This document shows positions 1 to 64,000 of a stretch of 64,000 nt of DNA, piece after piece; position 1 is the stretch's first letter; each line of letters starts with the position of its first letter. The DNA lies in assembly GCA_015179045.1 (NCBI GenBank), contig WHUZ01000022.1:434001-498000 (forward strand). The letters are read 5' to 3'. Position numbers and translations under genes: made by a program. The DNA is from Kalaharituber pfeilii. Its lineage: Eukaryota; Ascomycota; Pezizomycetes; Pezizales; Pezizaceae. Under the pieces are notes generated by a model. The model saw nothing but the letters and a program-made list of their open reading frames with translations, searched no databases and had not been told where the DNA came from.

Positions 1-840
1 ATTATCAGTGAAAGCTGTAACACTCCCGCTTAAAGTTATTTCTGTATAAGAATATATTCTAAGTTTTTATTCACATAATCGGCCGTGACGAAGCACCCCC
101 GTTATATATTAATACTTAGACTACTAGCAATTTTAGTTCCTATATTGTATAAAATTAATATAATATTTTGAAAGAAATATTTATTAATTTTAATATTTAG
201 AATATAATTTATATAATAATAGCAGATTCTGTAACAACTAATAATATAATATTTTATCTCTTAGAAAATACTTTCTTTAGCTTCACTAAATACAATAGTT
301 ATATTTGATATATAGCTTATATTATTAATTTAGCTAGTCAAAAGATTATTTCATTTTTTAATATTATAATAGAAGAATTAGAACTAGAATTAGTAGATAA
401 TAAAGAGATTAAATTAAATCAAAAGGACTCTAAGATTGATATTAAGGATATAATATTAATTGTATATTATATTATTGCTCTTATTTGAAATTTACTAAAA
501 TTATAGAATATATTATAAATACAACTTCAGGTTTCTAACATTAAACCATTATACTCAATCTTGAATTTATTAATACGCTAGAATTTAACTGAAACTATAC
601 TGTAAAAACTTCTTTATCTTCACTCTAGTATACTCTATATCTATTTCTTTTACATTAATACTTATATATTATTAGGTATCGAAAAAGTATAACTTATATC
701 TTTCTAAACCGTAATAGGCTTTACTTATGCAGCTGGTAAAAGTATTCAGAACTTTTGTTTCAGCAACCCGATACCTTTCTAGTTTAAAATACCTAACTCT
801 CTAGAGTACACTACTATATTTTGTAGTATTAATAGGTAGG

Positions 841-1692
841 CTAGAGACATTTAATACTATAGAGTCTAATATTATTCTCAAGAATGCAGTTAATGAGAGC
901 TGAGAAGTACTTAAAAAGTACTACACTGGCACCTATACTTATACAGCTTACTTGATAGCTACGATTTTAGATTCTTGTATAAAATTAAAGGGATTTTGCA
1001 CTCAAGATTGGAGTGATGAAGATATTAAAAATGCAAAGACGAATACATTATTAATTTTCAAGCAAGACTATTTACCAGTAGCAGAGCAGCTACAAGATGA
1101 AGTTTCCTTCTCACAGATATCTGATTCTTACTTTAACTCTTTTGATGATGATTTTGGATTCGATTTACAGTCATCTTTTCCGGAACCTGAGGATGATAGT
1201 GAACAAAATGAGCTGGAGTGGTACCTAGATGAAAAACTGAAAGGTCTTTTTTTTTTTTTTTTTTTTGTCACATGACCCCGCATGCGGCTCTTCACCATGG
1301 CAGGACAAACTGAAAGGTCAAAAGATTAATGTACTAGCATAGTGGAAATCCCGAGCTGGGATGTCACCAAATCTAGCCCGCATGGCACGAGATTATTTAG
1401 CAATACCTGCCTCTTCTGTTTCCTCCGAACAGATATTCTCCCAGGTAAGTATTTCAAAAACTATCTCTACTAGTAGTCTAGCTAAGCTGACAATTTACTA
1501 CAGGCAGGCGAGGTTCTCAACAAGCGCCGAAACAGAATGGAAGGTGAGACTATGAGCGCTATCATGTGCTTAAAGTCCTGGTTCAATGTTGATGAGCTGA
1601 AGGAAGCAGTGGAGGAACTTGCAGCAGGAGTAAATGTAGAAGAAATACTCAATTTAGTAGATAGTGGCGAGGAGGATGAAGCTGTAGAATAG
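841..1692 (+). pseudogene. hAT transposase, C-terminal half, interrupted
   Basis: The frame reads through EVLKKYYTG and YLIATILDSCIKLKGF, which resembles the end of the hAT catalytic domain. An acidic linker follows, then SPNLARMARDYLAIPASSVS, EQIFS and GEVLNKRRNRM, the hAT C-terminal dimerisation region. An intron at 1445-1503 (GTAAGT...CTAAG...CAG) joins EQIFSQ to AGEVLNKRR. The stop is at 1690-1692. The copy is dead: a TGA at 901 and a TAG at 1340-1342 (in a position where the family usually has Trp) are G-to-A changes of the RIP kind. A 60-bp LINE tail plus a 13-bp target duplication also sits at 1247-1319. Removing the insertion and one duplication restores the frame, which shows the tail arrived in an already coding sequence. 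Confidence 0.8.
1247..1306 (-). mobile_element. Tail-only LINE insertion, F2-type hairpin
   Basis: About 20 T (poly-A on the minus strand) precede some 40 nt that read GTCCTGCCATGG... on the minus strand. The insertion is flanked by a perfect 13-bp duplication AAACTGAAAGGTC at 1234-1246 and 1307-1319. Nothing upstream of the terminal stem-loop is present. It interrupts the hAT transposase. Confidence 0.9.
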
Positions 1693-1719
1693 TTTAGATT
1701 AGTTATCAATTATATCATG

Positions 1720-1779
1720 TTTTTTTTTTTTTTTTTTTTTATATCATTACTCGCATGCCGCCCTCTGGGCTATGGCGAG
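1720..1779 (-). mobile_element. Tail-only LINE insertion, F1-type hairpin
   Basis: A T-tract is followed by sequence that on the minus strand starts CTCGCCATAGCCC, the first base of the F1 terminal stem (CTCGC pairs with GCGAG). The 12-bp duplication AATTATATCATG flanks it at 1708-1719 and 1780-1791. It lies between the hAT transposase stop codon and the hAT right end. Confidence 0.9.
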
Positions 1780-1927
1780 AATTATATCATGTAATCAAGG
1801 CTCGCTGGCTCGAGCCCACCTTCTTTTTGACGAGCTCGGCTTGAGCCGAGCTCACTTACCCACGAGCTGGCTCGAGCTCACCCTCCAGCTCGGCTCGAGC
1901 AAGCTCGTGCCGCTCACTACTCGTTAT

Positions 1928-2565
1928 ATAGCCAGCTCCCCGCACATGCCCACTGTATGTTCTATTGCTTATGCTATCTATGCTTAACAATCAATATCAA
2001 TGCTTAACAATCAATAACGTCTTGGGAGCTGAGGCTGTGCACAATAAGCCTATGCGTACTCTTGCCACTCGGTGGTGCAACTCACTCATTCAACCATGCG
2101 CTCTGCTTGTGATACACTTCCGTGACCCGACCTGTCAATTGTATTGCCCTGCTGTAGCTATCGGTTGATCAGGCCGTCACTAGCAGCCTTACGGGTCAAC
2201 TCAGGTGGATATCCCCAGCCTCGCTGGGTAGGCCCGTGACAAGGATCATTGAGACATGGTAACTCAAGGTATGTTCAGCACACGATGTAGCATCAAATAG
2301 GTCGTCACTTATATGCTATAGATAAGCCTAGAAAACGTGAGGGAGATAATTTGATGTATTTCTCCCACGTTCTAGCCTCATTCTACGTCCATCAAAAGGT
2401 CTTTTGCACTCATAGTAATGTTTCGTTGTGGCATCCGAAAAGTGTGCAATATCCCGGTAGCCTGCATTACTACTCTGATCACTTCCGCTACCGTCACTTC
2501 TTCTCAAACAGCTCATAATACTGCATTTCTCTAGTACTACCTCCAAGAAATAAAACAAAAGCACT
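1928..2565. other. Intergenic, no feature recognised
   Basis: Mixed-composition sequence between two hAT-type elements. Only short open frames are present and none resembles a known protein. Confidence 0.4.
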
Positions 2566-2573
2566 CTTTGACT

Positions 2574-3444
2574 CAATGAATCCAACAGGCCAGGCCGGCC
2601 GACCAGGCCGGTATTCTCAGTGGCCTGGACCGGCCTGATCCACATGAATCAGGCCAACCAGGCCAGTCCAGGCCAATCAGGCCGGTCCAGGCCATTCAGG
2701 CCATTCAGGCCGGTTCAGACCATTCAGGCCGGTTCAGGCCATTCAGGCCGGTTCAGGCCATTCAGGCCGGTTCAGGCCATTCAGGCCGGTTCAGGCCATT
2801 CAGGCCGGTTCAGGCCATTCAGGCCGGTTCAGGCCATTCAGGCCGGTTCAGGCCATTCAGGCCGGTTCAGGCCATTCAGGCCGGTTCAGGCCATTCAGGC
2901 CGGTTCAGGCCAATTAAACGAATCACTCCACAGCTATCCAGCTGAATTGAGGCCAGCATTTACCAGATTGTTTGAATATTTAAATGAGTAGAATCTCCCG
3001 TATGTCTAGGATTTTAAACAGCAGCGGTCTACGACTTTTGTCAAGTATGTATCACACTTTGTATTCAAGTATATATACTAAGAAATATTTTAGAAATGAT
3101 GGACCTTCCAGATAATACAACAGACTGGACTCAATTGTTCGATGATGATACCTGATGCGCAACTGTCAATTACTGATAGTGGAAGTATCCAGGACTATTA
3201 AAATCTAATTCACCTGGGTTAAATTCCAAAATCGCTTGAATTTACGTAAATGGCCTGGTCGGCCTGGACTGGCCTGAATGGCCTGAACCGGCCTGAATGG
3301 CCTGGACCGGCCCTCACGGCCTGGCCTGAAATTGTCACGGCCTGGCCTGAACAATTTCAGGCCAGGCCAGGCCCAGAATTTCACGGTCCAGGCCAGTCCA
3401 GGCCTCCGGTTGGCCTGGCCTGGCCTGGCCTGTTGGATTCATTG
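2574..3444. mobile_element. Non-autonomous hAT-like element with repeat-array arms
   Basis: The termini are a perfect inverted repeat: CAATGAATCCAACAGGCC on the left and its complement ending at 3444. It is flanked by the 8-bp direct duplication CTTTGACT (2566-2573 and 3445-3452), the hAT hallmark. Both arms are built of AGGCC-containing units in opposite orientation: a 19-bp array on the left, and GGCCTGAATGGCCTG-type units at 3250-3430 on the right. The 330-bp middle has no transposase. It differs from the GAGCTCG hAT family elsewhere in the window. Confidence 0.85.
2678..2912. repeat. 19-bp minisatellite inside the hAT-like element
   Basis: About a dozen near-perfect tandem copies of AGGCCATTCAGGCCGGTTC form the left subterminal arm. 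The period is 19 nt, so any translation repeats every 19 residues; this is an array artefact and not a protein. Complementary units occur in the right arm. Confidence 0.9.
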
Positions 3445-3840
3445 CTTTGACTAGCCATTGCAGATGCAAAAGCTGTCTTTGACTGACGATGGCTAGTCAC
3501 AGAGTACTAGGATGCGTCCTGGTGCCGATTTATCCTAATCATGATTTTTTTTATCGATAAGGTGGCGTACATCCACAGGTTGGAATCGGGTCAGAGACAG
3601 GGCTGATATCGCTTCACAATATATTCAAAAGAGAAAATATTTTTTTCAAATCCCAGCCTAGATTATCAAAAGAATAGTAAGAATAGTTGTTCGCCTTCAC
3701 CTCCGGCTGGTGCGGGGCAATAGACGAACCTTTAATTTTCCTTTTCCTACATTCTTCAGTTTTCATAGTATCATTTAAGGCTCATATTTCTGACTCCGAC
3801 ACTTCAAGTTATCTTGCGACATTTCAAGTTATCTCCTTAC

Positions 3841-3909
3841 ATGTAACTAAACATCGCCATAGCCCATAGGGCGGCACGCGAATAATGATATATATATATA
3901 AAAAAAAAA
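3841..3909 (+). mobile_element. LINE 3' tail, F1 type
   Basis: The sequence reads ATCGCCATAGCCCATAGG, then the 3' side of the stem, AATAATGATATATATATATA and oligo-A. It matches the end of the 1.15-kb F1 LINE at 44691-45840. I could not identify its 5' boundary or a target duplication. It lies about 180 bp beyond the 3' end of the HET gene. Confidence 0.65.
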
Positions 3910-4088
3910 CCACTACTGCCTAGTTCTTAAATTCGTCTCACAAGGGGGCCGTAGCCCCCTGTAGGAGCATCTAGTGGGCCGCTGATTATATTGCCCGAAT
4001 TCTGTTACAAAACACGTCAGCAGGCGAGCCTATAGGGAAACCCAGCTGCGCTAGTTACCGAAATATCTGCTATTGACGGAAGTCATAC

Positions 4089-6137
4089 TTATACCACCAC
4101 AACAGCGTCGTAGCTCCGAGGACGCAGAGGCAACGACCAAGAGAAGGTTTGTGCAATCAATAATCTCTCTTCGGTTCTCATGAGCCCCTGTTTCTCTAAT
4201 AGCAGGAACCGACGATAGTTAGATATGTTTTCTGACGGCGGTACCTCGTGCGGGCTGATTGTAGAACGTGGGACGCAGAGTACCCATGGGAGAGTGACTT
4301 GTAATGAGAGACATAGAAGGACACATTTCTTAGAAGACAGTGAGTCCTGTGGGACCGGATACGTGGAATAAAATTGGAAGCTGTTGAACTTCTGACGAAG
4401 GCCCTTGAGTCCTAGGATTATCTTATATGTATTATCCGACACTACGCTTATCGTGCACTCATCGAAAACCAGAGTGCCTAGAGGATCGCGAAGACCCCAC
4501 AACAATGTTGGCACAATAAGTGGATTTAGCGCGCTGGTATAGACATTCTCAGAAATGACGCGGAGCGGCAAATCGGTCCAGACATCCCCAGCAAAATCTG
4601 CAATTTGAGACCATGTTGGAATCCAGCTCGAGTTGACTGAGGTCGTGTGGTTCGTGAGATGCTCCCGTGGGTGAGGGAAAAGAAATAGTAGTTCAACCTT
4701 AAGATCACGACGCATGGACCGCACACACCTAAGCCATGCATCCTCCATATGTGTTGCTGGGTTGTAAATTGGTAGGTCAAAGGTCCAGCCCTTCGGCCAA
4801 ATTAAGTAGTTGATACCGGCAATTTTATCAACAGGGTTCGTAGCAAAACGTTTTGACATGTGTCGTGCTAGCTCAATAATGCTGCACCCACTTGGACTGT
4901 GTATAGCAAGTGCAAGTTCAGACAGTGGTTTGAGCATCATACGAAGGGTTATGTGTTCTCCAGATGTTGATAGAGGTGTGCTCAAAGAGAGACGACTACC
5001 TACTATTACACCTGCATTTACCATTTCTTCCTCTGGCCGCATTTCCTGAAGTGTCCAGGCTCGATTAGCCCAGTGTCGTCGGTCGCTCCAAATTTCGGTA
5101 CTGCAAACGAATCTACGACCAAGGCCATTGAAGTATCGGAGAACCCCAGTTGCATTGCGGTAAATATTCCCGATCGTAGGTACATCGACCTGCCACTCTT
5201 CTAATCTTAAATTGTCGCTCACTTGATGACTGTCATCCATCTTTCGCTGCCGCAAGCATAAAACATCCAACCAACAGTATTCAGCACCACACAACCTGGC
5301 TTCATGTCTTACGCCTTCAAGGTCAGCACATGCTGGAATTGGGGCGGGCCACTGGTAGGAATTGATAGGGGTATCCATTGGGACCATATCTTTGGTCCAA
5401 CTATGAGAGATTGCCCAGTATTCTTGTTCGAAGCAGAGAAGATTTCGATCCTGAAAAACTTCGCCTTGCATCATCGATGTGCTTCCATGAGTACCTGCTA
5501 TTGAAGTTGAGGTACAGATGTTATGGAAGCACCACTGGCACAATTTAGAAACAGTTCCGTAAAACGAAATGACGCGATTAGCCTTTATATCCCACAATCG
5601 CCTGGGTGGAACTGCAGTGGCGTGCAAAATGGTATCCTGATGGATTTGTGGTTTGTAAGGCTTCTGCGTCCCAGAAAGTCTGAATTGTCCTACTGTTGCG
5701 GCATGCAAGCAATCACAATGCCACTTTTGTCTATTCTGGTCCCATTGTCTAGCGATACAACGAGCGGCTTTCCAGCTTGCGTTTCCAATCTCCGGCCTGA
5801 TATTGCATCGGCGACACAATTTCACCAGCCATTTGGCCCTAGCTACAGCATACAACATCCCAAGATCGAAGCCATTGCAGATAGCGCAGTGTGTGTCCTG
5901 TAACATTTCATCATGGGAGACGCAGTTACTGTAACCGCCCAGCGAGTGTATCATTTCGTCTACTATCTCATTTGCACCAAAATGTTCACAGCGGACATCT
6001 TGCCAAAATTCGCTGCCCATAAGGCTTGGAGTGGGGTCCTTCAAAATTTTTGCATGCGATGGATGATATTCCGCAGGCGCGCTCTCCCCAGAATATTCCT
6101 CTTGCTGGTAGCTGAATGCCATAGTTAGGGTTAACAC
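4089..6137 (-). CDS. HET-domain protein (heterokaryon incompatibility type)
   Basis: An intronless frame of 682 codons. The HET core (PF06985 type) is seen at residues ~240-365: EYWAISHSW, then AEYCWLDVLCLRQ, then WQVDVPTIGNIYRNATG, then ANRAWTLQE. These match the family pattern of a Y-[VA]-[AL]-S-W start, a W-[IL]-D-x-[LV]-C-[IL]-x-Q block and a R-[AG]-W-T-x-Q-E end. Residues 80-210 hold several Cys pairs (CAIC, CRRC, CDC, CQWC) that may bind metal; this is inference. The block at ~420-500 (ELARHMSKRFATNPVDKIAG) resembles the region after the HET core in many fungal homologues. HET domains act in allorecognition and regulated cell death; no partner gene of that kind is adjacent. The second Met, five codons in, is an equally possible start. 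Confidence 0.8.
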   Translation of the reverse strand: MLTLTMAFSYQQEEYSGESAPAEYHPSHAKILKDPTPSLMGSEFWQDVRCEHFGANEIVDEMIHSLGGYSNCVSHDEMLQDTHCAICNGFDLGMLYAVARAKWLVKLCRRCNIRPEIGNASWKAARCIARQWDQNRQKWHCDCLHAATVGQFRLSGTQKPYKPQIHQDTILHATAVPPRRLWDIKANRVISFYGTVSKLCQWCFHNICTSTSIAGTHGSTSMMQGEVFQDRNLLCFEQEYWAISHSWTKDMVPMDTPINSYQWPAPIPACADLEGVRHEARLCGAEYCWLDVLCLRQRKMDDSHQVSDNLRLEEWQVDVPTIGNIYRNATGVLRYFNGLGRRFVCSTEIWSDRRHWANRAWTLQEMRPEEEMVNAGVIVGSRLSLSTPLSTSGEHITLRMMLKPLSELALAIHSPSGCSIIELARHMSKRFATNPVDKIAGINYLIWPKGWTFDLPIYNPATHMEDAWLRCVRSMRRDLKVELLFLFPHPREHLTNHTTSVNSSWIPTWSQIADFAGDVWTDLPLRVISENVYTSALNPLIVPTLLWGLRDPLGTLVFDECTISVVSDNTYKIILGLKGLRQKFNSFQFYSTYPVPQDSLSSKKCVLLCLSLQVTLPWVLCVPRSTISPHEVPPSENISNYRRFLLLEKQGLMRTEERLLIAQTFSWSLPLRPRSYDAVVVV

Positions 6138-6566
6138 TGCCAGGAGGAGCTCCAGCCTAGCTGAGCAAGACCAATCTTTCCAGTTGCAAACAGAGAACTA
6201 TCGATCGAATGGCCTATGACTGTATATAGTCAGTATAGATCCTGCTCTTTATCGAGGTCGACAATTAGCGATATACTGCACATCAAAAAAAAAAAAATGT
6301 GTGGCACCAGTACTGGGACACGACTATCGGGAGTATGACAGATACAACGTTGTTGCGGAGGGACGTACTGCACGCTACATACGCTCGGCTGGGGCTCTTC
6401 AGCTTTATCACTACTATCGTCTTCTGCGCAATGGCAAGGCTCTGGTGAAGTCTTGCACCGCCTCGCCAGCCAGCCTTGCTGCGCACTTCAACTGGTCCAC
6501 GTTACCACTTCTCCGCTAAGTTGGAGACATCCTGGACTCCTCATCAGCCGCAAGCTTAGTCTGTGA
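6138..6566. other. Upstream of the HET gene
   Basis: Presumed promoter and 5' UTR of the minus-strand HET gene, followed by non-coding sequence. I see no distinctive regulatory site. An A-tract at 6284-6297 lacks the LINE hairpin and was not called a LINE tail. Confidence 0.3.
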
Positions 6567-6648
6567 CAATGAAACCTTCAATGAAACCTTGCTATACCGG
6601 ACAAAAAGTGCCAGATTTTTACTCGTCCGGTATAGCAAGGTTAGACTG
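6567..6648. mobile_element. Short pogo-like fold-back MITE
   Basis: Perfect 16-bp inverted arms CCTTGCTATACCGGAC (6587-6602) and their complement (6625-6640) enclose a 22-nt loop. The right end reads GGTTAGACTG followed by TA, like the neighbouring pogo-type ends. The left end is degenerate. The same CTTGCTATACCGGA sub-family recurs at 24.4-24.6 kb. Confidence 0.6.
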
Positions 6649-6675
6649 TATAATCTACTACAGTCAGACCTTCTA

Positions 6676-7464
6676 CAGTCAGACCTTGCTATAATGAACC
6701 TCGCTATAGTGAAAACCTTGCTATAATGAACACACCACGCTCTCGGATTTCCATCCCCATACAATTTGACCTTGCTAGAATGAAATCACATCAAATAGTG
6801 TAATGAAAAAAATCTAGAGGAAGTTATTTTTATCTACATACAAATTGTTCTTGCTATAATGAAAAGATGCTTATGAAACCCATAGAACCCCCCTGCTACG
6901 CCTTGCCTCCTGCGCACCAGTGATTCTTGAGCAGTCCAGAAAACAGCAACTATGTCGCTAAGCACTAGAGGTTGGTTTAAACCAAGTTGTGAGTGTCTGT
7001 TGCTTCCGGGTATATTGCTGGTATAATTGTCGCCGCTGGCTAGTCGATATCTCGACTGTTAGAGCTCTGATTATGGAAGTCAATCTACAGTGACCCGTGA
7101 AATGTCTTGGGGATTGGGCAATATTGGGGCAAGTGTATCATGCAAGCCTAACCCCCAAGACCTTTTACGGGTTGATTTACTTTTGATTTATATTTTTCTC
7201 CCACTATCACTGCTCCTTACATTTCTATTTCCATTCCTAATCATTACTACTACCACCGTCTCATTCGAATTAATTTCTTAATGTGGCTATTTCCATTACT
7301 AGTAAGTCTTAATTAGTAGCCAAGCTCAGCAAGACTCACAAACTCAGCTGCCAAGACTATATGACTAATTTTTCCACAATTTTCTATACTGACACCCTTG
7401 CTATAGCTAGTGAACACAAAGGGCCGAATTTTATGTACATATTCATTATAGCAAGGTCTGACTG
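6676..7464. mobile_element. Non-autonomous pogo/Tc1-like element
   Basis: Perfect 23-bp terminal inverted repeats start CAGTCAGACCTTGCTATA on the left and end with the exact complement at 7464. TA lies on both sides (6674-6675, 7465-7466), as for Tc1/mariner/pogo insertion. The 789-bp element contains no DDE transposase frame. A partial second terminus at 6661-6670 suggests a nested or duplicated end. The termini resemble those of the 175-bp MITE at 16227-16401. Confidence 0.85.
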
Positions 7465-7466
7465 TA

Positions 7467-8229
7467 CCCATTGGCCGGTCGAGACATGCATGAATTCTGC
7501 TCCGGATGTTAACCGTATTTAACCCTGTCCATGCCGATCAGACCTATCAGGTTGCCATGATTTTACATTATTGTAATGGAGGTGGTAAACGCAGAGAGTT
7601 ACCGTCCGCCAGGTGGTTGCGCATGAACCTTTGTATAAGAACCCATTCTCAACACTAACGGAAATTCGCCCACTCACAATAACATCACGGTTATAAAAAA
7701 CAGGGGTTTTTCCGTACGGAGAGTAAGAAAAGTTTGAACCCTATCAGTTTCACAATGAATAAAGATTTCACCAGGAAAAAATAGAGCGTCTCAAATACTA
7801 TAGATTTTTTATACTTCTACCTTAATTCATGTCATGTCCGCTTTTAACTTCCGGCACCATAGAATATGATATGATGAGCTTGCCAAGAAGAATGCACTTT
7901 ACTTCGCAGCAACATAAAAAGCAGTATGTTTTCCTTTACGGAAGTGACTGCCATATCAAGTTAATATGCTGCCTCCAAACTCATAGTCTGGTTGGCACAC
8001 CGCCCGCTGCTGCAGCGGTGTCCCACTCCTCGGCTCCAGCGCTTTAGACTACCAGCGCTTCTCGATCACATCGAACAGCCCACCCATATGTACGGTCGGA
8101 GGATCGGCGCAACCAGATTACCCTCCTATCAGCCCCGTCAGAAACCCCGCCAGCAGCAACTCCAGCACCCACGCCGAAAGTTTTGTTAGCAGCTCAACCC
8201 CCACCCGTCCGCTAGCAGTTGCAACAGTA
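7467..8229. other. Intergenic, no feature recognised
   Basis: Only short chance frames are present. No domain, RNA gene or repeat was recognised. Confidence 0.35.
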
Positions 8230-8518
8230 AGTAATTGTTGCAATATTCAATGAACGACAATTATGACAGGGGCTGTGACTCACATTTCTCCCTCCCTCCA
8301 CCTCTTCAAAAGTACGGTCAACAGCAGTCTCGAACCAGGCTGCGGTCAACAGCACGTTCTTTTTTTTTTTTTTTTTTTTTTTTCACATGACCCCGCTTGC
8401 AGCTGTTCGCCATGGCAGGGCCAACAGCACGTTCAACAATACCCTCAATAGCACATTTTACAAGTTATTCAACAGCCCCTGTCATAGTTGTCTTTTCATG
8501 AATATTGCAACAATTACT
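8230..8518. mobile_element. MITE with ~47-bp inverted arms
   Basis: The left arm 8230-8276 starts AGTAATTGTTGCAATATT. The right arm 8472-8518 is its complement with only a few mismatches over 47 nt, both ending in ACAGGGGCTGT on the inner side. Without the LINE tail inserted at 8360-8421 the element is about 214 bp. No clear target duplication was found and no coding capacity is present. Confidence 0.75.
8360..8421 (-). mobile_element. Tail-only LINE insertion, F2-type hairpin
   Basis: A T-tract is followed by sequence reading GCCCTGCCATGGCGAACAG on the minus strand, beginning at the foot of the terminal stem. A perfect 13-bp duplication CAACAGCACGTTC is at 8347-8359 and 8422-8434. It lies within the fold-back MITE at 8230-8518. 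Confidence 0.9.
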
Positions 8519-9515
8519 CCTTGGTAGGTTGACTATAGTCTCGGGGGCGTGGATTGATCCGGAGCCCGCTACAGATTTAAAACCCGGCATCTCAACAAGA
8601 CTCCAATAGCAAGAGCAGCGATGGCTCGGTTCAAGCCAAGGCTCTAGGTCCCACTGATTGAGCGTAGCACCGGTTACATCCATTACTAACTCCGTACCCC
8701 GCATCCGTGAACCCTGTTTGTGTTTGTCACCTGAGCCGCAAGCCCATCATAGCTACCAATTCGACATATTTGCAAAACCACTACGCTTAAACCCGAGAGT
8801 ATCAATAGATATACCTCAGCGGGCGTTAAGGGCCTTGGTTTCGCTGACCTGATTTCTTATTTGCGGCTCATTAAAATTGAGGCCACCAGAGGCACTACAA
8901 GTGATAATCACGCTGGTCATATTATATTTCATCGAAACTCAAGAATGCATTATTCTTGCGGCACATTGGCGCCACTAAAGCTCCCTCTCACGTGGTGATG
9001 ATGTTAAGTTCGATAAGAAACAGCATAATCACAATAGAGCCGTGAGGTAAAGAGCGGAGTGGCTGATGAACTTGCTAAAGTTTAAAATAGAAAACTGCAA
9101 AACTGCACACCAAGATTGGGGACTTGAAACTTGAGCGGAAAATGAGCGCCAAGAATAGCGGCGACGGTGCGAGAGAAAACCAGTGCCCACTGAAAAGGAT
9201 GGAAAAATCGAATGGCAACGAGAATGAGTCGCCGCACAACTTCGAAAGAAGGAATCCGAAATGGTCAGGGAGGCCAGCTGTGTTACAATTGAGGAGGATG
9301 ACTCTGTGGAAGTAGTTCACATGATCAATGGAGAGCCAGTTGTATACGTTGCAACGGAGGAAGCAAATGTTGAGGAAAGCGAGGCCGGCGATTAGATGAT
9401 GATGCCGGCAGGGCCAGAAAGCGACAGAGAAGCGGTTCGACGATCAGTTGTAGATAGCCAAATTTTTCCATAATTCTCATTCTGCAGCCACAGCTCTCCG
9501 GTCGAAGGGACCAAT
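8519..9515. other. Mostly non-coding; possible coding remnant at 9250-9395
   Basis: Most of this stretch shows nothing recognisable. At about 9250-9395 a plus-strand frame reads CVTIEEDDSVEVVHMINGE and VVYVATEEANVEESEAGD and then stops (TAG 9393-9395). The acidic, well-formed end looks like the C-terminus of a real protein, perhaps from a decayed transposon, but I do not recognise the family. Confidence 0.3.
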
Positions 9516-9525
9516 GTGATGAAGG

Positions 9526-9833
9526 AGCACCTCGCTTTCCGATGCAGAAACCAGAAGAACCGTCCAGAAGGCTTTGAGAGGTGGGGCGACATGGAAAAGA
9601 ATTGGAAGAGAAAGGCGGAGGATGGAGAGGAGTATGACGTGTTAGAGAATTTCTTCGCTGGGGTCAAGTTCTAGAAGGTAAGAGAATGCAGGGTCAAGTT
9701 CTAGAAGCTAGGAGAGCGGGGGCGACGGCGCGTGGGGGCCATGTACGTAGAGAGTTAGTTTAGCCTGTCTCCGGGCTATGAGGGCTTGCCCAGGGACCCT
9801 GCCATGGCCAAGTGCTACAAGCGGGGTTATGTG

Positions 9834-9864
<31 letters not shown>
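9526..9864 (+). mobile_element. 5'-truncated F2 LINE fragment (339 bp)
   Basis: It encodes the last part of ORF2 (FRCRNQKNRPEGFERWGDME...LENFF), then the F2 3' UTR (CCTGTCTCCGGGCTATGAGG), tail hairpin and poly-A. A 10-bp duplication GTGATGAAGG lies at 9516-9525 and 9865-9874. The sequence is nearly identical to the end of the full-frame LINE at 32542-34777, so the insertion is young. Confidence 0.9.
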
Positions 9865-9865
<1 letters not shown>

Positions 9866-9874
9866 TGATGAAGG

Positions 9875-10361
9875 CTCAACAGCATCCACTGTTTCGCACG
9901 AGTATTGGTACCTAGAGCTGGCAGAACGAAGTCTCAAGAGCACTCTCAATAGTCAAATGTCAAGGAAAGGATCATGTGTGGCCTGTAGTCTTGTCTGCGA
10001 TTTCTGGTCTGTCTGATCTATACCTGCGTATCCATGTCTGTTGCTGCTTGCTTGCTTTTCCCATACCGTCCTATCTATATCAATTTATAGACCACCTTCG
10101 CCTTCCATCTGAGCCTATACATCCACATTTTGCTTCTTAAATGTAACTCTCTTCCTCATCCTACGCATGTATCATCATGTGGCCCTACCAATGAGTACCG
10201 CTCCGGCCCGCGTTTGGCCTTATTCTTCCCATCGGTACCGTGGTTACCACCACAACGGTTATGTCCTTCATGGTGCGCTTTGCCTGATATGATTAACGTA
10301 TACTACTCACGCAGGTTGGTGGTGCCTCAACCTGGCAAAGTTGCCCCTAGAGTGGGGATAC
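9875..10361. other. Unassigned, possibly internal end of an LTR element
   Basis: No domain could be recognised. The last bases before 10362 (AGAGTGGGGATAC) are purine-rich and could be a polypurine tract for the LTR-like block that follows. Confidence 0.3.
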
Positions 10362-10556
10362 TGTTATGGGTTTACTACAACCATAGGGCGGGCGGCCAGT
10401 GGATGCATATGCAAGCGATATGCGACAGCGGGAACGGCATCTCAGTCACATAAATGAGTACTATATAAGCTACGCAGAGGACTAGCAAGCATCGCTAGTC
10501 AAGTATCTTTTTGACCTAGTGGATGGTAACTCTCTGCATTTACCAGATCCATTACA
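10362..10556 (+). repeat. Possible LTR (195 bp)
   Basis: The block begins TGTTATGG and ends CCATTACA, an imperfect TG...CA inverted terminus. It contains a TATATAA box at about 10454-10460 and is preceded by a purine tract. No second LTR or target duplication was found. If the purine tract is real, the parent element ran left to right; the gag-like frame at 10668-11168 lies in the opposite orientation, so the link is uncertain. Confidence 0.4.
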
Positions 10557-10667
10557 CTTCTCGGCCAAGGTAAAGTATAGGTCCTTTCTGATGAACATCT
10601 CCTCTGGATAGTGCCTTGCTTAAGTCTTCACATGTCTTGTTGGAGAAACGTTAATCTAGCCCCTCGC

Positions 10668-11168
10668 TCATACATGAGGCTTATGCGGGTCGGAGGAATT
10701 GTTGTGCCGTCGGATGGTTTGTGAGTGCGACGGAGGGATGGTTGGACCGATAGGGAGAACTGTAGGAAGAACTGTCTTCAGCCATTGTGCGGGTATATGT
10801 ATGGGTTGACTTCTCATTCTGCTTTTATTATTATTATGTCGAACATGGATAGTTGCTATTGAATGCAGTATTATTCCTGTCATAGCAGCGTGAACTTTAC
10901 ATGTCTCTCTATTATGCATGCCTCCATCCCAGTAGCACCCTCTAAGATTGGTCCTATTTGATGCTAGATATTCCCTATTTCCATATTGTTTCGGTAAGTA
11001 GTTTGGCGTAGAAATCATAACTGCCACTGCCTTCATTTCTACTATCTGTGCATCAAGCTGTTTTTGAGCTTCTAGTTGCTGGACCTTCAATTCTTTCATC
11101 ATTTCAGTGAGGTCTTCTATGTCTTTGTCTTGCTTTGAGGCCCTAGGTGCCTTATTTTGTAACTGCAT
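10668..11168 (-). pseudogene. Possible retrotransposon gag fragment
   Basis: A 166-codon frame begins with a likely coiled coil (KDIEDLTEMMKELKVQQLEA). It is followed by a Cys/His cluster CYWDGGMHNRETC that resembles the degenerate knuckles of fungal Gypsy gag proteins. The rest is low complexity. No protease or RT is in frame nearby. The family assignment is inference from this motif alone; a host protein fragment cannot be excluded. Confidence 0.35.
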
Positions 11169-11909
11169 TTGTGATTTCTATGGTTGCAGCTACTGTAGCT
11201 TGACTGGTAGGTCTGTCTGTATCATCCTTTGGCTCACGAGGTCCATGAAGCCCATGGAGTGAAAATTGCTTTCTGACGAAGTGGAAAACGGAGAGAGGGA
11301 AGCGCAGTAGTCTAAAGGGAGCCTAGCTTAATTGCCGGAAGGTGAAGAAAAAGACATCTATAAAAAAAATAATTACATAATTCCAAAGGACCAGTTATAG
11401 CTTTTCCCTTCTCTCGATTGCGTTGAACTAAAATAAGAAAACCTACTTGAACTGTGGAGTTTCGAAAGCAACATTCGTGGAGGTCACCCTAAAAAACATA
11501 TCCAAGATCAAACATGGGAAGTGTGACGGAGTGAAGATATTTTAATCTAGTTGATCACGAATGATAATATAACGGAGATGTCCAAATTCGGCAGTCGTCA
11601 ACCCTCACTATATATACACATTTTGGGTTAAAAAAAAAAAAAGACCATTTCGCAAGTATGATGCTAACGCTTAATTGCCGTCCAAAATTTCCCTGCCATT
11701 TCACATACGTTATAGACCAAAAAAAACAAAAAACAACCGGTCCCAGATACTCATGAAGGAAATCAGCTAAACAAAACCAAGAAAGGAACAAAGAAAAGAA
11801 AGGCAACGGAGCAGATCCGGAGCCTCTAACCCAGTATCCATATGATCCCTAGTGCACGTCCCAAAAATCAAAATAAATATTCGTCATAGCAATGAAAATT
11901 TGTACAACA
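11169..11909. other. 3' flank of the GPI-protein gene
   Basis: AT-rich non-coding sequence downstream of the minus-strand GPI-anchored protein gene, with A-tracts at 11630-11643 and 11719-11733. Neither carries a LINE tail hairpin. No other feature was recognised. Confidence 0.35.
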
Positions 11910-14119
11910 TTAAAAAAATGCCGCTCCAATGGCCGCAATTGCAAGTGTCCAGAGACTCGGCCCGATTCCGGACACCCCATTATCGCTATCGTTGTCCGTG
12001 CCGTTTCCATTCTGCTCAGTCTGGTTGATCCTCTTCTCTGTCTGGTTCCGCTGTTTTATTGCCGCCTCAAAGTCGTCCGGTAGCTCCTCAATCTTTGCTA
12101 ACTTGTCTAGGTCTACTGTCGACGGAATCTCTCCTGTTTCACGCCACTTCTGTTCCACCTTCTTCCAGTCCAGCACCATCTCACTCTCATCTGTCACTTC
12201 GCTCACAGGGCGGAACTTGCCCACTCCTGTATCAGAATCTTCATACAAAAAACAAGCTGTCGCAACGGGAAAATCTTTCCCAAAGATGGTCCAATCCTGC
12301 TCAATCCCTGCGCTGAGGTTGAGCGGCTCAAACCCTGCCCGTGCGTAAAGCTCTCCGAAAATACCAAGATGGTAGCCGTGCTCCACACTCACTGCGTATG
12401 GGTAATACTCATAGTCCTCAGGGCCTGCAGGTTTGCAGGCTGAGGTGCCGCCCAACACATCATTGAGCAAGCTTGCTATCGTGTACATTCGGGGAAGCAA
12501 TAACCCCAGTTTCCCTCCTGCACTGATGTCGTCGAGGCCGAGAAATTCAATGCTGAGAAGAAGCGAAGGAATTGATGAGACGTTAACGCCTAAGGAAAAA
12601 AGTGCAGTGTCCGGGATTTGATTGACAGTTATGGGCAGAGTCTGAACTTCTAAGTCCCATCCAGACTGAGTGCTCTCGCCAACGAAGTCCCATTTGGCGT
12701 GGGCACCCTTTGGAAGTCTCATTTCGATACCTGTTGTCACATTGCCTTGGGGGGTGCCAACCTCAACAGATACCCCAATAGAATAGTCGAAATAAGGTGT
12801 GATGAAAAGTGGCCCAAAGACGAATCGACTCAGTGGGAATCCCTGGTCCCTGCCAATCAAGATAAAAAGGCTCTGTTCGAATTCAAAAACAAACTTGCCC
12901 TCAGTTGCGAACTCGAGTTCTACGTGGGCCACGATATCCTCTGTTACCTCAATCTCGAGATATCCCTGCTCCATGACAGGTTGCGGGAACATGTCGAACT
13001 CGAAATTGCCGCTGAATGTCAAGTTGCCTTTGATTCCACAGTTGATGCATGTTACTGTCATCGGGCCGTCAGGCTTCGGTTCGACAAAGGGAATATCAAT
13101 GCCGACGTCAATGACTGACGCCACGTCGACGGGGTATAGTTGTAGTCTTGGTGGGATGGGTGGGTCGATGTTAATCATATGTTGCCAGTCATCCTCATCT
13201 GCTCTCATTTCTAGGGTATCGCGCGTTACCATGCCGTGGTGTTCAACACATCCAAATTCCACTGCAATCTTAGCGGCCACATATTTCCATTCCAAGGGCG
13301 TCACAATCAACACTGTAGAGACTCCTTGAATCTTCACCTCTTTGACACTATGCACATGGTCCAGAACCGTGGTCAGCTTAACTGGCAGCCCCAAACCATA
13401 GCAATTGCTAGTAAGATACTTACAGATATGGCGTTCTTTCATCATCACCACACCCTTTCATACCATCAGAGTTAGTAACAACAACCAATTCCTGATCTCC
13501 TTCAGGATTGACCATATCCAATAGCCAATCATTGAAAGCATTCCACTTGCTAGAGTTCTCGGCTTCCCCCAGGTCCAATATGATGCTTGGCTGACCAGTG
13601 CCAGCGAATACGTTCCTGCATTCCACCCCTATCAGCAGATCACCTCCATCGGCTTTGTTCCCTAGGCGCAGCATATAATTCTCTAGCACCAACAATGCTC
13701 TATTTGGTGGTGGTGTAAGTATCAGGTGCGAGACCATGGGCTTTTGGCTGCGCCCAAGGCTTTTCAGATCTGCCAAATATGTTCCTAAAATTAGCCTTGA
13801 TGTTACAATAGTTTTGTCGTTGTGTTTAGGGTCAATGCTACGCACCTTCACCATAGACAACCTCTACTGACTCTCCTGGTGCAGGCAGCTGCAAGTCACT
13901 CGGCTCTTCCATCGTACCTGATCCCAAATATGATTGCGTTCTGTGCGGCAAGCCATGAGATCGGGGATATGGCACAAGTTTGACTGACTCTGGTTCTAAT
14001 GGCTCTGCTGGATCGATGAGTCCTACTTTGGCATGATACGCCCTGCTAGATGCCGGGAAATGGCCTAATAAGGTTATCAGAGGCAAGAATACTACGCTCT
14101 GAGCTCGTGCGAAACGCAT
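11910..14119 (-). CDS. Secreted GPI-anchored protein, three exons
   Basis: The model is exons 14119-13846, 13784-13464 and 13381-11910, giving 688 residues. Intron 1 (61 nt) is GTGCGT...CTAATTTTAG; intron 2 (82 nt) is GTATGA...CCAG. A GTGATG donor 13 nt downstream would also keep the frame. The N-terminus (MRFARAQSVVFLPLITLLGH) is a signal peptide, cleaved near residue 27. The C-terminus is N-glycosylation-rich and ends GPSLWTLAIAAIGAAFF, a GPI-attachment hydrophobic tail. The middle is beta-rich with a CINCG pair and several N-x-S/T sites. It recalls the fungal wall-associated DUF7029/DUF7223 proteins, but that is from memory of the pattern, not a search. The likely site is the outer membrane face or cell wall; function unknown. 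Confidence 0.75.
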
Positions 14120-15715
14120 CTTTCTTCGTTTTCAGAAAGACCAGTGTTTGAAATTTTTCGAGGTGGTATCCGCGATTTCGGTTTCGGATCGAAACTTAAA
14201 GACGTCGAGTGACGAACACTCCCTTCAGGCAAATTGCACGACTGATAGGTCAGAGGAAGATGATGAGAAAGGTTGTTTGTGTGGGTAACTTGCGCAGTGT
14301 CTGGTGTCAACAAATGCTTTTGAGCAGATGAGTATTAGAATCCGTGGCTCACTTCAGAATATATAAATTCAAACCCCAATAACCCACTCCCAGCTTCAGG
14401 CTTCTGATAGCCGGTGAGAGGGCAGCTCACCGGCCTTGGCAATGCAACGGGTAATGAGCCCCTGCATTATCTTGTAACACAATTCATCAAGGTTGATCCA
14501 TGAGCGGCGCATGTGCGTGATAGCGCCTTGGATGAAGCGATATCAAGCAAACATGCGACAAAGAGAGCCACGCGACTAAGGATCAAGCCTCTAACCACTA
14601 TATGCTGTTTGAGTTAAATGAAAAAAGGATTGCATCATGTAAAGTGGTACAATTTTGCAATTCATGCTTGTGGCCGTCACGTCCAAACGCAATAGTCCCA
14701 ACCACTTGTCATCTATTCTAGAGTGACAGAGTACAATGCCAGCAGTGAAACTGTGCATGTATATGTGTCCCAGGGGCGAGGGCGAGGGCGAGCCATGAGC
14801 CACGCCACATGCATGCCTGTCGACATTTCGTTTATTTTGGTGGTCACTTAACCTCACGTACAGGCTACCTGCCTATCGCAGGGATTGTTGCCTGTTTGAG
14901 GACCACAACTGAAGCGCTAGCGCAGCCGCCGTTGTGTGGCAGATTGAACCTTTACCAATTCGAACATTCGTGTGCATGACAATAAGTATGTAGGCCATGG
15001 AAGAAGCGCGCGAAGCGCCTCACAGATGGCGCAATGGGTTCTCTCAATGAGGGAGCGTGCGAATCATTGTAAATCCAGTCGTACAGGTATACGTTTTACA
15101 TTGTATTGCCGAAAAGTTACCCTAGGGCATGTATAGACAGGGTTGAATTCCGTAGGCGGGAGTACGGAAACTTGCTGCAACTTATATCGAACATGAGGGT
15201 TCCAGTACATTCTTTCGCAAAGCCTGAAGGAGATCAATTACCCTGTAAATTGATATTTCCACATCAGAGCAAAAACACGGGTAACTGGGTCGTCATTCAA
15301 AGCGTTGACATTTCTTGTCTGACAGTCTGACTTGGCCACAGACTACATTTCCTCACAGTCGTTATAGGTGTAGCTATTTCGGACTCATTAGGGCGTTGTG
15401 TGATTGCACTTTTATGTTTTTTGCGTGCTTGAAGAGATTGTTCATTTCACTGTCCAATGAAGCACTCGGCGTGCAAGGGATATTTGCTGGTATAGCAGAT
15501 CTCCCACGGACGTGGACTGCCATGGGTTGTCAACAAGGACCTTAGCTATTGCCGTCTTTGAGATACAATCAATTCCTTCCTGCCAGGCGTGGGGCAATCC
15601 TGGGGAAGATGGACCGCATGGAAATTGTTAAAGACAGTTGATAAAATCTTTCACCACTATACATTACTGAACTCTGAATTCTATATTGTAAATTGTGAGC
15701 TTCTACTCCACTTTC
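14120..15715. other. Intergenic, no gene recognised
   Basis: Contains the presumed promoter of the GPI-protein gene at its left end. Otherwise only short frames without coding character. No repeat shared with the rest of the window was noticed. Confidence 0.35.
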
Positions 15716-15726
15716 AAGGATACTCT

Positions 15727-16219
15727 ATTCCCTCCTATAGAGGGATTTTGCAACATCCGGGTAAAGTTGTTTGGGTGATTACAAAGCATGATTGTTAAGC
15801 GCAAAAATAACCGTAACAGCAAGAGGGATTTTGCACACGATTTAGGGCTTGTGACTTGGGTAAAATTATGCAAGCTTTTAGTCAAGATTTAGCCTCACTT
15901 GTTTCGGCCCAAAATAGGCCGAGTTTAGAATACATTGCTTGTCGCACAACTTGCTGACAGTGTCTGAAGAAGCTATAAACTGAAATGCGACATAAAAAAC
16001 TGATTTGGTATCAAATCCAAGTTATCCCAAGAAAAGGAGTTTAAGCGGTATACTTGCTGTTAATTAACCTGTATGTATGCTGTTAACCGCGCCACAAACA
16101 CTTCGTTGCCACAGCAACATCGCTTTATAATTACCCGAACAGCGTTACCCGGATGTTGCAAAATCCCTCTTATAGGCTCGTAGCCTTTATGCGGGGTTTC
16201 CTGATCAAAAAAAAAAAAA
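15727..16219 (+). mobile_element. Tail-only F3 LINE insertion, split by a MITE
   Basis: Removing the MITE at 15739-16170 and one copy of TAT leaves a 50-60-nt unit ATTCCCTCCTATAGGC...GCGGGG...AAAA, the F3 terminal hairpin plus poly-A. Its target duplication is AAGGATACTCT: complete at 15716-15726 on the left, and on the right AAGGATA (16220-16226) continued as CTCT after the second MITE at 16227-16401. The order of events is therefore LINE tail first, then each MITE. Confidence 0.8.
15739..16170. mobile_element. 432-bp MITE with ~50-bp inverted repeats
   Basis: The left end AGAGGGATTTTGCAACATCC and its complement at the right end (to 16170) match over about 50 nt, with substitutions only in the inner half. 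A TAT triplet is duplicated on both sides, giving the pre-insertion F3 tail sequence CCTATAGG. An internal third copy of GAGGGATTTTGCA lies near 15821. No open frame of note. A 3-bp duplication would suit a PIF/Harbinger-type mover, but this is inference. Confidence 0.8.
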
Positions 16220-16226
16220 AAGGATA

Positions 16227-16401
16227 CAGGTGACCCTGGCTATAATGAAGGCTAAGGATCCGACTGATCTTCTTCACTATAACCAGTTTTCACTATAGCA
16301 AGGGCATTTTCTTTACCTGTGTACACAAAGAATCTGGCCCATCCCTTCACTATAGCCACGTTTTCACTAAAAAGAGGTTCATTTATAGCCAGGGTCACCT
16401 G
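16227..16401. mobile_element. 175-bp pogo-like MITE
   Basis: The termini are CAGGTGACCCTGGCTATAA... and a nearly perfect complement ending at 16401, flanked by TA on both sides. The sequence is shared with a diverged copy at 63131-63295. It is inserted within the right target duplication of the LINE tail at 15727-16219. Confidence 0.85.
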
Positions 16402-16403
16402 TA

Positions 16404-17787
16404 CTCTGTAAGGAGTGCTAAATTAGTGGCATGCGCCAGTAGCTATTTCTGTTTTCAGTCTTTTTCGGGATGCGGACCAGGACCCCCAGGATCCGCTTCC
16501 TGTGCCACCCCCAGATCTCCTAATGTAGGTATGGCCCTGCAGATGCGCAATCGCAGACACGCGCAGTGTGGCGGCAGTGTGGCGGCAGTGTGGCGGGTAA
16601 ATTGTCGTCAAGTGCGGCAAACTCAACTTGCTACAAATGGTGAAGATTTTTCCTGTGCCCTTGGAGACGCGCGCAGTCAAAATTTCACAGTATTGAGGCT
16701 TACTTCATTAGGGTTAAGTTTCTTTTTAGGCAAACTTTATTTGTATTTGATTTACACGTTGGACCTTCCTGTCATGGCGCGGTGGGTTAGGTTGAGGAAG
16801 CATGGGAGACAGGGACAAAAGCAATATAACGTAGTGAATTCTTCCTGATATTTTTTCTTCTTCTTTAAAAAAAACCCATCATATTACTATAACGAAGGTC
16901 TGTAACAAAGAAGCGTCTGGAGGCCTCGACAGGATACATAAACTTATTCCTCTTATTTCTTTTTTTGCTCTTTTGTTCTTTTTATTCCTTCTTTTTCCCT
17001 TTTGTTGCTTGCAATCTTAAAGCACCTCAACGGAATCACCTGGGTGCAAACACAGAATACGACAGAACATTGGAGGGTGCGCTTCCGCAGCTATTCATTT
17101 CCTTCATTTCGTCAAGAATCTTTGCTGTCTATATATAATAACCCCATATCCGTCAAGATTTGTACATACCATACCCATCTCATCTCCATTATCATCCAAC
17201 CCATTCCTGTTTATTTACATAACCGAATCTCCACATCATGAGAACCGTGAGAACCGAAAGACCGAGAAGAGAAAGAAGAAAAGAAAAGGGAAAAGAAAAA
17301 GAAAAAGAAAAAGAAAGAGAAGAGAAAAAGAAATACATGAACAAGAACACCCGAATGAAAGAGAATGCAAGGAGACTTCTAAGGTGACAACTATGCTGAA
17401 AGAGAGTGAAGAAAATATTTACAAAAAGGAGAAATCAATCAGAAGTACCAGATAAACTCCAGATCTAAAAAGAGGGTGAGAAGCCCTTTCCTGTACCTGC
17501 CTCATCCCCGAAAGAATAACATGAAAACATTTCCTGTACAATATCTATTTTGCTGACCCCTTGTGCAGCCGGTAATATTAAGCATTAATGTTTAATTTTG
17601 TTTGGAAGCTTATTAAAAGAGCGAATAGGTCGGCGGTCACAACTATTCAGGGAAACGAGGCTCGCTCGTCATCCATCCAGTGGGTATAAGGGCGAAATCA
17701 ATCCGCCAGGATAGGGGGATCATTTGCCAATCTCCGAAGTCGTCAATTGCCCATTCGCTGCATTGTTGCGGTGTTCTTGTTAGTGTG
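16404..17787. other. Intergenic; 3' flank of the membrane-protein gene
   Basis: No gene recognised. Short direct repeats occur near 16565-16590 (GTGTGGCGGCA three times), and a purine-only tract is listed separately. The right part should hold the 3' UTR of the minus-strand gene that ends at 17788. Confidence 0.35.
17264..17333 (+). repeat. Long purine tract
   Basis: About 70 nt are almost only A and G on the plus strand, built of GAAAAA/GAGAA units. On the minus strand this is a polypyrimidine run some 450 nt past the stop codon of the gene at 17788-20004. Confidence 0.8.
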
Positions 17788-20004
17788 CTATATCCGCTCA
17801 GGCCAGCTAACTCCATAAATTCCATGCGCCATGCCTTTGCGGCTTGTGACCGTTGCAACACTGCCACTTCGCCCGCGCGTTGAGGATGAGCCTTCACCGT
17901 TGCCGGATCCTCCCGAAACGTCGCCATACAACCTTCGGAGCACCTCCTCCTGCTGTCGTTCCTTCATCTCCCTTGTTACACGCTCAATCTCTTCTGGAAG
18001 CCTTCGAGGACTTGGTGGAAGCTCTGCCATTTCCCCTGCCAAAAGGTCCTGCTGGCGTAATAACTTCTTTTTTGCCTTTGAGCTCAAATTCAGAGGACCT
18101 GGACGCTTAGGGGACTTGGTTGGGAGGGGTGGGGCCACGCTCGGCGAACTGGGGAAGTAGCCTGAAGAGGAATGGGTACAAGAGTTTGGTCCACGGGAGC
18201 TACGGTACGGCGTGGAGGGAACAGAGTAGAGACTCTGAGTATGCCTTGAACTTCGAGGAGTTTCGCCCATTGAGAAGCAGCTCCATACACAGCTGGAGTG
18301 ATTTGTGGCGCAGTGGTGACTCATTGGTGAAGTGGGTGACATTCCTTCGCAGTAGGTGTAGCGGGTCGTGCTTGCCGGGGAGGTGCATGTGGGACTTGCG
18401 TCCGCCTCGTTGGTGCATACGCTTGAACGGCAAAGAGACTGATGAAGCAGCGTGAAGGTGGCGAGATTTGCTGTTGCCGCTGCAGTTGCGGAAGGAACCG
18501 GAATAGTCATTTGTGGTAGGGGGCGTCTCCGGACCTTCGGTGGGTACCCATCTGCCACGGGAGCTGGCGGAGCCGGAAGTGCAGAGGTTGGCGGGGGGTT
18601 CGGATTTGGTGGCAGGCCATTTGTCTGAGATGCCAGCTGAGCGGATGCATGGTCTGTGGGTGCAACCCCCATGAGCTTATCCACCTCAATTTCGTTACTC
18701 ACAGGGTCAAGAGGATCATGATCAAGGTCCATGCCCCTGCCTCCGTAACCAAGATAGTTGACTGGGGTGACAGGGTCCTGACCGTTCAGAGAATTTCCCC
18801 ACGCCCATGGAGAGGAGGTGTTTCTTGTCCTAAAGGTACCATTTATCTCGTTGTGGTCGTCTTTATGTTCTCCAGCCTGAGGCAGGGTCGAATTTCTTCT
18901 TGAACTGAAAGTGGAACTCATCTTCCGCACCGCCGTCCCAATAGAGGACTTCCCTTTTTGCACTGCAGGCTTTGGGGGCTCAGGTTCGAAAACTGTGAAT
19001 AACTTTGGAGCGGATACTGTGGGTACGCCAGCGATCTTGCTAAGCGCCCCTCCCACTCCCAGTACGCTTCCCCTCGCGACCGAGTTGACTGGTGGCAGTT
19101 GTGGTGGCTGCTCTTGCTTCACGCCAGTGGAAGGAAAGGTACGCGCGTTGACAGTGTTGACTGGGGAGTAATTCCAAGGACTGCTGCTTGCCTCTAAATT
19201 CAAGGTCAGGAACTCGAGATTCTTTGTCTTTTGTATTGAATTCCGTCTGGTCGCCTTGCGAGCTTTGCTGCGGCGGAAAAGGAAATATGCGAACACAGCC
19301 AGGGTAATTAGGAAGACGATTCCGCCCGCAAGAATTCCCGCGAACTGCGCTGTCGATAGGTTTGCCGATTTCTCGGGCGCTTTGCTCTCGGAGGTGTGTG
19401 TTTGTGTGGCTTTTGGAGTACCGACAGTCGTGGTTCCTGGCGGAACGATGGAGGGAATTTGACTTCGCTTTGTGGGTGAAGTGGCAATCATAGTGATGGT
19501 CCGTAAATGTACCATTCCGTTGGGCTTCGCCGAATCGACTCCGGTATTTTTCTTCTGCACATTTACCGGAGGTGGTATCGCATCAGTAGGTTTGGGTACC
19601 CATGCATTCCCAGGACCCAGCCTCCACAGATAAAATTCCGCAAATTCCGTATCGGTGACCTCATTTTTCTCACCTCCGGCACATACGATATCCCTGAACC
19701 TAAGAAGTAATTCCCGTTGACTTATATTTCTCCTTTTTCCTCCAGGGCATGCGTCCAAGCATCGTTGCAATCTGGAAAAATAGGCTGCCTCTTGAGAGGG
19801 TGAGCACCAGCAGTCCTGGACTTTCGCGGCGTCGTAGTTTTCTGAACAATGTGCCGCGAGCTGGACTTGACAGTTGTCAGAGCAGGCGCTGAAACCGGGT
19901 CCAAACCCAACCTCACTATTCTTGCCTTCGAAGCGTGTGATTGCACCTGCGAAAGTTGGCAACCAGGAAAGGAAATAGAAAGAAACAACCAACGATGAAA
20001 ACAT
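17788..20004 (-). CDS. Single-pass membrane protein with CFEM-like ectodomain
   Basis: One frame of 738 codons. Residues 1-21 (MFSSLVVSFYFLSWLPTFAGA) are a signal peptide. Eight cysteines follow at 41, 45, 53, 65, 67, 82, 86 and 108, with the C-x3-C and C-x-C spacings reminiscent of CFEM domains, though not a textbook match. A Ser/Thr/Pro stalk leads to one membrane segment at 221-243 (FAGILAGGIVFLITLAVFAY) and a basic stop-transfer FRRSKARKATRR. The ~490-residue cytoplasmic tail is Pro/Ser-rich, with a charged helical stretch EEIERVTREMKERQQEEVLRR near the end. This layout fits a cell-surface sensor or wall-anchored scaffold; the ligand is unknown. Part of the tail (about residues 515-600) has odd composition, so an unannotated intron there cannot be excluded. 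Confidence 0.7.
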   Translation of the reverse strand: MFSSLVVSFYFLSWLPTFAGAITRFEGKNSEVGFGPGFSACSDNCQVQLAAHCSENYDAAKVQDCWCSPSQEAAYFSRLQRCLDACPGGKRRNISQRELLLRFRDIVCAGGEKNEVTDTEFAEFYLWRLGPGNAWVPKPTDAIPPPVNVQKKNTGVDSAKPNGMVHLRTITMIATSPTKRSQIPSIVPPGTTTVGTPKATQTHTSESKAPEKSANLSTAQFAGILAGGIVFLITLAVFAYFLFRRSKARKATRRNSIQKTKNLEFLTLNLEASSSPWNYSPVNTVNARTFPSTGVKQEQPPQLPPVNSVARGSVLGVGGALSKIAGVPTVSAPKLFTVFEPEPPKPAVQKGKSSIGTAVRKMSSTFSSRRNSTLPQAGEHKDDHNEINGTFRTRNTSSPWAWGNSLNGQDPVTPVNYLGYGGRGMDLDHDPLDPVSNEIEVDKLMGVAPTDHASAQLASQTNGLPPNPNPPPTSALPAPPAPVADGYPPKVRRRPLPQMTIPVPSATAAATANLATFTLLHQSLCRSSVCTNEADASPTCTSPASTTRYTYCEGMSPTSPMSHHCATNHSSCVWSCFSMGETPRSSRHTQSLYSVPSTPYRSSRGPNSCTHSSSGYFPSSPSVAPPLPTKSPKRPGPLNLSSKAKKKLLRQQDLLAGEMAELPPSPRRLPEEIERVTREMKERQQEEVLRRLYGDVSGGSGNGEGSSSTRGRSGSVATVTSRKGMAHGIYGVSWPERI

Positions 20005-20951
20005 GATGGAAACCGTAGGTGGAGCAGGAAATGAAAAAATTCAAATGGTCTGGCACAGTCTCCTTTTGGAAGAGAAAAATGACCCACAGGGTCTGCGAAT
20101 GTCGAGAAACAAAACGAAGGGTTGGTATATGGACAAGTTATGGATATGAACAAAGAATGAAAACCACTTCCCGGGTGTTAGAATATTAAAGAATTATTAG
20201 GATATTTGAAACTACAACACCAGGGTGAATTGAGGAGGAAGTAGAAAAGGGAACTGATGAAGAAAAGGAAAAACCACGCCTCCAAAAATTACCCCTTTGC
20301 AGATATTTCTCTTCTCAATAATTGTTAAGGAGAAAAGATCCTCAGAGCGACGGAAATTCTTCAATGCATATATATCATGTACAATATTGTGGTGGTAATG
20401 TCCATCGCACTAGCTCACTACTATCTTCGTCCTCTTTCCTTGAACAGCCCTACCAGTCGAGTCTCTTGCATCCATTTGGCATAAAGTGCGCTAACTTGAT
20501 ATTTTTCGATACCTCCATTGGTGACCAAATACTTTGCCTATCCTCGAATGATATACAGAGACGTATACTTGAAATGGTATGGCCACTGGACTATGCCAGG
20601 GTGGACATCCTAGCGAGGTGACATGCATGTCGGTTGTGGCTCACATACATATGCCCCTCTTCGCACATTGCATGCACGACAGGGTTGGGGTTATTGTTGG
20701 TTCAGTGGAGTACCATATTTGGTGGAAAGCCATAAAGTGAGATGATTGGTTGCTAGCAAGAAAATCGCGAGCTGGCTGTGTTCGTAACAGCCACACGATT
20801 CAGACTGCTAACTTCCACTGAGTACATTAACCCGTTGCCTTATGTCGATGGAGTAACGATGTTTCCCACCATTCTGGTGCACAGAGCCGTGGGTGAAAAT
20901 AAGGCAAACTTGCAGAAGTGGCCGGTTTAGTGGCGCTCTATGCCTACGGAG
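20005..20951. other. 5' flank of the membrane-protein gene
   Basis: Presumed promoter and 5' UTR for the minus-strand gene starting at 20004. No distinctive motif or further gene was recognised. Confidence 0.3.
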
Positions 20952-21098
20952 TACTCGCTGAGTATTGGAAGGCTGCATAAACGAATGCGCTATTCACCTT
21001 TTGGAACAGTGCGAAGTGGCTTGAATTTGCCCTATTCCAAAGAGCGAATAGCGCATACGATTTATGCAGCGTTCCAATACTTTCCAAACCAGCGAGTA
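20952..21098. mobile_element. Fold-back MITE, TACTCGCTG family
   Basis: The left arm TACTCGCTGAGTATTGGAA... pairs with the right arm ending ...CCAGCGAGTA over about 65 nt, including ATGCGCTATTC. The left arm lacks the 8 bases GTTTGGAA present in the right arm. The terminal motif and AGTATTGGAACG recur in the 56-bp element at 63819-63874. The ends look Tc1-like, but no transposase is present. Confidence 0.75.
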
Positions 21099-23152
21099 CA
21101 TGCACTCCAGCCGTTTCTTGACAAAACGGTCGCTAATGTACCTCTCCACAGCCTCGCAGAGACGGCAGTTGTATTTCCTCAAGATTGGATGTTTACAATG
21201 GGTACTACTGCACCGTGGATATGTCCGCTGGCGCAGAAGGTTATCAGTAGCGGCCGGAGTTTGTTTCCCGCTTTCAAGTCGTAAAAGTAACGTTATGCAA
21301 CTTAGTAAATTTGAGAAGTTAGCGGATAGGGTGTAGTTTGTCTGTACGAGGGGATGAATCGAAAATGGATACTGTGCAGTTGACGAGGCTTGCAGAATTG
21401 TGTTCATGATGATTCACACAAAAATAACCAACAATGACTTTCACGGCACCTTAACGAAATCTCGGACTAGCTTCTCGTCGATCCCGGCATTTACCTTGCC
21501 ATATTGGGAAGCGGGCGCTTATTTTTGGCCATTCGCTAATCACTCTGGGCTTAGGCTCATGCAGGCCAATACGCAGGAACCCGACATATTCAACATCCAT
21601 TGGTCGATTCATAAAGTTGCGTAAAAATGTCCCCAAAAAAACAACTGGAAAATAAAGTAAATACAGCTCTCTTTCATGAATAGGTCTCGGGATTGGTGAA
21701 TTCAGGCAGTGAAGATAACGAATATAAATCCCCGTTTTAGGCAATAATTATCCCATCGGCTCTGAGACATCCATGGATAAGAGACATGAGTGATAAGCAA
21801 TGCAACAATCAGGTTCTGTGTACCTAAATGAGGATATTTTGCTTGTCTTTGATATCCCATGATGGTAAATTATGAACAAATTTCGTGAGCCAATTTCCAA
21901 TTCTGGTGGATTGTTGGGGTTATAACAGATCATGGATCATGGCCTTAGATAGTTATCACGATGGGTGCACGTGGCTGTCCGTGAACTACTGCTAGTAGGC
22001 ATCAATGGCACCTGATGATGTTGTATTCTGTCTCGGTAACTCAACATGAGGTTAGCTTGGCCCCCAAAACTCCAATTTCATCGCGCGAGAAACGGAACGT
22101 AGTGTCTGATATGTGTTGTTTCTCGATCGGGACCATGTTACCGAAGGAACGATAGGTGATTAATTCCAATAAGTAGTACGATTGGCATATGTAGGGTTTA
22201 AAAAGTATTTCGGCAACTGTCTGAAAGTTGAGGATAGTTAGTGTCCTTAGCACGCGGTGATAACGCGAAGGTCTACACGTGAGCCAGATTAGTCCCACAG
22301 ATCAGAGCCTAGCTCACCATCGCGGAGTAGTCGCCATGGATCCAACATGATATAGTACTATAGTCACAGTATGCGAAGAGACAATTTGATATCCGAATTT
22401 GACAACAGGATGGACGATAGCTTCTGATTTCAAGTTGGATTCCGACTTTTAAGTTTTGATAACTACAGGCGGCGGTGGGTATATGTAGTGGCTAGGGAAG
22501 GTAATCCCATCTATAGGCGCATGAAAGAAATAGACGCCGCCGGCCACACTGCAATGTTTCTCAAAGCGCTGTAGATGATACCGTACAACCGCAAGTACCT
22601 CATTCGCTCCTTCGAACCTTAACGATGAGGAATTCGAACCTACCCTCTCACACCTGGGTCGTTTGCTATTACCGTAGGCAGTACGAGCCACTGGCATGTC
22701 ATGCAATTCTAGATAAGTAATCAATAAGGTAAGTAGCAACAATCGTCGAATGGCGATCACATGGCCATGAGTTATGCTTAATATGGTATGCATGGGACTA
22801 CAGTATAGCTTGGGTAGTGAATTACAAATTCGCTTGTACGCGCAAACAATATAGAACAAAGGTTTAAGTTCCTAAAATAGCCCGTTCGTACAAACTTGTA
22901 TTCGAGCCTCATGATTCTTTAACACTCGATGTGTCCCGACTTTCCCAAGTGGTCATGATCACGAGTTAACCGGATCCACCTACCGTTTAGCTGGCCGTTC
23001 AACCAGCATACGATCAGTGCCCTATGCCACCAGCCCCATGCGACCAACCAACTTCACTACTCAGATCCATCAGCACAACTTGGAATCTTACGGCCGAATC
23101 GACGCCAGCTATCACAGCCACTGTCGACCTCGAGTGGTTGGACTTCGAGCAG
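21099..23152. other. Intergenic, no gene recognised
   Basis: About 2 kb with scattered short frames. A GGTTCGAATTC motif on the minus strand near 22630 looks like a tRNA B box, but no tRNA fold could be drawn around it. Nothing else is supportable. Confidence 0.4.
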
Positions 23153-23166
23153 AATTGAGGAAGCCT

Positions 23167-23210
23167 TTTTTTTTTTTTTTTTTTTTTTTTGTCACGTGAC
23201 CCCGCGTGCA
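23167..23210 (-). mobile_element. Ultra-short LINE tail insertion (20 nt + poly-A)
   Basis: A run of about 24 T precedes only 20 nt (on the minus strand TGCACGCGGGGTCACGTGAC), the last part of an F2-type tail. A 14-bp duplication AATTGAGGAAGCCT / AATTGAGGAGGCCT (one mismatch) flanks it at 23153-23166 and 23211-23224. Confidence 0.85.
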
Positions 23211-23442
23211 AATTGAGGAGGCCTAAAAAGAACTAAAATTCCACTCCTACGAAGAATGAAGTTTCCCGAAGTAAATATTGTTCAAAAACTTAGCTGACTG
23301 AGAACCACAAATGTTTGTGGGTCTCACTGGGCGAAATCCTGTGTGTTGTTGGACTTCCTTTGATTCGCTGGTCCCGTCAAGTTTGCCGTTTTCAGGCTTT
23401 AAGGCGATATTAAGAAATATTCACGTCATGAATCCAAAAATG

Positions 23443-23492
<50 letters not shown>

Positions 23493-24330
23493 CAGTTTCA
23501 CATAACCCCGCTTGCAGCTGTCCGCCATGGCAGGGTCCCTAGACCGAAGTCCTTATGGCCCGGAGACAGGCACCTGTGTAACTACCTACAAAACCATCCC
23601 CTGTAAAAGCACACAACAATACCACGACCTCGGTGATGCGGAGGAAACACAAAGCGAAAGCCCAATCCCACAAGAGAACAATCAAGCATGAATACCCAAA
23701 TATCCCCCCAGAAAATCAAGCAGTCATGTCCCTCTCCTCCACCTCCCTCCCCTTCCCCTTTCTGTCCACCTTTGTGATTCTATCCCAGTCATACAGGCAC
23801 GAGTGGTGCCATTTGCCTGATAACCGCACCTTCGCCGGTGTTTGACTATCTGATTCTACCCCCCCTCTAAGTAGATAACAATCGAGCTAGTCTTCTTTCC
23901 CTCCCTCCTTTCTTTATTCACCAACCATCTTGCCACGACAATCCTCCCCATCTACAGGTTCGCCTTTTCCATCCAATCTCTTACTTTCCCAAGTTTCTTC
24001 ATCACTGCTATTCCGTGTACCACAACTGCTTGGCCAGATTGCGGGAGTCTTTCCTTCTGGGATGTTCTTGCTCTTGGAGATGATTTGGAGGCTTCTTTTC
24101 CTTCTACTTTGGGGGTGGGCACTGGACCCCTTTTCTGTGTTTTTGGATTGGGGAGCAGTGGACTTCATCTGGCTTTTGGTGGTGCCATTGGAGTTTGGTC
24201 AGATTTCTTTGTCGGGGGTGTGTTTGATGGAATGTGTTGAGAAACAATTGCTGCGTATGACAGCGGGTGGTGTTTCCGGTGGGATGTGTTGTGAAACTAT
24301 TACTGTGTAAGACAGTGGAGGTGGTATTTT
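23443..24330 (-). mobile_element. Half-LINE: ORF1 remnant joined to a LINE tail
   Basis: From the left: about 50 T; the F2 tail (minus strand CCTGCCATGGCGGACAGCTG); an F2-like 3' UTR (CCTGTCTCCGGGCC); then about 500 nt further an ORF1-like frame. That frame reads SDQTPMAPPKAR, SGQAVVVHGIAVMKKLGKVR and GRIVVARWLVNKERREGR, with stops. No RT or RNase H sequence lies between. A second element at 37937-38615 has the same order and spacing. Target duplications were not found; the right boundary is approximate. Confidence 0.6.
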
Positions 24331-24437
24331 TAGATCAGTCTGTGTGTTCCCTTCCTTTTGCAAAAAGCTTTTTTGCTCATCTACTTGCTAGGTACAAGTC
24401 TCCACCCCAGAGGTTGCTGCAAGTAGCATTACCAATA

Positions 24438-24610
24438 CAGTTTTCCCTTGCTATACCGGATACTCTCAGATTGCTACATCCCGCTCCCATACAAAACCCT
24501 CTTGCTATACCGGACGCACTAAGAATACCGGACCGGACAGGAATTGCCAGGCACTTACCCCCCTGTCTCCATACAAATAATATTTGCTACATATACCGGA
24601 TACACTAACA
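24438..24610. repeat. Pogo-like end repeats (CTTGCTATACCGGA)
   Basis: Three direct copies of a unit resembling TTGCTATACCGGATACACT occur at about 24448, 24491 and 24587. The first is preceded by TA-CAG as at a pogo-like terminus. No matching inverted end was found, so this is likely a rearranged remnant related to the MITE at 6567-6648. Confidence 0.5.
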
Positions 24611-25266
24611 CTGATACGTCCAATCTTGGCTACCCCACATTACATTCACCTTGCAAATGCTTACTAAACTTAACATTACATAATCAAATTTAGGCTGTCG
24701 TTGTCGATCCGCTTCCCAATTATTCGTAAAGTTATCGTCACCCTGTGCTATCGCCTGATTGTACATTAAGTACTATGTTCGACTGCAGTACTGCCCTAGT
24801 AGTCTGGTTACACTCTTGGCAGCACCCAGAGTCTGTCTGAGTATGAGAACAAGTCGGGCAGTTAGTCTGGTTGTAGTACCCTTCTACAAAGTCCCAGTGC
24901 TACACTAGTCTAGTTGCACTAACCCTAGCACTAAGCAGCTGCAATCAAACTACCTACTTACTTGATACTGTATTATTCGCCAAGGCTTGGGGAATGCTGC
25001 ACCGATATTTGACCACCCACTAACTAACGTTTTCTCTACTCCTCAACATTTTAGCCCATATCTGCCACATAACTTTATATTGAAAGATATTTGTGGAAAA
25101 AGAGTACAGAGGAATAGGCTCAGAGACGTGTGTATTCAATTCTAATGATCAATCAAGAACGGGGCTTCCAGAGCCCATATATATACAAAAACTCTATAAC
25201 ACGAAGTTGCATACAAAACCAGTGAACAGAACAGCTAAGTATTTGGACTGCCTAATATGGAATACT
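24611..25266. other. Intergenic, no feature recognised
   Basis: Non-coding sequence left of the minisatellite and the helicase duplication. Nothing recognised. Confidence 0.35.
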
Positions 25267-25412
25267 CAGTCCGGAGTGTTTGGGCCATCGCGGATGTTCG
25301 GAGTGCTTAGGCCATTGCGGATGTTCGGAGTGCTTAGGCCATCGCGGATGTTCGGATGTTTTACACACTCGGACTGTTTCGCTCGGACTGTTTCGCTCGG
25401 ACTGTTTCGCGT
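25267..25412 (+). repeat. Two adjoining minisatellites
   Basis: Three copies of a 27-bp unit (GGATGTTCGGAGTGCTTAGG-type with CCATCGC) are followed by three copies of a 14-bp unit CTCGGACTGTTTCG. No function evident. Confidence 0.85.
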
Positions 25413-25589
25413 GTGTTCGGCTCATGGTTTCTAACAATATTAGATACAAGCATATGTTATCCATTGCAAATGAGCCTCAGGCTGGTGAAAAAACACAAGT
25501 GCTTTGCACTAAGCAACCATTAGGTAATGACTGCCTAACCGTCAAATTGGGTGCCCTTTTTGCTCTACAGTACCTACTTGAAGTACTAT

Positions 25590-26405
25590 GGCCAACAACG
25601 TTAAGAATCTGTCATTTTGTTTCAGGAAATACGGGACATTGCACAAGATGTAAGTTGAAAGCCCTGGGACCTACTTTTATTTTTTAATCCTTTTTTGTTC
25701 GGACATCAAATTTTTACTTGATATCCTGGCAATATTTTTTTTTTTTTTTTTTTTTTTTTTATTATCAGGTAACCCTGCTGCGCTGTCCCAACTTTGCTGT
25801 CTCAACAGTAGTTGTGTCACCGACCGGGATTCACATGTCTAGAATTGCGTCATGTGAATTTGTTTGATATGGCGAAATCAATATCCAAAGCTTGCAGAAT
25901 TGGTGCCTAAGCGTGCAAGGAACCACTGAAAATATAAAGTTATCAAAGGTACCAAGCTCTGCATGCAAGTAATCTTCAACTTCCTTCGCTGGATTCATTT
26001 GCTTATTTTCCAGTGCTTGGCAATATGTAGGATTGATGCAAGCGAACCACTTAATATACGATCTATATGTATGTATGCATGTATCTATGGGATATTAGGA
26101 CTGCGGGCCTGACGGTCGATCCCCGTGGGTTCCCGAGTTTACTATTCGGCGTCACCATGGATAGCTGAATAAGTTGCTTTTGCTAGTCGTTTAAATAACT
26201 ATTATGAGACTTCTGTCAGGACGTATATCATACCCCCCCTTTGGCCTTCTCCACTTGAACCGCGCTCTGCTCCCGATTATTCGGCTTTCACTGTGCGGTT
26301 AGATTTGTTTCTGGGCCCCAAACTCCCTCGTCTCGTAGTGTCAACACTTATATTTTCGACGGCATTACATTAGTTGGTCAAAAATCGGCTCTCAGAAGCA
26401 ATATC
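25590..26405 (+). promoter_or_regulatory. Upstream region shared by both helicase copies
   Basis: It aligns with 50240-51130 through blocks such as ATTTTGTTTCAGGAAATAC, GATATGGCGAAATCAATA and TGCGGGCCTGAC. Conservation of about 0.8 kb upstream of both start codons shows that the duplication carried the promoter. Copy 1 alone has a T-tract with a LINE-like GGTAACCCTGC motif at 25737-25780, so a tail insertion probably entered this promoter after the duplication. Confidence 0.6.
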
Positions 26406-29400
26406 ATGCCCCGAAAGAAATCGTGCGTCAGCTCACTGCTTCCTCCCATCCCTTCCTTCATTTGAGCGTTGCACTACGGCATCTAACTTGAGGCTATGTA
26501 GATCCGGCAAACAACCGGAGCAGTCTACCCGACAACCGCAATCCACCAAAAATACAAAACAAGAAACAAAACCGCAATCTAACGCAAAACCGCAATCCAG
26601 CCAGAAACCGCAACCTAGTCCAAAGAAGACTCAACCCAATGCAGGTCCTTCAACCTGGCAACTACCTATAGCTAGCACCGAGAAGGCTGTGTGCCGTATG
26701 TTCTACATCCTCGGAATCTGCCACCTAGGAACACAATGTAAAAACTCTCACGACCAAACTGTGGCCCATGCAGTCCCGGGCCCCCCCCGGGTCTCTGTTT
26801 TCCAAACAGCCCCTGCTGCCCCAAGACCTCCCGCGGTCCCAAAAGCCCCAGTGGTACCAAGACCCCTTGCAGTCCCAAAAGCCCCCGTGGTCCCACCAGC
26901 CATTCGATTCCACGGCATCGACGCCGAGACTCTTTACCGCATCTGGAGTAAGCTTCTGGATCCTACCGGAGGAAGCGCCGGAGGCGTGGCCACCAGCCGC
27001 AACAAAAAGGGAAAACAAAAACTTCCCAAGAGCCTCAACTTCAACCAAACGGAGGAATTCCTGGCTACCGCGCTGCAAATTCTTCGAATTGGTAGCAGAG
27101 AGACCGTGGAACAGCTCATCCGCAGCTTGGGCTCGGAAGCCGGCCTGCATCGCATCCAGCAATTTCAGGAAGCCGTGATCAATTCGTCGGGGCACGAAGC
27201 AGTAATGCACTCATTTACGCTGCATTGCATCCCGTTCGTACAGATTCTGGCGCATGAGAAAATGCACGACGCGTTGGCTCCCAAGCAGGTAATTGCGAAG
27301 TTGTTCAAATGCGTTTTGGGGGGTAAGAAGCACACGCGTGGGAGGGCGTTCTTTCTTCGGGTAATGCAAGGTCTCGAGCACGCTCATGCGGCGGGAGGGA
27401 GCATTATGACCGACGATGCGTTGTATGCGGTGGCATCGGCGATGTTCAACACGCTGGACTTGAATCAGGGGGTGCTGGTGCCGCAGGAGTTCAGGGACCT
27501 CGCTCTTCGTCTCCAGAAGGTTATTTCCCGTTCAGCCACTGTTACCAGTGACACGACCATCTCTGCGCAGCACGAGATCGCACGCATCAAAGCACTCCTT
27601 AGGATCGACAATCCGACCCCGGGGAACGCCGTCAGTCCAACTATCGCAAGCACTACAGTAATACAGACCACCCATCCGACTCCAGGCACGGTCATCAGTC
27701 CAACTACCGCACCCACCAAAGTGCTCCGAACCACCAATCCGACTCCAGTAACCGTCGTCAGTCCAACTATCGCACGCATCCATGATGTCTTCCACACTGC
27801 CAATTCGACTCCGCGTACCGCCGTCAGTCAGCCAATCCAGTTTCACCATAGAGTTGTTTCGCAACCAGATGTCGATTTCCCTGGACATCTCTCTCTTGAA
27901 GGCCCGCGACATGACAACGACCACGCCGATATCGCAAAAATTGAGGTGTTACCCACGATAGATGAAATCCTCTCATACCGAAATCCGTTCCTTCCGCAGC
28001 GTTCCCTCGATTATCCTCACCACTGTCAAGGCATCTCACGCGTGCTGGACTTTCAGTTCCGGCTATTGAGGGAGGATACTGCTGGACAGATTCGCGATGC
28101 CCTCAAGATAGTGCTGGATGAGTGGGATGATTTAGTTGTACAGCAAGCAAATCGAGCCGCTACAAGTTCAAACAGCCCACAATGTAAAGTGCTCGATACG
28201 CGAATCTTTATTCATACAAACCCGAGAGTTGAAAGTGTGAGGTGCTCGAACCGTGAGGGCATCATGCTTGTGGTAAGCCTTGACCAGCCTTCTAACGTAC
28301 AGGGTGTCAATTTAACGCAGCGGAGGGAATGGTGGGAAGCAACGAAATCCCTGTCTTCGGGTTCCCTCCTTTGCATGGTAGACTGCGAAAAGAGGGCGAC
28401 ATTCATGGTTGTCTCTGAACGGATTGTGGCTGCCACTGAACAGAGGCGTGAGAACACAGGTACTGAACCTGCAGACTCAAACCCGAGTGTCGCACGAGGC
28501 CCGAAACTGGACCTAACCAGTAACAGTAAACGCGCGTACATCACCCTGCGATTGGTGAAGAACATCATACACAGCGACATCGACACCATCTTCACGGTTG
28601 ACACCACTGGAGTGCAAAAAGCGCTCGTCGAGTTTCCCAATTTCCTCTTCGTCTCCTTCGACCCCATTCTGCGGTCCCTGCAGTCAGTCTCCAGGCATAA
28701 GAAACTGCCATTTCAGCAATGGCTTGCACCGTCGCCCGTGATTGGGTATCCTGCGGATCCTCGTTCAGAACAATATGTAAAACTTCCTCCTCCACGGTAC
28801 ATGACACAACCGGGAGTGAAGTTGAACCTGGATAGCATTTCGAAGCGTGGCTATAGTTTGCGTTATTCACTCACTAAGCAATTGACAGTGGCGCAGCTGC
28901 AGGAGGCAACTACCCTGGACCCTGGGCAATGTGAGGCGTTGCTGGCGAGTTTGAGCAGAGAGCTGGCATTAATACAGGGGCCCCCGGGCACCGGAAAGTC
29001 GTACCTGGGTGTTCGGCTGGTGAAGGTTCTGCTTGCAAATAGAGCAACAACTGGCATAGGGCCAATTATCTGCGTGTAAGTGCACTCCCGTGAGATTTCC
29101 AAGTGCAGATTCCCCGAAATGCGTGGCTAATATTATGTTTCTTGTGAAGATGCTACACCAATCACGCATTGGACCAGTTTCTTGAGAATCTGCTCAATGA
29201 GGGAGTCGCGAATATAATCCGTATCGGCAGCCGCTCACAATCGCCCCGGATTGCCGCCCTATCCCTTCATAATGCTCTACAAAACTTCCCCCGAGCGCCT
29301 ACGCCAGAGCGTCGTGCAGTATTTAGTACTTTGAAGAACTTGCACAAGATCGAGAGAGCCATCGAGGGCACAAGCACCCAGCTTCTTCAACTGTCTAACC

Positions 29401-31623
29401 CAGAATATTTAAAGTACTTCCTGGAAAGCACGTACCCGTCGGCGTTCTCAGAGATCTTTAACACGGTGGACGATGAGGGATTCGAACGCGTATTAAGAGG
29501 TGCGCGCCGTGATGACAAGCACCTCCTCAACGAGTGGCTCGCGGGTCGTTTAAATACCCGGAGTGTCACGCTTCAGACAAATCGTCCTCTTGCCATACTC
29601 CGCAAAACCAGTGTCCTTGCATTGTCAGAAGTAGAGCGGCGTAGGCTCCTAGACTGCTGGCAACAGGAGATGAAATCTCAGAGCACTGAGTATCTTATAG
29701 AAGCCGCCTTCGACCACGACGCGCAGCGACAGCTCCTAAACTCCCAACACCAAGCGCAAGACCGGCGGTGCCTCCAAGCAGCTCATGTCATCGGCGTCAC
29801 GACAACCGGGCTCGCGTTGAATGCCGACCTCATCAGGTCTCTGGACGCCAAGGTGCTGATTTGCGAGGAGGCCGCAGAGGTGTTAGAAGCTCATATTCTA
29901 ACTGCACTGATCCCGACAATGGAGCACGCGATCCTCATCGGAGACCACTTGCAGCTCCGTCCGCAGATCACAAAGTACGATTTTGACGTCGAGAACCCGC
30001 GGGGCGGCACGGCGTATGGACTTAATACATCGTTGTTTGAGAGGATGGTGGAGGTGGAGCGATATGGCGGAAAGCGGTTCCCAATTGCGAAGCTCGACAC
30101 ACAAAGAAGAATGCACCCTTCCATTGCCAACCTTGTACGCAACACCTTGTATCCAGACCTCAAGGACGACCTGTCGACAGCCAACCATCCTATGGTCACT
30201 GGAATGGCAAAACGTCTCTTTTGGATGGACCATAGGAACCCAGAAGAAGGTGATGACAATCGGCAGCTGCAGGGGTCAACGTCGTATGCGAACCCGTGGG
30301 AGGCCGATATGGTTGTGGGCCTAGTTCAACATTTAGCTCGGCAGGGCACTTACAAGAGTAGAGATATTGCGGTATTATCACCGTACTTGGGACAATTGTC
30401 GATTCTGAAGAAGAGGTTGGCATCGACATTTGAGGTTGTTGTTGGGGAACGAGATCAGGAGCAGCTGGACGAGATGATTGCAGCAGGACATCTGGAGGCT
30501 GAGTCGACGCAATTTGTCAAGAGAGGAGATTTGTCGAGTGAGGTTAGGGTTGCTACAGTGGATAATTTTCAGGTGTTTTGATTGCCCCTTTATTTTAGTG
30601 TCAAAGACATACCCTAACACGATTCTTGCAGGGTGAAGAGGCAAAAGTTATCGTCATTTCGCTTGTGAGGAGCAACAACAAGAACAAGTGCGGTTTCCTG
30701 AAGACAAAAAACAGAATTAATGTTCTCCTAAGGTCAGTAGTGTTCCTACTTTACCCCTTCCGTCAATACTGCAAGGTAGTTCTTAACATACGGAACACGA
30801 GCTGACATGTATATCTACTAGTCGTGCGAAAGAGGGAATGTACATTATCGGAAATGCCGACACCTGTGGTAGAGTTCCCATGTGGAATGAGATAATCTCT
30901 ATGCTGGAGCAAGGGCGCAACATCGACCGCCAACTCCAAATTTGTTGCCCTCGCCATCCAAGATTTCCTATCTTTGTCGAGGATCCCCAAGATTTCAGCC
31001 GCTTCTCACCCGAAGGCGGCTGCATTGAGAAGTGCCAGTGGTTCCTAAGCTGCGGCCATCCGTGCGTCAAGAATTGCCACTCGGAGCTTCTGCACCAGAC
31101 CACAAAGTGTCAGGTGCGGTGCAACAAATTGTTCGAGTACTGCCGTCACGCGTGCCCAAATAAGTGCGGGGAGCCCTGTGGTGACTGCAACAAAAAGGTA
31201 AAAGGAGTCCCGTTGCCATGCGGTCATGTCCCGAAAAAGCTGCTGTGCCACCAGTTGCTGGATCTGCCAGAGGTCTGGTGCCCAGTGCTAATCCAGAGGA
31301 AACTGGAGCGGTGCGGACACACGGCCATGGTCCCCTGTTCAGAGAACCCGACTCGATACCGATGCAAAATGCAGTGTTGGGGCATATTACCATGCCGGCA
31401 CTGGTGCATGTCGGAGTGCTGGGTTTGCAGCGGGAATGTTCACGGCCCATGCCTCGCGCTCTGCGGGCGGAAACATACGGCCTGTGCTCACATTTGCGAA
31501 GACCCTTGCCACGGCGCAGAACAGTGTCCTCCGTGCAACTGTGCCACCACGGTTGCCCCGTTCATGACTGGGCCGAGCCAATCAGTATCCTATGAAGGTC
31601 ATCAGTGGTACAACATTAACTAG
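26406..31623 (+). CDS. CCCH + UPF1-like helicase + NFX1-type zinc-finger protein, copy 1
   Basis: Five exons: 26406-26422, 26502-29075, 29150-30572, 30632-30732 and 30822-31623, giving 1638 residues. All introns are GT-AG and 59-89 nt; branch points are visible in several. A basic Q/S/K-rich N-terminus precedes a CCCH finger (C70, C79, C85, H89). Superfamily-1 motifs follow: Walker A GPPGTGKS 832-839; VCYTNHALDQFLE 864-876; EEAAE near 1103; GDHLQLRPQ near 1128; QRRMHPS near 1182; VDNFQGEEAKVIVIS across the exon 3/4 junction; NRINVLLSRAKEGMY across exon 4/5. The last ~250 residues are Cys/His-rich (CGHPC, CGEPCGDC, CGHVPKKLLC), as in NFX1-type fingers. Relatives (animal ZNFX1, fission yeast Hrr1) work in RNA silencing and RNA surveillance. 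A similar role here is inference. A LINE starts one base after the stop codon. Confidence 0.88.
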
Positions 31624-32303
31624 GTTTTTTTTTTTTTTTTTTTTTTACTATCATTACTCATGTGCTGCCCTGTGGGCTATGACGAGATTAGTTACCTAGA
31701 AGATAAAGGAAATAAAATAGAACATAACCAACAAGTAGAAGATAAATAAAACTCAAGGAGAATTATCTCTGTCCACCTCAACTTAAAGTGTCCCTTCCCC
31801 CTCGCCTATGGCAGCGGGCCTGTATACCGCTTCCAACCCCCCGGCCATTTCCTCCTCCACTCCTCGCATTTGTGCATGTATGTCGCTGTTTCCTCCTCCT
31901 CCTCTTCACATCACCTACATTCTGGGCTGTCCGCCTTGCCCACTTTGTGCCTCCACACCCCCTCGTGTGGACCCTCAGGCCTTCTCCTCCCAGGAGGCCT
32001 GCCAGAGTGCGCGCCGTAACCCTAGTCTCTGCAGCGGTCAGTCTGTTCCTTTCCGGGGTTCGCTGTGCCTTGGCCGCCTTGCGTCTCCTCGCCTCGCCCA
32101 CGGCCTCATGCTGGTAAGGTAGAAAGCCTCCAACTTTTGCCGCCTTATCCGCCTCTTAGTTACCTCTTAGTCCCTTATCTCTCTTGACCCACATTATCGC
32201 CATGTCCAGGCCTCATCATGCTATCCTTCCTTCCCAGGCACTCCTGCACATCCAGCTGGCTCCATACGGGGCTGGCCTTCCCTCCGCAATCTTCTTCAGT
32301 CTG

Positions 32304-32339
<36 letters not shown>

Positions 32340-32541
32340 CACGTAACCCCGCATACAGGCTACCAGCCTATGGCAGGGACCCGTATACCCGGGTTAGTCT
32401 GGTTAAAGCAGCTGCCTATCTACACTACGTACCGCTTGGTACACAACGTACCCTCCGGCCCTTCAGCTAGCCCAGATCGAGGCTGGTGAACCAAACCTCG
32501 ACTGGGTTGCCCTCTAGCCCCTCCTGCTTCCACCCTTTCTC

Positions 32542-34587
32542 TTCCACAGGCTCCAGCTGGGAGCACGCAAGGGGAGGAATGCGATCCAGGCGATGGCGAG
32601 GGCGGTAACAAAGGTGCAGAGGTGCCTGCACAGGGGGGGGAGAGCAGCGTGGGTGACGGCGGATGTTAAAGGAGGCTTTAACATCGTGAGGAAGGAGGTG
32701 GTCCTGAGAAGGATTGAGGAGAGGGGGAGCGAGGGGGTGAGAAAGAAGCGGAGGTGGCTGGAGGAGTTTATGGGAGGCAGGGAGTTCGGAGTGTGGTGGG
32801 ACGGCGAGGAGAAAGGGAGGGCCAGGTCGAACGTGGGGGTTCCGCAAGGGTCACCACTGTCACCGGTCATCTTCCTCATCTTCATGGCACCCACCATTGA
32901 GAAGATGGAGAGAAGGCTGAGGGGGGTGGCGATGGGGGCGGAGGTAGAAGTGCCATCGTATGTTGACGACCTGGCAGCAACGATCCTAGACTGGCACGGG
33001 TACTGGGATATGGGGCGGCTCAGGGAGAAGGTGAAGGTGGCGATGGCGGAGGTGGCGGAGGAAGACCAGATCCCGCTGGAGGAGTCGAAGTGGGAGATGA
33101 TAACCTTCGGGGTGGGAAGGAGGTGGAAGAAAGAGGGGGAGATGCTAAAGTGGTTAGGGGTCATCTTCGATGAGAACTTGACCTTTGGCGCACATTGGCG
33201 AAACAGGCTGAGCCGAGCGCGGAGGCTGGCGGGGGCTCTCTCGGGACTGGGCAACCGGAACTGGGGGATGTCTCCACGCAGCTGGAGGCAAGCCTACACG
33301 GGGATGGTGAGGGCGGTTGCAATGTGGGGAAGCGAGATCGGGTGGAGGGGACAGAAGGAATGGAGGAAGGAGATGGAGAGTGTCCAGCTGCAGGTGTTGA
33401 AGAAGGCGGCTGGAGGAGGGAGAGGAGCGGGGATAGGAGGGGTGAGTGCGGTGTGTGGAGTGGAGGACGTGGAGACGGCCCTGGATGGCGCGCAAGCGAG
33501 GGCGATCGTCCGGGAGGTGGAGGCGCCGTCAGAGCTGGCGGAGCTTTGCACGGGCGACTTCGGAGGGAGTGAGGAGAGAGAGGAGGAGGCGAGAAACTGG
33601 AGAGACTGGGGGGTGCAGTGGGCGGTGGTCGAGAATGAGGGGTATGAAGCAGTGCTGGACCGCTGGCAAGGTCAGTGGGCGAGGTTCTCGGAGGAGGGGG
33701 AGGAGATCTCGTGGGGAGGGGGGTGTGAGAAGGTGGAGGTGGAAGTGGTGGAGAGGCGGAAAGGAGAAGTGGAGACGAGGGGGGAGTGGGAAGTCGCGAT
33801 CGGGGAAGCCGGAAGAAAAAGGGCAGTCCTTTTCTCCGACGGCAGCAAGATCGAGGACAGCAAGGTGGGAGCAGGGGTGTGGGGGAGGTCGGCAGCCGTG
33901 GCGGAGGTGGTGGGGAGAACGGCGACGGTGTTCGATGGGGAGGTGAGGGGAGTGAGAAAGGCGCTGGAGAGTGTGGAGGAGGAGGTCCCTGTACTGATCT
34001 GTTTAGATTCTGAGGCTGCCGTCATGGCGATCCAGAAGGCAGGCAGGGAGGGAAAGGGGAAAACCGAGGATGTGAGGAGAGTGGTGGATGCCGTTGCGAG
34101 GAGGAAGAAGAAGGGAGGAGATGCGAAGCTGATGTGGGTCAAGGCTCACATCGGAATCGCAGGAAATGAGAAGGCGGATGAGTGGGCGAAGAAGGGGACG
34201 GTGATGCAGGGGAAGGAGGTGGCCACCGGAAGTGGGGTGCGCCAGAGGGTGAAGGCGTGGAGGAAGGAGAAGAGAGGAGTGGAGGGCTTTGGAGGAGGAA
34301 AGGTCATGGAGTGGAATAGGATAGCAGTATCCAATTTCACTGCCTTGCGCCTGGAGAGAGGGAGGTGTGCGGTGTGGTTGAAGAGGATAGGGGCGGCTGA
34401 GTCGGATAAGTGGAGGTGCGGGGAGGTGCAAACCGGGGAGCACCTCGCTTTCCGATGCAGAAACCAGAAGAACCGTCCAGAAGGCTTTGAGAGGTGGGGC
34501 GACATGGAAAAGAATTGGAAGAGAAAGGCGGAGAATGGGGAGGAGTATGACGTTTTGGAGAATTTCTTCGCTGGGGTCCAGTTCTAG
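32542..34587 (+). CDS. Tad-like LINE ORF2 fragment (RT-RNase H), open
   Basis: The frame is open from the 5' truncation point to a TAG at 34585-34587, 681 codons with no internal ATG needed for the reading. RT motifs are ADVKGGFN (motif A Asp), NVGVPQGSPLSPVIF and VPSYVDDLA (YVDD). RNase H carries FSDGSK, FDGEVRG, LDSEAAV and AHIGIAGNEKADEWAKKG, so the expected acidic residues are present. The end has a CGEVQTGEHLAFRC knuckle. The endonuclease and first RT blocks are missing, so this copy cannot be autonomous. It probably came from an active source element elsewhere. Confidence 0.88.
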   Translation, partial: FHRLQLGARKGRNAIQAMARAVTKVQRCLHRGGRAAWVTADVKGGFNIVRKEVVLRRIEERGSEGVRKKRRWLEEFMGGREFGVWWDGEEKGRARSNVGVPQGSPLSPVIFLIFMAPTIEKMERRLRGVAMGAEVEVPSYVDDLAATILDWHGYWDMGRLREKVKVAMAEVAEEDQIPLEESKWEMITFGVGRRWKKEGEMLKWLGVIFDENLTFGAHWRNRLSRARRLAGALSGLGNRNWGMSPRSWRQAYTGMVRAVAMWGSEIGWRGQKEWRKEMESVQLQVLKKAAGGGRGAGIGGVSAVCGVEDVETALDGAQARAIVREVEAPSELAELCTGDFGGSEEREEEARNWRDWGVQWAVVENEGYEAVLDRWQGQWARFSEEGEEISWGGGCEKVEVEVVERRKGEVETRGEWEVAIGEAGRKRAVLFSDGSKIEDSKVGAGVWGRSAAVAEVVGRTATVFDGEVRGVRKALESVEEEVPVLICLDSEAAVMAIQKAGREGKGKTEDVRRVVDAVARRKKKGGDAKLMWVKAHIGIAGNEKADEWAKKGTVMQGKEVATGSGVRQRVKAWRKEKRGVEGFGGGKVMEWNRIAVSNFTALRLERGRCAVWLKRIGAAESDKWRCGEVQTGEHLAFRCRNQKNRPEGFERWGDMEKNWKRKAENGEEYDVLENFFAGVQF

Positions 34588-34743
34588 AAGGTAGGAGAAT
34601 GCGGGGTCAAGTTCTCGAAGCTAGGAGAGTGGGGGCGACGGCGCGTGGGGGCCATGTATGTAGAGAGTTAGTTTAGCCTGTCTCCGGGCTATGAGGGCTT
34701 GCCCAGGGACCCTGCCATGGCCAAGTGCTACAAGCGGGGTTAT

Positions 34744-34777
<34 letters not shown>
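32542..34777 (+). mobile_element. F2 LINE, 2.24 kb, youngest of the nest
   Basis: It is bounded by the perfect 17-bp duplication TGCTTCCACCCTTTCTC (32525-32541 and 34778-34794), inserted in the F3 LINE in opposite orientation. It is 5' truncated inside the RT domain but otherwise complete: ORF2 remainder, 3' UTR, terminal hairpin and a 25-28 A tail. Very GC-rich relative to its surroundings and free of stop codons, so it shows no RIP damage. Confidence 0.92.
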
Positions 34778-34796
34778 TGCTTCCACCCTTTCTCCT

Positions 34797-36771
34797 CTAA
34801 GTCCTCCCAGCACTGCCAGGTGACCATCTCCCACTCTGCTTCTTTCTCTTGGGCCGTTCTAGCTCGCCACACTCGAACACCACATGTTCTGCACTCCAAG
34901 CTGCTCCACAAGAACACCACACCTCCCCTCCACTGATTTCCTCCTCCACATGGCTCCGCCTTTCCCAGTCCGCAGCCAGATGTAGTTGGTGGGGGCCCTT
35001 CTGCACCACTTCACGAACTTGCCCTTCCCGAACCCAGCTCGCTCCCTCTCCTTCTTTCTCTTTCGAACTAACTCCTGGCGCAGACCGCCCTCAGTCGCCT
35101 GCCTCATGCACCTGGCCCCCTCTTTGGCCCTCTCATCTGCAATCTCATTGCCCTCTATCCCCACATGGCCCACGCAAGCCTCACAGCTCCAGGATCCCTC
35201 AAGTTCCGCCGCCTTTCTGCCACGAGCTCTACTACACGTGCCAGGTCTGCAGTCCCCGCTTTTCCGGTTTTCCCTGCTGTCTTAACTGCGCTGATTGCTG
35301 CCTGAGAGTCTGCAAGCAGTAACACTTTCGCCCTGCCATCCACCGCCTCGAGGGCCCCTCTCATGCCTGCAACCTCTCCATCCCATACCGTCGCCTTGGT
35401 GCCGACCCACCGGGACCCTTCTGATTCCCCTGCCACTACCTGTTTCCAGCACCATCCACCTCCAACCCCTCCTTCCTCACTGCGACTACCATCTGTGAAT
35501 ATGGCTACGGAATCGCCCTTGGCCTTGCTGATAGCCTTTTCCCACTTGGCTGGAGTATCCTCCTTACCCAGCTTAAGGTCAGTGACCTCGATTTCTGTTC
35601 CAAGTGGTTGGACTTCCTGCCCCCAGGACACTTTCTCATCCCCATCAACCTCAATTGTGCTGGCAATCTTAACTGCTACTGACTCGAAGCCATCATTTTT
35701 CACTGTGGCGTATGCTAGGCTGAAGTCTCTCCAGTCTCTTCCCTTCTCCCCTTCTCGGTCTGGGTCTGCGGTTTCAACCCCTCTGAAGCTCTCAGGCCAT
35801 AGATCACCTACCCCTGTAGGGTCTCTTATTGACCTTAGAGCATGCCCTGCCATGGCGAACAGCTGCATGCGGGGTCACGTGATTAATAAAAAAAAAAAAA
35901 AAAAGACCTTAGAGCATATCTTGCTTGGCTCTGATCCAGGATTGTGCCCACACTCTCAACGCCTGCAATTGCCTCCATCTTCCCTCTCGCTGCTCCTTGC
36001 ACCGCCCCTGTACACTTACGAAGGGCCTGATACTGAAGCCTCTCGAACTCCTCTCTCCAATGCTTCTGGCCTCTCCACCCAATCTCTGACCCCCACAGTG
36101 CCACTGCCCTTACCATGCCTGTGTATACCTTTCTCCATGAGAGCGGGCTCATGCCCCATTGTGAGTTGCCTAACCCAGACAAGACGCCCAGGAGCTTCCT
36201 GGCTTTCTCAATCCTGCTTTTCCAGTGATGATCGAAGTCGAGACTCGAGAGTGCTATTGCAGATCACTCCTAACCACTTGCACTTCTCAACATCTGCCCT
36301 CCTCTTGGTCTTCTCACCAATAACTAGGACCTCCTCCTTTGAGGTCTCCAGTGGTAGGCCGTAGGTCTCAGCAACCTCCCTGACTACTCCTGCAATTCTC
36401 TCCCCATTTCTCCTCATATCCTTTCCTCCTCCCCAGTCCAGAATGACGCAGTTCATGTCATCCACAAATGAGGGCAGCTCTACTTCGCAATCTCTCACTA
36501 CTGCGGCTACCTTTGTCTCCATCTCTTCCAGAATTGGTGCCATGTAGAGTAGGAACATGACTGGGGATAAAGGCGAGCCTTGCGGTACACCTACGTTCGA
36601 CCTGCCGTTGCCTCTCACCTGTCCATCCCATTCTACCTCAAACTCCCGCTCCCGGAAGAAGGTCTCCAGCCAGGGCAGCCATTTCTCGGCCATAGAACCC
36701 TGCATACGGTTCTTGACCACATCCCATCGTGTGTTCCCAAAGCCTCCCCTGACATCCTCCATGATCCACAC
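34797..36771 (-). pseudogene. F3 LINE ORF2 remnant: RT, RNase H, zinc knuckle
   Basis: In order: RT motifs EDVRGGFGNTRWD, NVGVPQGSPLSPVMF and LPSFVDDMNCV (FVDD active site); then GLGNSQWGMSPLSWRKVYTG; then RNase H with FTDGSR, WDGEVAG, LADSQAA and GIEGNEIADERAKEG; then a C-terminal CSCGAAWSAEHVVFEC knuckle. At least three frameshifts (near 36200, 35160 and 35000) and the tail insertion at 35844-35904 break the frame. The endonuclease domain is absent because of 5' truncation. Confidence 0.85.
35844..35904 (+). mobile_element. Tail-only LINE insertion, F2-type hairpin
   Basis: The unit reads GCCCTGCCATGGCGAACAGC, then GCGGGGTCACGTGATTAAT and poly-A. A perfect 13-bp duplication GACCTTAGAGCAT lies at 35831-35843 and 35905-35917. 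It sits in the RNase H-RT linker of the F3 LINE. Confidence 0.92.
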
Positions 36772-37028
36772 TGCCCTTCTTCAGTCTGTCAATCGCCACT
36801 TGTGAGTCCGAAATAATTAGGATCACCTCATAACCATTCTCCAGGGCCTTGGTCATAGCTATCAGTTCGGCATCATTAGCTGTGGCCCTTATCCCCAGGT
36901 AGGTGGATTCCATCCTGCCCGGAACTTCTCGGGGCAGTCACATTCTGACTGCGGCTCTCGGACCGTATCAGACGATAAACTTTCACGCCAATATGAGCGG
37001 GTAAGGGGGTATGGCCGACCATTGCTCA

Positions 37029-37394
37029 TAGTGAGCGGCACGAGCCGAGCCAGCTCGAGCTCAAACGAGCCAAGATCATGCTTGTGTTTTTCTTGACAGC
37101 TCGCTAAAATGCTTAGCCAGTGCAACGTTTCATAAACTGTAAATACCTACTATAGTAACAATTAGAGACTTGGAGCTCATTCTGACCTAACAACAACTTC
37201 GAAATGCACAATTTAGCTGATAGTAGTGAGAAACATGAAAATTTAGCTTGGTTTAGTTTAGTTTGTCAATATTATGATCCAGGCTCGAGCTCATGCCACG
37301 CCAGCTCGAGCCAGCTCGAGCCGAGCTCACTTACTCACGAGCTGGCTCGAGCTCACCCTCCAGCTCGGCTCGAGCTAGCTCGTGCCGCTCACTA
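37029..37394. mobile_element. Non-autonomous hAT element, GAGCTCG family
   Basis: The ends are TAGTGAGCGGCACGAGC and its complement GCTCGTGCCGCTCACTA. Both arms are rich in GCTCGAGC/GAGCTCG. ATTGCTCA precedes it and ATTTGCTCA lies 2 nt after it, so the target duplication is probable but not exact. The middle is AT-rich without a transposase. It shares ends with 48874-49165 and with the right end of the hAT element at 1-1919. Confidence 0.8.
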
Positions 37395-37928
37395 AAATTT
37401 GCTCACCAGCCATGGGTCCTCTGCTGGGAGGTCACTGGGCAATTCACCTCAAAGGGATATCTCAGTTGTACTGCGTGTGCCCAATTGAGTGTATCTGCAA
37501 GTGCGAATGTACAAGCAAGGCAAGAACAACTGATGTTTGTATGTATTAAATATAGTAGAAGGTGATCAATAAGAACAGAAATGCAAGCTATATAAAGAAT
37601 AAGTGAAAGCAAAGGAGAACTGAAGACAGGAATAAAGAACTAAACCACAGAATAGAAGAACTAGATGTGTAGGAAGGAACTGGATGTTGAGAACGAAGAG
37701 CTGTACAGGATCACCACCTCTTATACCACTGGCTGACCAAATATCCATTTGTAATCATACTTCCTTCCAGCCTTACCCTCATTCCCAGTATTCGCTTAGT
37801 GTACAACCCTTAGACCTGCATCTTCCTTGAGCCCAGCGCCAGCATGGTTATAGCAGTTAGGCACCGCCGCCTACCACACCATGACACTCAGCACAGGTAA
37901 CATTGTTGGACATGTAGATCGGTTGTTG
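37395..37928. other. Intergenic, no feature recognised
   Basis: Nothing recognisable between the hAT element and the half-LINE. Confidence 0.35.
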
Positions 37929-37936
37929 GTTTCGAG

Positions 37937-38615
37937 TTTTTTTTTTTTTTTTTTTCATGATCACGTAACCCTACATAGAGGCTCTCACCCTATGGCTGGA
38001 CTCCTTTATGACCTGGAGGCAGGTTTGTGACACCGGACTGTGGGCCGGAACACCCATGCTACTTATCTATCTACATGACTTCACCGTGGCTGCTGATGAA
38101 CAAATGCAGACAGACAGTGGATCAAGTGCAATAATACATACAAATGGATTCTTAATCAGTCTCCATTGCATCCTCCCCAGTCCTACCCACCCGCTTTCCT
38201 TTGTCTTACCTTCCCCTATCCCACTCATATGCATCCCATCTGTACTTCCTACCTCTGATACGTAGAGTCTCTGGTATTTGACTAGTCCTACCTGCCCCCT
38301 CCAGGTAAACAACAACAGAACTAGTCACCTTCCCTCCCTCCTCTCTTGCTTCAACAGCCACCGAGCTCCAGCGATTTTTGTGCCCAGTTCATTATCCACC
38401 TCCAACCACTTCTGAACATTCCCCAGTCACTTGGTCACTGCTATCCCATGAACTACTATTGCTCAAGTTGCAGGTCATAGTTGCAGCTTATTTGGTAAAA
38501 GGGGCTTGCTCTTTGCAGTAGAAGTGGCCCTGGAGGCGATGGTCTTTCCTTTGGCACGGGCAGGTGGGTTTCTCTTCTTAACGCTGGGTGGGGTAGAAGG
38601 GTCGTTTCGAAATTG
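37937..38615 (-). mobile_element. Second half-LINE: ORF1 remnant joined to a LINE tail
   Basis: About 20 T, an F3-like tail (CCATAGGGTGAGAGCCTC on the minus strand), about 480 nt, then an ORF1-like frame beginning MSQFRNDPSTPPSVKKRNPP near 38620. A later block, VVVYLEGAGRTSQ, matches the corresponding part of the element at 23443-24330. Spacing from tail to conserved block is similar in both copies, and blocks between them also align. Stops break the frame. Confidence 0.6.
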
Positions 38616-38621
38616 TGACAT

Positions 38622-39400
38622 CTACTCACTAGTAACGTAAGATTTATAGAGGCTGACTACCACAATATATAGGCCATGCGGTGAGCCGCATTATAGCTTC
38701 AATACAAGATCACTTAGTTAAGTAAAAAAAAGAAAAAAAGAAAATAGACCTGAAGTAACAAGCTGATGAGGAAACAAAAAGTAAAATCTTACTGCCAATT
38801 TGGTTTTTTGGATATAGCATGACAACAACGTTTTTTTTCTTCATGTGCTCATGTGCACCCCTGCTGGACTATGTAACAAGAGCTTAGTCACTACCTATGA
38901 GCTTAGTCACTAGTCTACCTACGAGCTTAGTCACTACCTACAAAGTCTGCATCAGAAACAATGAGCTCAATTAACAGCCATGGCAGGTCCCTCTGGACAG
39001 TATGACTTCGAAAGCAAGCCTACCTTGAGTGAGACTGCTGACAGCTCCAATAGCTAGCCTACATTGAGCAGCACTGTGAAGCTAATTTTGACGACTGTAG
39101 GAGTGCAGTCGAAAGCGATTTTTTGTAGATAGCGTAGATTAGTCATTATTTAATAAATTCGTGATTGGCTGCATATTGGCATTTCTGAGAGCTCAGAGCT
39201 AGTGTCAAGCACGATAAGCGCAAGTGCTGAAATAGGCAATCCTATTATGCTATAGGCAAGCACTAGAATATACAGTACGTTCTGGGCCTGGGCTAGAATA
39301 CCCAGTGCCTTGTGGACGCCCACCTTATGTTAGGTACGTAAACTAATTAAATACTAGTACTATACCCTTCCTCTGTATCAGGACGACCAACACCACCTCC
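38622..39400. other. Intergenic, no feature recognised
   Basis: Includes three short direct repeats of GAGCTTAGTCACTA-type sequence near 38881-38935. No gene recognised. Confidence 0.35.
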
Positions 39401-39413
39401 ACAACTTCCCTGA

Positions 39414-39472
39414 TTTTTTTTCTTTTTTTCTTAATATCATTACTCGCGTGCCGCCCAGTGGGCTATGGCGAG
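39414..39472 (-). mobile_element. Tail-only LINE insertion, F1-type hairpin
   Basis: A T-rich tract is followed by a unit that on the minus strand begins exactly CTCGCCATAGCCCACTGG, the foot of the F1 stem. The flanks are ACAACTTCCCTGA (39401-39413) and ACAAATTCCCTGA (39473-39485), a 13-bp duplication with one mismatch. Confidence 0.88.
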
Positions 39473-39485
39473 ACAAATTCCCTGA

Positions 39486-39516
39486 TTTTTTTTTTTTTTT
39501 TTTTTATTTCATTAAT
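39486..39516 (-). mobile_element. Smallest LINE tail: 11 nt plus poly-A
   Basis: About 20 T are followed by ATTTCATTAAT, the complement of the last bases of the F1 LINE at 45811-45822 (ATTAATGAAAT before poly-A). A perfect 13-bp duplication ACAAATTCCCTGA is at 39473-39485 and 39517-39529. It shares its target with the preceding insertion. Confidence 0.8.
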
Positions 39517-39648
39517 ACAAATTCCCTGAGTCAGTCCACCTCCCCTTCGGTGGTAGACACCTTTTCCTACTGGCACTGGCTTGTCATGCTATCAAATCAC
39601 ACCAATACGATTTAAATAGTATGGCGCCTGGGCTCAATTTGACACCGC

Positions 39649-39682
39649 AAGTCAGTATTTGAGTTAACTCGTATACTGACTT
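39649..39682. repeat. 34-nt near-perfect palindrome
   Basis: AAGTCAGTAT and ATACTGACTT enclose GAGTTAACTC, itself a perfect palindrome. Only the tt/gt spacers break the symmetry. It lies just outside the TIR element at 39785. Confidence 0.8.
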
Positions 39683-39784
39683 AACAAATCGGTGTCTGCC
39701 GGGGTGTGAAATCGAACCGGAAGGCAAGTCGGTTTCTTGAAAATGGCCGAGTTGGACTGAATTAACCGACTTGGAAAGCGAGCC

Positions 39785-40582
39785 CACTGTGGTGCAAGGT
39801 TTGTATGCAAAACTTGAGTTATTCCCATGGCAGGTGTCATAACTTGGTTTCACCTACATAAATTTTCCTGCATTGACGCCAGCACAGGTGTCAAGGGGAT
39901 CTTGCGAACTAGTCCCAATACCTTTTCGGGTGTCACTGTGAATCATACTGCACTGACCCCCAACACTGCTATAGTGACACCAAAATGCAGCATCAGATAT
40001 ACACCTCAGTTTACACTCTAGATTTTAAGAACTCTTGTGACACCTGATACCAGCATACTAAGTATAGTACACCATACACAGGTATAATACTAATGATATT
40101 CTGAAAGAGTGTACTTGAAATACCTGCCTATGGAGTCATGACTTGAAACTGCCTGGCAGACTAAATATGGCACAGTTTCAACTGTATACACATGCAGAAA
40201 ACACAAACCCTTCCATAATTTTTTTTTGTGTCAACAGGTTTGAATTTTGTAGCTCAAGTTTATGCTCGCATGTATTTCCCAGTGTTATAGTAGCAGTGTT
40301 AAGTCCTGTAATGAAGTTGAAGGAACTTGGCCTGCTCTTTGCAAATTGATTCGACTCTTCAATGTGATATTACTGCGGTGTCGTAACGCTCCAAAAGAAT
40401 GTCACAGCTGGGTGTCACGTTTCTGATCAGCGGAATTGCACACCCGGCTGCGGTGTAAGTTACAGCACCTTTCGGGTGTACCTGGACACCATTTCAGGTG
40501 TCCTCATACAAAAAGATGACACCCGCGAGATTGACGCCCCGCCAGGGTGTAGTGACTATACCCGACACTTTGCACCACAGTG
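39785..40582. mobile_element. TIR element with subterminal GGTGTCA repeats
   Basis: The left end CACTGTGGTGCAAGG is answered by CTTTGCACCACAGTG ending at 40582. Between them at least ten copies of GGTGTCA or TGACACC occur in both orientations, most densely near the two ends, as with subterminal transposase-binding repeats of hAT/En-Spm-type elements. No transposase frame. No clean target duplication was found. Confidence 0.6.
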
Positions 40583-40603
40583 TGTCATTACTGAGGTGTG
40601 GCG

Positions 40604-40909
40604 CTACTTGTTGTGCCAGGTTAGTCTGAACTTCATTGGTTGGAGGAAGTCGTTCATGAATGCTGCTACGCTATTGCTCTGTTCCTTCACCCATGCTACT
40701 ACTCTCTCTTGCCTGATGTAGCTGAAGGTGGGCTTGGCGTCGTCTCCTACCAGTGCGACCCACTTCCCATTCTTCAGTCGCTTTCGAACTTCCTTCAGGG
40801 TCTGGTGCTGGAGGTCTTCTGCAGGTCTTCTGCACCTCTGTATGGCCTGCCCCCCCAGTTGTGCCTCATGGAACAGTGAGTTTTTAGCTTGCAGGACGTC
40901 GGCAACCAC
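40604..40909 (-). CDS. Hypothetical protein fragment
   Basis: A 101-codon frame contains LKEVRKRLKNGKWVALVGDD and FSYIRQERVVAWVKEQSNSV, which look like real protein rather than a shadow frame. I do not recognise the family. It may be a remnant of a larger gene or transposon whose upstream part has decayed. Confidence 0.25.
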   Translation of the reverse strand: MVADVLQAKNSLFHEAQLGGQAIQRCRRPAEDLQHQTLKEVRKRLKNGKWVALVGDDAKPTFSYIRQERVVAWVKEQSNSVAAFMNDFLQPMKFRLTWHNK

Positions 40910-41034
40910 TTTTTGTCCTCATTTGGCTGTGATGTTTAGGTAATCTTATTTACATATGGTGACTCAAAAGTATATCCTAGAATATGGTTATGTATTATAT
41001 TCCAGTATATGTGACCCCCATGTGCTACAGAGTG

Positions 41035-41103
41035 CCCTGCCATGGCGAACAGCTGCGCCAAGCGGGGTTACGTGAAATTGTAAAAAAAGAGAAAAAAAAA
41101 AAG
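41035..41103 (+). mobile_element. Tail-only LINE insertion, F2-type hairpin
   Basis: The unit begins CCCTGCCATGGCGAACAGC, the first base of the terminal stem, and ends in an A-tract with one G. The 13-bp duplication GTGCTACAGAGTG / GTGCTACAAAGTG (one mismatch) lies at 41022-41034 and 41104-41116. Confidence 0.9.
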
Positions 41104-41116
41104 GTGCTACAAAGTG

Positions 41117-41954
41117 GGAAAAGAAAGTGTGGAAAATAATTTACTATGTTTTTCTCATGCTCTGACTTTGATTTGAGACCACTTGAGTGTTATTTCATTC
41201 ACAGCAGCTCTGTACATAGGTTAATGGATTTGATCGGTTCCCGGTGATGATCGTTTCTAGGTGAAGCACTTTATATTTAGTTCTTGGTGCTAATTAATTT
41301 GAAGTTGGAAATATGCCCATTCAGATTTTCGTGAACAGCTAGTATGCTCAAGAGCTATGGGCTGCTTAGTCAACATTTATGGTTGTCGACCAAGCCGCCC
41401 AAGATTTAATTCACGTGCATAGCGAAAGCGTACTCACGATCACTCGCGACTTTGCAGGATGCACTGGCATTAGGACTGACACTGTGGACAGGCAGGAAGT
41501 ATACGATAATACTATGTCTGCATGTACGAGAGGACTGGATCTGAGACTCAGTGGACTATCAACGGCTGGACAGCAGCAAGGTAAAATAAAGCAATCAAAT
41601 CATATAATGTAGCATATAGGCAATAGCATATCAAGCCAGTAAACAAGCGAGCAAGCGAGTGAGGGAAGTGAGAAAGAAAAGGCATAAACTAATCACTATC
41701 CCACCACACCAGCAGTATAACAACTCGATCAAAACAGATATCAACCACAGTATATTAGCAGGAAGGTTTTCACGCCGTAAATTTCCTTTCCTGCAAGATA
41801 TAAATCAAAATAACTACGAATAGTATCCTGCAAAACCCTCCTCAATAACTCTCTGAATAATCACTCCCTCCAGATGATTAACCTCCAACACCTCCTTTTT
41901 ACAAAGTTACGTCCTCTCTTCCACAGACACTTCATTCTCAACTCCTTCCACACC
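41117..41954. other. Intergenic, no feature recognised
   Basis: Nothing recognised apart from short frames. Confidence 0.35.
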
Positions 41955-42353
41955 ACCTGGCGTTCAGGTGTGAAGGGGTGGTATATCCAGAAGGGTGGGA
42001 GGAGTGGGCGGACTTTGAGAAAGGGAAATGGGTGGAACAACAGGAGAACGGGGATGAAGTGGATATCCTAGAGCATTTGTTCCATTCTTTGAAGGCGTGA
42101 AAGTCGAGAAGCGAAGGGCTGGGACAGTGGGGCGCGGAAGCATGGAGGGGGCGAATTTTCGTTTGTTTGAAGGTGGCGGTGGAAGAAGACGTAGCCATTT
42201 TTATTGCTGCGGGATGTGTGGCGGGGAGGGGATGAAAGTTTCGTATGTAGAGTAGGTGGCGGATGAGTAGGTAGATATGCTTGCCTCCGAGCATTAAGGG
42301 TCTAGACCCAGGGGCCCTGCCATGGCGTACAGCTGCAAGCGGGGTACCAGTAC
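41955..42353 (+). mobile_element. LINE 3' fragment cut off by a Copia LTR
   Basis: It encodes FRCEGVVYPEGWEEWADFEK and VDILEHLFHSLKA-stop, aligning with the F2 ORF2 end (FRCRNQKNRPEGFERWGDME...LENFF). An F2-like 3' UTR and hairpin CCCTGCCATGGCGTACAGC follow. After GCGGGGTACC the usual end and poly-A are missing and the LTR begins at 42354. It is a separate sub-lineage from the 32542 LINE. Confidence 0.75.
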
Positions 42354-42642
42354 TGTAGCAACATATACAGAAAAGGTGCGCAGGGATGCGTATTGGATTG
42401 TTCACACTCTTATGTCTTGTATTCAGCGTGTGCTCCAAACTAACATCCACCTATTTATAGACATGAGCTGCTAGCAAATTGTGCGAATATTAAGGTTGCT
42501 CATTATCACAACACGTATCCACAACTTAGATTCCTCATCACATGGAATTGCCTTATACCATAATCTCGGTTCATATGCTATCCTTCACACATGGCAGTCT
42601 CACCTGATATGTCCCGTGATGCTCGTTGCATAATCTTCAACA
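42354..42642 (-). repeat. Copia 3' LTR
   Basis: On the minus strand it starts TGTTGAAGATTATGCAACG and ends TATGTTGCTACA (TG...CA). It is preceded by the purine tract GAGTGGGAG and contains TATAAATAG. It lies at the 3' end of the Copia pol remnant, in matching orientation. No 5' LTR was found. Confidence 0.7.
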
Positions 42643-43330
42643 CTCCCACTCAACCGTATGCTCGCACATTCAAAGCAGATGCTTCCAATTATAAAGTCAA
42701 CATATATACAATCCTCGTAGCCTTATTAGAACTCTCGATACCTTTTTGCATGCCACCACAAAAAAAGCCCAGTGGGAGAAACCTGTGTGAGAGAAAGAGT
42801 ACTACTCCCAGAAAATACTAAAAAATCAGAAAAATCAGAGACGAGATTGAGTCATAAAATTCAGTAAATCATATCATGAAATGAATAAGAAATCAGAAAA
42901 TATCTCAGGAAATTGTACGAACGCCCATTGCAATCATGTGCCTCTCATGTTTTTCTTTCGTCAGCGGTTTTGTAAGAACATCAGCTATATTTGATTCAGT
43001 AGGAACGTGACGGAGTACAACCAATCTGCTTTCAACGACTTCTCAAATGAAGTAATACCTGATCACAATATGTTTCGTTCGATCATGGTGCTTTGGATTT
43101 TTCGCTATATCCATAGCTCCATTGTTGTCAATGTGGATAGTTTGAGGCTCAGGCTTAGAAGCTATATCTTACACACGAGTTAGCCCATTTAGTAGCCTAT
43201 GTAGCCAAATAGCTTCTTTGCAGGCTTCAGTTGGAAAGAATGCAGTTTCAGGAAAGGTAAGTATATATCCTTATGTTTATCAAGTGAAAACTAATAGTTA
43301 TTAGAAAATAAGGAAGGGAATACAGCAATT

Positions 43331-43513
43331 GTGGGACGTAAACGTTCTGCAGCTCAGGATATGACTCGTAAACGGTCTGCGGCAAACAATACAAATAAAG
43401 ACAAAGAAATAAAGAGGTTTAAAAAGGAAATTATGAGTGTTGTGGGAGTATTGGCAAGATTGCATGATAGATTAGAGGAGTTAGAAGATGACGATGATGA
43501 AGAGGAGGAATAG
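43331..43513 (+). CDS. Small basic/acidic ORF within the Helitron
   Basis: The frame reads GRKRSAAQDMTRKRSAANN, then KEIKRFKKEIMSVVGVLARL and a run of Asp/Glu at the end. A basic start, a short helical region and an acidic tail suggest a nucleic-acid or chromatin-associated peptide, but there is no identifiable family. It runs opposite to the helicase. The first ATG in frame is at 43363, 11 codons in. Confidence 0.3.
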   Translation: MGRKRSAAQDMTRKRSAANNTNKDKEIKRFKKEIMSVVGVLARLHDRLEELEDDDDEEEE

Positions 43514-44690
43514 TTATGAGATTACAGAAGTTGGATTAGATTAACGGAGGCTTTGCAGAATATTGCGAGCTGAATACGGAATGTTTCTGGTGTTTTCTTC
43601 TATTTTCTTACTTTCTTTAATTTATTTTCTCTGTAATAGTATCGTTATGGACTGTTTTTTAGTATTTTTTATCTCCGTTATATATTTTTCTCTTGTTTTT
43701 ATATCTTTATGATAGTTAGCTATATTTTTTTACTTCTGTTTATTTATTTATTTTTTTTCATTAATTTTTTTTTTCTAATATTATTTATTTAGCTATGGTT
43801 GTAGTAATACCTCAGGATATACAATATTTTCTGTAACCATGGGTCCGTTTTCAGACCATAAAACCATCAAATTATTTACATCTGTAATGCGAGACATTGC
43901 AACATAAACTGGCCATGTGTAAATGCAGGCATACGTAAATCTACTCCAACAACATCTAATGACTGCCCTTGCGCCTTATTAACTGTCATTGCAAAACATA
44001 AACAGATAGGAAATTGCTTTCGCATCAGTATAAATGGAAGTTCTCCTTCTGTTGTTGAGAGTTTGATGCGAGGTAATAGGCGACGCTGACCTGTAAAGTC
44101 ACCATTAAGGATTTGCGCTTCGATACAACGATGTCCGAGTTGAGTAATAGTCATGCGAGTTCCGTTACATAGGCCCTGCTTAGGATCTAGATTCCGTAAT
44201 AGAATTATTGGTGCACCAACTTTGAGATTTAGTTGGGATGGAGGTAATCCAGCTAGATTTAACGTCTGTAAATATTCTGCAGGATATGTATCGATGTCCG
44301 TTTCACTTTGATCAATGTTGTCAACTGCAAAGTAGGTCCGCATATCACCTGGTATATGTTGAATAAGAAGTTCATTAAATTCGGTGACTGTATCATTCCG
44401 TAAAGTCAAGATTGCTCGTCCATTGAAGGTGTTAAGGTCTAAAGGTACACTGTCCAAAAGGTTTTTCGGAAATACATGGTTGCAAAACTCCGAAATTGAC
44501 CGCTCAGCCTCAATATATGAAGGTAATGAAATGTGACCTCGCAATTCAGGATTATAGGATAGTTGACCTAACCAAGAACTGAATTCTGCATTATTTGTAC
44601 CTTCACGGACTCGCATATTCTTAGTTAAGAAGAGTTGTTGAAAATGCGGCCATAAAACGGAACGTTGAAGACATGCATTAACAATTGCAG

Positions 44691-45701
44691 GCACCATGGG
44701 GAACCAGGAGAACAATAGTCGAGGGGATCGTCAACCTAGAGTCGATAGAAACTTTCGTAGCAGGAGAAGGAGAGAGAGTAGAAGCCAGAACACTGAGATT
44801 CCCACACGAACCGATCCTTCGCCCGGACATGGACTCTGCTTACTTGAGAGGAGATCTAAGGCACCGGAATCCGCTACCGCTACACACGTTCCCCATACAA
44901 CCGAGCGACCTGAGCAGGGACGAATGGGAAGCTATCATAGAAAGAGAGACAGACGAAGGATGGGAAGGGGTGTATACGGACGGGAGCAGGATAGAGGACA
45001 CAACGGGAGCGGGAGTATACCATCGATCCACTGCACAGTCTTACTACCTGGGGAAGAGAAGCACGGTAAACGATGGAGAGCTCATAGCGATAAGCAAGGC
45101 CCTACAAGTGCCAGGCGAGCTGATGGTAATCACCGACTCACAGACGGCGATCGCAAAACTACAAAAGATAGCGAGAGGCGACCCCACACCCGACGGAGCC
45201 GCCAGCGAGGTGAGGAGACGTTGGGAAGAAAGGGCAGCCAGGGGTGATCTAGACCTTGCGATCATGTGGGTCAAGAGCCATAAAGGAATACAGGGCAACA
45301 CGGGGGCGGACCAAGCGGCGAAAGTTGGCACTGCCATGCGAAGCGAAGACGAGATAGTGACAGAGCCAGGAATAAGACAAGAATACAAAGCATCCAGAGC
45401 TGCCGAAAGGAACCAAGCCGGACTGAACTACCGCCCACTCCAAAAGGTCGACAAACGCCGGTATCTGGCCACAATGGCAGGGATATTGGGCAATAAGGGA
45501 CTGAAGGAATGGAGATTCAGGATTGGAAAGGCCACCTCCCCGGAGTGCAGATGGTGCGGCGAAGCGCCGGAGACCTGGGATCACATAAAGAGTAGCTGCT
45601 CGGCATGGAACAGGAAAACCGCAAGAGGAGCAGACGTGATAAGACAGTTAGATAAGGACACAAACATGGCGGAAATATTGGAATGGGCGGGGGAGGAATA
45701 G
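44691..45701 (+). CDS. F1 LINE ORF2 fragment: RNase H and zinc knuckle
   Basis: The frame is open from the insertion border to TAG at 45699-45701. RNase H motifs: GVYTDGSRIED, NDGELIAISKAL, VITDSQTAIAKL and MWVKSHKGIQGNTGADQAAK. The Asp/Glu/Asp residues of the active site are present. The C-terminus has CRWCGEAPETWDHIKSSC, a CCHC-type knuckle, and ends EILEWAGEE. No RT remains. The lack of stops indicates recent insertion. Confidence 0.85.
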   Translation, partial: APWGTRRTIVEGIVNLESIETFVAGEGERVEARTLRFPHEPILRPDMDSAYLRGDLRHRNPLPLHTFPIQPSDLSRDEWEAIIERETDEGWEGVYTDGSRIEDTTGAGVYHRSTAQSYYLGKRSTVNDGELIAISKALQVPGELMVITDSQTAIAKLQKIARGDPTPDGAASEVRRRWEERAARGDLDLAIMWVKSHKGIQGNTGADQAAKVGTAMRSEDEIVTEPGIRQEYKASRAAERNQAGLNYRPLQKVDKRRYLATMAGILGNKGLKEWRFRIGKATSPECRWCGEAPETWDHIKSSCSAWNRKTARGADVIRQLDKDTNMAEILEWAGEE

Positions 45702-45840
45702 GACGGTTCAATTTTTCTTTACTCTTTCGATTTTTCTTTACTCTTTCATTATCATTTTTCCATCATACCACTGTAACTAAACATCGCCATAGCCCATAGG
45801 GCGGCATGCGATTAATGAAATAAAAAAAAAAAAAAAAAAA
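44691..45840 (+). mobile_element. F1 LINE, 1150 bp, inserted in the helicase
   Basis: Perfect 14-bp duplication ATTAACAATTGCAG at 44677-44690 and 45841-45854. 5' truncated; contains the RNase H end of ORF2, a 3' UTR with two TTTTTCTTTACTCTTTC repeats, the F1 hairpin (TCGCCATAGCCCATAGG) and poly-A. Confidence 0.93.
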
Positions 45841-48420
45841 ATTAACAATTGCAGTCCTATTACCCTTCGGAACCACTGGTAAAATTTGCGCAAAATCCCC
45901 ACCAGTAATAATTGGAATATTTCCGAATAAAGCATTATCAGAAGTACCACAAATATCATTAAGTGTTCGAGAAACTGCTTCAAAGCAGCGTTTATTCTGC
46001 ATAGGTACCTCATCCCAAATAATAAGGCTTGTTTCTCTCAATAATGCTGCTAAAGGAGAATCGCGCTTGATGGAGCATGTTGAAAACTCGTTTAACAGTA
46101 ACGGAATTTTGAAACGGGAATGTGAAGTACGTCCGCCAGGAAGTAATTGAGCTGCAATTCCAGATGAAGCCACGCAAAGTACTATTTTACCCTTAGAACG
46201 GAGGTAGTTGCATAGTACATTATAGAGAAATGTTTTTCCGGTCCCTGCAGGTCCCTGTAAGAAAAAATGGGCAGGAAAACCATTCTCTATTGCATATATA
46301 ATTGTATCAAATGCATGTTTCTGGTCAGAATTTAGCATTTCATACCGTTGCTCATATAATGTTGCCTCTTGCTCTGTATTATACTGTAATTCATCTGCAA
46401 GTATGGAATTTTCACTGAATGTATTCCATTGCAGAACCAGAAGTGGTATTTGGAAATTTGTTAAACAGCGTCCTTGCTGTAGCAACATCTGATTGATCAG
46501 ATATAGACCATAATCTAAGTGAAAAGAGTCTTGTAGATCTGGTGGAAGTAGATGCGAGTTTTCACTTAGAAAAAACATCAAATCATCACAGATATGGTTG
46601 CAAAAACGGTCCCATAGAGCTTTTGGATCTATAACATTCCCATAAAGAAGAGCTGTTGCAAATAATGTACGTAACGATCCTCCGTTTCCAAATAAAGATG
46701 CCTCTGTAAAACATTCCACCCATTCATTATCATCTCCAGAAGTCCTAATGCCTCTCGAAAGGTTGGATATTGAATATTACGGACAGTGCGTAATTCCTCA
46801 AAGCTTTTTGCACCTCGCACAACAGTTAATAATAGGCGTAAATAGTACTTTTCACCCATAAAAGGATTGCAGTGATAGATACGGCCAATTGCAATGCCTC
46901 GTTGTCGTGGTGTCCATTTCCGTAAAGGTTGATTCCATACAAAATGTGATGGAAACTCCTGATAAAGGTATTGTCGGGCATTTGGCATATCTTGATTAGC
47001 TTGAAAATAGCCCATTAATGTTGTACAGCTAGTACTTAATTGGTTTGCCAAGGTTTCTGCTGTTGCATTCTCCGTTAGGTGGCCGCCAAGAGGGATGTAA
47101 CTCAGTACTATAATAGATATGCAGTGCATCCAAATATGCGAAGGTGATGAAGCTCTGGTACCTTCCCATACCATGCCTTGTACGGTGTTATCATTTTGTC
47201 ATGATTAGCGAGAGCTAATCGTGTAGGTAATCGATTTAATAGATATACTGCCATGTTTGCTGCTTCTGCCTAAAACCCCTTTTCGAGACCTGAATCTGAA
47301 AGCATGCACATGACCATCTCCAGGATTGTTCTGTTCTTTCGCTCACTAACACCGTTCTGATATTGCATATATGGCACAGAAGGCTCGAATGTAATACCGT
47401 TTTGTCAGGATTGTATAAAAACGATTGTTATCATATTCACCTCTTCCATTACCATATCTGAAGCGTTGTATTCTTCGCTCATCAATATTTCGTCACTCAT
47501 TTTCAACAAGTGCCTTAAAGCTTTCGAATATTTCGCAAATATCCACTGATGATTTAGACTTAAGGAAGAATATCCAGCACATTCGGCTAAAATCATCAAT
47601 ATATATGATGTAATAGATACTGCTAGACAGCGAAGGTGTAGGATAAACTACGGAATCAGAGTGAATAAAGTTGAAGTGGATACTGAGGTCGTTCCGACGG
47701 ATTTTGGTTGATTTGCATGTGCTGTTTGCCCTGCAAGCAACGCACACAAACTGTAGTCGCTGGCGATGATTTTGACAAAATGATTCCAGTACAAAGCCCC
47801 TTAGCTAATTCTGATATATATCCATGATTGATATGTCCGAATCATCTATGCCATAGCTGAATTGTCAGTTGAACTGCCGTTTTCGCAAATATAGAATGGG
47901 AGGTCAGCTGAAAGACAGTAGCTTGAAGCTGAAACATTGCATTCCTGTATACGGCAGTAGCGAGTACAATGTTGTTCTTTTTATCTATAATCTCACACTT
48001 ATTATCATCAAAGAGAAGCTTACATTTGGCTTCCATGCATTTGCTAACTGAGATTAGATTGCAACCTAAATCAGGTATGTATAGTACTTTCTGCAGCTTC
48101 ATTATACAATTTCCATGCATGTGAACATCACCAATTCGGGAGGCATAAATAACAGCATTATCTCCTAGGTATACTGGCCGAAGTTCCGGTAGACGATGAA
48201 TTTGCGAAAAACTGGATAACGAGCTGCTCATATGATCTGTGGCACCAGAATCAACATACCAGTACTTATGTTGTGTTCGTTTAATGTCATCTTTAGTCAG
48301 CCGGGTACAGTGAACAAGGCTCCTGGCGACTGAAACTTTTGTTGTATCGGTAGCCGCATTTATCCTGATTTTATTCCGTAGTTCTTCTGAGTGGGAAAGA
48401 AGAAAAGACTATAGTCTAGC

Positions 48421-48865
48421 GCACGTGTCATAGAGATTTATTCAATAAGGAAGCAGCCAGGAGGTAATGCTTCAGCGATCAAACAGAATGAGTGAAGTGG
48501 GGTTGCTGGCTGCTCGTCTGTTGTGATGAGACTGGCGTATGAGTAGCATGTGAGTAGCATGACAGTGTCACTATTGGGACTTATGCGGAGTGCAACTGGC
48601 TGCGTGTGGCTGGAGGGTGCAAGCCCTATTACAGTCACAGTCCGCATTCGCCCAGGCCCTCTCAGACACGCTCTTGGCATTCGTTACTTTCCCTTCCATA
48701 TAGGCTCAAAATTTTCTTTAAATTCCCATGGCCAATCTTATTCTCCCATGAAGTCCTCGAAGACCTTGACTTACCCTCATCTTGTGCCCAGTATGTCTTA
48801 CCCAACGTCTTGTCTTGTTCAAGACTTCATCTCGATCACATCTTACAAGTTCTCCACTCACATGC
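48421..48865. other. Unassigned sequence left of the hAT element
   Basis: No coding or repeat feature recognised. It lies where a Copia 5' LTR would be expected, but it does not match the 3' LTR at 42354-42642. Confidence 0.35.
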
Positions 48866-48873
48866 CTCGCGTC

Positions 48874-49165
48874 TAGTGAGCGGCACGAGCTAGCTCCAGC
48901 CGAGCTCGAGCCGAGCTCGTTAAATAAAAGGTGGGCTCGAGCCAGTGAACCTTGATTACATGATATTGGTAACTAATCTAAACTATTCTACAGCTTCATC
49001 CTCCTTGCCGCTATCCGCTAAATTCAGTATTTCTTCTATGATACATTTACTCCTGCTGCAAGTTTATGAAACCCTGCGCTGGCTGAGCATTTTAGCGAGC
49101 TGTCAAGAGAAACACTAGCGTGGGCTTGGGCTCGAGCTGGCTCGGCTCGATCGTGCCGCTCACTA
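48874..49165. mobile_element. Non-autonomous hAT element with perfect 8-bp duplication
   Basis: The ends are TAGTGAGCGGCACGAGC and GTGCCGCTCACTA. The target duplication CTCGCGTC is perfect (48866-48873 and 49166-49173). The interior, on the minus strand, still matches the end of the hAT transposase gene at 1670-1710 (GAGGATGAAGCTGTAGAATAG), so this is an internal deletion derivative of that element. Confidence 0.92.
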
Positions 49166-49173
49166 CTCGCGTC

Positions 49174-49583
49174 GACCTTCCACAGCGTCCTTTGCACGCT
49201 TTCGCTCCCAGCTATTAAATCATCTACTGACTACAATATCTGTATACCAAATCTCTGGTCAGGTAGCAAAGTTAGCAGCGCATCTAAAAAATCATGGTTG
49301 GGAAGAATTAAAAGGGACCAAGATTGCTGAAAAATATCGAGATGCCGCTGGTTACGAGACTAAAAGCGCCATATACTTCTTGACGATTACAGGACTGTTG
49401 GAAAAGCTAGCACGTGCCTCTCTGCAGGGTTCAACAATGCAGAAAACTGCAAGTTACTAGACCCCCTGTAGCCTCACTTTGCTGGATTGACAATGACAGC
49501 GTAACTTCATACTGAGAGTGGGGCAAGGAACGAGATGTACAGGATGCATCCCCCTACCTCTCCTACTACCCACTCCACCTTCC
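49174..49583. other. Unassigned
   Basis: Nothing recognised between the hAT copy and the LINE fragment. Confidence 0.3.
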
Positions 49584-49595
49584 ACCTACGGCCGT

Positions 49596-50048
49596 GGAGA
49601 GGAGAGAAATAGAGGGGTTCGGAGGAGGGAAGGTCATGGAGTGGAGTAGGGTGGCGACATCAAACTTCACTGCATTGCAGTATGGTTGAAGAAGTTGGGG
49701 GGCTGAATCGGATAAGTGTAGGTGCGGGGAGATGCAAACGGGGGAGCATCTTGCTTTCCGATGCAGAAACCCGAGGAACCGTCCAGAAGGGTTTGAGAGG
49801 TGGAGTGACATGGAAAAGAATTGGAAGAGAAAGGCGGAGAATGGGGAGGAGTATGACATTTTAGAGAATTTCTTTTCCGGGGTCAAGTTCTAGAAGATAG
49901 GAGAGCGGGGGCAACGGCGCGATGAGGCCATGTATGATACGTAGAAATTTCTTTTAGCCTGTCTCCGGGCTATGAGGGCTTGCCCAGGGACCCTTCCATG
50001 GCTTAGCGCTGCAAGCGGGGTGAAGTGATTTTAAAAAAAAAAAAAAAA
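49596..50048 (+). mobile_element. F2 LINE 3' fragment, 453 bp
   Basis: Flanked by ACCTACGGCCGT at 49584-49595 and 50049-50060. It carries the last ~270 nt of ORF2 with small deletions, the 3' UTR (CCTGTCTCCGGGCTATGAGG), a slightly altered hairpin (CCCTTCCATGGCTTAGCGC) and oligo-A. It is more diverged than the copy at 9526-9864. Confidence 0.9.
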
Positions 50049-50239
50049 ACCTACGGCCGTCTTTACGTCTACGATCACGTGCCTTCCCTTCCATGCCAAG
50101 AGCGTATGTTGCCATTTCTTCCCAGACACATTTGCATACTAACCCATACCCAAATCGGATAGTATGCAAGGATTACTCAGGAGTTCAACCCCCAAGTTAA
50201 GTATGCTGCCACTGCAGTGAACACATGAAAAATTCGGAG

Positions 50240-51130
50240 TACTATCGCCATTTTCTATCAATGACGTTGAGAACGTGTTATTTTGTTTCAGGAAATACTG
50301 GACAATGCACAAGATTTTTGCTAAAGCCCTGGGACTTAGTCTTATCCTTAAATTTCAGTTTATTACTGTATATTTACAATTCTTGGCACTCACGTGACCG
50401 TCCGATTAGCTAATCTCAGGCTTCTACAAACGCCTGGGGACGAGGCTAGTCTTATCCTTTTAATTCTGGTTTGTTCAAATAACAATTTTTCACGTGATAT
50501 CCTGGCACCTTGACGTGGCAGCCACCACGCGCTGTTCCAATGAAGTTTCAGCACAATTTCGTCATATGAGTTTGTTTGATATGGCGAAATCAATACCCAA
50601 ACTTGCCGAATTGCGGCTTACGCGTGCAAGGGACCACTAAAAAAATAAGGTTATCAAAGGGACCAGTTATGCATGCACAACGATCAGGGAAGGTGTGGGA
50701 GAACTTTTATTTTTCACACTTGGCAATATGTAGGATCGATGCAAGCCCATCCACAGTGGCTAATTTAAGATGTAGGTATGTGTTTACGGGATATATTAGG
50801 ATTGCGGGCCTGACATTCGATCTGCGTGGGGTTCCGAGGTTGCTATTCGGCGGTACCATGGAAAGCTCAATCCTTGTTTTTGCTGCACCCTTCAAATAAC
50901 TGTCACCAGAGCTCCTGCTCTCTCGTGGTCCCTCAATTCGTTCCTCGTGCCCCCTCACGTCTTCCCTCTTGCACGCACCGCTCCGAATTATTCGGCTTTT
51001 CAGTGTACGGTTATATTTGTTTCTCAGCTACCGTTCTCGATTGTCCACTGTCTGTTTTGCTTTGTCGACACCCAATTTCGCGACCACGTTATATTAGTGG
51101 AGTCAAAACAGGATCCTCAGAATCAATATC
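50240..51130 (+). promoter_or_regulatory. Upstream region of helicase copy 2
   Basis: Aligns with 25590-26405 through several conserved blocks. It lacks the T-tract found in copy 1, so it represents the pre-insertion promoter. The duplication start lies near 50237. Confidence 0.55.
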
Positions 51131-54100
51131 ATGCCCCCAAAGAAATCGTGCGTCAGCTCACTCCCCTTCTCTGGATGTCGCATTACGGCGACTAGCTAAC
51201 CTTGTCACTTGATGTAGATCCGGAAAGAAGGCACAAACTAGCAACATCCCGCAATCGAGCAAAAAGAAAAAAACACAACCCAGCAAGAAGGAGCAATCCA
51301 GCAAGAAGGAGCAATCTAGCAAAAAACCACAATCCAGCAAGAAAACGCAACCAAAACCGTCCCCCAATGCTGGGATCCACCCCCCGCAGGTCCTTCGACC
51401 CGGCGGCCACAAGTACCGATAGCTATCGCTGGGAAGCTTCCGTGCAATTTCTTCTACAGCCTTGGAACCTGCCGTTACGGAATACAATGTAAGTTCTCTC
51501 ACGACCGAACTGCAGCCTCAGCAGTCCCTGCCGTTCCGGTGGTCTCTGCTGCCCCCGAAGTCCCTGCCATCCCCGTGGCCCTCGAGGCCCCACCAGCGCC
51601 TGCGGTTCCACCAGCGCCTGCGGTTCCACCAGCGCCTGCGGTTCCACCAGCCCCTGCGGTTTCACCAGTCCCATCGGGCCCACCAGCCCCTGCGGATCTA
51701 CCAGACCTTCGATTCGAGGGCATCGATGCAGCAGCCCTTTACGGTACCTGGAGTTCACTCCTCAGCAAAAAGCAAAAGAAAAGACAACCTAAGAGCCTCA
51801 CCTTCGATCAAATGGAGGAATTCCTAGCCACCGCACTGCAAATTCTTCAAATTGGTAGCAGAAAGACTGTGGATCAGCTGATCCTCAGCTTGGGTTCTGA
51901 TGCCGGCCTGCATCGCATCCAACAGCTTCAGCAAGCAGTGCTCATTCCGTCGGGGTATGAGGCAGTAATGCGCTCGTTCACACTGCATTGCATCCCGTTC
52001 TTGCAGATTCTGACGCATGCGGCGATGCACGACCCGTTGGCTCCTAAGGAGGTGGTTGCGAAGTTGTTCAACCGGATTCTTAGTAGGAGGGGGACGCGTG
52101 GGAGGGAGTTCTTTCTTCGAGTAGTACAATGTCTCGAGGATGCTTATGCGGCGGAGGGTAGCATCACCGAGGATGTGTTGTATGCAGTGGCGTTGGCGAT
52201 GTTCAACACCGTGAATTTGAACCAGGGAGCATTGGTACAGAAGATATTTCAAGACCTTGCTCTTCGACTGGAAAGGGTCGTTTCCCGTTCAGCTACCGTC
52301 ACCAGCGACAAGATCATGTTTGTCCAGCGAAAGATGGCACGCATGAGAGTACTCCTCCAGAACGCCGATCCGACTCCACATACTGTCGTCAGTCAGCCAA
52401 CTCAGTTTCACCAAACTCAGTTTCACCCTGGAAACGTTTCACCATCAGATGTTGACTTCCCAGGAGAGCTCTCTCGTGAAGGCCCGCGACACGACAATGA
52501 CCACGCCGATATCGCAAAAATTAAGGTGCTGCCAACGAGAGATGAAATCATCTCCAACCGGAATCCGTTCCTTCCACAGCGCTCACCGGATTATCCTCAC
52601 CATTGTCAAGGCATCTCACGCATCCTGGACTTCCAATTCCGGTTATTGAGAGAGGATACTTGTGGACAGATTCGGGAGGTCCTCAACATAGTGATGGAAG
52701 ACTGGAATGATCTAGTTGTCCAGCGAACGAATCGAGCCGCTCCAGGTTCAAACAGCGCACAATGCAAGGTGCTCGGTACGCGAATATTTATTCATACAAA
52801 CCCGAAAGTTGAAAGTGTGACGTGCTCGAACCGTGAGGGTATCGTGCTTATAGTAAGCTTTGACCAGCCCTCTAGTGTGCAAGCACTCAATTCAACGCAG
52901 CGGAAGGACTGGTGGGAAACAACAAAATCCCTGTCTGCGGGTTCCCTCTTGTGCCTGGTTGACCGCGAAAAGAGGGTGACATTTATGGTCGTCTCTGAAC
53001 GGACAGTGATTGCTACTGAACATGGGTGTGAGAACAGAGGTACTGAACCTGCAGACGCAAATCCGAGGGTCGTACAAGCCCCACTAGGGGACCTAGCCAG
53101 TAACGATAGACGGGCGTGGATCTCCCTGCGATTGGTCAACAACATCACACAAAGCGACATCGACACCATCTTCAAGGTTAACACCACTGGAGGTCAAAAA
53201 TCACTCGTCGAGTTCCCCAATCTCCTGTTCGTTTCATTCGATCCAATTCTGCGATCACTGCAGCAAGTGTCCAGGCATAACAAACTCCCTTTTCAGAAAT
53301 GGCTTTCACCGTCTCCAGTGGTTGAGTATTCTGCGGACCCTCGTTCGGAACAATATGTCGAAGTTTCACCTCCACTGTATATCACAGGAGTGACGCTGAA
53401 CTTGGATAGCATTACGAAGCCTGGTTACCATGGTTTAAAGTATTCACTCAATAAGCAATTGACAGTGGCACAATTGCAGGAGGCAACCACCCTGGACCCC
53501 GGACAATGTGAGGCATTACTGGCGAGTTTGAGCAGAGAGCTGGCGCTGATACAGGGCCCCCCGGGGACTGGAAAATCGTACCTTGGTGTTCAACTAGTGA
53601 AGGTTCTCCTTGCAAATAGAAGAGCAACTAGGATAGGGCCAATTATCTGTGTGTAAGTGTGCTTCTAGAAGATTTCGAAGTGCAGATTCCCTGAAAGGTG
53701 TGGCTAATTTTCTAGTGAAGATGCTATACCAACCATGCGTTGGACCAGTTTCTGGAGCACCTGCTTGACGAGGGAGTCACGAATATAATCCGTATCGGCA
53801 GTCGTTCACAATCGTCCAGGGTCGCTGCTCTATCCCTTCATGTTGCGATACAAAACGCCCCCCGAGCCCCTCAATCGGAGCGTCGTTTAATAGCCCAGAC
53901 GATAAGCAAACTCCAGCAAATCGAGAGAAATATCGAGACCACATGCAGACAGCTTCTTCAACTATCCAACCCACGATATTTAAAGCCCTTCCTGGAAACC
54001 ACGTACCCGTCGGCATTCTCAGAGATTTTTAGCCTCGTGGATGACGAGGGGTTCGAACGTGCAATAAGGGGTGCGCGCCGTGATGATAAGCATCTCCTGA

Positions 54101-56182
54101 ACGAGTGGCTCGCTGGGCGTTTCAACACTCAGAGTGTTACACCGAACTCAAATCGCCCTCTTGAGACCCTGCGACAAACCAGCGTCCTTGCAATGTCAGA
54201 AGCCGAGAGGTACACGATCCTAGATTTTTGGCAACAACAAATGAAACTTCGAGGCAGTGAGTACCTTGAACAGGCTGTCATGGATTACGATGAGCAACGA
54301 AAGTTCCTGAGCTCGCAGCACCAAATGCAGGACCGGCGTTGCCTACAAGAAGCTTACGTTATTGGCGTCACAACAACTGGACTCGCGTTACATGCCGACC
54401 TCATCAGGTCCTTGGATGCCAAGGTGCTGATATGCGAGGAGGCCGCAGAGGTGCTAGAAGCGCATATTCTAACTGCTCTGATCCCGAAAATGGAACACGC
54501 GATCCTCATCGGGGACCACTTGCAGCTCCGTCCCCAGATCATGAACTTCGATTTCTCCGTTGAGAACCCGCGGGGCGGGACGGCATATGGACTTAATACA
54601 TCGTTATTTGAGAGGATGGTGGAAGTGGAACGTTATGGCGGGAAGAGGTTTCCAATTGCAAAGCTTGACACACAAAGAAGAATGCATCCTTCCATTTCAA
54701 ACCTTGTACGCAACACCTTGTATCCAGGCCTCAAGGACCACTCGTCGACGGCCGAACGTCCTAACGTCACTGGAATGGCAAAACGGCTCTTTTGGATGGA
54801 CCATAGGAACCCCGAGGAAGGTGATGGCAACCAGCAGCTGCAAGGATCGACATCATATGCAAACCTGTGGGAGGCCGATATGGTCGTGGGTGTCGTTCAA
54901 CATCTAGCACGGCAGGGCATTTACAAGAGTGGAGAAATCGCGGTATTATCGCCGTACTTGGGACAATTATCAATTCTGAAGAAAAAGTTGGCATCAACGT
55001 TTGAGGTTGTTGTTGGCGAGCGGGATCAGGAGCAGCTCGATGAGATGATTGCGGCGGGGCAGCTGGAGGCTGATTCGAAACAAGTTGTCAAGCAGGCAGA
55101 TTTGTTAAGTGAGGTTAGGGTTGCTACCGTGGATAATTTTCAGGTACTTTGAGCTTTCTCTCTTTTTCAGGGTCAAGGAGATACACTAACACGATTCTTG
55201 CAGGGTGAAGAGGCAAAGGTTATTGTCATTTCGCTTGTGAGGAGCAACAGCAAGCACAAGTGCGGTTTCTTGAAGACGTCAAACAGAATTAATGTTCTCA
55301 TAAGGTCAGTATTGTTCGTGCGTCGGGCACCCGTTCTGTCCAAACTTCCACGTATACTCCTTGACGACAGACCACGAGCTAATATGTATATCTACTAGTC
55401 GCGCGCAAGAGGGCATGTATATCATTGGCAACGCCGAGACGTGCAGTAAAGTTCCTATGTGGAATGATATAATCTCCATGCTGGAGCAAGGGCGCAACAT
55501 CGACCGCCAACTCCAAATTTGTTGCCCTCGCCATCCAAGGTTGCGTATCTTCGTCGAGGATCCCCAGGATTTCAGCCGCCTCTCACCCGAAGGCGGCTGC
55601 ATTGAGAAGTGCAAGTGGTTGCTTAACTGCGGCCATCCGTGCGTCAACAATTGCCACTCGGAGATTCTGCACCAGAACACAGTATGTCCGGTGCGGTGCA
55701 CCAGACTGTTCGAACACTGCCGTCACCCTTGCCCAAAGACCTGCGGGGAACCATGTGGTGTTTGCAACAAAATGGTAAAAGGCGTTCCGCTGCCATGCGG
55801 TCATGTTCCGAAAAAGCTGCTGTGCCACCAGTTGCTGGATCTGCCAGAGGTCTGGTGCCCAGTGCTAATCCAGAGGAAACTGGAGCGGTGCGGACACACG
55901 GCCATGGTCCCCTGTTCAGAGAACCCAACTCGATACCGATGCAAAATGCAGTGTTGGGGCATATTACCATGCCGGCACTGGTGTATGTCGGAGTGCTGGG
56001 TTTGCAGCGAGAATGTTCACGGCCCATGCCTCGCGCTTTGCGGGCGGAAATATAGGGCATGTGCTCACATCTGCGAGGACCCCTGTCACGGCGCCAAACC
56101 GTGTCGTCCGTGCAACTGTGCTGCCACAGTTGCTCCGGTTAATACTGGCCCGGGCCAACCAGTATTTTATGGAGGTTATTAG
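51131..56182 (+). pseudogene. CCCH + helicase + NFX1-finger gene, copy 2, frameshifted
   Basis: Same exon plan as copy 1: 51131-51147, 51218-53652, 53721-55143, 55204-55304 and 55399-56182, with all GT-AG junctions conserved. Exon 2 has a net 17-nt insertion near 51370-51387 (around GGGATCCACCCCCCGC), so the reading from the ATG stops at a TAG soon after. The summed exon length is off by 2 in phase, which agrees. Downstream everything is open: CCCH finger CNFFYSLGTCRYGIQCKFSH, Walker A GPPGTGKS, EEAAE, QRRMHPS, DNFQGEEAKVIVIS and the Cys-rich end. It stops six codons before copy 1 (CAG changed to TAG). It may be a young pseudogene, or it may start downstream of the shift; a sequence error is also possible. 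Confidence 0.75.
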
Positions 56183-56261
56183 TCCCGCAGTCGTAACTAA
56201 GGCGACTGTCGTGAGCGACTTGGCACACAACGAGCTCTGCCGGTTGTGAGCGCATAGTGCG

Positions 56262-56610
56262 GCCCTATCCACCACACACGTGCTCACCAGGTGCAGGACA
56301 TGGAAAAGAAAATGGCCAGGAGGGATGGCAGATCTGATCGAGCCACCCAAGCGTAAGGACAAGGACCCTCTGATAGACGTTTTAGAATGGACGGAACCAT
56401 AGTTATTTCCTACTTATCTATTTCCTTACTTATTTCCTTATTACCGATTAGATATGACCCACTATAGGCACGGGGACGACGGACTAGTTCTACTTATCTA
56501 CTTCCTTACTTATCTCCTTATGTATGTATTTAACCTCGGCGTTACCTCGCCATAGCCCCTAGGGCGGCACGCGAGTACTGATATGCAAAAAAAAAAAAAA
56601 AAAAAAAAAA
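56262..56610 (+). mobile_element. F1 LINE 3' fragment, 349 bp
   Basis: A 10-bp duplication GCATAGTGCG at 56252-56261 and 56611-56620. It encodes the ORF2 end (MADLIEPPKRKDKDPLIDV then LEWTEP-stop), then a 3' UTR with repeated TTCCTTACTTAT blocks, the F1 hairpin (CTCGCCATAGCCCCTAGG) and poly-A. It lies about 80 bp past the stop of helicase copy 2. Confidence 0.9.
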
Positions 56611-57180
56611 GCATAGTGCGACGGGGACCACAAGCGCTGCCAGTGGTGGAAATGACGTGAGCGGGATGGTGAATATAAAAATGATTCGTTATCTCCGGGC
56701 TATATGCTGTTACCATTGGTTATTTGGGGTACCTTTATTGTTTTCTTGTGTCACTATGTGGACGTTGGTAGTTACTTGTTGTGGTAGTTGACCTTTCCTG
56801 TTCGGATCTGATCCCTGTCTATCAGACCAATCATTATCCAACCATCATGTACATCTATCACCGCGAAGTACATACTGCCTCTCCCGGTCCCAATTCTCAT
56901 GAAGTAGGCAGGACGCACAGGATAATAGAGTTGTATCATAAAAGCAAGAAGTTGTTCGCTAATGTAGAATCGTGTAAACCTCGTAAAACACTTGGGAGCA
57001 ATAAATGAACCGAGGACAGTCTGTGACAAAAGCAGGTAATATCGGTAAAGAATTTTTTTTTAAATGTGAAAGCGAAGTGGGAGAGAGAAAACGCGCGGAG
57101 AGCTGCCGCGAGCGGGCAAGGTCCAAGAAGCCGGATGAGGACAGGGAGGTGGTCACCAGGCAGTGCAGAGCACTTAGACT

Positions 57181-57320
57181 TGTTCTGGCCCACCGACGAA
57201 CATTTTCTGGTTCGCGAACCGGCCAGTCGATTCGCGAACCGGCCGGCCCCGTGAAAAACATATGGTGTTTTTCACGGGGCCAGCCCAGCCACGAACACCT
57301 GGCCTAGCGGCGAACATGAA
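57181..57320. repeat. Fold-back repeat, TTCGCGAACCGGCC family, copy 1
   Basis: The left end is GTTCTGGCCCACCGACGAAC. It contains two TTCGCGAACCGGCC units and a perfect 15-bp hairpin GGCCCCGTGAAAAAC / GTTTTTCACGGGGCC (57245-57259 and 57267-57281). Related copies lie at 58055-58170 and 60992-61185. Confidence 0.75.
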
Positions 57321-57860
57321 TTGGGCCTTAGATACGTAATAAAGGGGCCGGGGTTGAGGAGAAAATCACCAACTCAGTTGTGATATACCTAGAGGAGCAA
57401 AGTATACTCGGAGCAGAATTCAATACCAGCGAGAGTGAGATTAGGAGCGAAATGGCTGAGATCCTACGGCCGCGCAGGTCGAAAATAATAGTCTGGGCAC
57501 GAGAACAGTTGAAGTCCTGCCAGTACGAGTGGGAAAGAGCCTAAAGTGGATGCGTGGCACTTGCAAGGATTCTATTAAGTGCCATTTCTGGCAATACAAC
57601 CACCAAAATGTTAATTCTTGGCATCAACGCAGTCCTTGTACTACCATAAGATATTACTAGAAACGGCGGAGGAATCCGGATATCTCTACCCAAGAAGATG
57701 ACTCCAAAATTTCACTTAGAGCAAGAAGAATACTAGAAGTCTATTTACTAATTTTTTTATAGTTATTCTATTAATAATAATATAGCTATGATAACAAATC
57801 TATATTCTTTACTACAGCAGTGTTAGAAGAAGCGCAGCAAATTTTTAATTATGTTGTCCT
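57321..57860. other. Unassigned
   Basis: No feature recognised; AT-rich in its right part. Confidence 0.3.
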
Positions 57861-58385
57861 TATTATCTTTTAGCATGTGGGTAGGAAGTGGCAACTTGGG
57901 AGTCATATTAGTAGCAAGTTGCAACCTGTCAGTGGCAATGGGGCTGTGCAAGCACACAGTAACTGGCTTATCAATTATCCTTGGTAGCAGAACGTTTCTC
58001 TATACTTATTACTAGTAGCACACAGAGGTACCTAGTAGTACTTGTAAAAAAAAATTGTTCGCGGGTGGGCTGGCCCATTCGCGAATCGGCCAGCCCACTG
58101 ACAAATTGGCCTATTCACGAATGGGCCTGGCCGGTTCGCGAACTGCAATGTTCGTCGGTACGCCAGAACATCTTTATTATCTTCTAGCATGTGGGTAGGA
58201 AGTGGCAACTTGGGAGTCAGATTAGTAGCCTTACCGACAGCAACTTTCAAGTGGCAACTTGCAAGTTGCAACCTGTCAGTGGCAATGGGGCTGTGCAAGC
58301 ACACAGTAACTGGCTTATCAATTATCCTTGGTAGCAGAAACGTACTTACTATTAGCAGCACACAGAGGTCCATATGTTCTTGTTA
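57861..58385 (+). repeat. Direct repeat pair of ~185-210 bp
   Basis: 57861-58045 and 58175-58385 both run from TAGCATGTGGGTAGGAAGTG to the CACACAGAGGT region with high identity; the second has an extra ~30 nt of CAACTT-rich sequence. A fold-back element (58055-58170) lies exactly between them. Confidence 0.8.
58055..58170. repeat. Fold-back repeat, TTCGCGAACCGGCC family, copy 2
   Basis: Contains TTCGCGAATCGGCC, GGCCGGTTCGCGAAC and the end TGTTCGTCGGTACGCCAGAAC, the complement of the terminus GTTCTGGCC...CCGACGAACA seen in the other copies. Confidence 0.7.
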
Positions 58386-59429
58386 TTCTTGTCAATCTCT
58401 AGATCTAATTCAGTACCTGATCTTCTCTGCCTTTTCACCATAGCCTGCCATCGCCGCTGAACTGGAACCGCTGAACTGGAACCGCTGAACTGCTCCTGTC
58501 AAGCCTTTCCTGTCAAGTTTGTCAGGCCTCTGCCATTCAGCGCTTGCAAAACTACTGTTACCCTGAACCGGTCGTATCCCTTAGCAGCACCAGCTTGCCG
58601 CCGCGTGACAATTTGAAGCCTATACCCTGAATTCTCAGAAGCTTCTCATTGACAACATTAGGCAGACTTGTGAGCTAAGATTAACATAAAGGCTCGGCAG
58701 GTTAATGAGGAATTATAGGCACTTGTAGATACTAGTGAGGAATATGAGACTGAGCTCAGACCAGAGCTACAGCTCACTCAAGCAAAGAATCATAACCTAC
58801 TATCTGATTTAGTCTAATATAAGTTGTTAGAGTATGGACCTTGAAGAGTCTTTGACATATGTATCCTCCTCTCTGGCATCTACTCAAATTCTTCTACACA
58901 CAAAGTAATAACTCCTTAACTGATGTGGATTCTCCTGATGTTCAGGATACACAAGAGCTTTAATGATGTTATTGATCTTTATCAACATAATGCGTCCTAT
59001 TTCCTGTATTAGCTTCCTTGATTTTTTTTGGTCATATCTATATAATTACCCGAAGTTTTGGCTATCAAGTATTTCATTTTCAGTGACTAGTCTTGGTTAT
59101 TTCATTGTGCCAGTAAACTCTCAAAGCAAGTCGCATTGTAGATCAAGCCCTAGGCACAGCCAGTTAGCCAACAGTTTCATGTGGTGTGGCTATTATTGTC
59201 TGCTGAATCAGTGGTGCAAATGTCACTTGACTGTACATTGTGAGGACTGCTTGCAAGGTCAAATCTTCCAGACTCGGCAGATACATTCACTGATTTCTCA
59301 GGGTGATCCATGTATGGTAGGATGCAACATGGCGCACGCGACGGGACCGCGTTGCAACATGTTCCCCAGTTCTTGCCCTGTGCGCCCTATGCTCCAGGCA
59401 CATGGGGCGATTTTGTCGTTCTTGCTGAT
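58386..59429. other. Unassigned
   Basis: Short tandem GAACTGGAACCGCT units occur near 58460-58490. No gene recognised. Confidence 0.3.
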
Positions 59430-59568
59430 AGAGGTGCCTTTAAAGCAATTGATGGTAGGGTGAAAGTATTACTGCTTGCAGACTCTCAGGTAGCAATTAG
59501 TGCAGTCAAGACAGCAGAAAAAACTGGAAAAGTGAGGACTGTGGACCTGGTATGTGTGGTAGAGCTCA

Positions 59569-59786
59569 GTGGCCAGGAGGCATGCAAGACTTGGTCACTC
59601 CTCCGAAGAGCAAGGACACAGACCCACTAAGAGACATCTTGGAGTGGGCAGGGGCATAGGAGACACACAGGATCTTTTCTTATTCCTTTTCTTCTACCTT
59701 CATATGTATCTAATCTCATGTAACTAATCTCGCCATAGCCCCCAGGGCGGCACGCGAGTAATGATATTAAAAAAAAAAAAAAAAAA
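59569..59786 (+). mobile_element. F1 LINE 3' fragment, 218 bp
   Basis: Encodes a remnant of the ORF2 end (RDILEWAGA-stop), the 3' UTR, the F1 hairpin (CTCGCCATAGCCCCCAGG) and poly-A. A perfect 13-bp duplication GTGGTAGAGCTCA at 59556-59568 and 59787-59799. Inserted in the F3 LINE. Confidence 0.92.
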
Positions 59787-60306
59787 GTGGTAGAGCTCAT
59801 GGCAGAAAGGTGACAAAGGTTGAGAGAGGCTGGGGCTGTAAGGCTTGCATGGGTTAAGGCCCATGTGAGGATAGTGGGCAATGAGATAATAGATGAGAGA
59901 GCCAAAGAGGAGGCTAGGTGCATGAGGTACAATGGGTAGGCTACTGAGGGTAGACTATGCCAGGAGTTAGTTTGAAAGAGAAAGGAGAAGAGGGAGCAAG
60001 CTGGGTTTGGGAAGGGCAAGTTTGTGAAGTGGGACAGAAGAATACTTACAAACTACACCTGGCTGTGGACTGGGAAAGGAGGAGCCATGCGGAGGAGGGA
60101 GATTAGTGGTAAGGAGGCGCAATGCACCTGTGGAGAGGTATAGAATACTGATCACATGGGATTCAGGTGTACTAGGCTGGAGCGGCCCCAGAGGAAGGTC
60201 AAAGATAGGGTGCAAGCCACCTGGCAATCCTGGGAGGACCTAGAGGAGAAAGGGCGCAAGCAAGAAGGCATGGAGGGTGACCCGGTCAAGTTCTGGTTTG
60301 CCTGCC

Positions 60307-60678
60307 TGTAACGGCAGTCGTGGTCTAGTGCCCGTGGATGACGGCGATCTACGGAGCGCAGGCAGGAGGCGGCAGGCGACGGTTCAGCAGTTCGCAGCGG
60401 TAAGGCAGTTCACAGTAGTACAGCAGTTCAGCGGGTCGGCACAGCAGGTAACCACTCTACTTAGTAGAAACTAAATACAAGAGGTTGCGTAAAGAGAAAA
60501 AGGAAAGGAGAACACACAGCCATGAACACCACTTATATACACTTTTGAGACTGCAATACGCACTCAGGTCGCATCCCTTTTACCCATATATATTGTACCG
60601 ACATCCCGAAATGCTTGTCAGAGGTCATCTTTTAGCGTGAAGCTATTTACCCGGCTCGCTATACAATATCCCGTTACA
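60307..60678. repeat. Solo LTR, 372 bp
   Basis: Starts TGTAACGG and ends CCGTTACA, a perfect 8-bp inverted terminus. Flanked by CTGCC / CTACC (one mismatch in 5 bp). Removing it and one duplication restores the F3 LINE sequence GCCTGCCTCGATCTGGG, which is supported by the parallel F3 3' UTR at 32306-32541. No internal retroelement sequence remains. Confidence 0.85.
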
Positions 60679-60991
60679 CTACCTCGATCTGGGGTAGCTG
60701 AGGACAGAGGGTACTAGGCCCTCGAGGTGTGTATGTAGAATTTGTTTCTAACCCGACCCGGGTATATGGGTCCCTGCCATAGGCTGGTAGCCTGTATGCG
60801 GGGTTACGTGACTCAAAAATAAAAAAAAAAAAAAAGAGGGTATTGAAGCATTATATTGTTAGTATGTAGGGCTATCATTTGAGCCTATCGGCTGTGAATT
60901 TGGATATGAATCCATCAGGTAGTGACACAATTTGCTGCCTCTCCGCTACCACTCGCTTTATTACCTATCTAAAGCCCAATTCATGACTCAT

Positions 60992-61185
60992 GTTCTGGCC
61001 TACCGACGAACATTGTTGTTCATGAGCCAAGCATGTAGGTACATAATGGTATATCCATGTTCGCCGCTGGGCGAGGTGTTCGTGAATCGGCTAGCCCCGT
61101 GAAAAACTAGCATATGTTTTTGACGGGACCGCCAATGGGGTTGGCCGGTTTGCGAATAAAAAAATGTTCGTCGGTGGGCCGGAAC
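60992..61185. repeat. Fold-back repeat, TTCGCGAACCGGCC family, copy 3
   Basis: Terminal inverted repeats of 23 bp with two mismatches: GTTCTGGCCTACCGACGAAC on the left, complement of GTTCGTCGGTGGGCCGGAAC on the right. The internal CCCCGTGAAAAAC / GTTTTTGACGGG hairpin matches copy 1. No clear target duplication. Confidence 0.78.
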
Positions 61186-61977
61186 AGATTTCATATATAT
61201 GATTCCACTGCCTTGACATATAGTAAGTACGATTGCAAACTATCCTGAGCCTTTGCTCATAAATTCACTATTAACTGAATCACATCAGCAGCTGATAATA
61301 ATGGGCCCTTGAAGAGCGTAAAGTGTCTGGGAGTATAGTGAAGCTGTGCATGATAATGGAAAGGGAGGTACAAAATCTGCAAGCGAAATCCTAAACGTTA
61401 GAGAATGAGATATATGTAAAAGTTAGAGTACGTTCTGTATATAGCTACCTTATAATTTAGCTCACCACTGCAGCCTGAATGGCCTGAACCTGCCTGAAAC
61501 ATTCCGGCCGACCCATTGGGAACACTGCCTGGGACCGGGCCGCTTCAGAGTTGGCTGGTTCACTCCGGGGCCCCCGATTCCCAACAAGAACCAGAGCATC
61601 TCTACTTTCTAAATACGGAGTGCCCAGCAGAAACTGATGACCCCAACTTGCTTCCATGAGGGTTGCAAATGCAGTAAATGGTGCATAGAGACCGAACTAT
61701 GCATCATGCAGTGGTGCATCTAATTCGTTGTTTTGACCAATAGACGACAAACAACATCCAACTTCATGCATGCTCCTGGAGCCCAAGGCGAAGCAGAACA
61801 GCATGGTCAGAGAATCTAGCTAGGGCACATCCGACTCTCTACGACGCCCTCAAATGCTATTCAAAACATTACCGAAAATAACAATGGAGGCTAGTTCAAC
61901 TTCGACTCTTGAAATACTTCTTTTTACTTTGCAAAGCTACTGTATCACTTATATATTTGCTTACGTAATCATTGATC
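61186..61977. other. Unassigned; short GGCCTGAA relic
   Basis: CCTGAATGGCCTGAACCTGC near 61472 resembles the arm repeats of the hAT-like element at 2574-3444 and may be a relic of it. Nothing else recognised. Confidence 0.3.
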
Positions 61978-61988
61978 ATTCCCACACG

Positions 61989-62538
61989 TTTTTTTTTTTT
62001 TTTTTTTAAATCACGTAATCCCGCATACAGGGTACCAGCCTATGGCAGGGATCCATATACCCGGGCCAGGTTAAAGCAGCTATCTACACTACGCACACGA
62101 TTGGTACACAACGTACCCTCTGGCCTTCGGTTATCCCAGTTCGAGGCCAGGCCGGCAAACCATTCCTCGACTGGGTTGCCCTCTCCTCCCTCCGTCCCCA
62201 TCCACCCTTTCTGCTCTAAGTCCTTCCAGCACTGCCAGGTGACCATCTCACCATTCTCCTTCTTTCTCTTGGGTCGCTTCCAGCTCGCCACACTCGAACA
62301 CCACACTCCAAGCTGCTCCACGAGGGCACCGCGCCTCCTCTTCACTGATTTTCCTCCTCCGCCTTTCCCAGTCCGTAGCCAGGTGTAGTTGGTGAGGGCC
62401 CTTCTGCACCACTTGCCCTTCCCGAACCCAGCTCGCTCTCTCTCCTCCTTTCTCTTTCGAACTAAATCCTGGCCTGCCCTTCGTACCTCATGCATCTGGC
62501 CCCCTCCTTGACCCACGGAAGCCTCACAGCTCCGGGAA
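61989..62538 (-). mobile_element. F3 LINE 3' fragment, 550 bp
   Basis: T-tract, F3 hairpin and 3' UTR, then on the minus strand the ORF2 end: ERERAGFGKGKWCRRALTNY, TWLRTGKGGG and EEGEGNPVEEWFAGLA-like sequence. The duplication ATTCCCACACG / ATTCCCACAAG (one mismatch in 11) lies at 61978-61988 and 62539-62549. Partly decayed. Confidence 0.82.
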
Positions 62539-62549
62539 ATTCCCACAAG

Positions 62550-63130
62550 TTGATCTCGGCTAAGAAGTGCCATTCAAGTCATTCAATGCACAATGTTCTG
62601 AGGTTTTACATATAGCAACTATTAAGAGCATGTTCTCCGCAACTCGGAATTTAACGGCAGAATCTTGAACTCTATACCTTTCTCTTCCTGTACGATGGAA
62701 CCCCAATATATGTAGACAAAAGAATTTTTTTCCCATTAGAAGTAGATTACAAGAAACTTTTGTTACGATATACGAAAATTATAGTTAAGAATATTTTAGC
62801 CTGCTGCATATAAGTTATACTAACCTCCTAAATATTATAGCTCAACTGCATAACACCTCTGTAGCGTAAGCCTTGAGGGATTAACTTGAAATCGTGTTCT
62901 GAATGAAAGCACATGTTGCAACAATATCCCAAACTCTGGTGACGAGACTATCCCAAACTGTCATACGCGAACATGTTTGCCTCACTAAGCCCAGTTATAG
63001 CAGCATGTAATCGATGAACACACATACATACATAAAAGAGAAGGCTGTTGCGGAATGATCCTGGCCAGAAGGATGGAGAGATTTACTGAGGGCCAGGCCA
63101 GCTCATCGAGTGGTTGGTTACGGCACTGTA
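62550..63130. other. Unassigned
   Basis: AT-rich in the middle; no feature recognised. Confidence 0.3.
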
Positions 63131-63295
63131 CAGTAGTTTGATGCTGGCTATAATGAAGGCCAAGAATCCGACCAATTTTCTTCACTATAACCATTTTTCA
63201 CTGTAGCGAGGACACTTTCTTTACCTGTGACTCTGGCCCATCCCTTCGCTAAGGCCAGGATTTCACTAAAATGAGGTTCATAGGCAGGGTCTCCT
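63131..63295. mobile_element. Diverged copy of the 175-bp pogo-like MITE
   Basis: CTGGCTATAATGAAGGC, TTCTTCACTATAACCA, TTTCTTTACCTGTG and CTGGCCCATCCCTTC align in order with 16227-16401. The terminal bases have decayed but TA still borders both ends. Confidence 0.75.
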
Positions 63296-63297
63296 AT

Positions 63298-63818
63298 ATT
63301 CCGTTAAATTTAAAGACAAGCCTGTAGTTCAAATCACCTCAAGAGAGGTGTCATGCATGCCCTCTTTTAGCGTGATGAAGATCCCTGTCATCCTGCACGT
63401 TAGTGAGTGCGGGCCTGAAACTAGTGCTTGAGAGCCCCCCATATATTGGAGAGTGTTCGAGAGTAAAGCAGCGGGAACATCTACAAGTGGGATTGAGCGG
63501 TAGACATTAATTCATTGCACATCTTCACTACTTCGGATCCTTCCACAGTTAGAAACAAGAAATTTGACCCCATGTCAACGTCGACGTGTAATCGTCAAGA
63601 AATGATCCCATCAACTGCTTCTAGGCTCAGCTCACATGAAGTTCCCAACATTCGGTTCATGCTCCCCCAAATATTCCCCTGCGATAACCCAAGCATTTTC
63701 TGGGAGCCCGCAATGCTATATCTCGCTGGCAGTCGCAGCGAGGAACGTTGCCTATATATGTTCTAATCCCATCGCAAAAGCTGGCAAAGTACCTTACGAA
63801 TCACCCCATGCTCGTACT
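63298..63818. other. Unassigned
   Basis: No gene or repeat recognised; short overlapping frames around 63515-63875 have no family resemblance. Confidence 0.3.
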
Positions 63819-63874
63819 TACTCGCTGGTCCAAAAAGTATTGGAACGGCTGACTTATTATTTGACCAGCGAGTA
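63819..63874. mobile_element. 56-bp fold-back MITE, TACTCGCTG family
   Basis: TACTCGCTGGTC and its complement GACCAGCGAGTA form perfect ends; AGTATTGGAACGG is shared with 20952-21098. Very short internal sequence. Confidence 0.7.
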
Positions 63875-64000
63875 ATGCCAGGAGATGGGGAAATTTATTC
63901 CGGGTGCAGGTGCGTACAGGCGGGATCATCACGGAGAAAACAAGCAGAATCTGGCCGCGCCAACTTCCCCCCACTGCCAGCATCCCCTCTACTAACACCC

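Follow-up and report, generated by a model that had tools for sequence, protein, structure and literature searches.

Hairpin-bounded mini-insertions with LINE tails in the genome of Kalaharituber pfeilii

Introduction

Several short insertions in the fungus Kalaharituber pfeilii consist of the terminal hairpin of a LINE and a poly(A) tract, which raises the question of why they begin where they do. They were noticed in a window of 64,000 nucleotides (contig WHUZ01000022.1, positions 434,001 to 498,000), the whole stretch of DNA analysed here. The original prediction named seven such insertions, on unrelated tails, as starting within 0-3 nt of the 5' foot of the hairpin, and offered two mechanisms: reverse transcriptase stops once the hairpin is unwound, or a processed hairpin RNA is mobilized in trans.

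Insertions in the window

The insertions are collected in Table 1, where starts are counted from the first base of the foot (0) and hairpin-only copies are called minis. Six of the seven named insertions begin as described; the exception is the copy at 15727, in which six unrelated bases (TCTATT) precede CCCTCC by eye. The MITE within this copy is real, with 49-nt arms at 15739-15787 and 16122-16170. The mini at 39414 carries, by eye, one extra base ahead of CTCGC, and escaped the poly(A) scan because its A tract is too interrupted. A further copy, at 25734, is of doubtful class; its duplication is weak. LINE copies of the window with RNase H or reverse transcriptase (RT) domains end in F1 and F2b tails, and F3 was assigned to a LINE by eye; thus, as in SINEs, the tail is common to the short copies and a LINE of the same genome. 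The F2b LINE ends in the terminal hairpin and poly(A) and represents the parent type of the GCCA minis.

Table 1. Short insertions and related LINE copies in the window
Feature	Positions	Strand	Remarks
F2 mini, hairpin + A20	1247..1306	-	starts at -1 (G); arm itself TCCTGC; duplication 1234-1246 / 1307-1319
F1 mini, hairpin + A tract	1720..1779	-	starts at 0 of CTCGC; duplication ~13 bp
F2a mini, hairpin + A24	8360..8421	-	starts at -1 (G); duplication 8347-8359 / 8422-8434
F3-like short copy, split by MITE	15724..16221	+	weak duplication, only AGGATAC or so; by eye
F2 copy, 3' arm only + A24	23166..23209	-	from scan
F1 short copy	31625..31687	-	LINE-like bases GTAACTAAT upstream of foot; clean target duplication absent; by eye
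5'-truncated F2b LINE, inside F3-type copy	32542..34777	+	boundaries by eye; RT and RNase H domains found
F2a mini, hairpin + A tract	35844..35904	+	starts at -1 (G); duplication 35831-35843 / 35905-35917
F1 mini, interrupted A tract	39414..39473	-	duplication 39402-39413 / 39474-39485, one mismatch; by eye
11-nt tail-only copy + A20, below hairpin	39486..39516	-	adjoins 39414 mini
F2 mini, hairpin + interrupted A tract	41034..41103	+	-1 G common to mini and duplication, ~41022-41034 / 41104-41116
F1 LINE copy	44691..45840	+	represents parent type of F1 minis; RNase H domain found; ends in terminal hairpin and poly(A)

Scan for insertions

Insertions with a poly(A) tract and a target duplication were sought in 357 kb of the 78-Mb genome, part of the scanned loci having been picked via tail or LINE queries. 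The scan yielded 158 insertions, or 144 once duplicates were removed, against 9 matches (duplicates not yet removed; none <100 nt) with the flank reversed. Thus, the target duplications are real, as had been claimed, and the copies resemble LINE-mediated retroposons in this respect. An F1, F2 or F3 tail was found on 142/144 insertions and on 76/78 of those not used for locus choice; the A tract directly behind it is built into the scan.

Four insertions were dropped: L075 and L076 lack a recognizable tail, whereas L029 and the anchor copy of L038 are internal duplications of the tail. The L076 tail, CACGTG, is possibly a six-base tail remnant, and L038 at 1443, scored long, resembles the same tail duplication as the dropped L038. 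The foot group was supplemented by hand with L035 at 410 and L098, and later with L037 and L060. The retained 140 insertions comprise 60 foot, 58 long, 13 arm and 9 semi copies.

A 5' boundary at the hairpin foot

The boundary is sharpest in F2. Exact counts over the whole genome gave 1634 copies of the commonest F2 hairpin; a purine at -1 was kept in 1604, a purine at -1 plus G at -2 in 573, AGGG at -5 to -2 in 397 and the next five upstream bases as well in 374. With this fall in the counts, ~1,200 copies end between -2 and -1. In two further tail types, 37% and 41% of the copies have lost the context upstream. A smooth distribution of ends across the genome would have spoken against a structural boundary; for the commonest hairpin the opposite was found. 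The edge found no support as a product of microhomology, as G stands at -2 in 176/1207 copies without LINE context.

Among 38 resolved F2/F3 foot copies, 20 begin exactly at -1, eight have one more base and one has five; the nine that share bases with the duplication all have a purine at -1. Within -100 to +36, three positions account for 34/41 F2 ends (p ~1e-49, uniform null). L091, L053 and L080, the three F2 copies with starts between -100 and the foot group, begin at the foot of the next upstream hairpin or a few bases from it.

The F1 tail is unrelated to that of F2; its ends also peak at the foot of its hairpin, but more broadly, from -3 to +2. Here 20/39 ends within -100 to +36 fall on six positions (p ~2e-17, uniform null), and 12 are scattered within the hairpin between +3 and +28. 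Both tails therefore bear out the predicted shared boundary and its excess over ordinary 5' truncation. Foot copies make up 38/70 F2 and 21/67 F1 insertions in this partly query-picked sample; the very small F3 sample contains one foot copy and two long ones.

The hairpin itself is supported by compensatory change at one F1 pair, as expected of a stringent-type LINE tail: in 40 copies readable by pattern, the basal pair is C-G in 31, A-U in 7 and other in 2. In F2, base -1 faces U (A-U in 28 and G-U in 26 of 56 copies read), and the predicted stem in LINE context extends one pair further, to -2.

Target use, duplications and A tracts

Minis use the endonuclease target of the parent LINE. Both minis and long copies show a pyrimidine before the duplication and mostly A as its first base, and a median duplication length of 13 bp. 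Duplication length did not differ between minis and longer copies in the whole set (p 0.94); in copies not used for locus choice the medians were equal, with a rank-test p of 0.045. In the latter copies, duplications with a mismatch were found in 9/31 minis and 3/33 longer copies, and the average mini may be the older of the two. The A tract was shorter in minis than in longer copies (19 versus 23, p 0.0002), but not significantly so in copies not used for locus choice (19 versus 20, p 0.15), and the difference was given no weight.

Comparison with known systems

No earlier description of hairpin-only LINE retroposons was found in the open-access literature, and one scan of viral contigs found no related sequences. 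As described in the available text on the stringent-type LINEs UnaL2, SART1 and ZfL2 (PMC3747384, PMC5135761), these also have a hairpin near the 3' end and undergo 5' truncation, whereas the ends reported here are not simply scattered but gather at the foot. Mg-SINE of Magnaporthe is likewise short, non-coding and presumably mobilized by the protein of the LINE MGL via a shared tail, according to the accessible part of PMC2104539. In contrast, the minis are headless, only tail hairpin and poly(A), with ~40 nt before the A tract. No tRNA or Rfam family at gathering score was detected in the window as a SINE head, and no B box was seen when F1 and F2 bodies were compared with the consensus by eye.

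The MINE (WEIRD-MGL) elements of Magnaporthe share recurrent breakpoints, which their authors, in the same portion of that paper, linked to the structure of fungal LINE RNA (PMC2104539). However, they arise by template switches that fuse other RNA to MGL fragments of at least 230 nt, whereas the minis have no recognizable sequence fused 5' of the hairpin. In R2 transgene insertion with 5'-shortened templates, RNA decay before cDNA synthesis was proposed, with stable structure as a barrier to 5'-3' exonuclease (PMC11331408). That case differs in its engineered templates and LINE clade, and the available passages mention no natural hairpin-bounded family.

Origin of the short copies

The explanation that we favour, at a probability of about one-half, is retroposition from a terminal-hairpin stub, in which an RNA already shortened to the hairpin would be the template and be copied to its end. 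LINE RTs would recognize the hairpin that lies shortly before the poly(A) tail. Before integration, part of the LINE RNA would be cut or degraded from the 5' side to the hairpin base, either by an endonuclease at the base of the stem or by a 5'-3' exonuclease halted by the folded or protein-bound hairpin. The stub (~40 nt plus poly(A)) would still be recognized and would prime at the normal target nick. Copying would proceed as far as its physical 5' end, and joining to the target would leave a complete mini-insertion flanked by an ordinary duplication.

More than 1000 copies of ~40 bases that start at the foot suggest that LINE RNA is cut down to the hairpin before copying. The stub is favoured by the single-nucleotide edge in the genome-wide counts, by the position of the edge in two unrelated hairpins, on the stem base or no more than a few bases away, by the scatter of ends within the hairpin together with the three F2 ends at or near the next upstream foot, and by the likeness of minis and long copies in duplication length and target preference. 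Tail-specific recognition would also be expected to leave LINE tails on nearly all insertions, as found. The proposal for R2 is in line with the stub, as far as the available text goes.

Against the stub, the longest predicted stem extends one pair beyond the -1 edge, and an exonuclease that the whole stem blocks should stop at -2 or before. Since the predicted F2 stem reaches past the edge, the stub was weighted down, and a polymerase stop and cDNA trimming were weighted up. A stem of five to seven pairs is not obviously nuclease-proof unless held by protein. The broad F1 peak, the lack of enrichment of long F2 ends at hairpin feet and the subfamily-dependent share of minis also count against it. 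Structure-guided trimming is not general along the RNA, as the 13 long and semi F2 ends mapped on the F2b LINE were not enriched at predicted hairpin feet (mean score 0.44 versus 0.54 by chance, p 0.81); nor do these ends support a stall at each hairpin of the LINE.

Reverse transcriptase may itself stop after copying the hairpin, by losing its grip on the RNA or by meeting the next upstream hairpin. A small hairpin is indeed predicted in each of F2a, F2b and F2c, with AGGG between its 3' base and base -1, and, according to the accessible part of PMC2104539, template switches in MGL of Magnaporthe take place ahead of GCC triplets, where strong hairpins are predicted directly upstream. However, F1 ends peak although folding of F1 LINE ends gave no stable hairpin in the A+T-rich sequence that immediately precedes the foot. 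The terminal hairpin is unwound by the time the enzyme reaches the 5' arm, because the 3' arm is already in the RNA-cDNA hybrid, and is thus gone as a signal; a one-nucleotide edge would also be unusual for a pause. Thus, of the two mechanisms originally offered, the shortened template fits better than the polymerase stop, which we consider unlikely.

A longer cDNA could also fold into the complementary DNA hairpin and have its single-stranded 3' end cut at the base by a nuclease of the Rad1-Rad10/XPF type, which is structure-specific. Such a cut would likewise fall at the structural foot and could serve several hairpins. We regard it as improbable: the ends of long copies are not at hairpin feet, and A-U and G-U types both end at -1, even though a G-U pair there turns into a C-A mismatch once copied into cDNA. 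The latter argument is weak, since DNA also allows the next pair outward to form.

The F2a subfamily requires separate mention. Among the copies listed, LINE context is missing in 67/78 with G at -1 and in 4/22 with A at -1 and the same loop, so the hairpin alone does not account for the share of minis: the G type consists mostly of minis and the A type mostly of longer copies. Sampled GAA-loop copies with G at -1 comprised 25 foot copies, one inside the hairpin (L037, reassigned to the foot), two semi and two scored long; of the last two, L038 is a likely internal duplication of the tail, and L060 is a mini that lies within an ATT repeat. Tentatively, and with less confidence than in the stub, the F2a hairpin may be the smallest free-living retroposon known, a polyadenylated RNA of ~38 nt, processed at the stem base and spread to >1000 copies by the enzymes of other LINEs, with relatives of 76-80 nt from the next hairpin foot. 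That F2a minis form an independent minimal SINE-like family, moved by the genome's other LINEs with its own short RNA as sole template, would suit the predominance of foot copies and the missing LINE context. This seems doubtful at best, as F1, F2b and F3 tails yield minis too, so that a general process is needed anyway, and no promoter is visible in the 40-bp unit.

Ordinary random 5' truncation biased to short products would explain the scattered ends of long copies and the copies shorter than the hairpin, but was rejected as highly improbable on the foot spike in the offset histogram and the one-nucleotide edge in the genome-wide counts.

Significance

The hairpin-bounded insertions extend far beyond the window. 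The 5' loss of LINEs is usually ascribed to reverse transcriptase falling off, according to the available text of PMC2104539. With more than 1000 copies ending at one nucleotide at a hairpin base, the alternative that the RNA is shortened first becomes testable. If true, it would suggest that the minimum for LINE mobilization is ~40 nt plus poly(A).

Start points of the short insertions

Insertions were sought in 357,151 bases on both strands, comprising the window and 110 further loci, by testing the 3' flank of every A tract of at least nine bases for an upstream duplication. The tracts numbered 320 before merging. A duplication was present in 158 (144 once duplicates were removed), and a reversed-flank control returned nine matches, none below 100 nt. 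Insertion body lengths peaked at 38-46 nt. Alignment to the LINE tail types F1, F2 and F3, each a terminal hairpin plus poly(A), placed 142 insertions. The 140 retained for counts comprised 60 foot copies (minis, about 40 nt, starting at the 5' base, or foot, of the hairpin and carrying an A tract), 58 long copies, 13 starting inside the hairpin and nine semi copies. Foot copies accounted for 21/67, 38/70 and 1/3 of F1, F2 and F3 respectively. With position 0 as the first C of the 5' arm, seven F2 ends fell at -2, 20 at -1 and seven at 0, against three from -100 to -6. For F1, 20 ends fell from -3 to +2 and 12 more were dispersed from +3 to +28. Loci L001-L030 were chosen with a 226-base LINE query, which biases them toward longer copies, and L031-L110 with 3'-arm patterns that leave the upstream 5' end unconstrained. 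Excluding the copies used for locus choice, foot copies were 16 of 27 for F2 and 15 of 48 for F1.

The start could be resolved for 38 F2/F3 foot copies: it lies exactly at -1 in 20, overlaps the duplication but is consistent with -1 in nine, includes one extra base in eight (the LINE's G in L042, L099 and L104) and five in one. In the parsed F2 copies, from a partly misparsed table, base -1 tracks tail type: it is A in all five GCCA and GCTT foot copies, and G in 25 and A in two with the GAA loop. For the GAA loop, both A and G are found at -1 in LINE context; thus, base -1 looks copied from the LINE and not from random flank. Minis and long copies alike have a median duplication length of 13, mostly C or T before the duplication and mostly A as its first base.

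The three F2 copies from -100 to -6 start at -39, -38 and -32 (L091, L053 and L080), at the next upstream hairpin foot or a few bases off; in L080 some bases are common to the copy and its duplication. Those at L091 position 613 and L053 position 1489 are F2a-subfamily copies of 76 and 80 nt starting at that upstream foot, possibly a longer form of the mini unit. Among 13 long and semi F2 copies placed on the F2b LINE, 5' ends showed no tendency to predicted hairpin feet.

Genome-wide counts

Exact counts cover the 78.03-Mb, 360-contig assembly, in which the window spans positions 434001-498000 of one contig. One protein encoded in the window is 100% identical, across 93% of the query, to a protein of Kalaharituber pfeilii, which belongs to the ascomycete order Pezizales. 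CCCTGCCATGGCGAACAGCTRC occurs in 1634 copies, 1604 with a purine at -1, 573 with G at -2 as well, 397 with AGGG at -5 to -2 and 374 with AGGG and five further LINE-type bases. Base -1 is therefore retained in 98% and the next four in 24%, and of the latter 94% retain the next five. Reversed versions of these edge patterns gave no match genome-wide. GCCA-type copies carrying A at -1 number 533 (G at -2 in 338, partly by chance), and F3-type copies 271, with ATGGGT upstream in 160 and mutated context included in the remainder. The 3' arm plus poly(A) occurs 2841 times in the F2/F3 form and 566 times in the F1 form.

Tail hairpins and other features

F2 and F3 tails consist of a CCCTGC...GCGGGG hairpin, a short linker and poly(A), and F1 tails of a CTCGC...GCGAG hairpin, TAATGATA and poly(A); their sequences are dissimilar but their plan is similar. 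The F1 basal pair covaries (C-G in 31 and A-U in seven of 40 copies read). In 56 F2/F3 copies read, base -1 lies opposite the U after GCGGGG as A-U in 28, G-U in 26 and U-U in two. In predicted folds of F2a, F2b and F2c in LINE context, -1 and -2 are both paired, so the F2 stem may extend one pair beyond the start of the minis. Coding sequence for reverse transcriptase and RNase H domains is present in LINE copies of the window.

Other features of the window
Position	Feature	Remarks
2580-2945, 3240-3440	Arrays of units resembling GGCCTGAA, with related sequence in inverted orientation close by	By eye
15739-16170	MITE within a short F3-like copy	49-nt terminal inverted repeats, 90% complementary
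26374-31623	Gene for large helicase-like cysteine-rich protein	NFX1-like by eye; short F1 copy near stop codon
51320-56182	Paralogue of preceding gene	NFX1-like by eye; no short F1 copy seen
42305-42345	F2a tail, LINE-like sequence upstream	By eye; unrelated sequence after hairpin 3' arm, without poly(A)
43876-47198	Pif1-type helicase-like open frames, broken by F1 LINE copy	By eye

Mechanism and subfamilies

The polymerase would enter from the poly(A) side, so that on reaching the 5' foot the 3' arm would already lie in the cDNA hybrid and the hairpin would be gone. The foot should consequently be detectable only on folded RNA or folded cDNA, and for this reason we prefer a reading in which the RNA template is cut at the base of the stem and then copied through to its end. 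Published work covers hairpin-bearing LINE tails (PMC3747384, PMC5135761), SINEs whose tail derives from a LINE and template switching linked to structure (PMC2104539), and for R2 it has been proposed that template RNA loses 5' sequence before cDNA synthesis (PMC11331408). Searches of an open-access library, which lacks most subscription papers, showed no retroposon in which the terminal hairpin of a LINE and poly(A) are the only parts.

By hand count of the first 100 listed CCCTGCCATGGCGAACAGCTRC matches with a purine at -1, LINE context (AGGG at -5 to -2) is absent from 67 of 78 copies with G at -1 and from four of 22 with A (Fisher p ~5e-9); L052, with G, was scored as LINE context yet is a mini as judged by its duplication. 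In one lineage this loop is thus found mostly in minis, in another mostly in longer copies. The contrast is what chiefly weakens the stub model, in which LINE RNA is shortened to its terminal hairpin before being copied to its 5' end, and no other observation hints as strongly that F2a may be mobile as a unit of its own.
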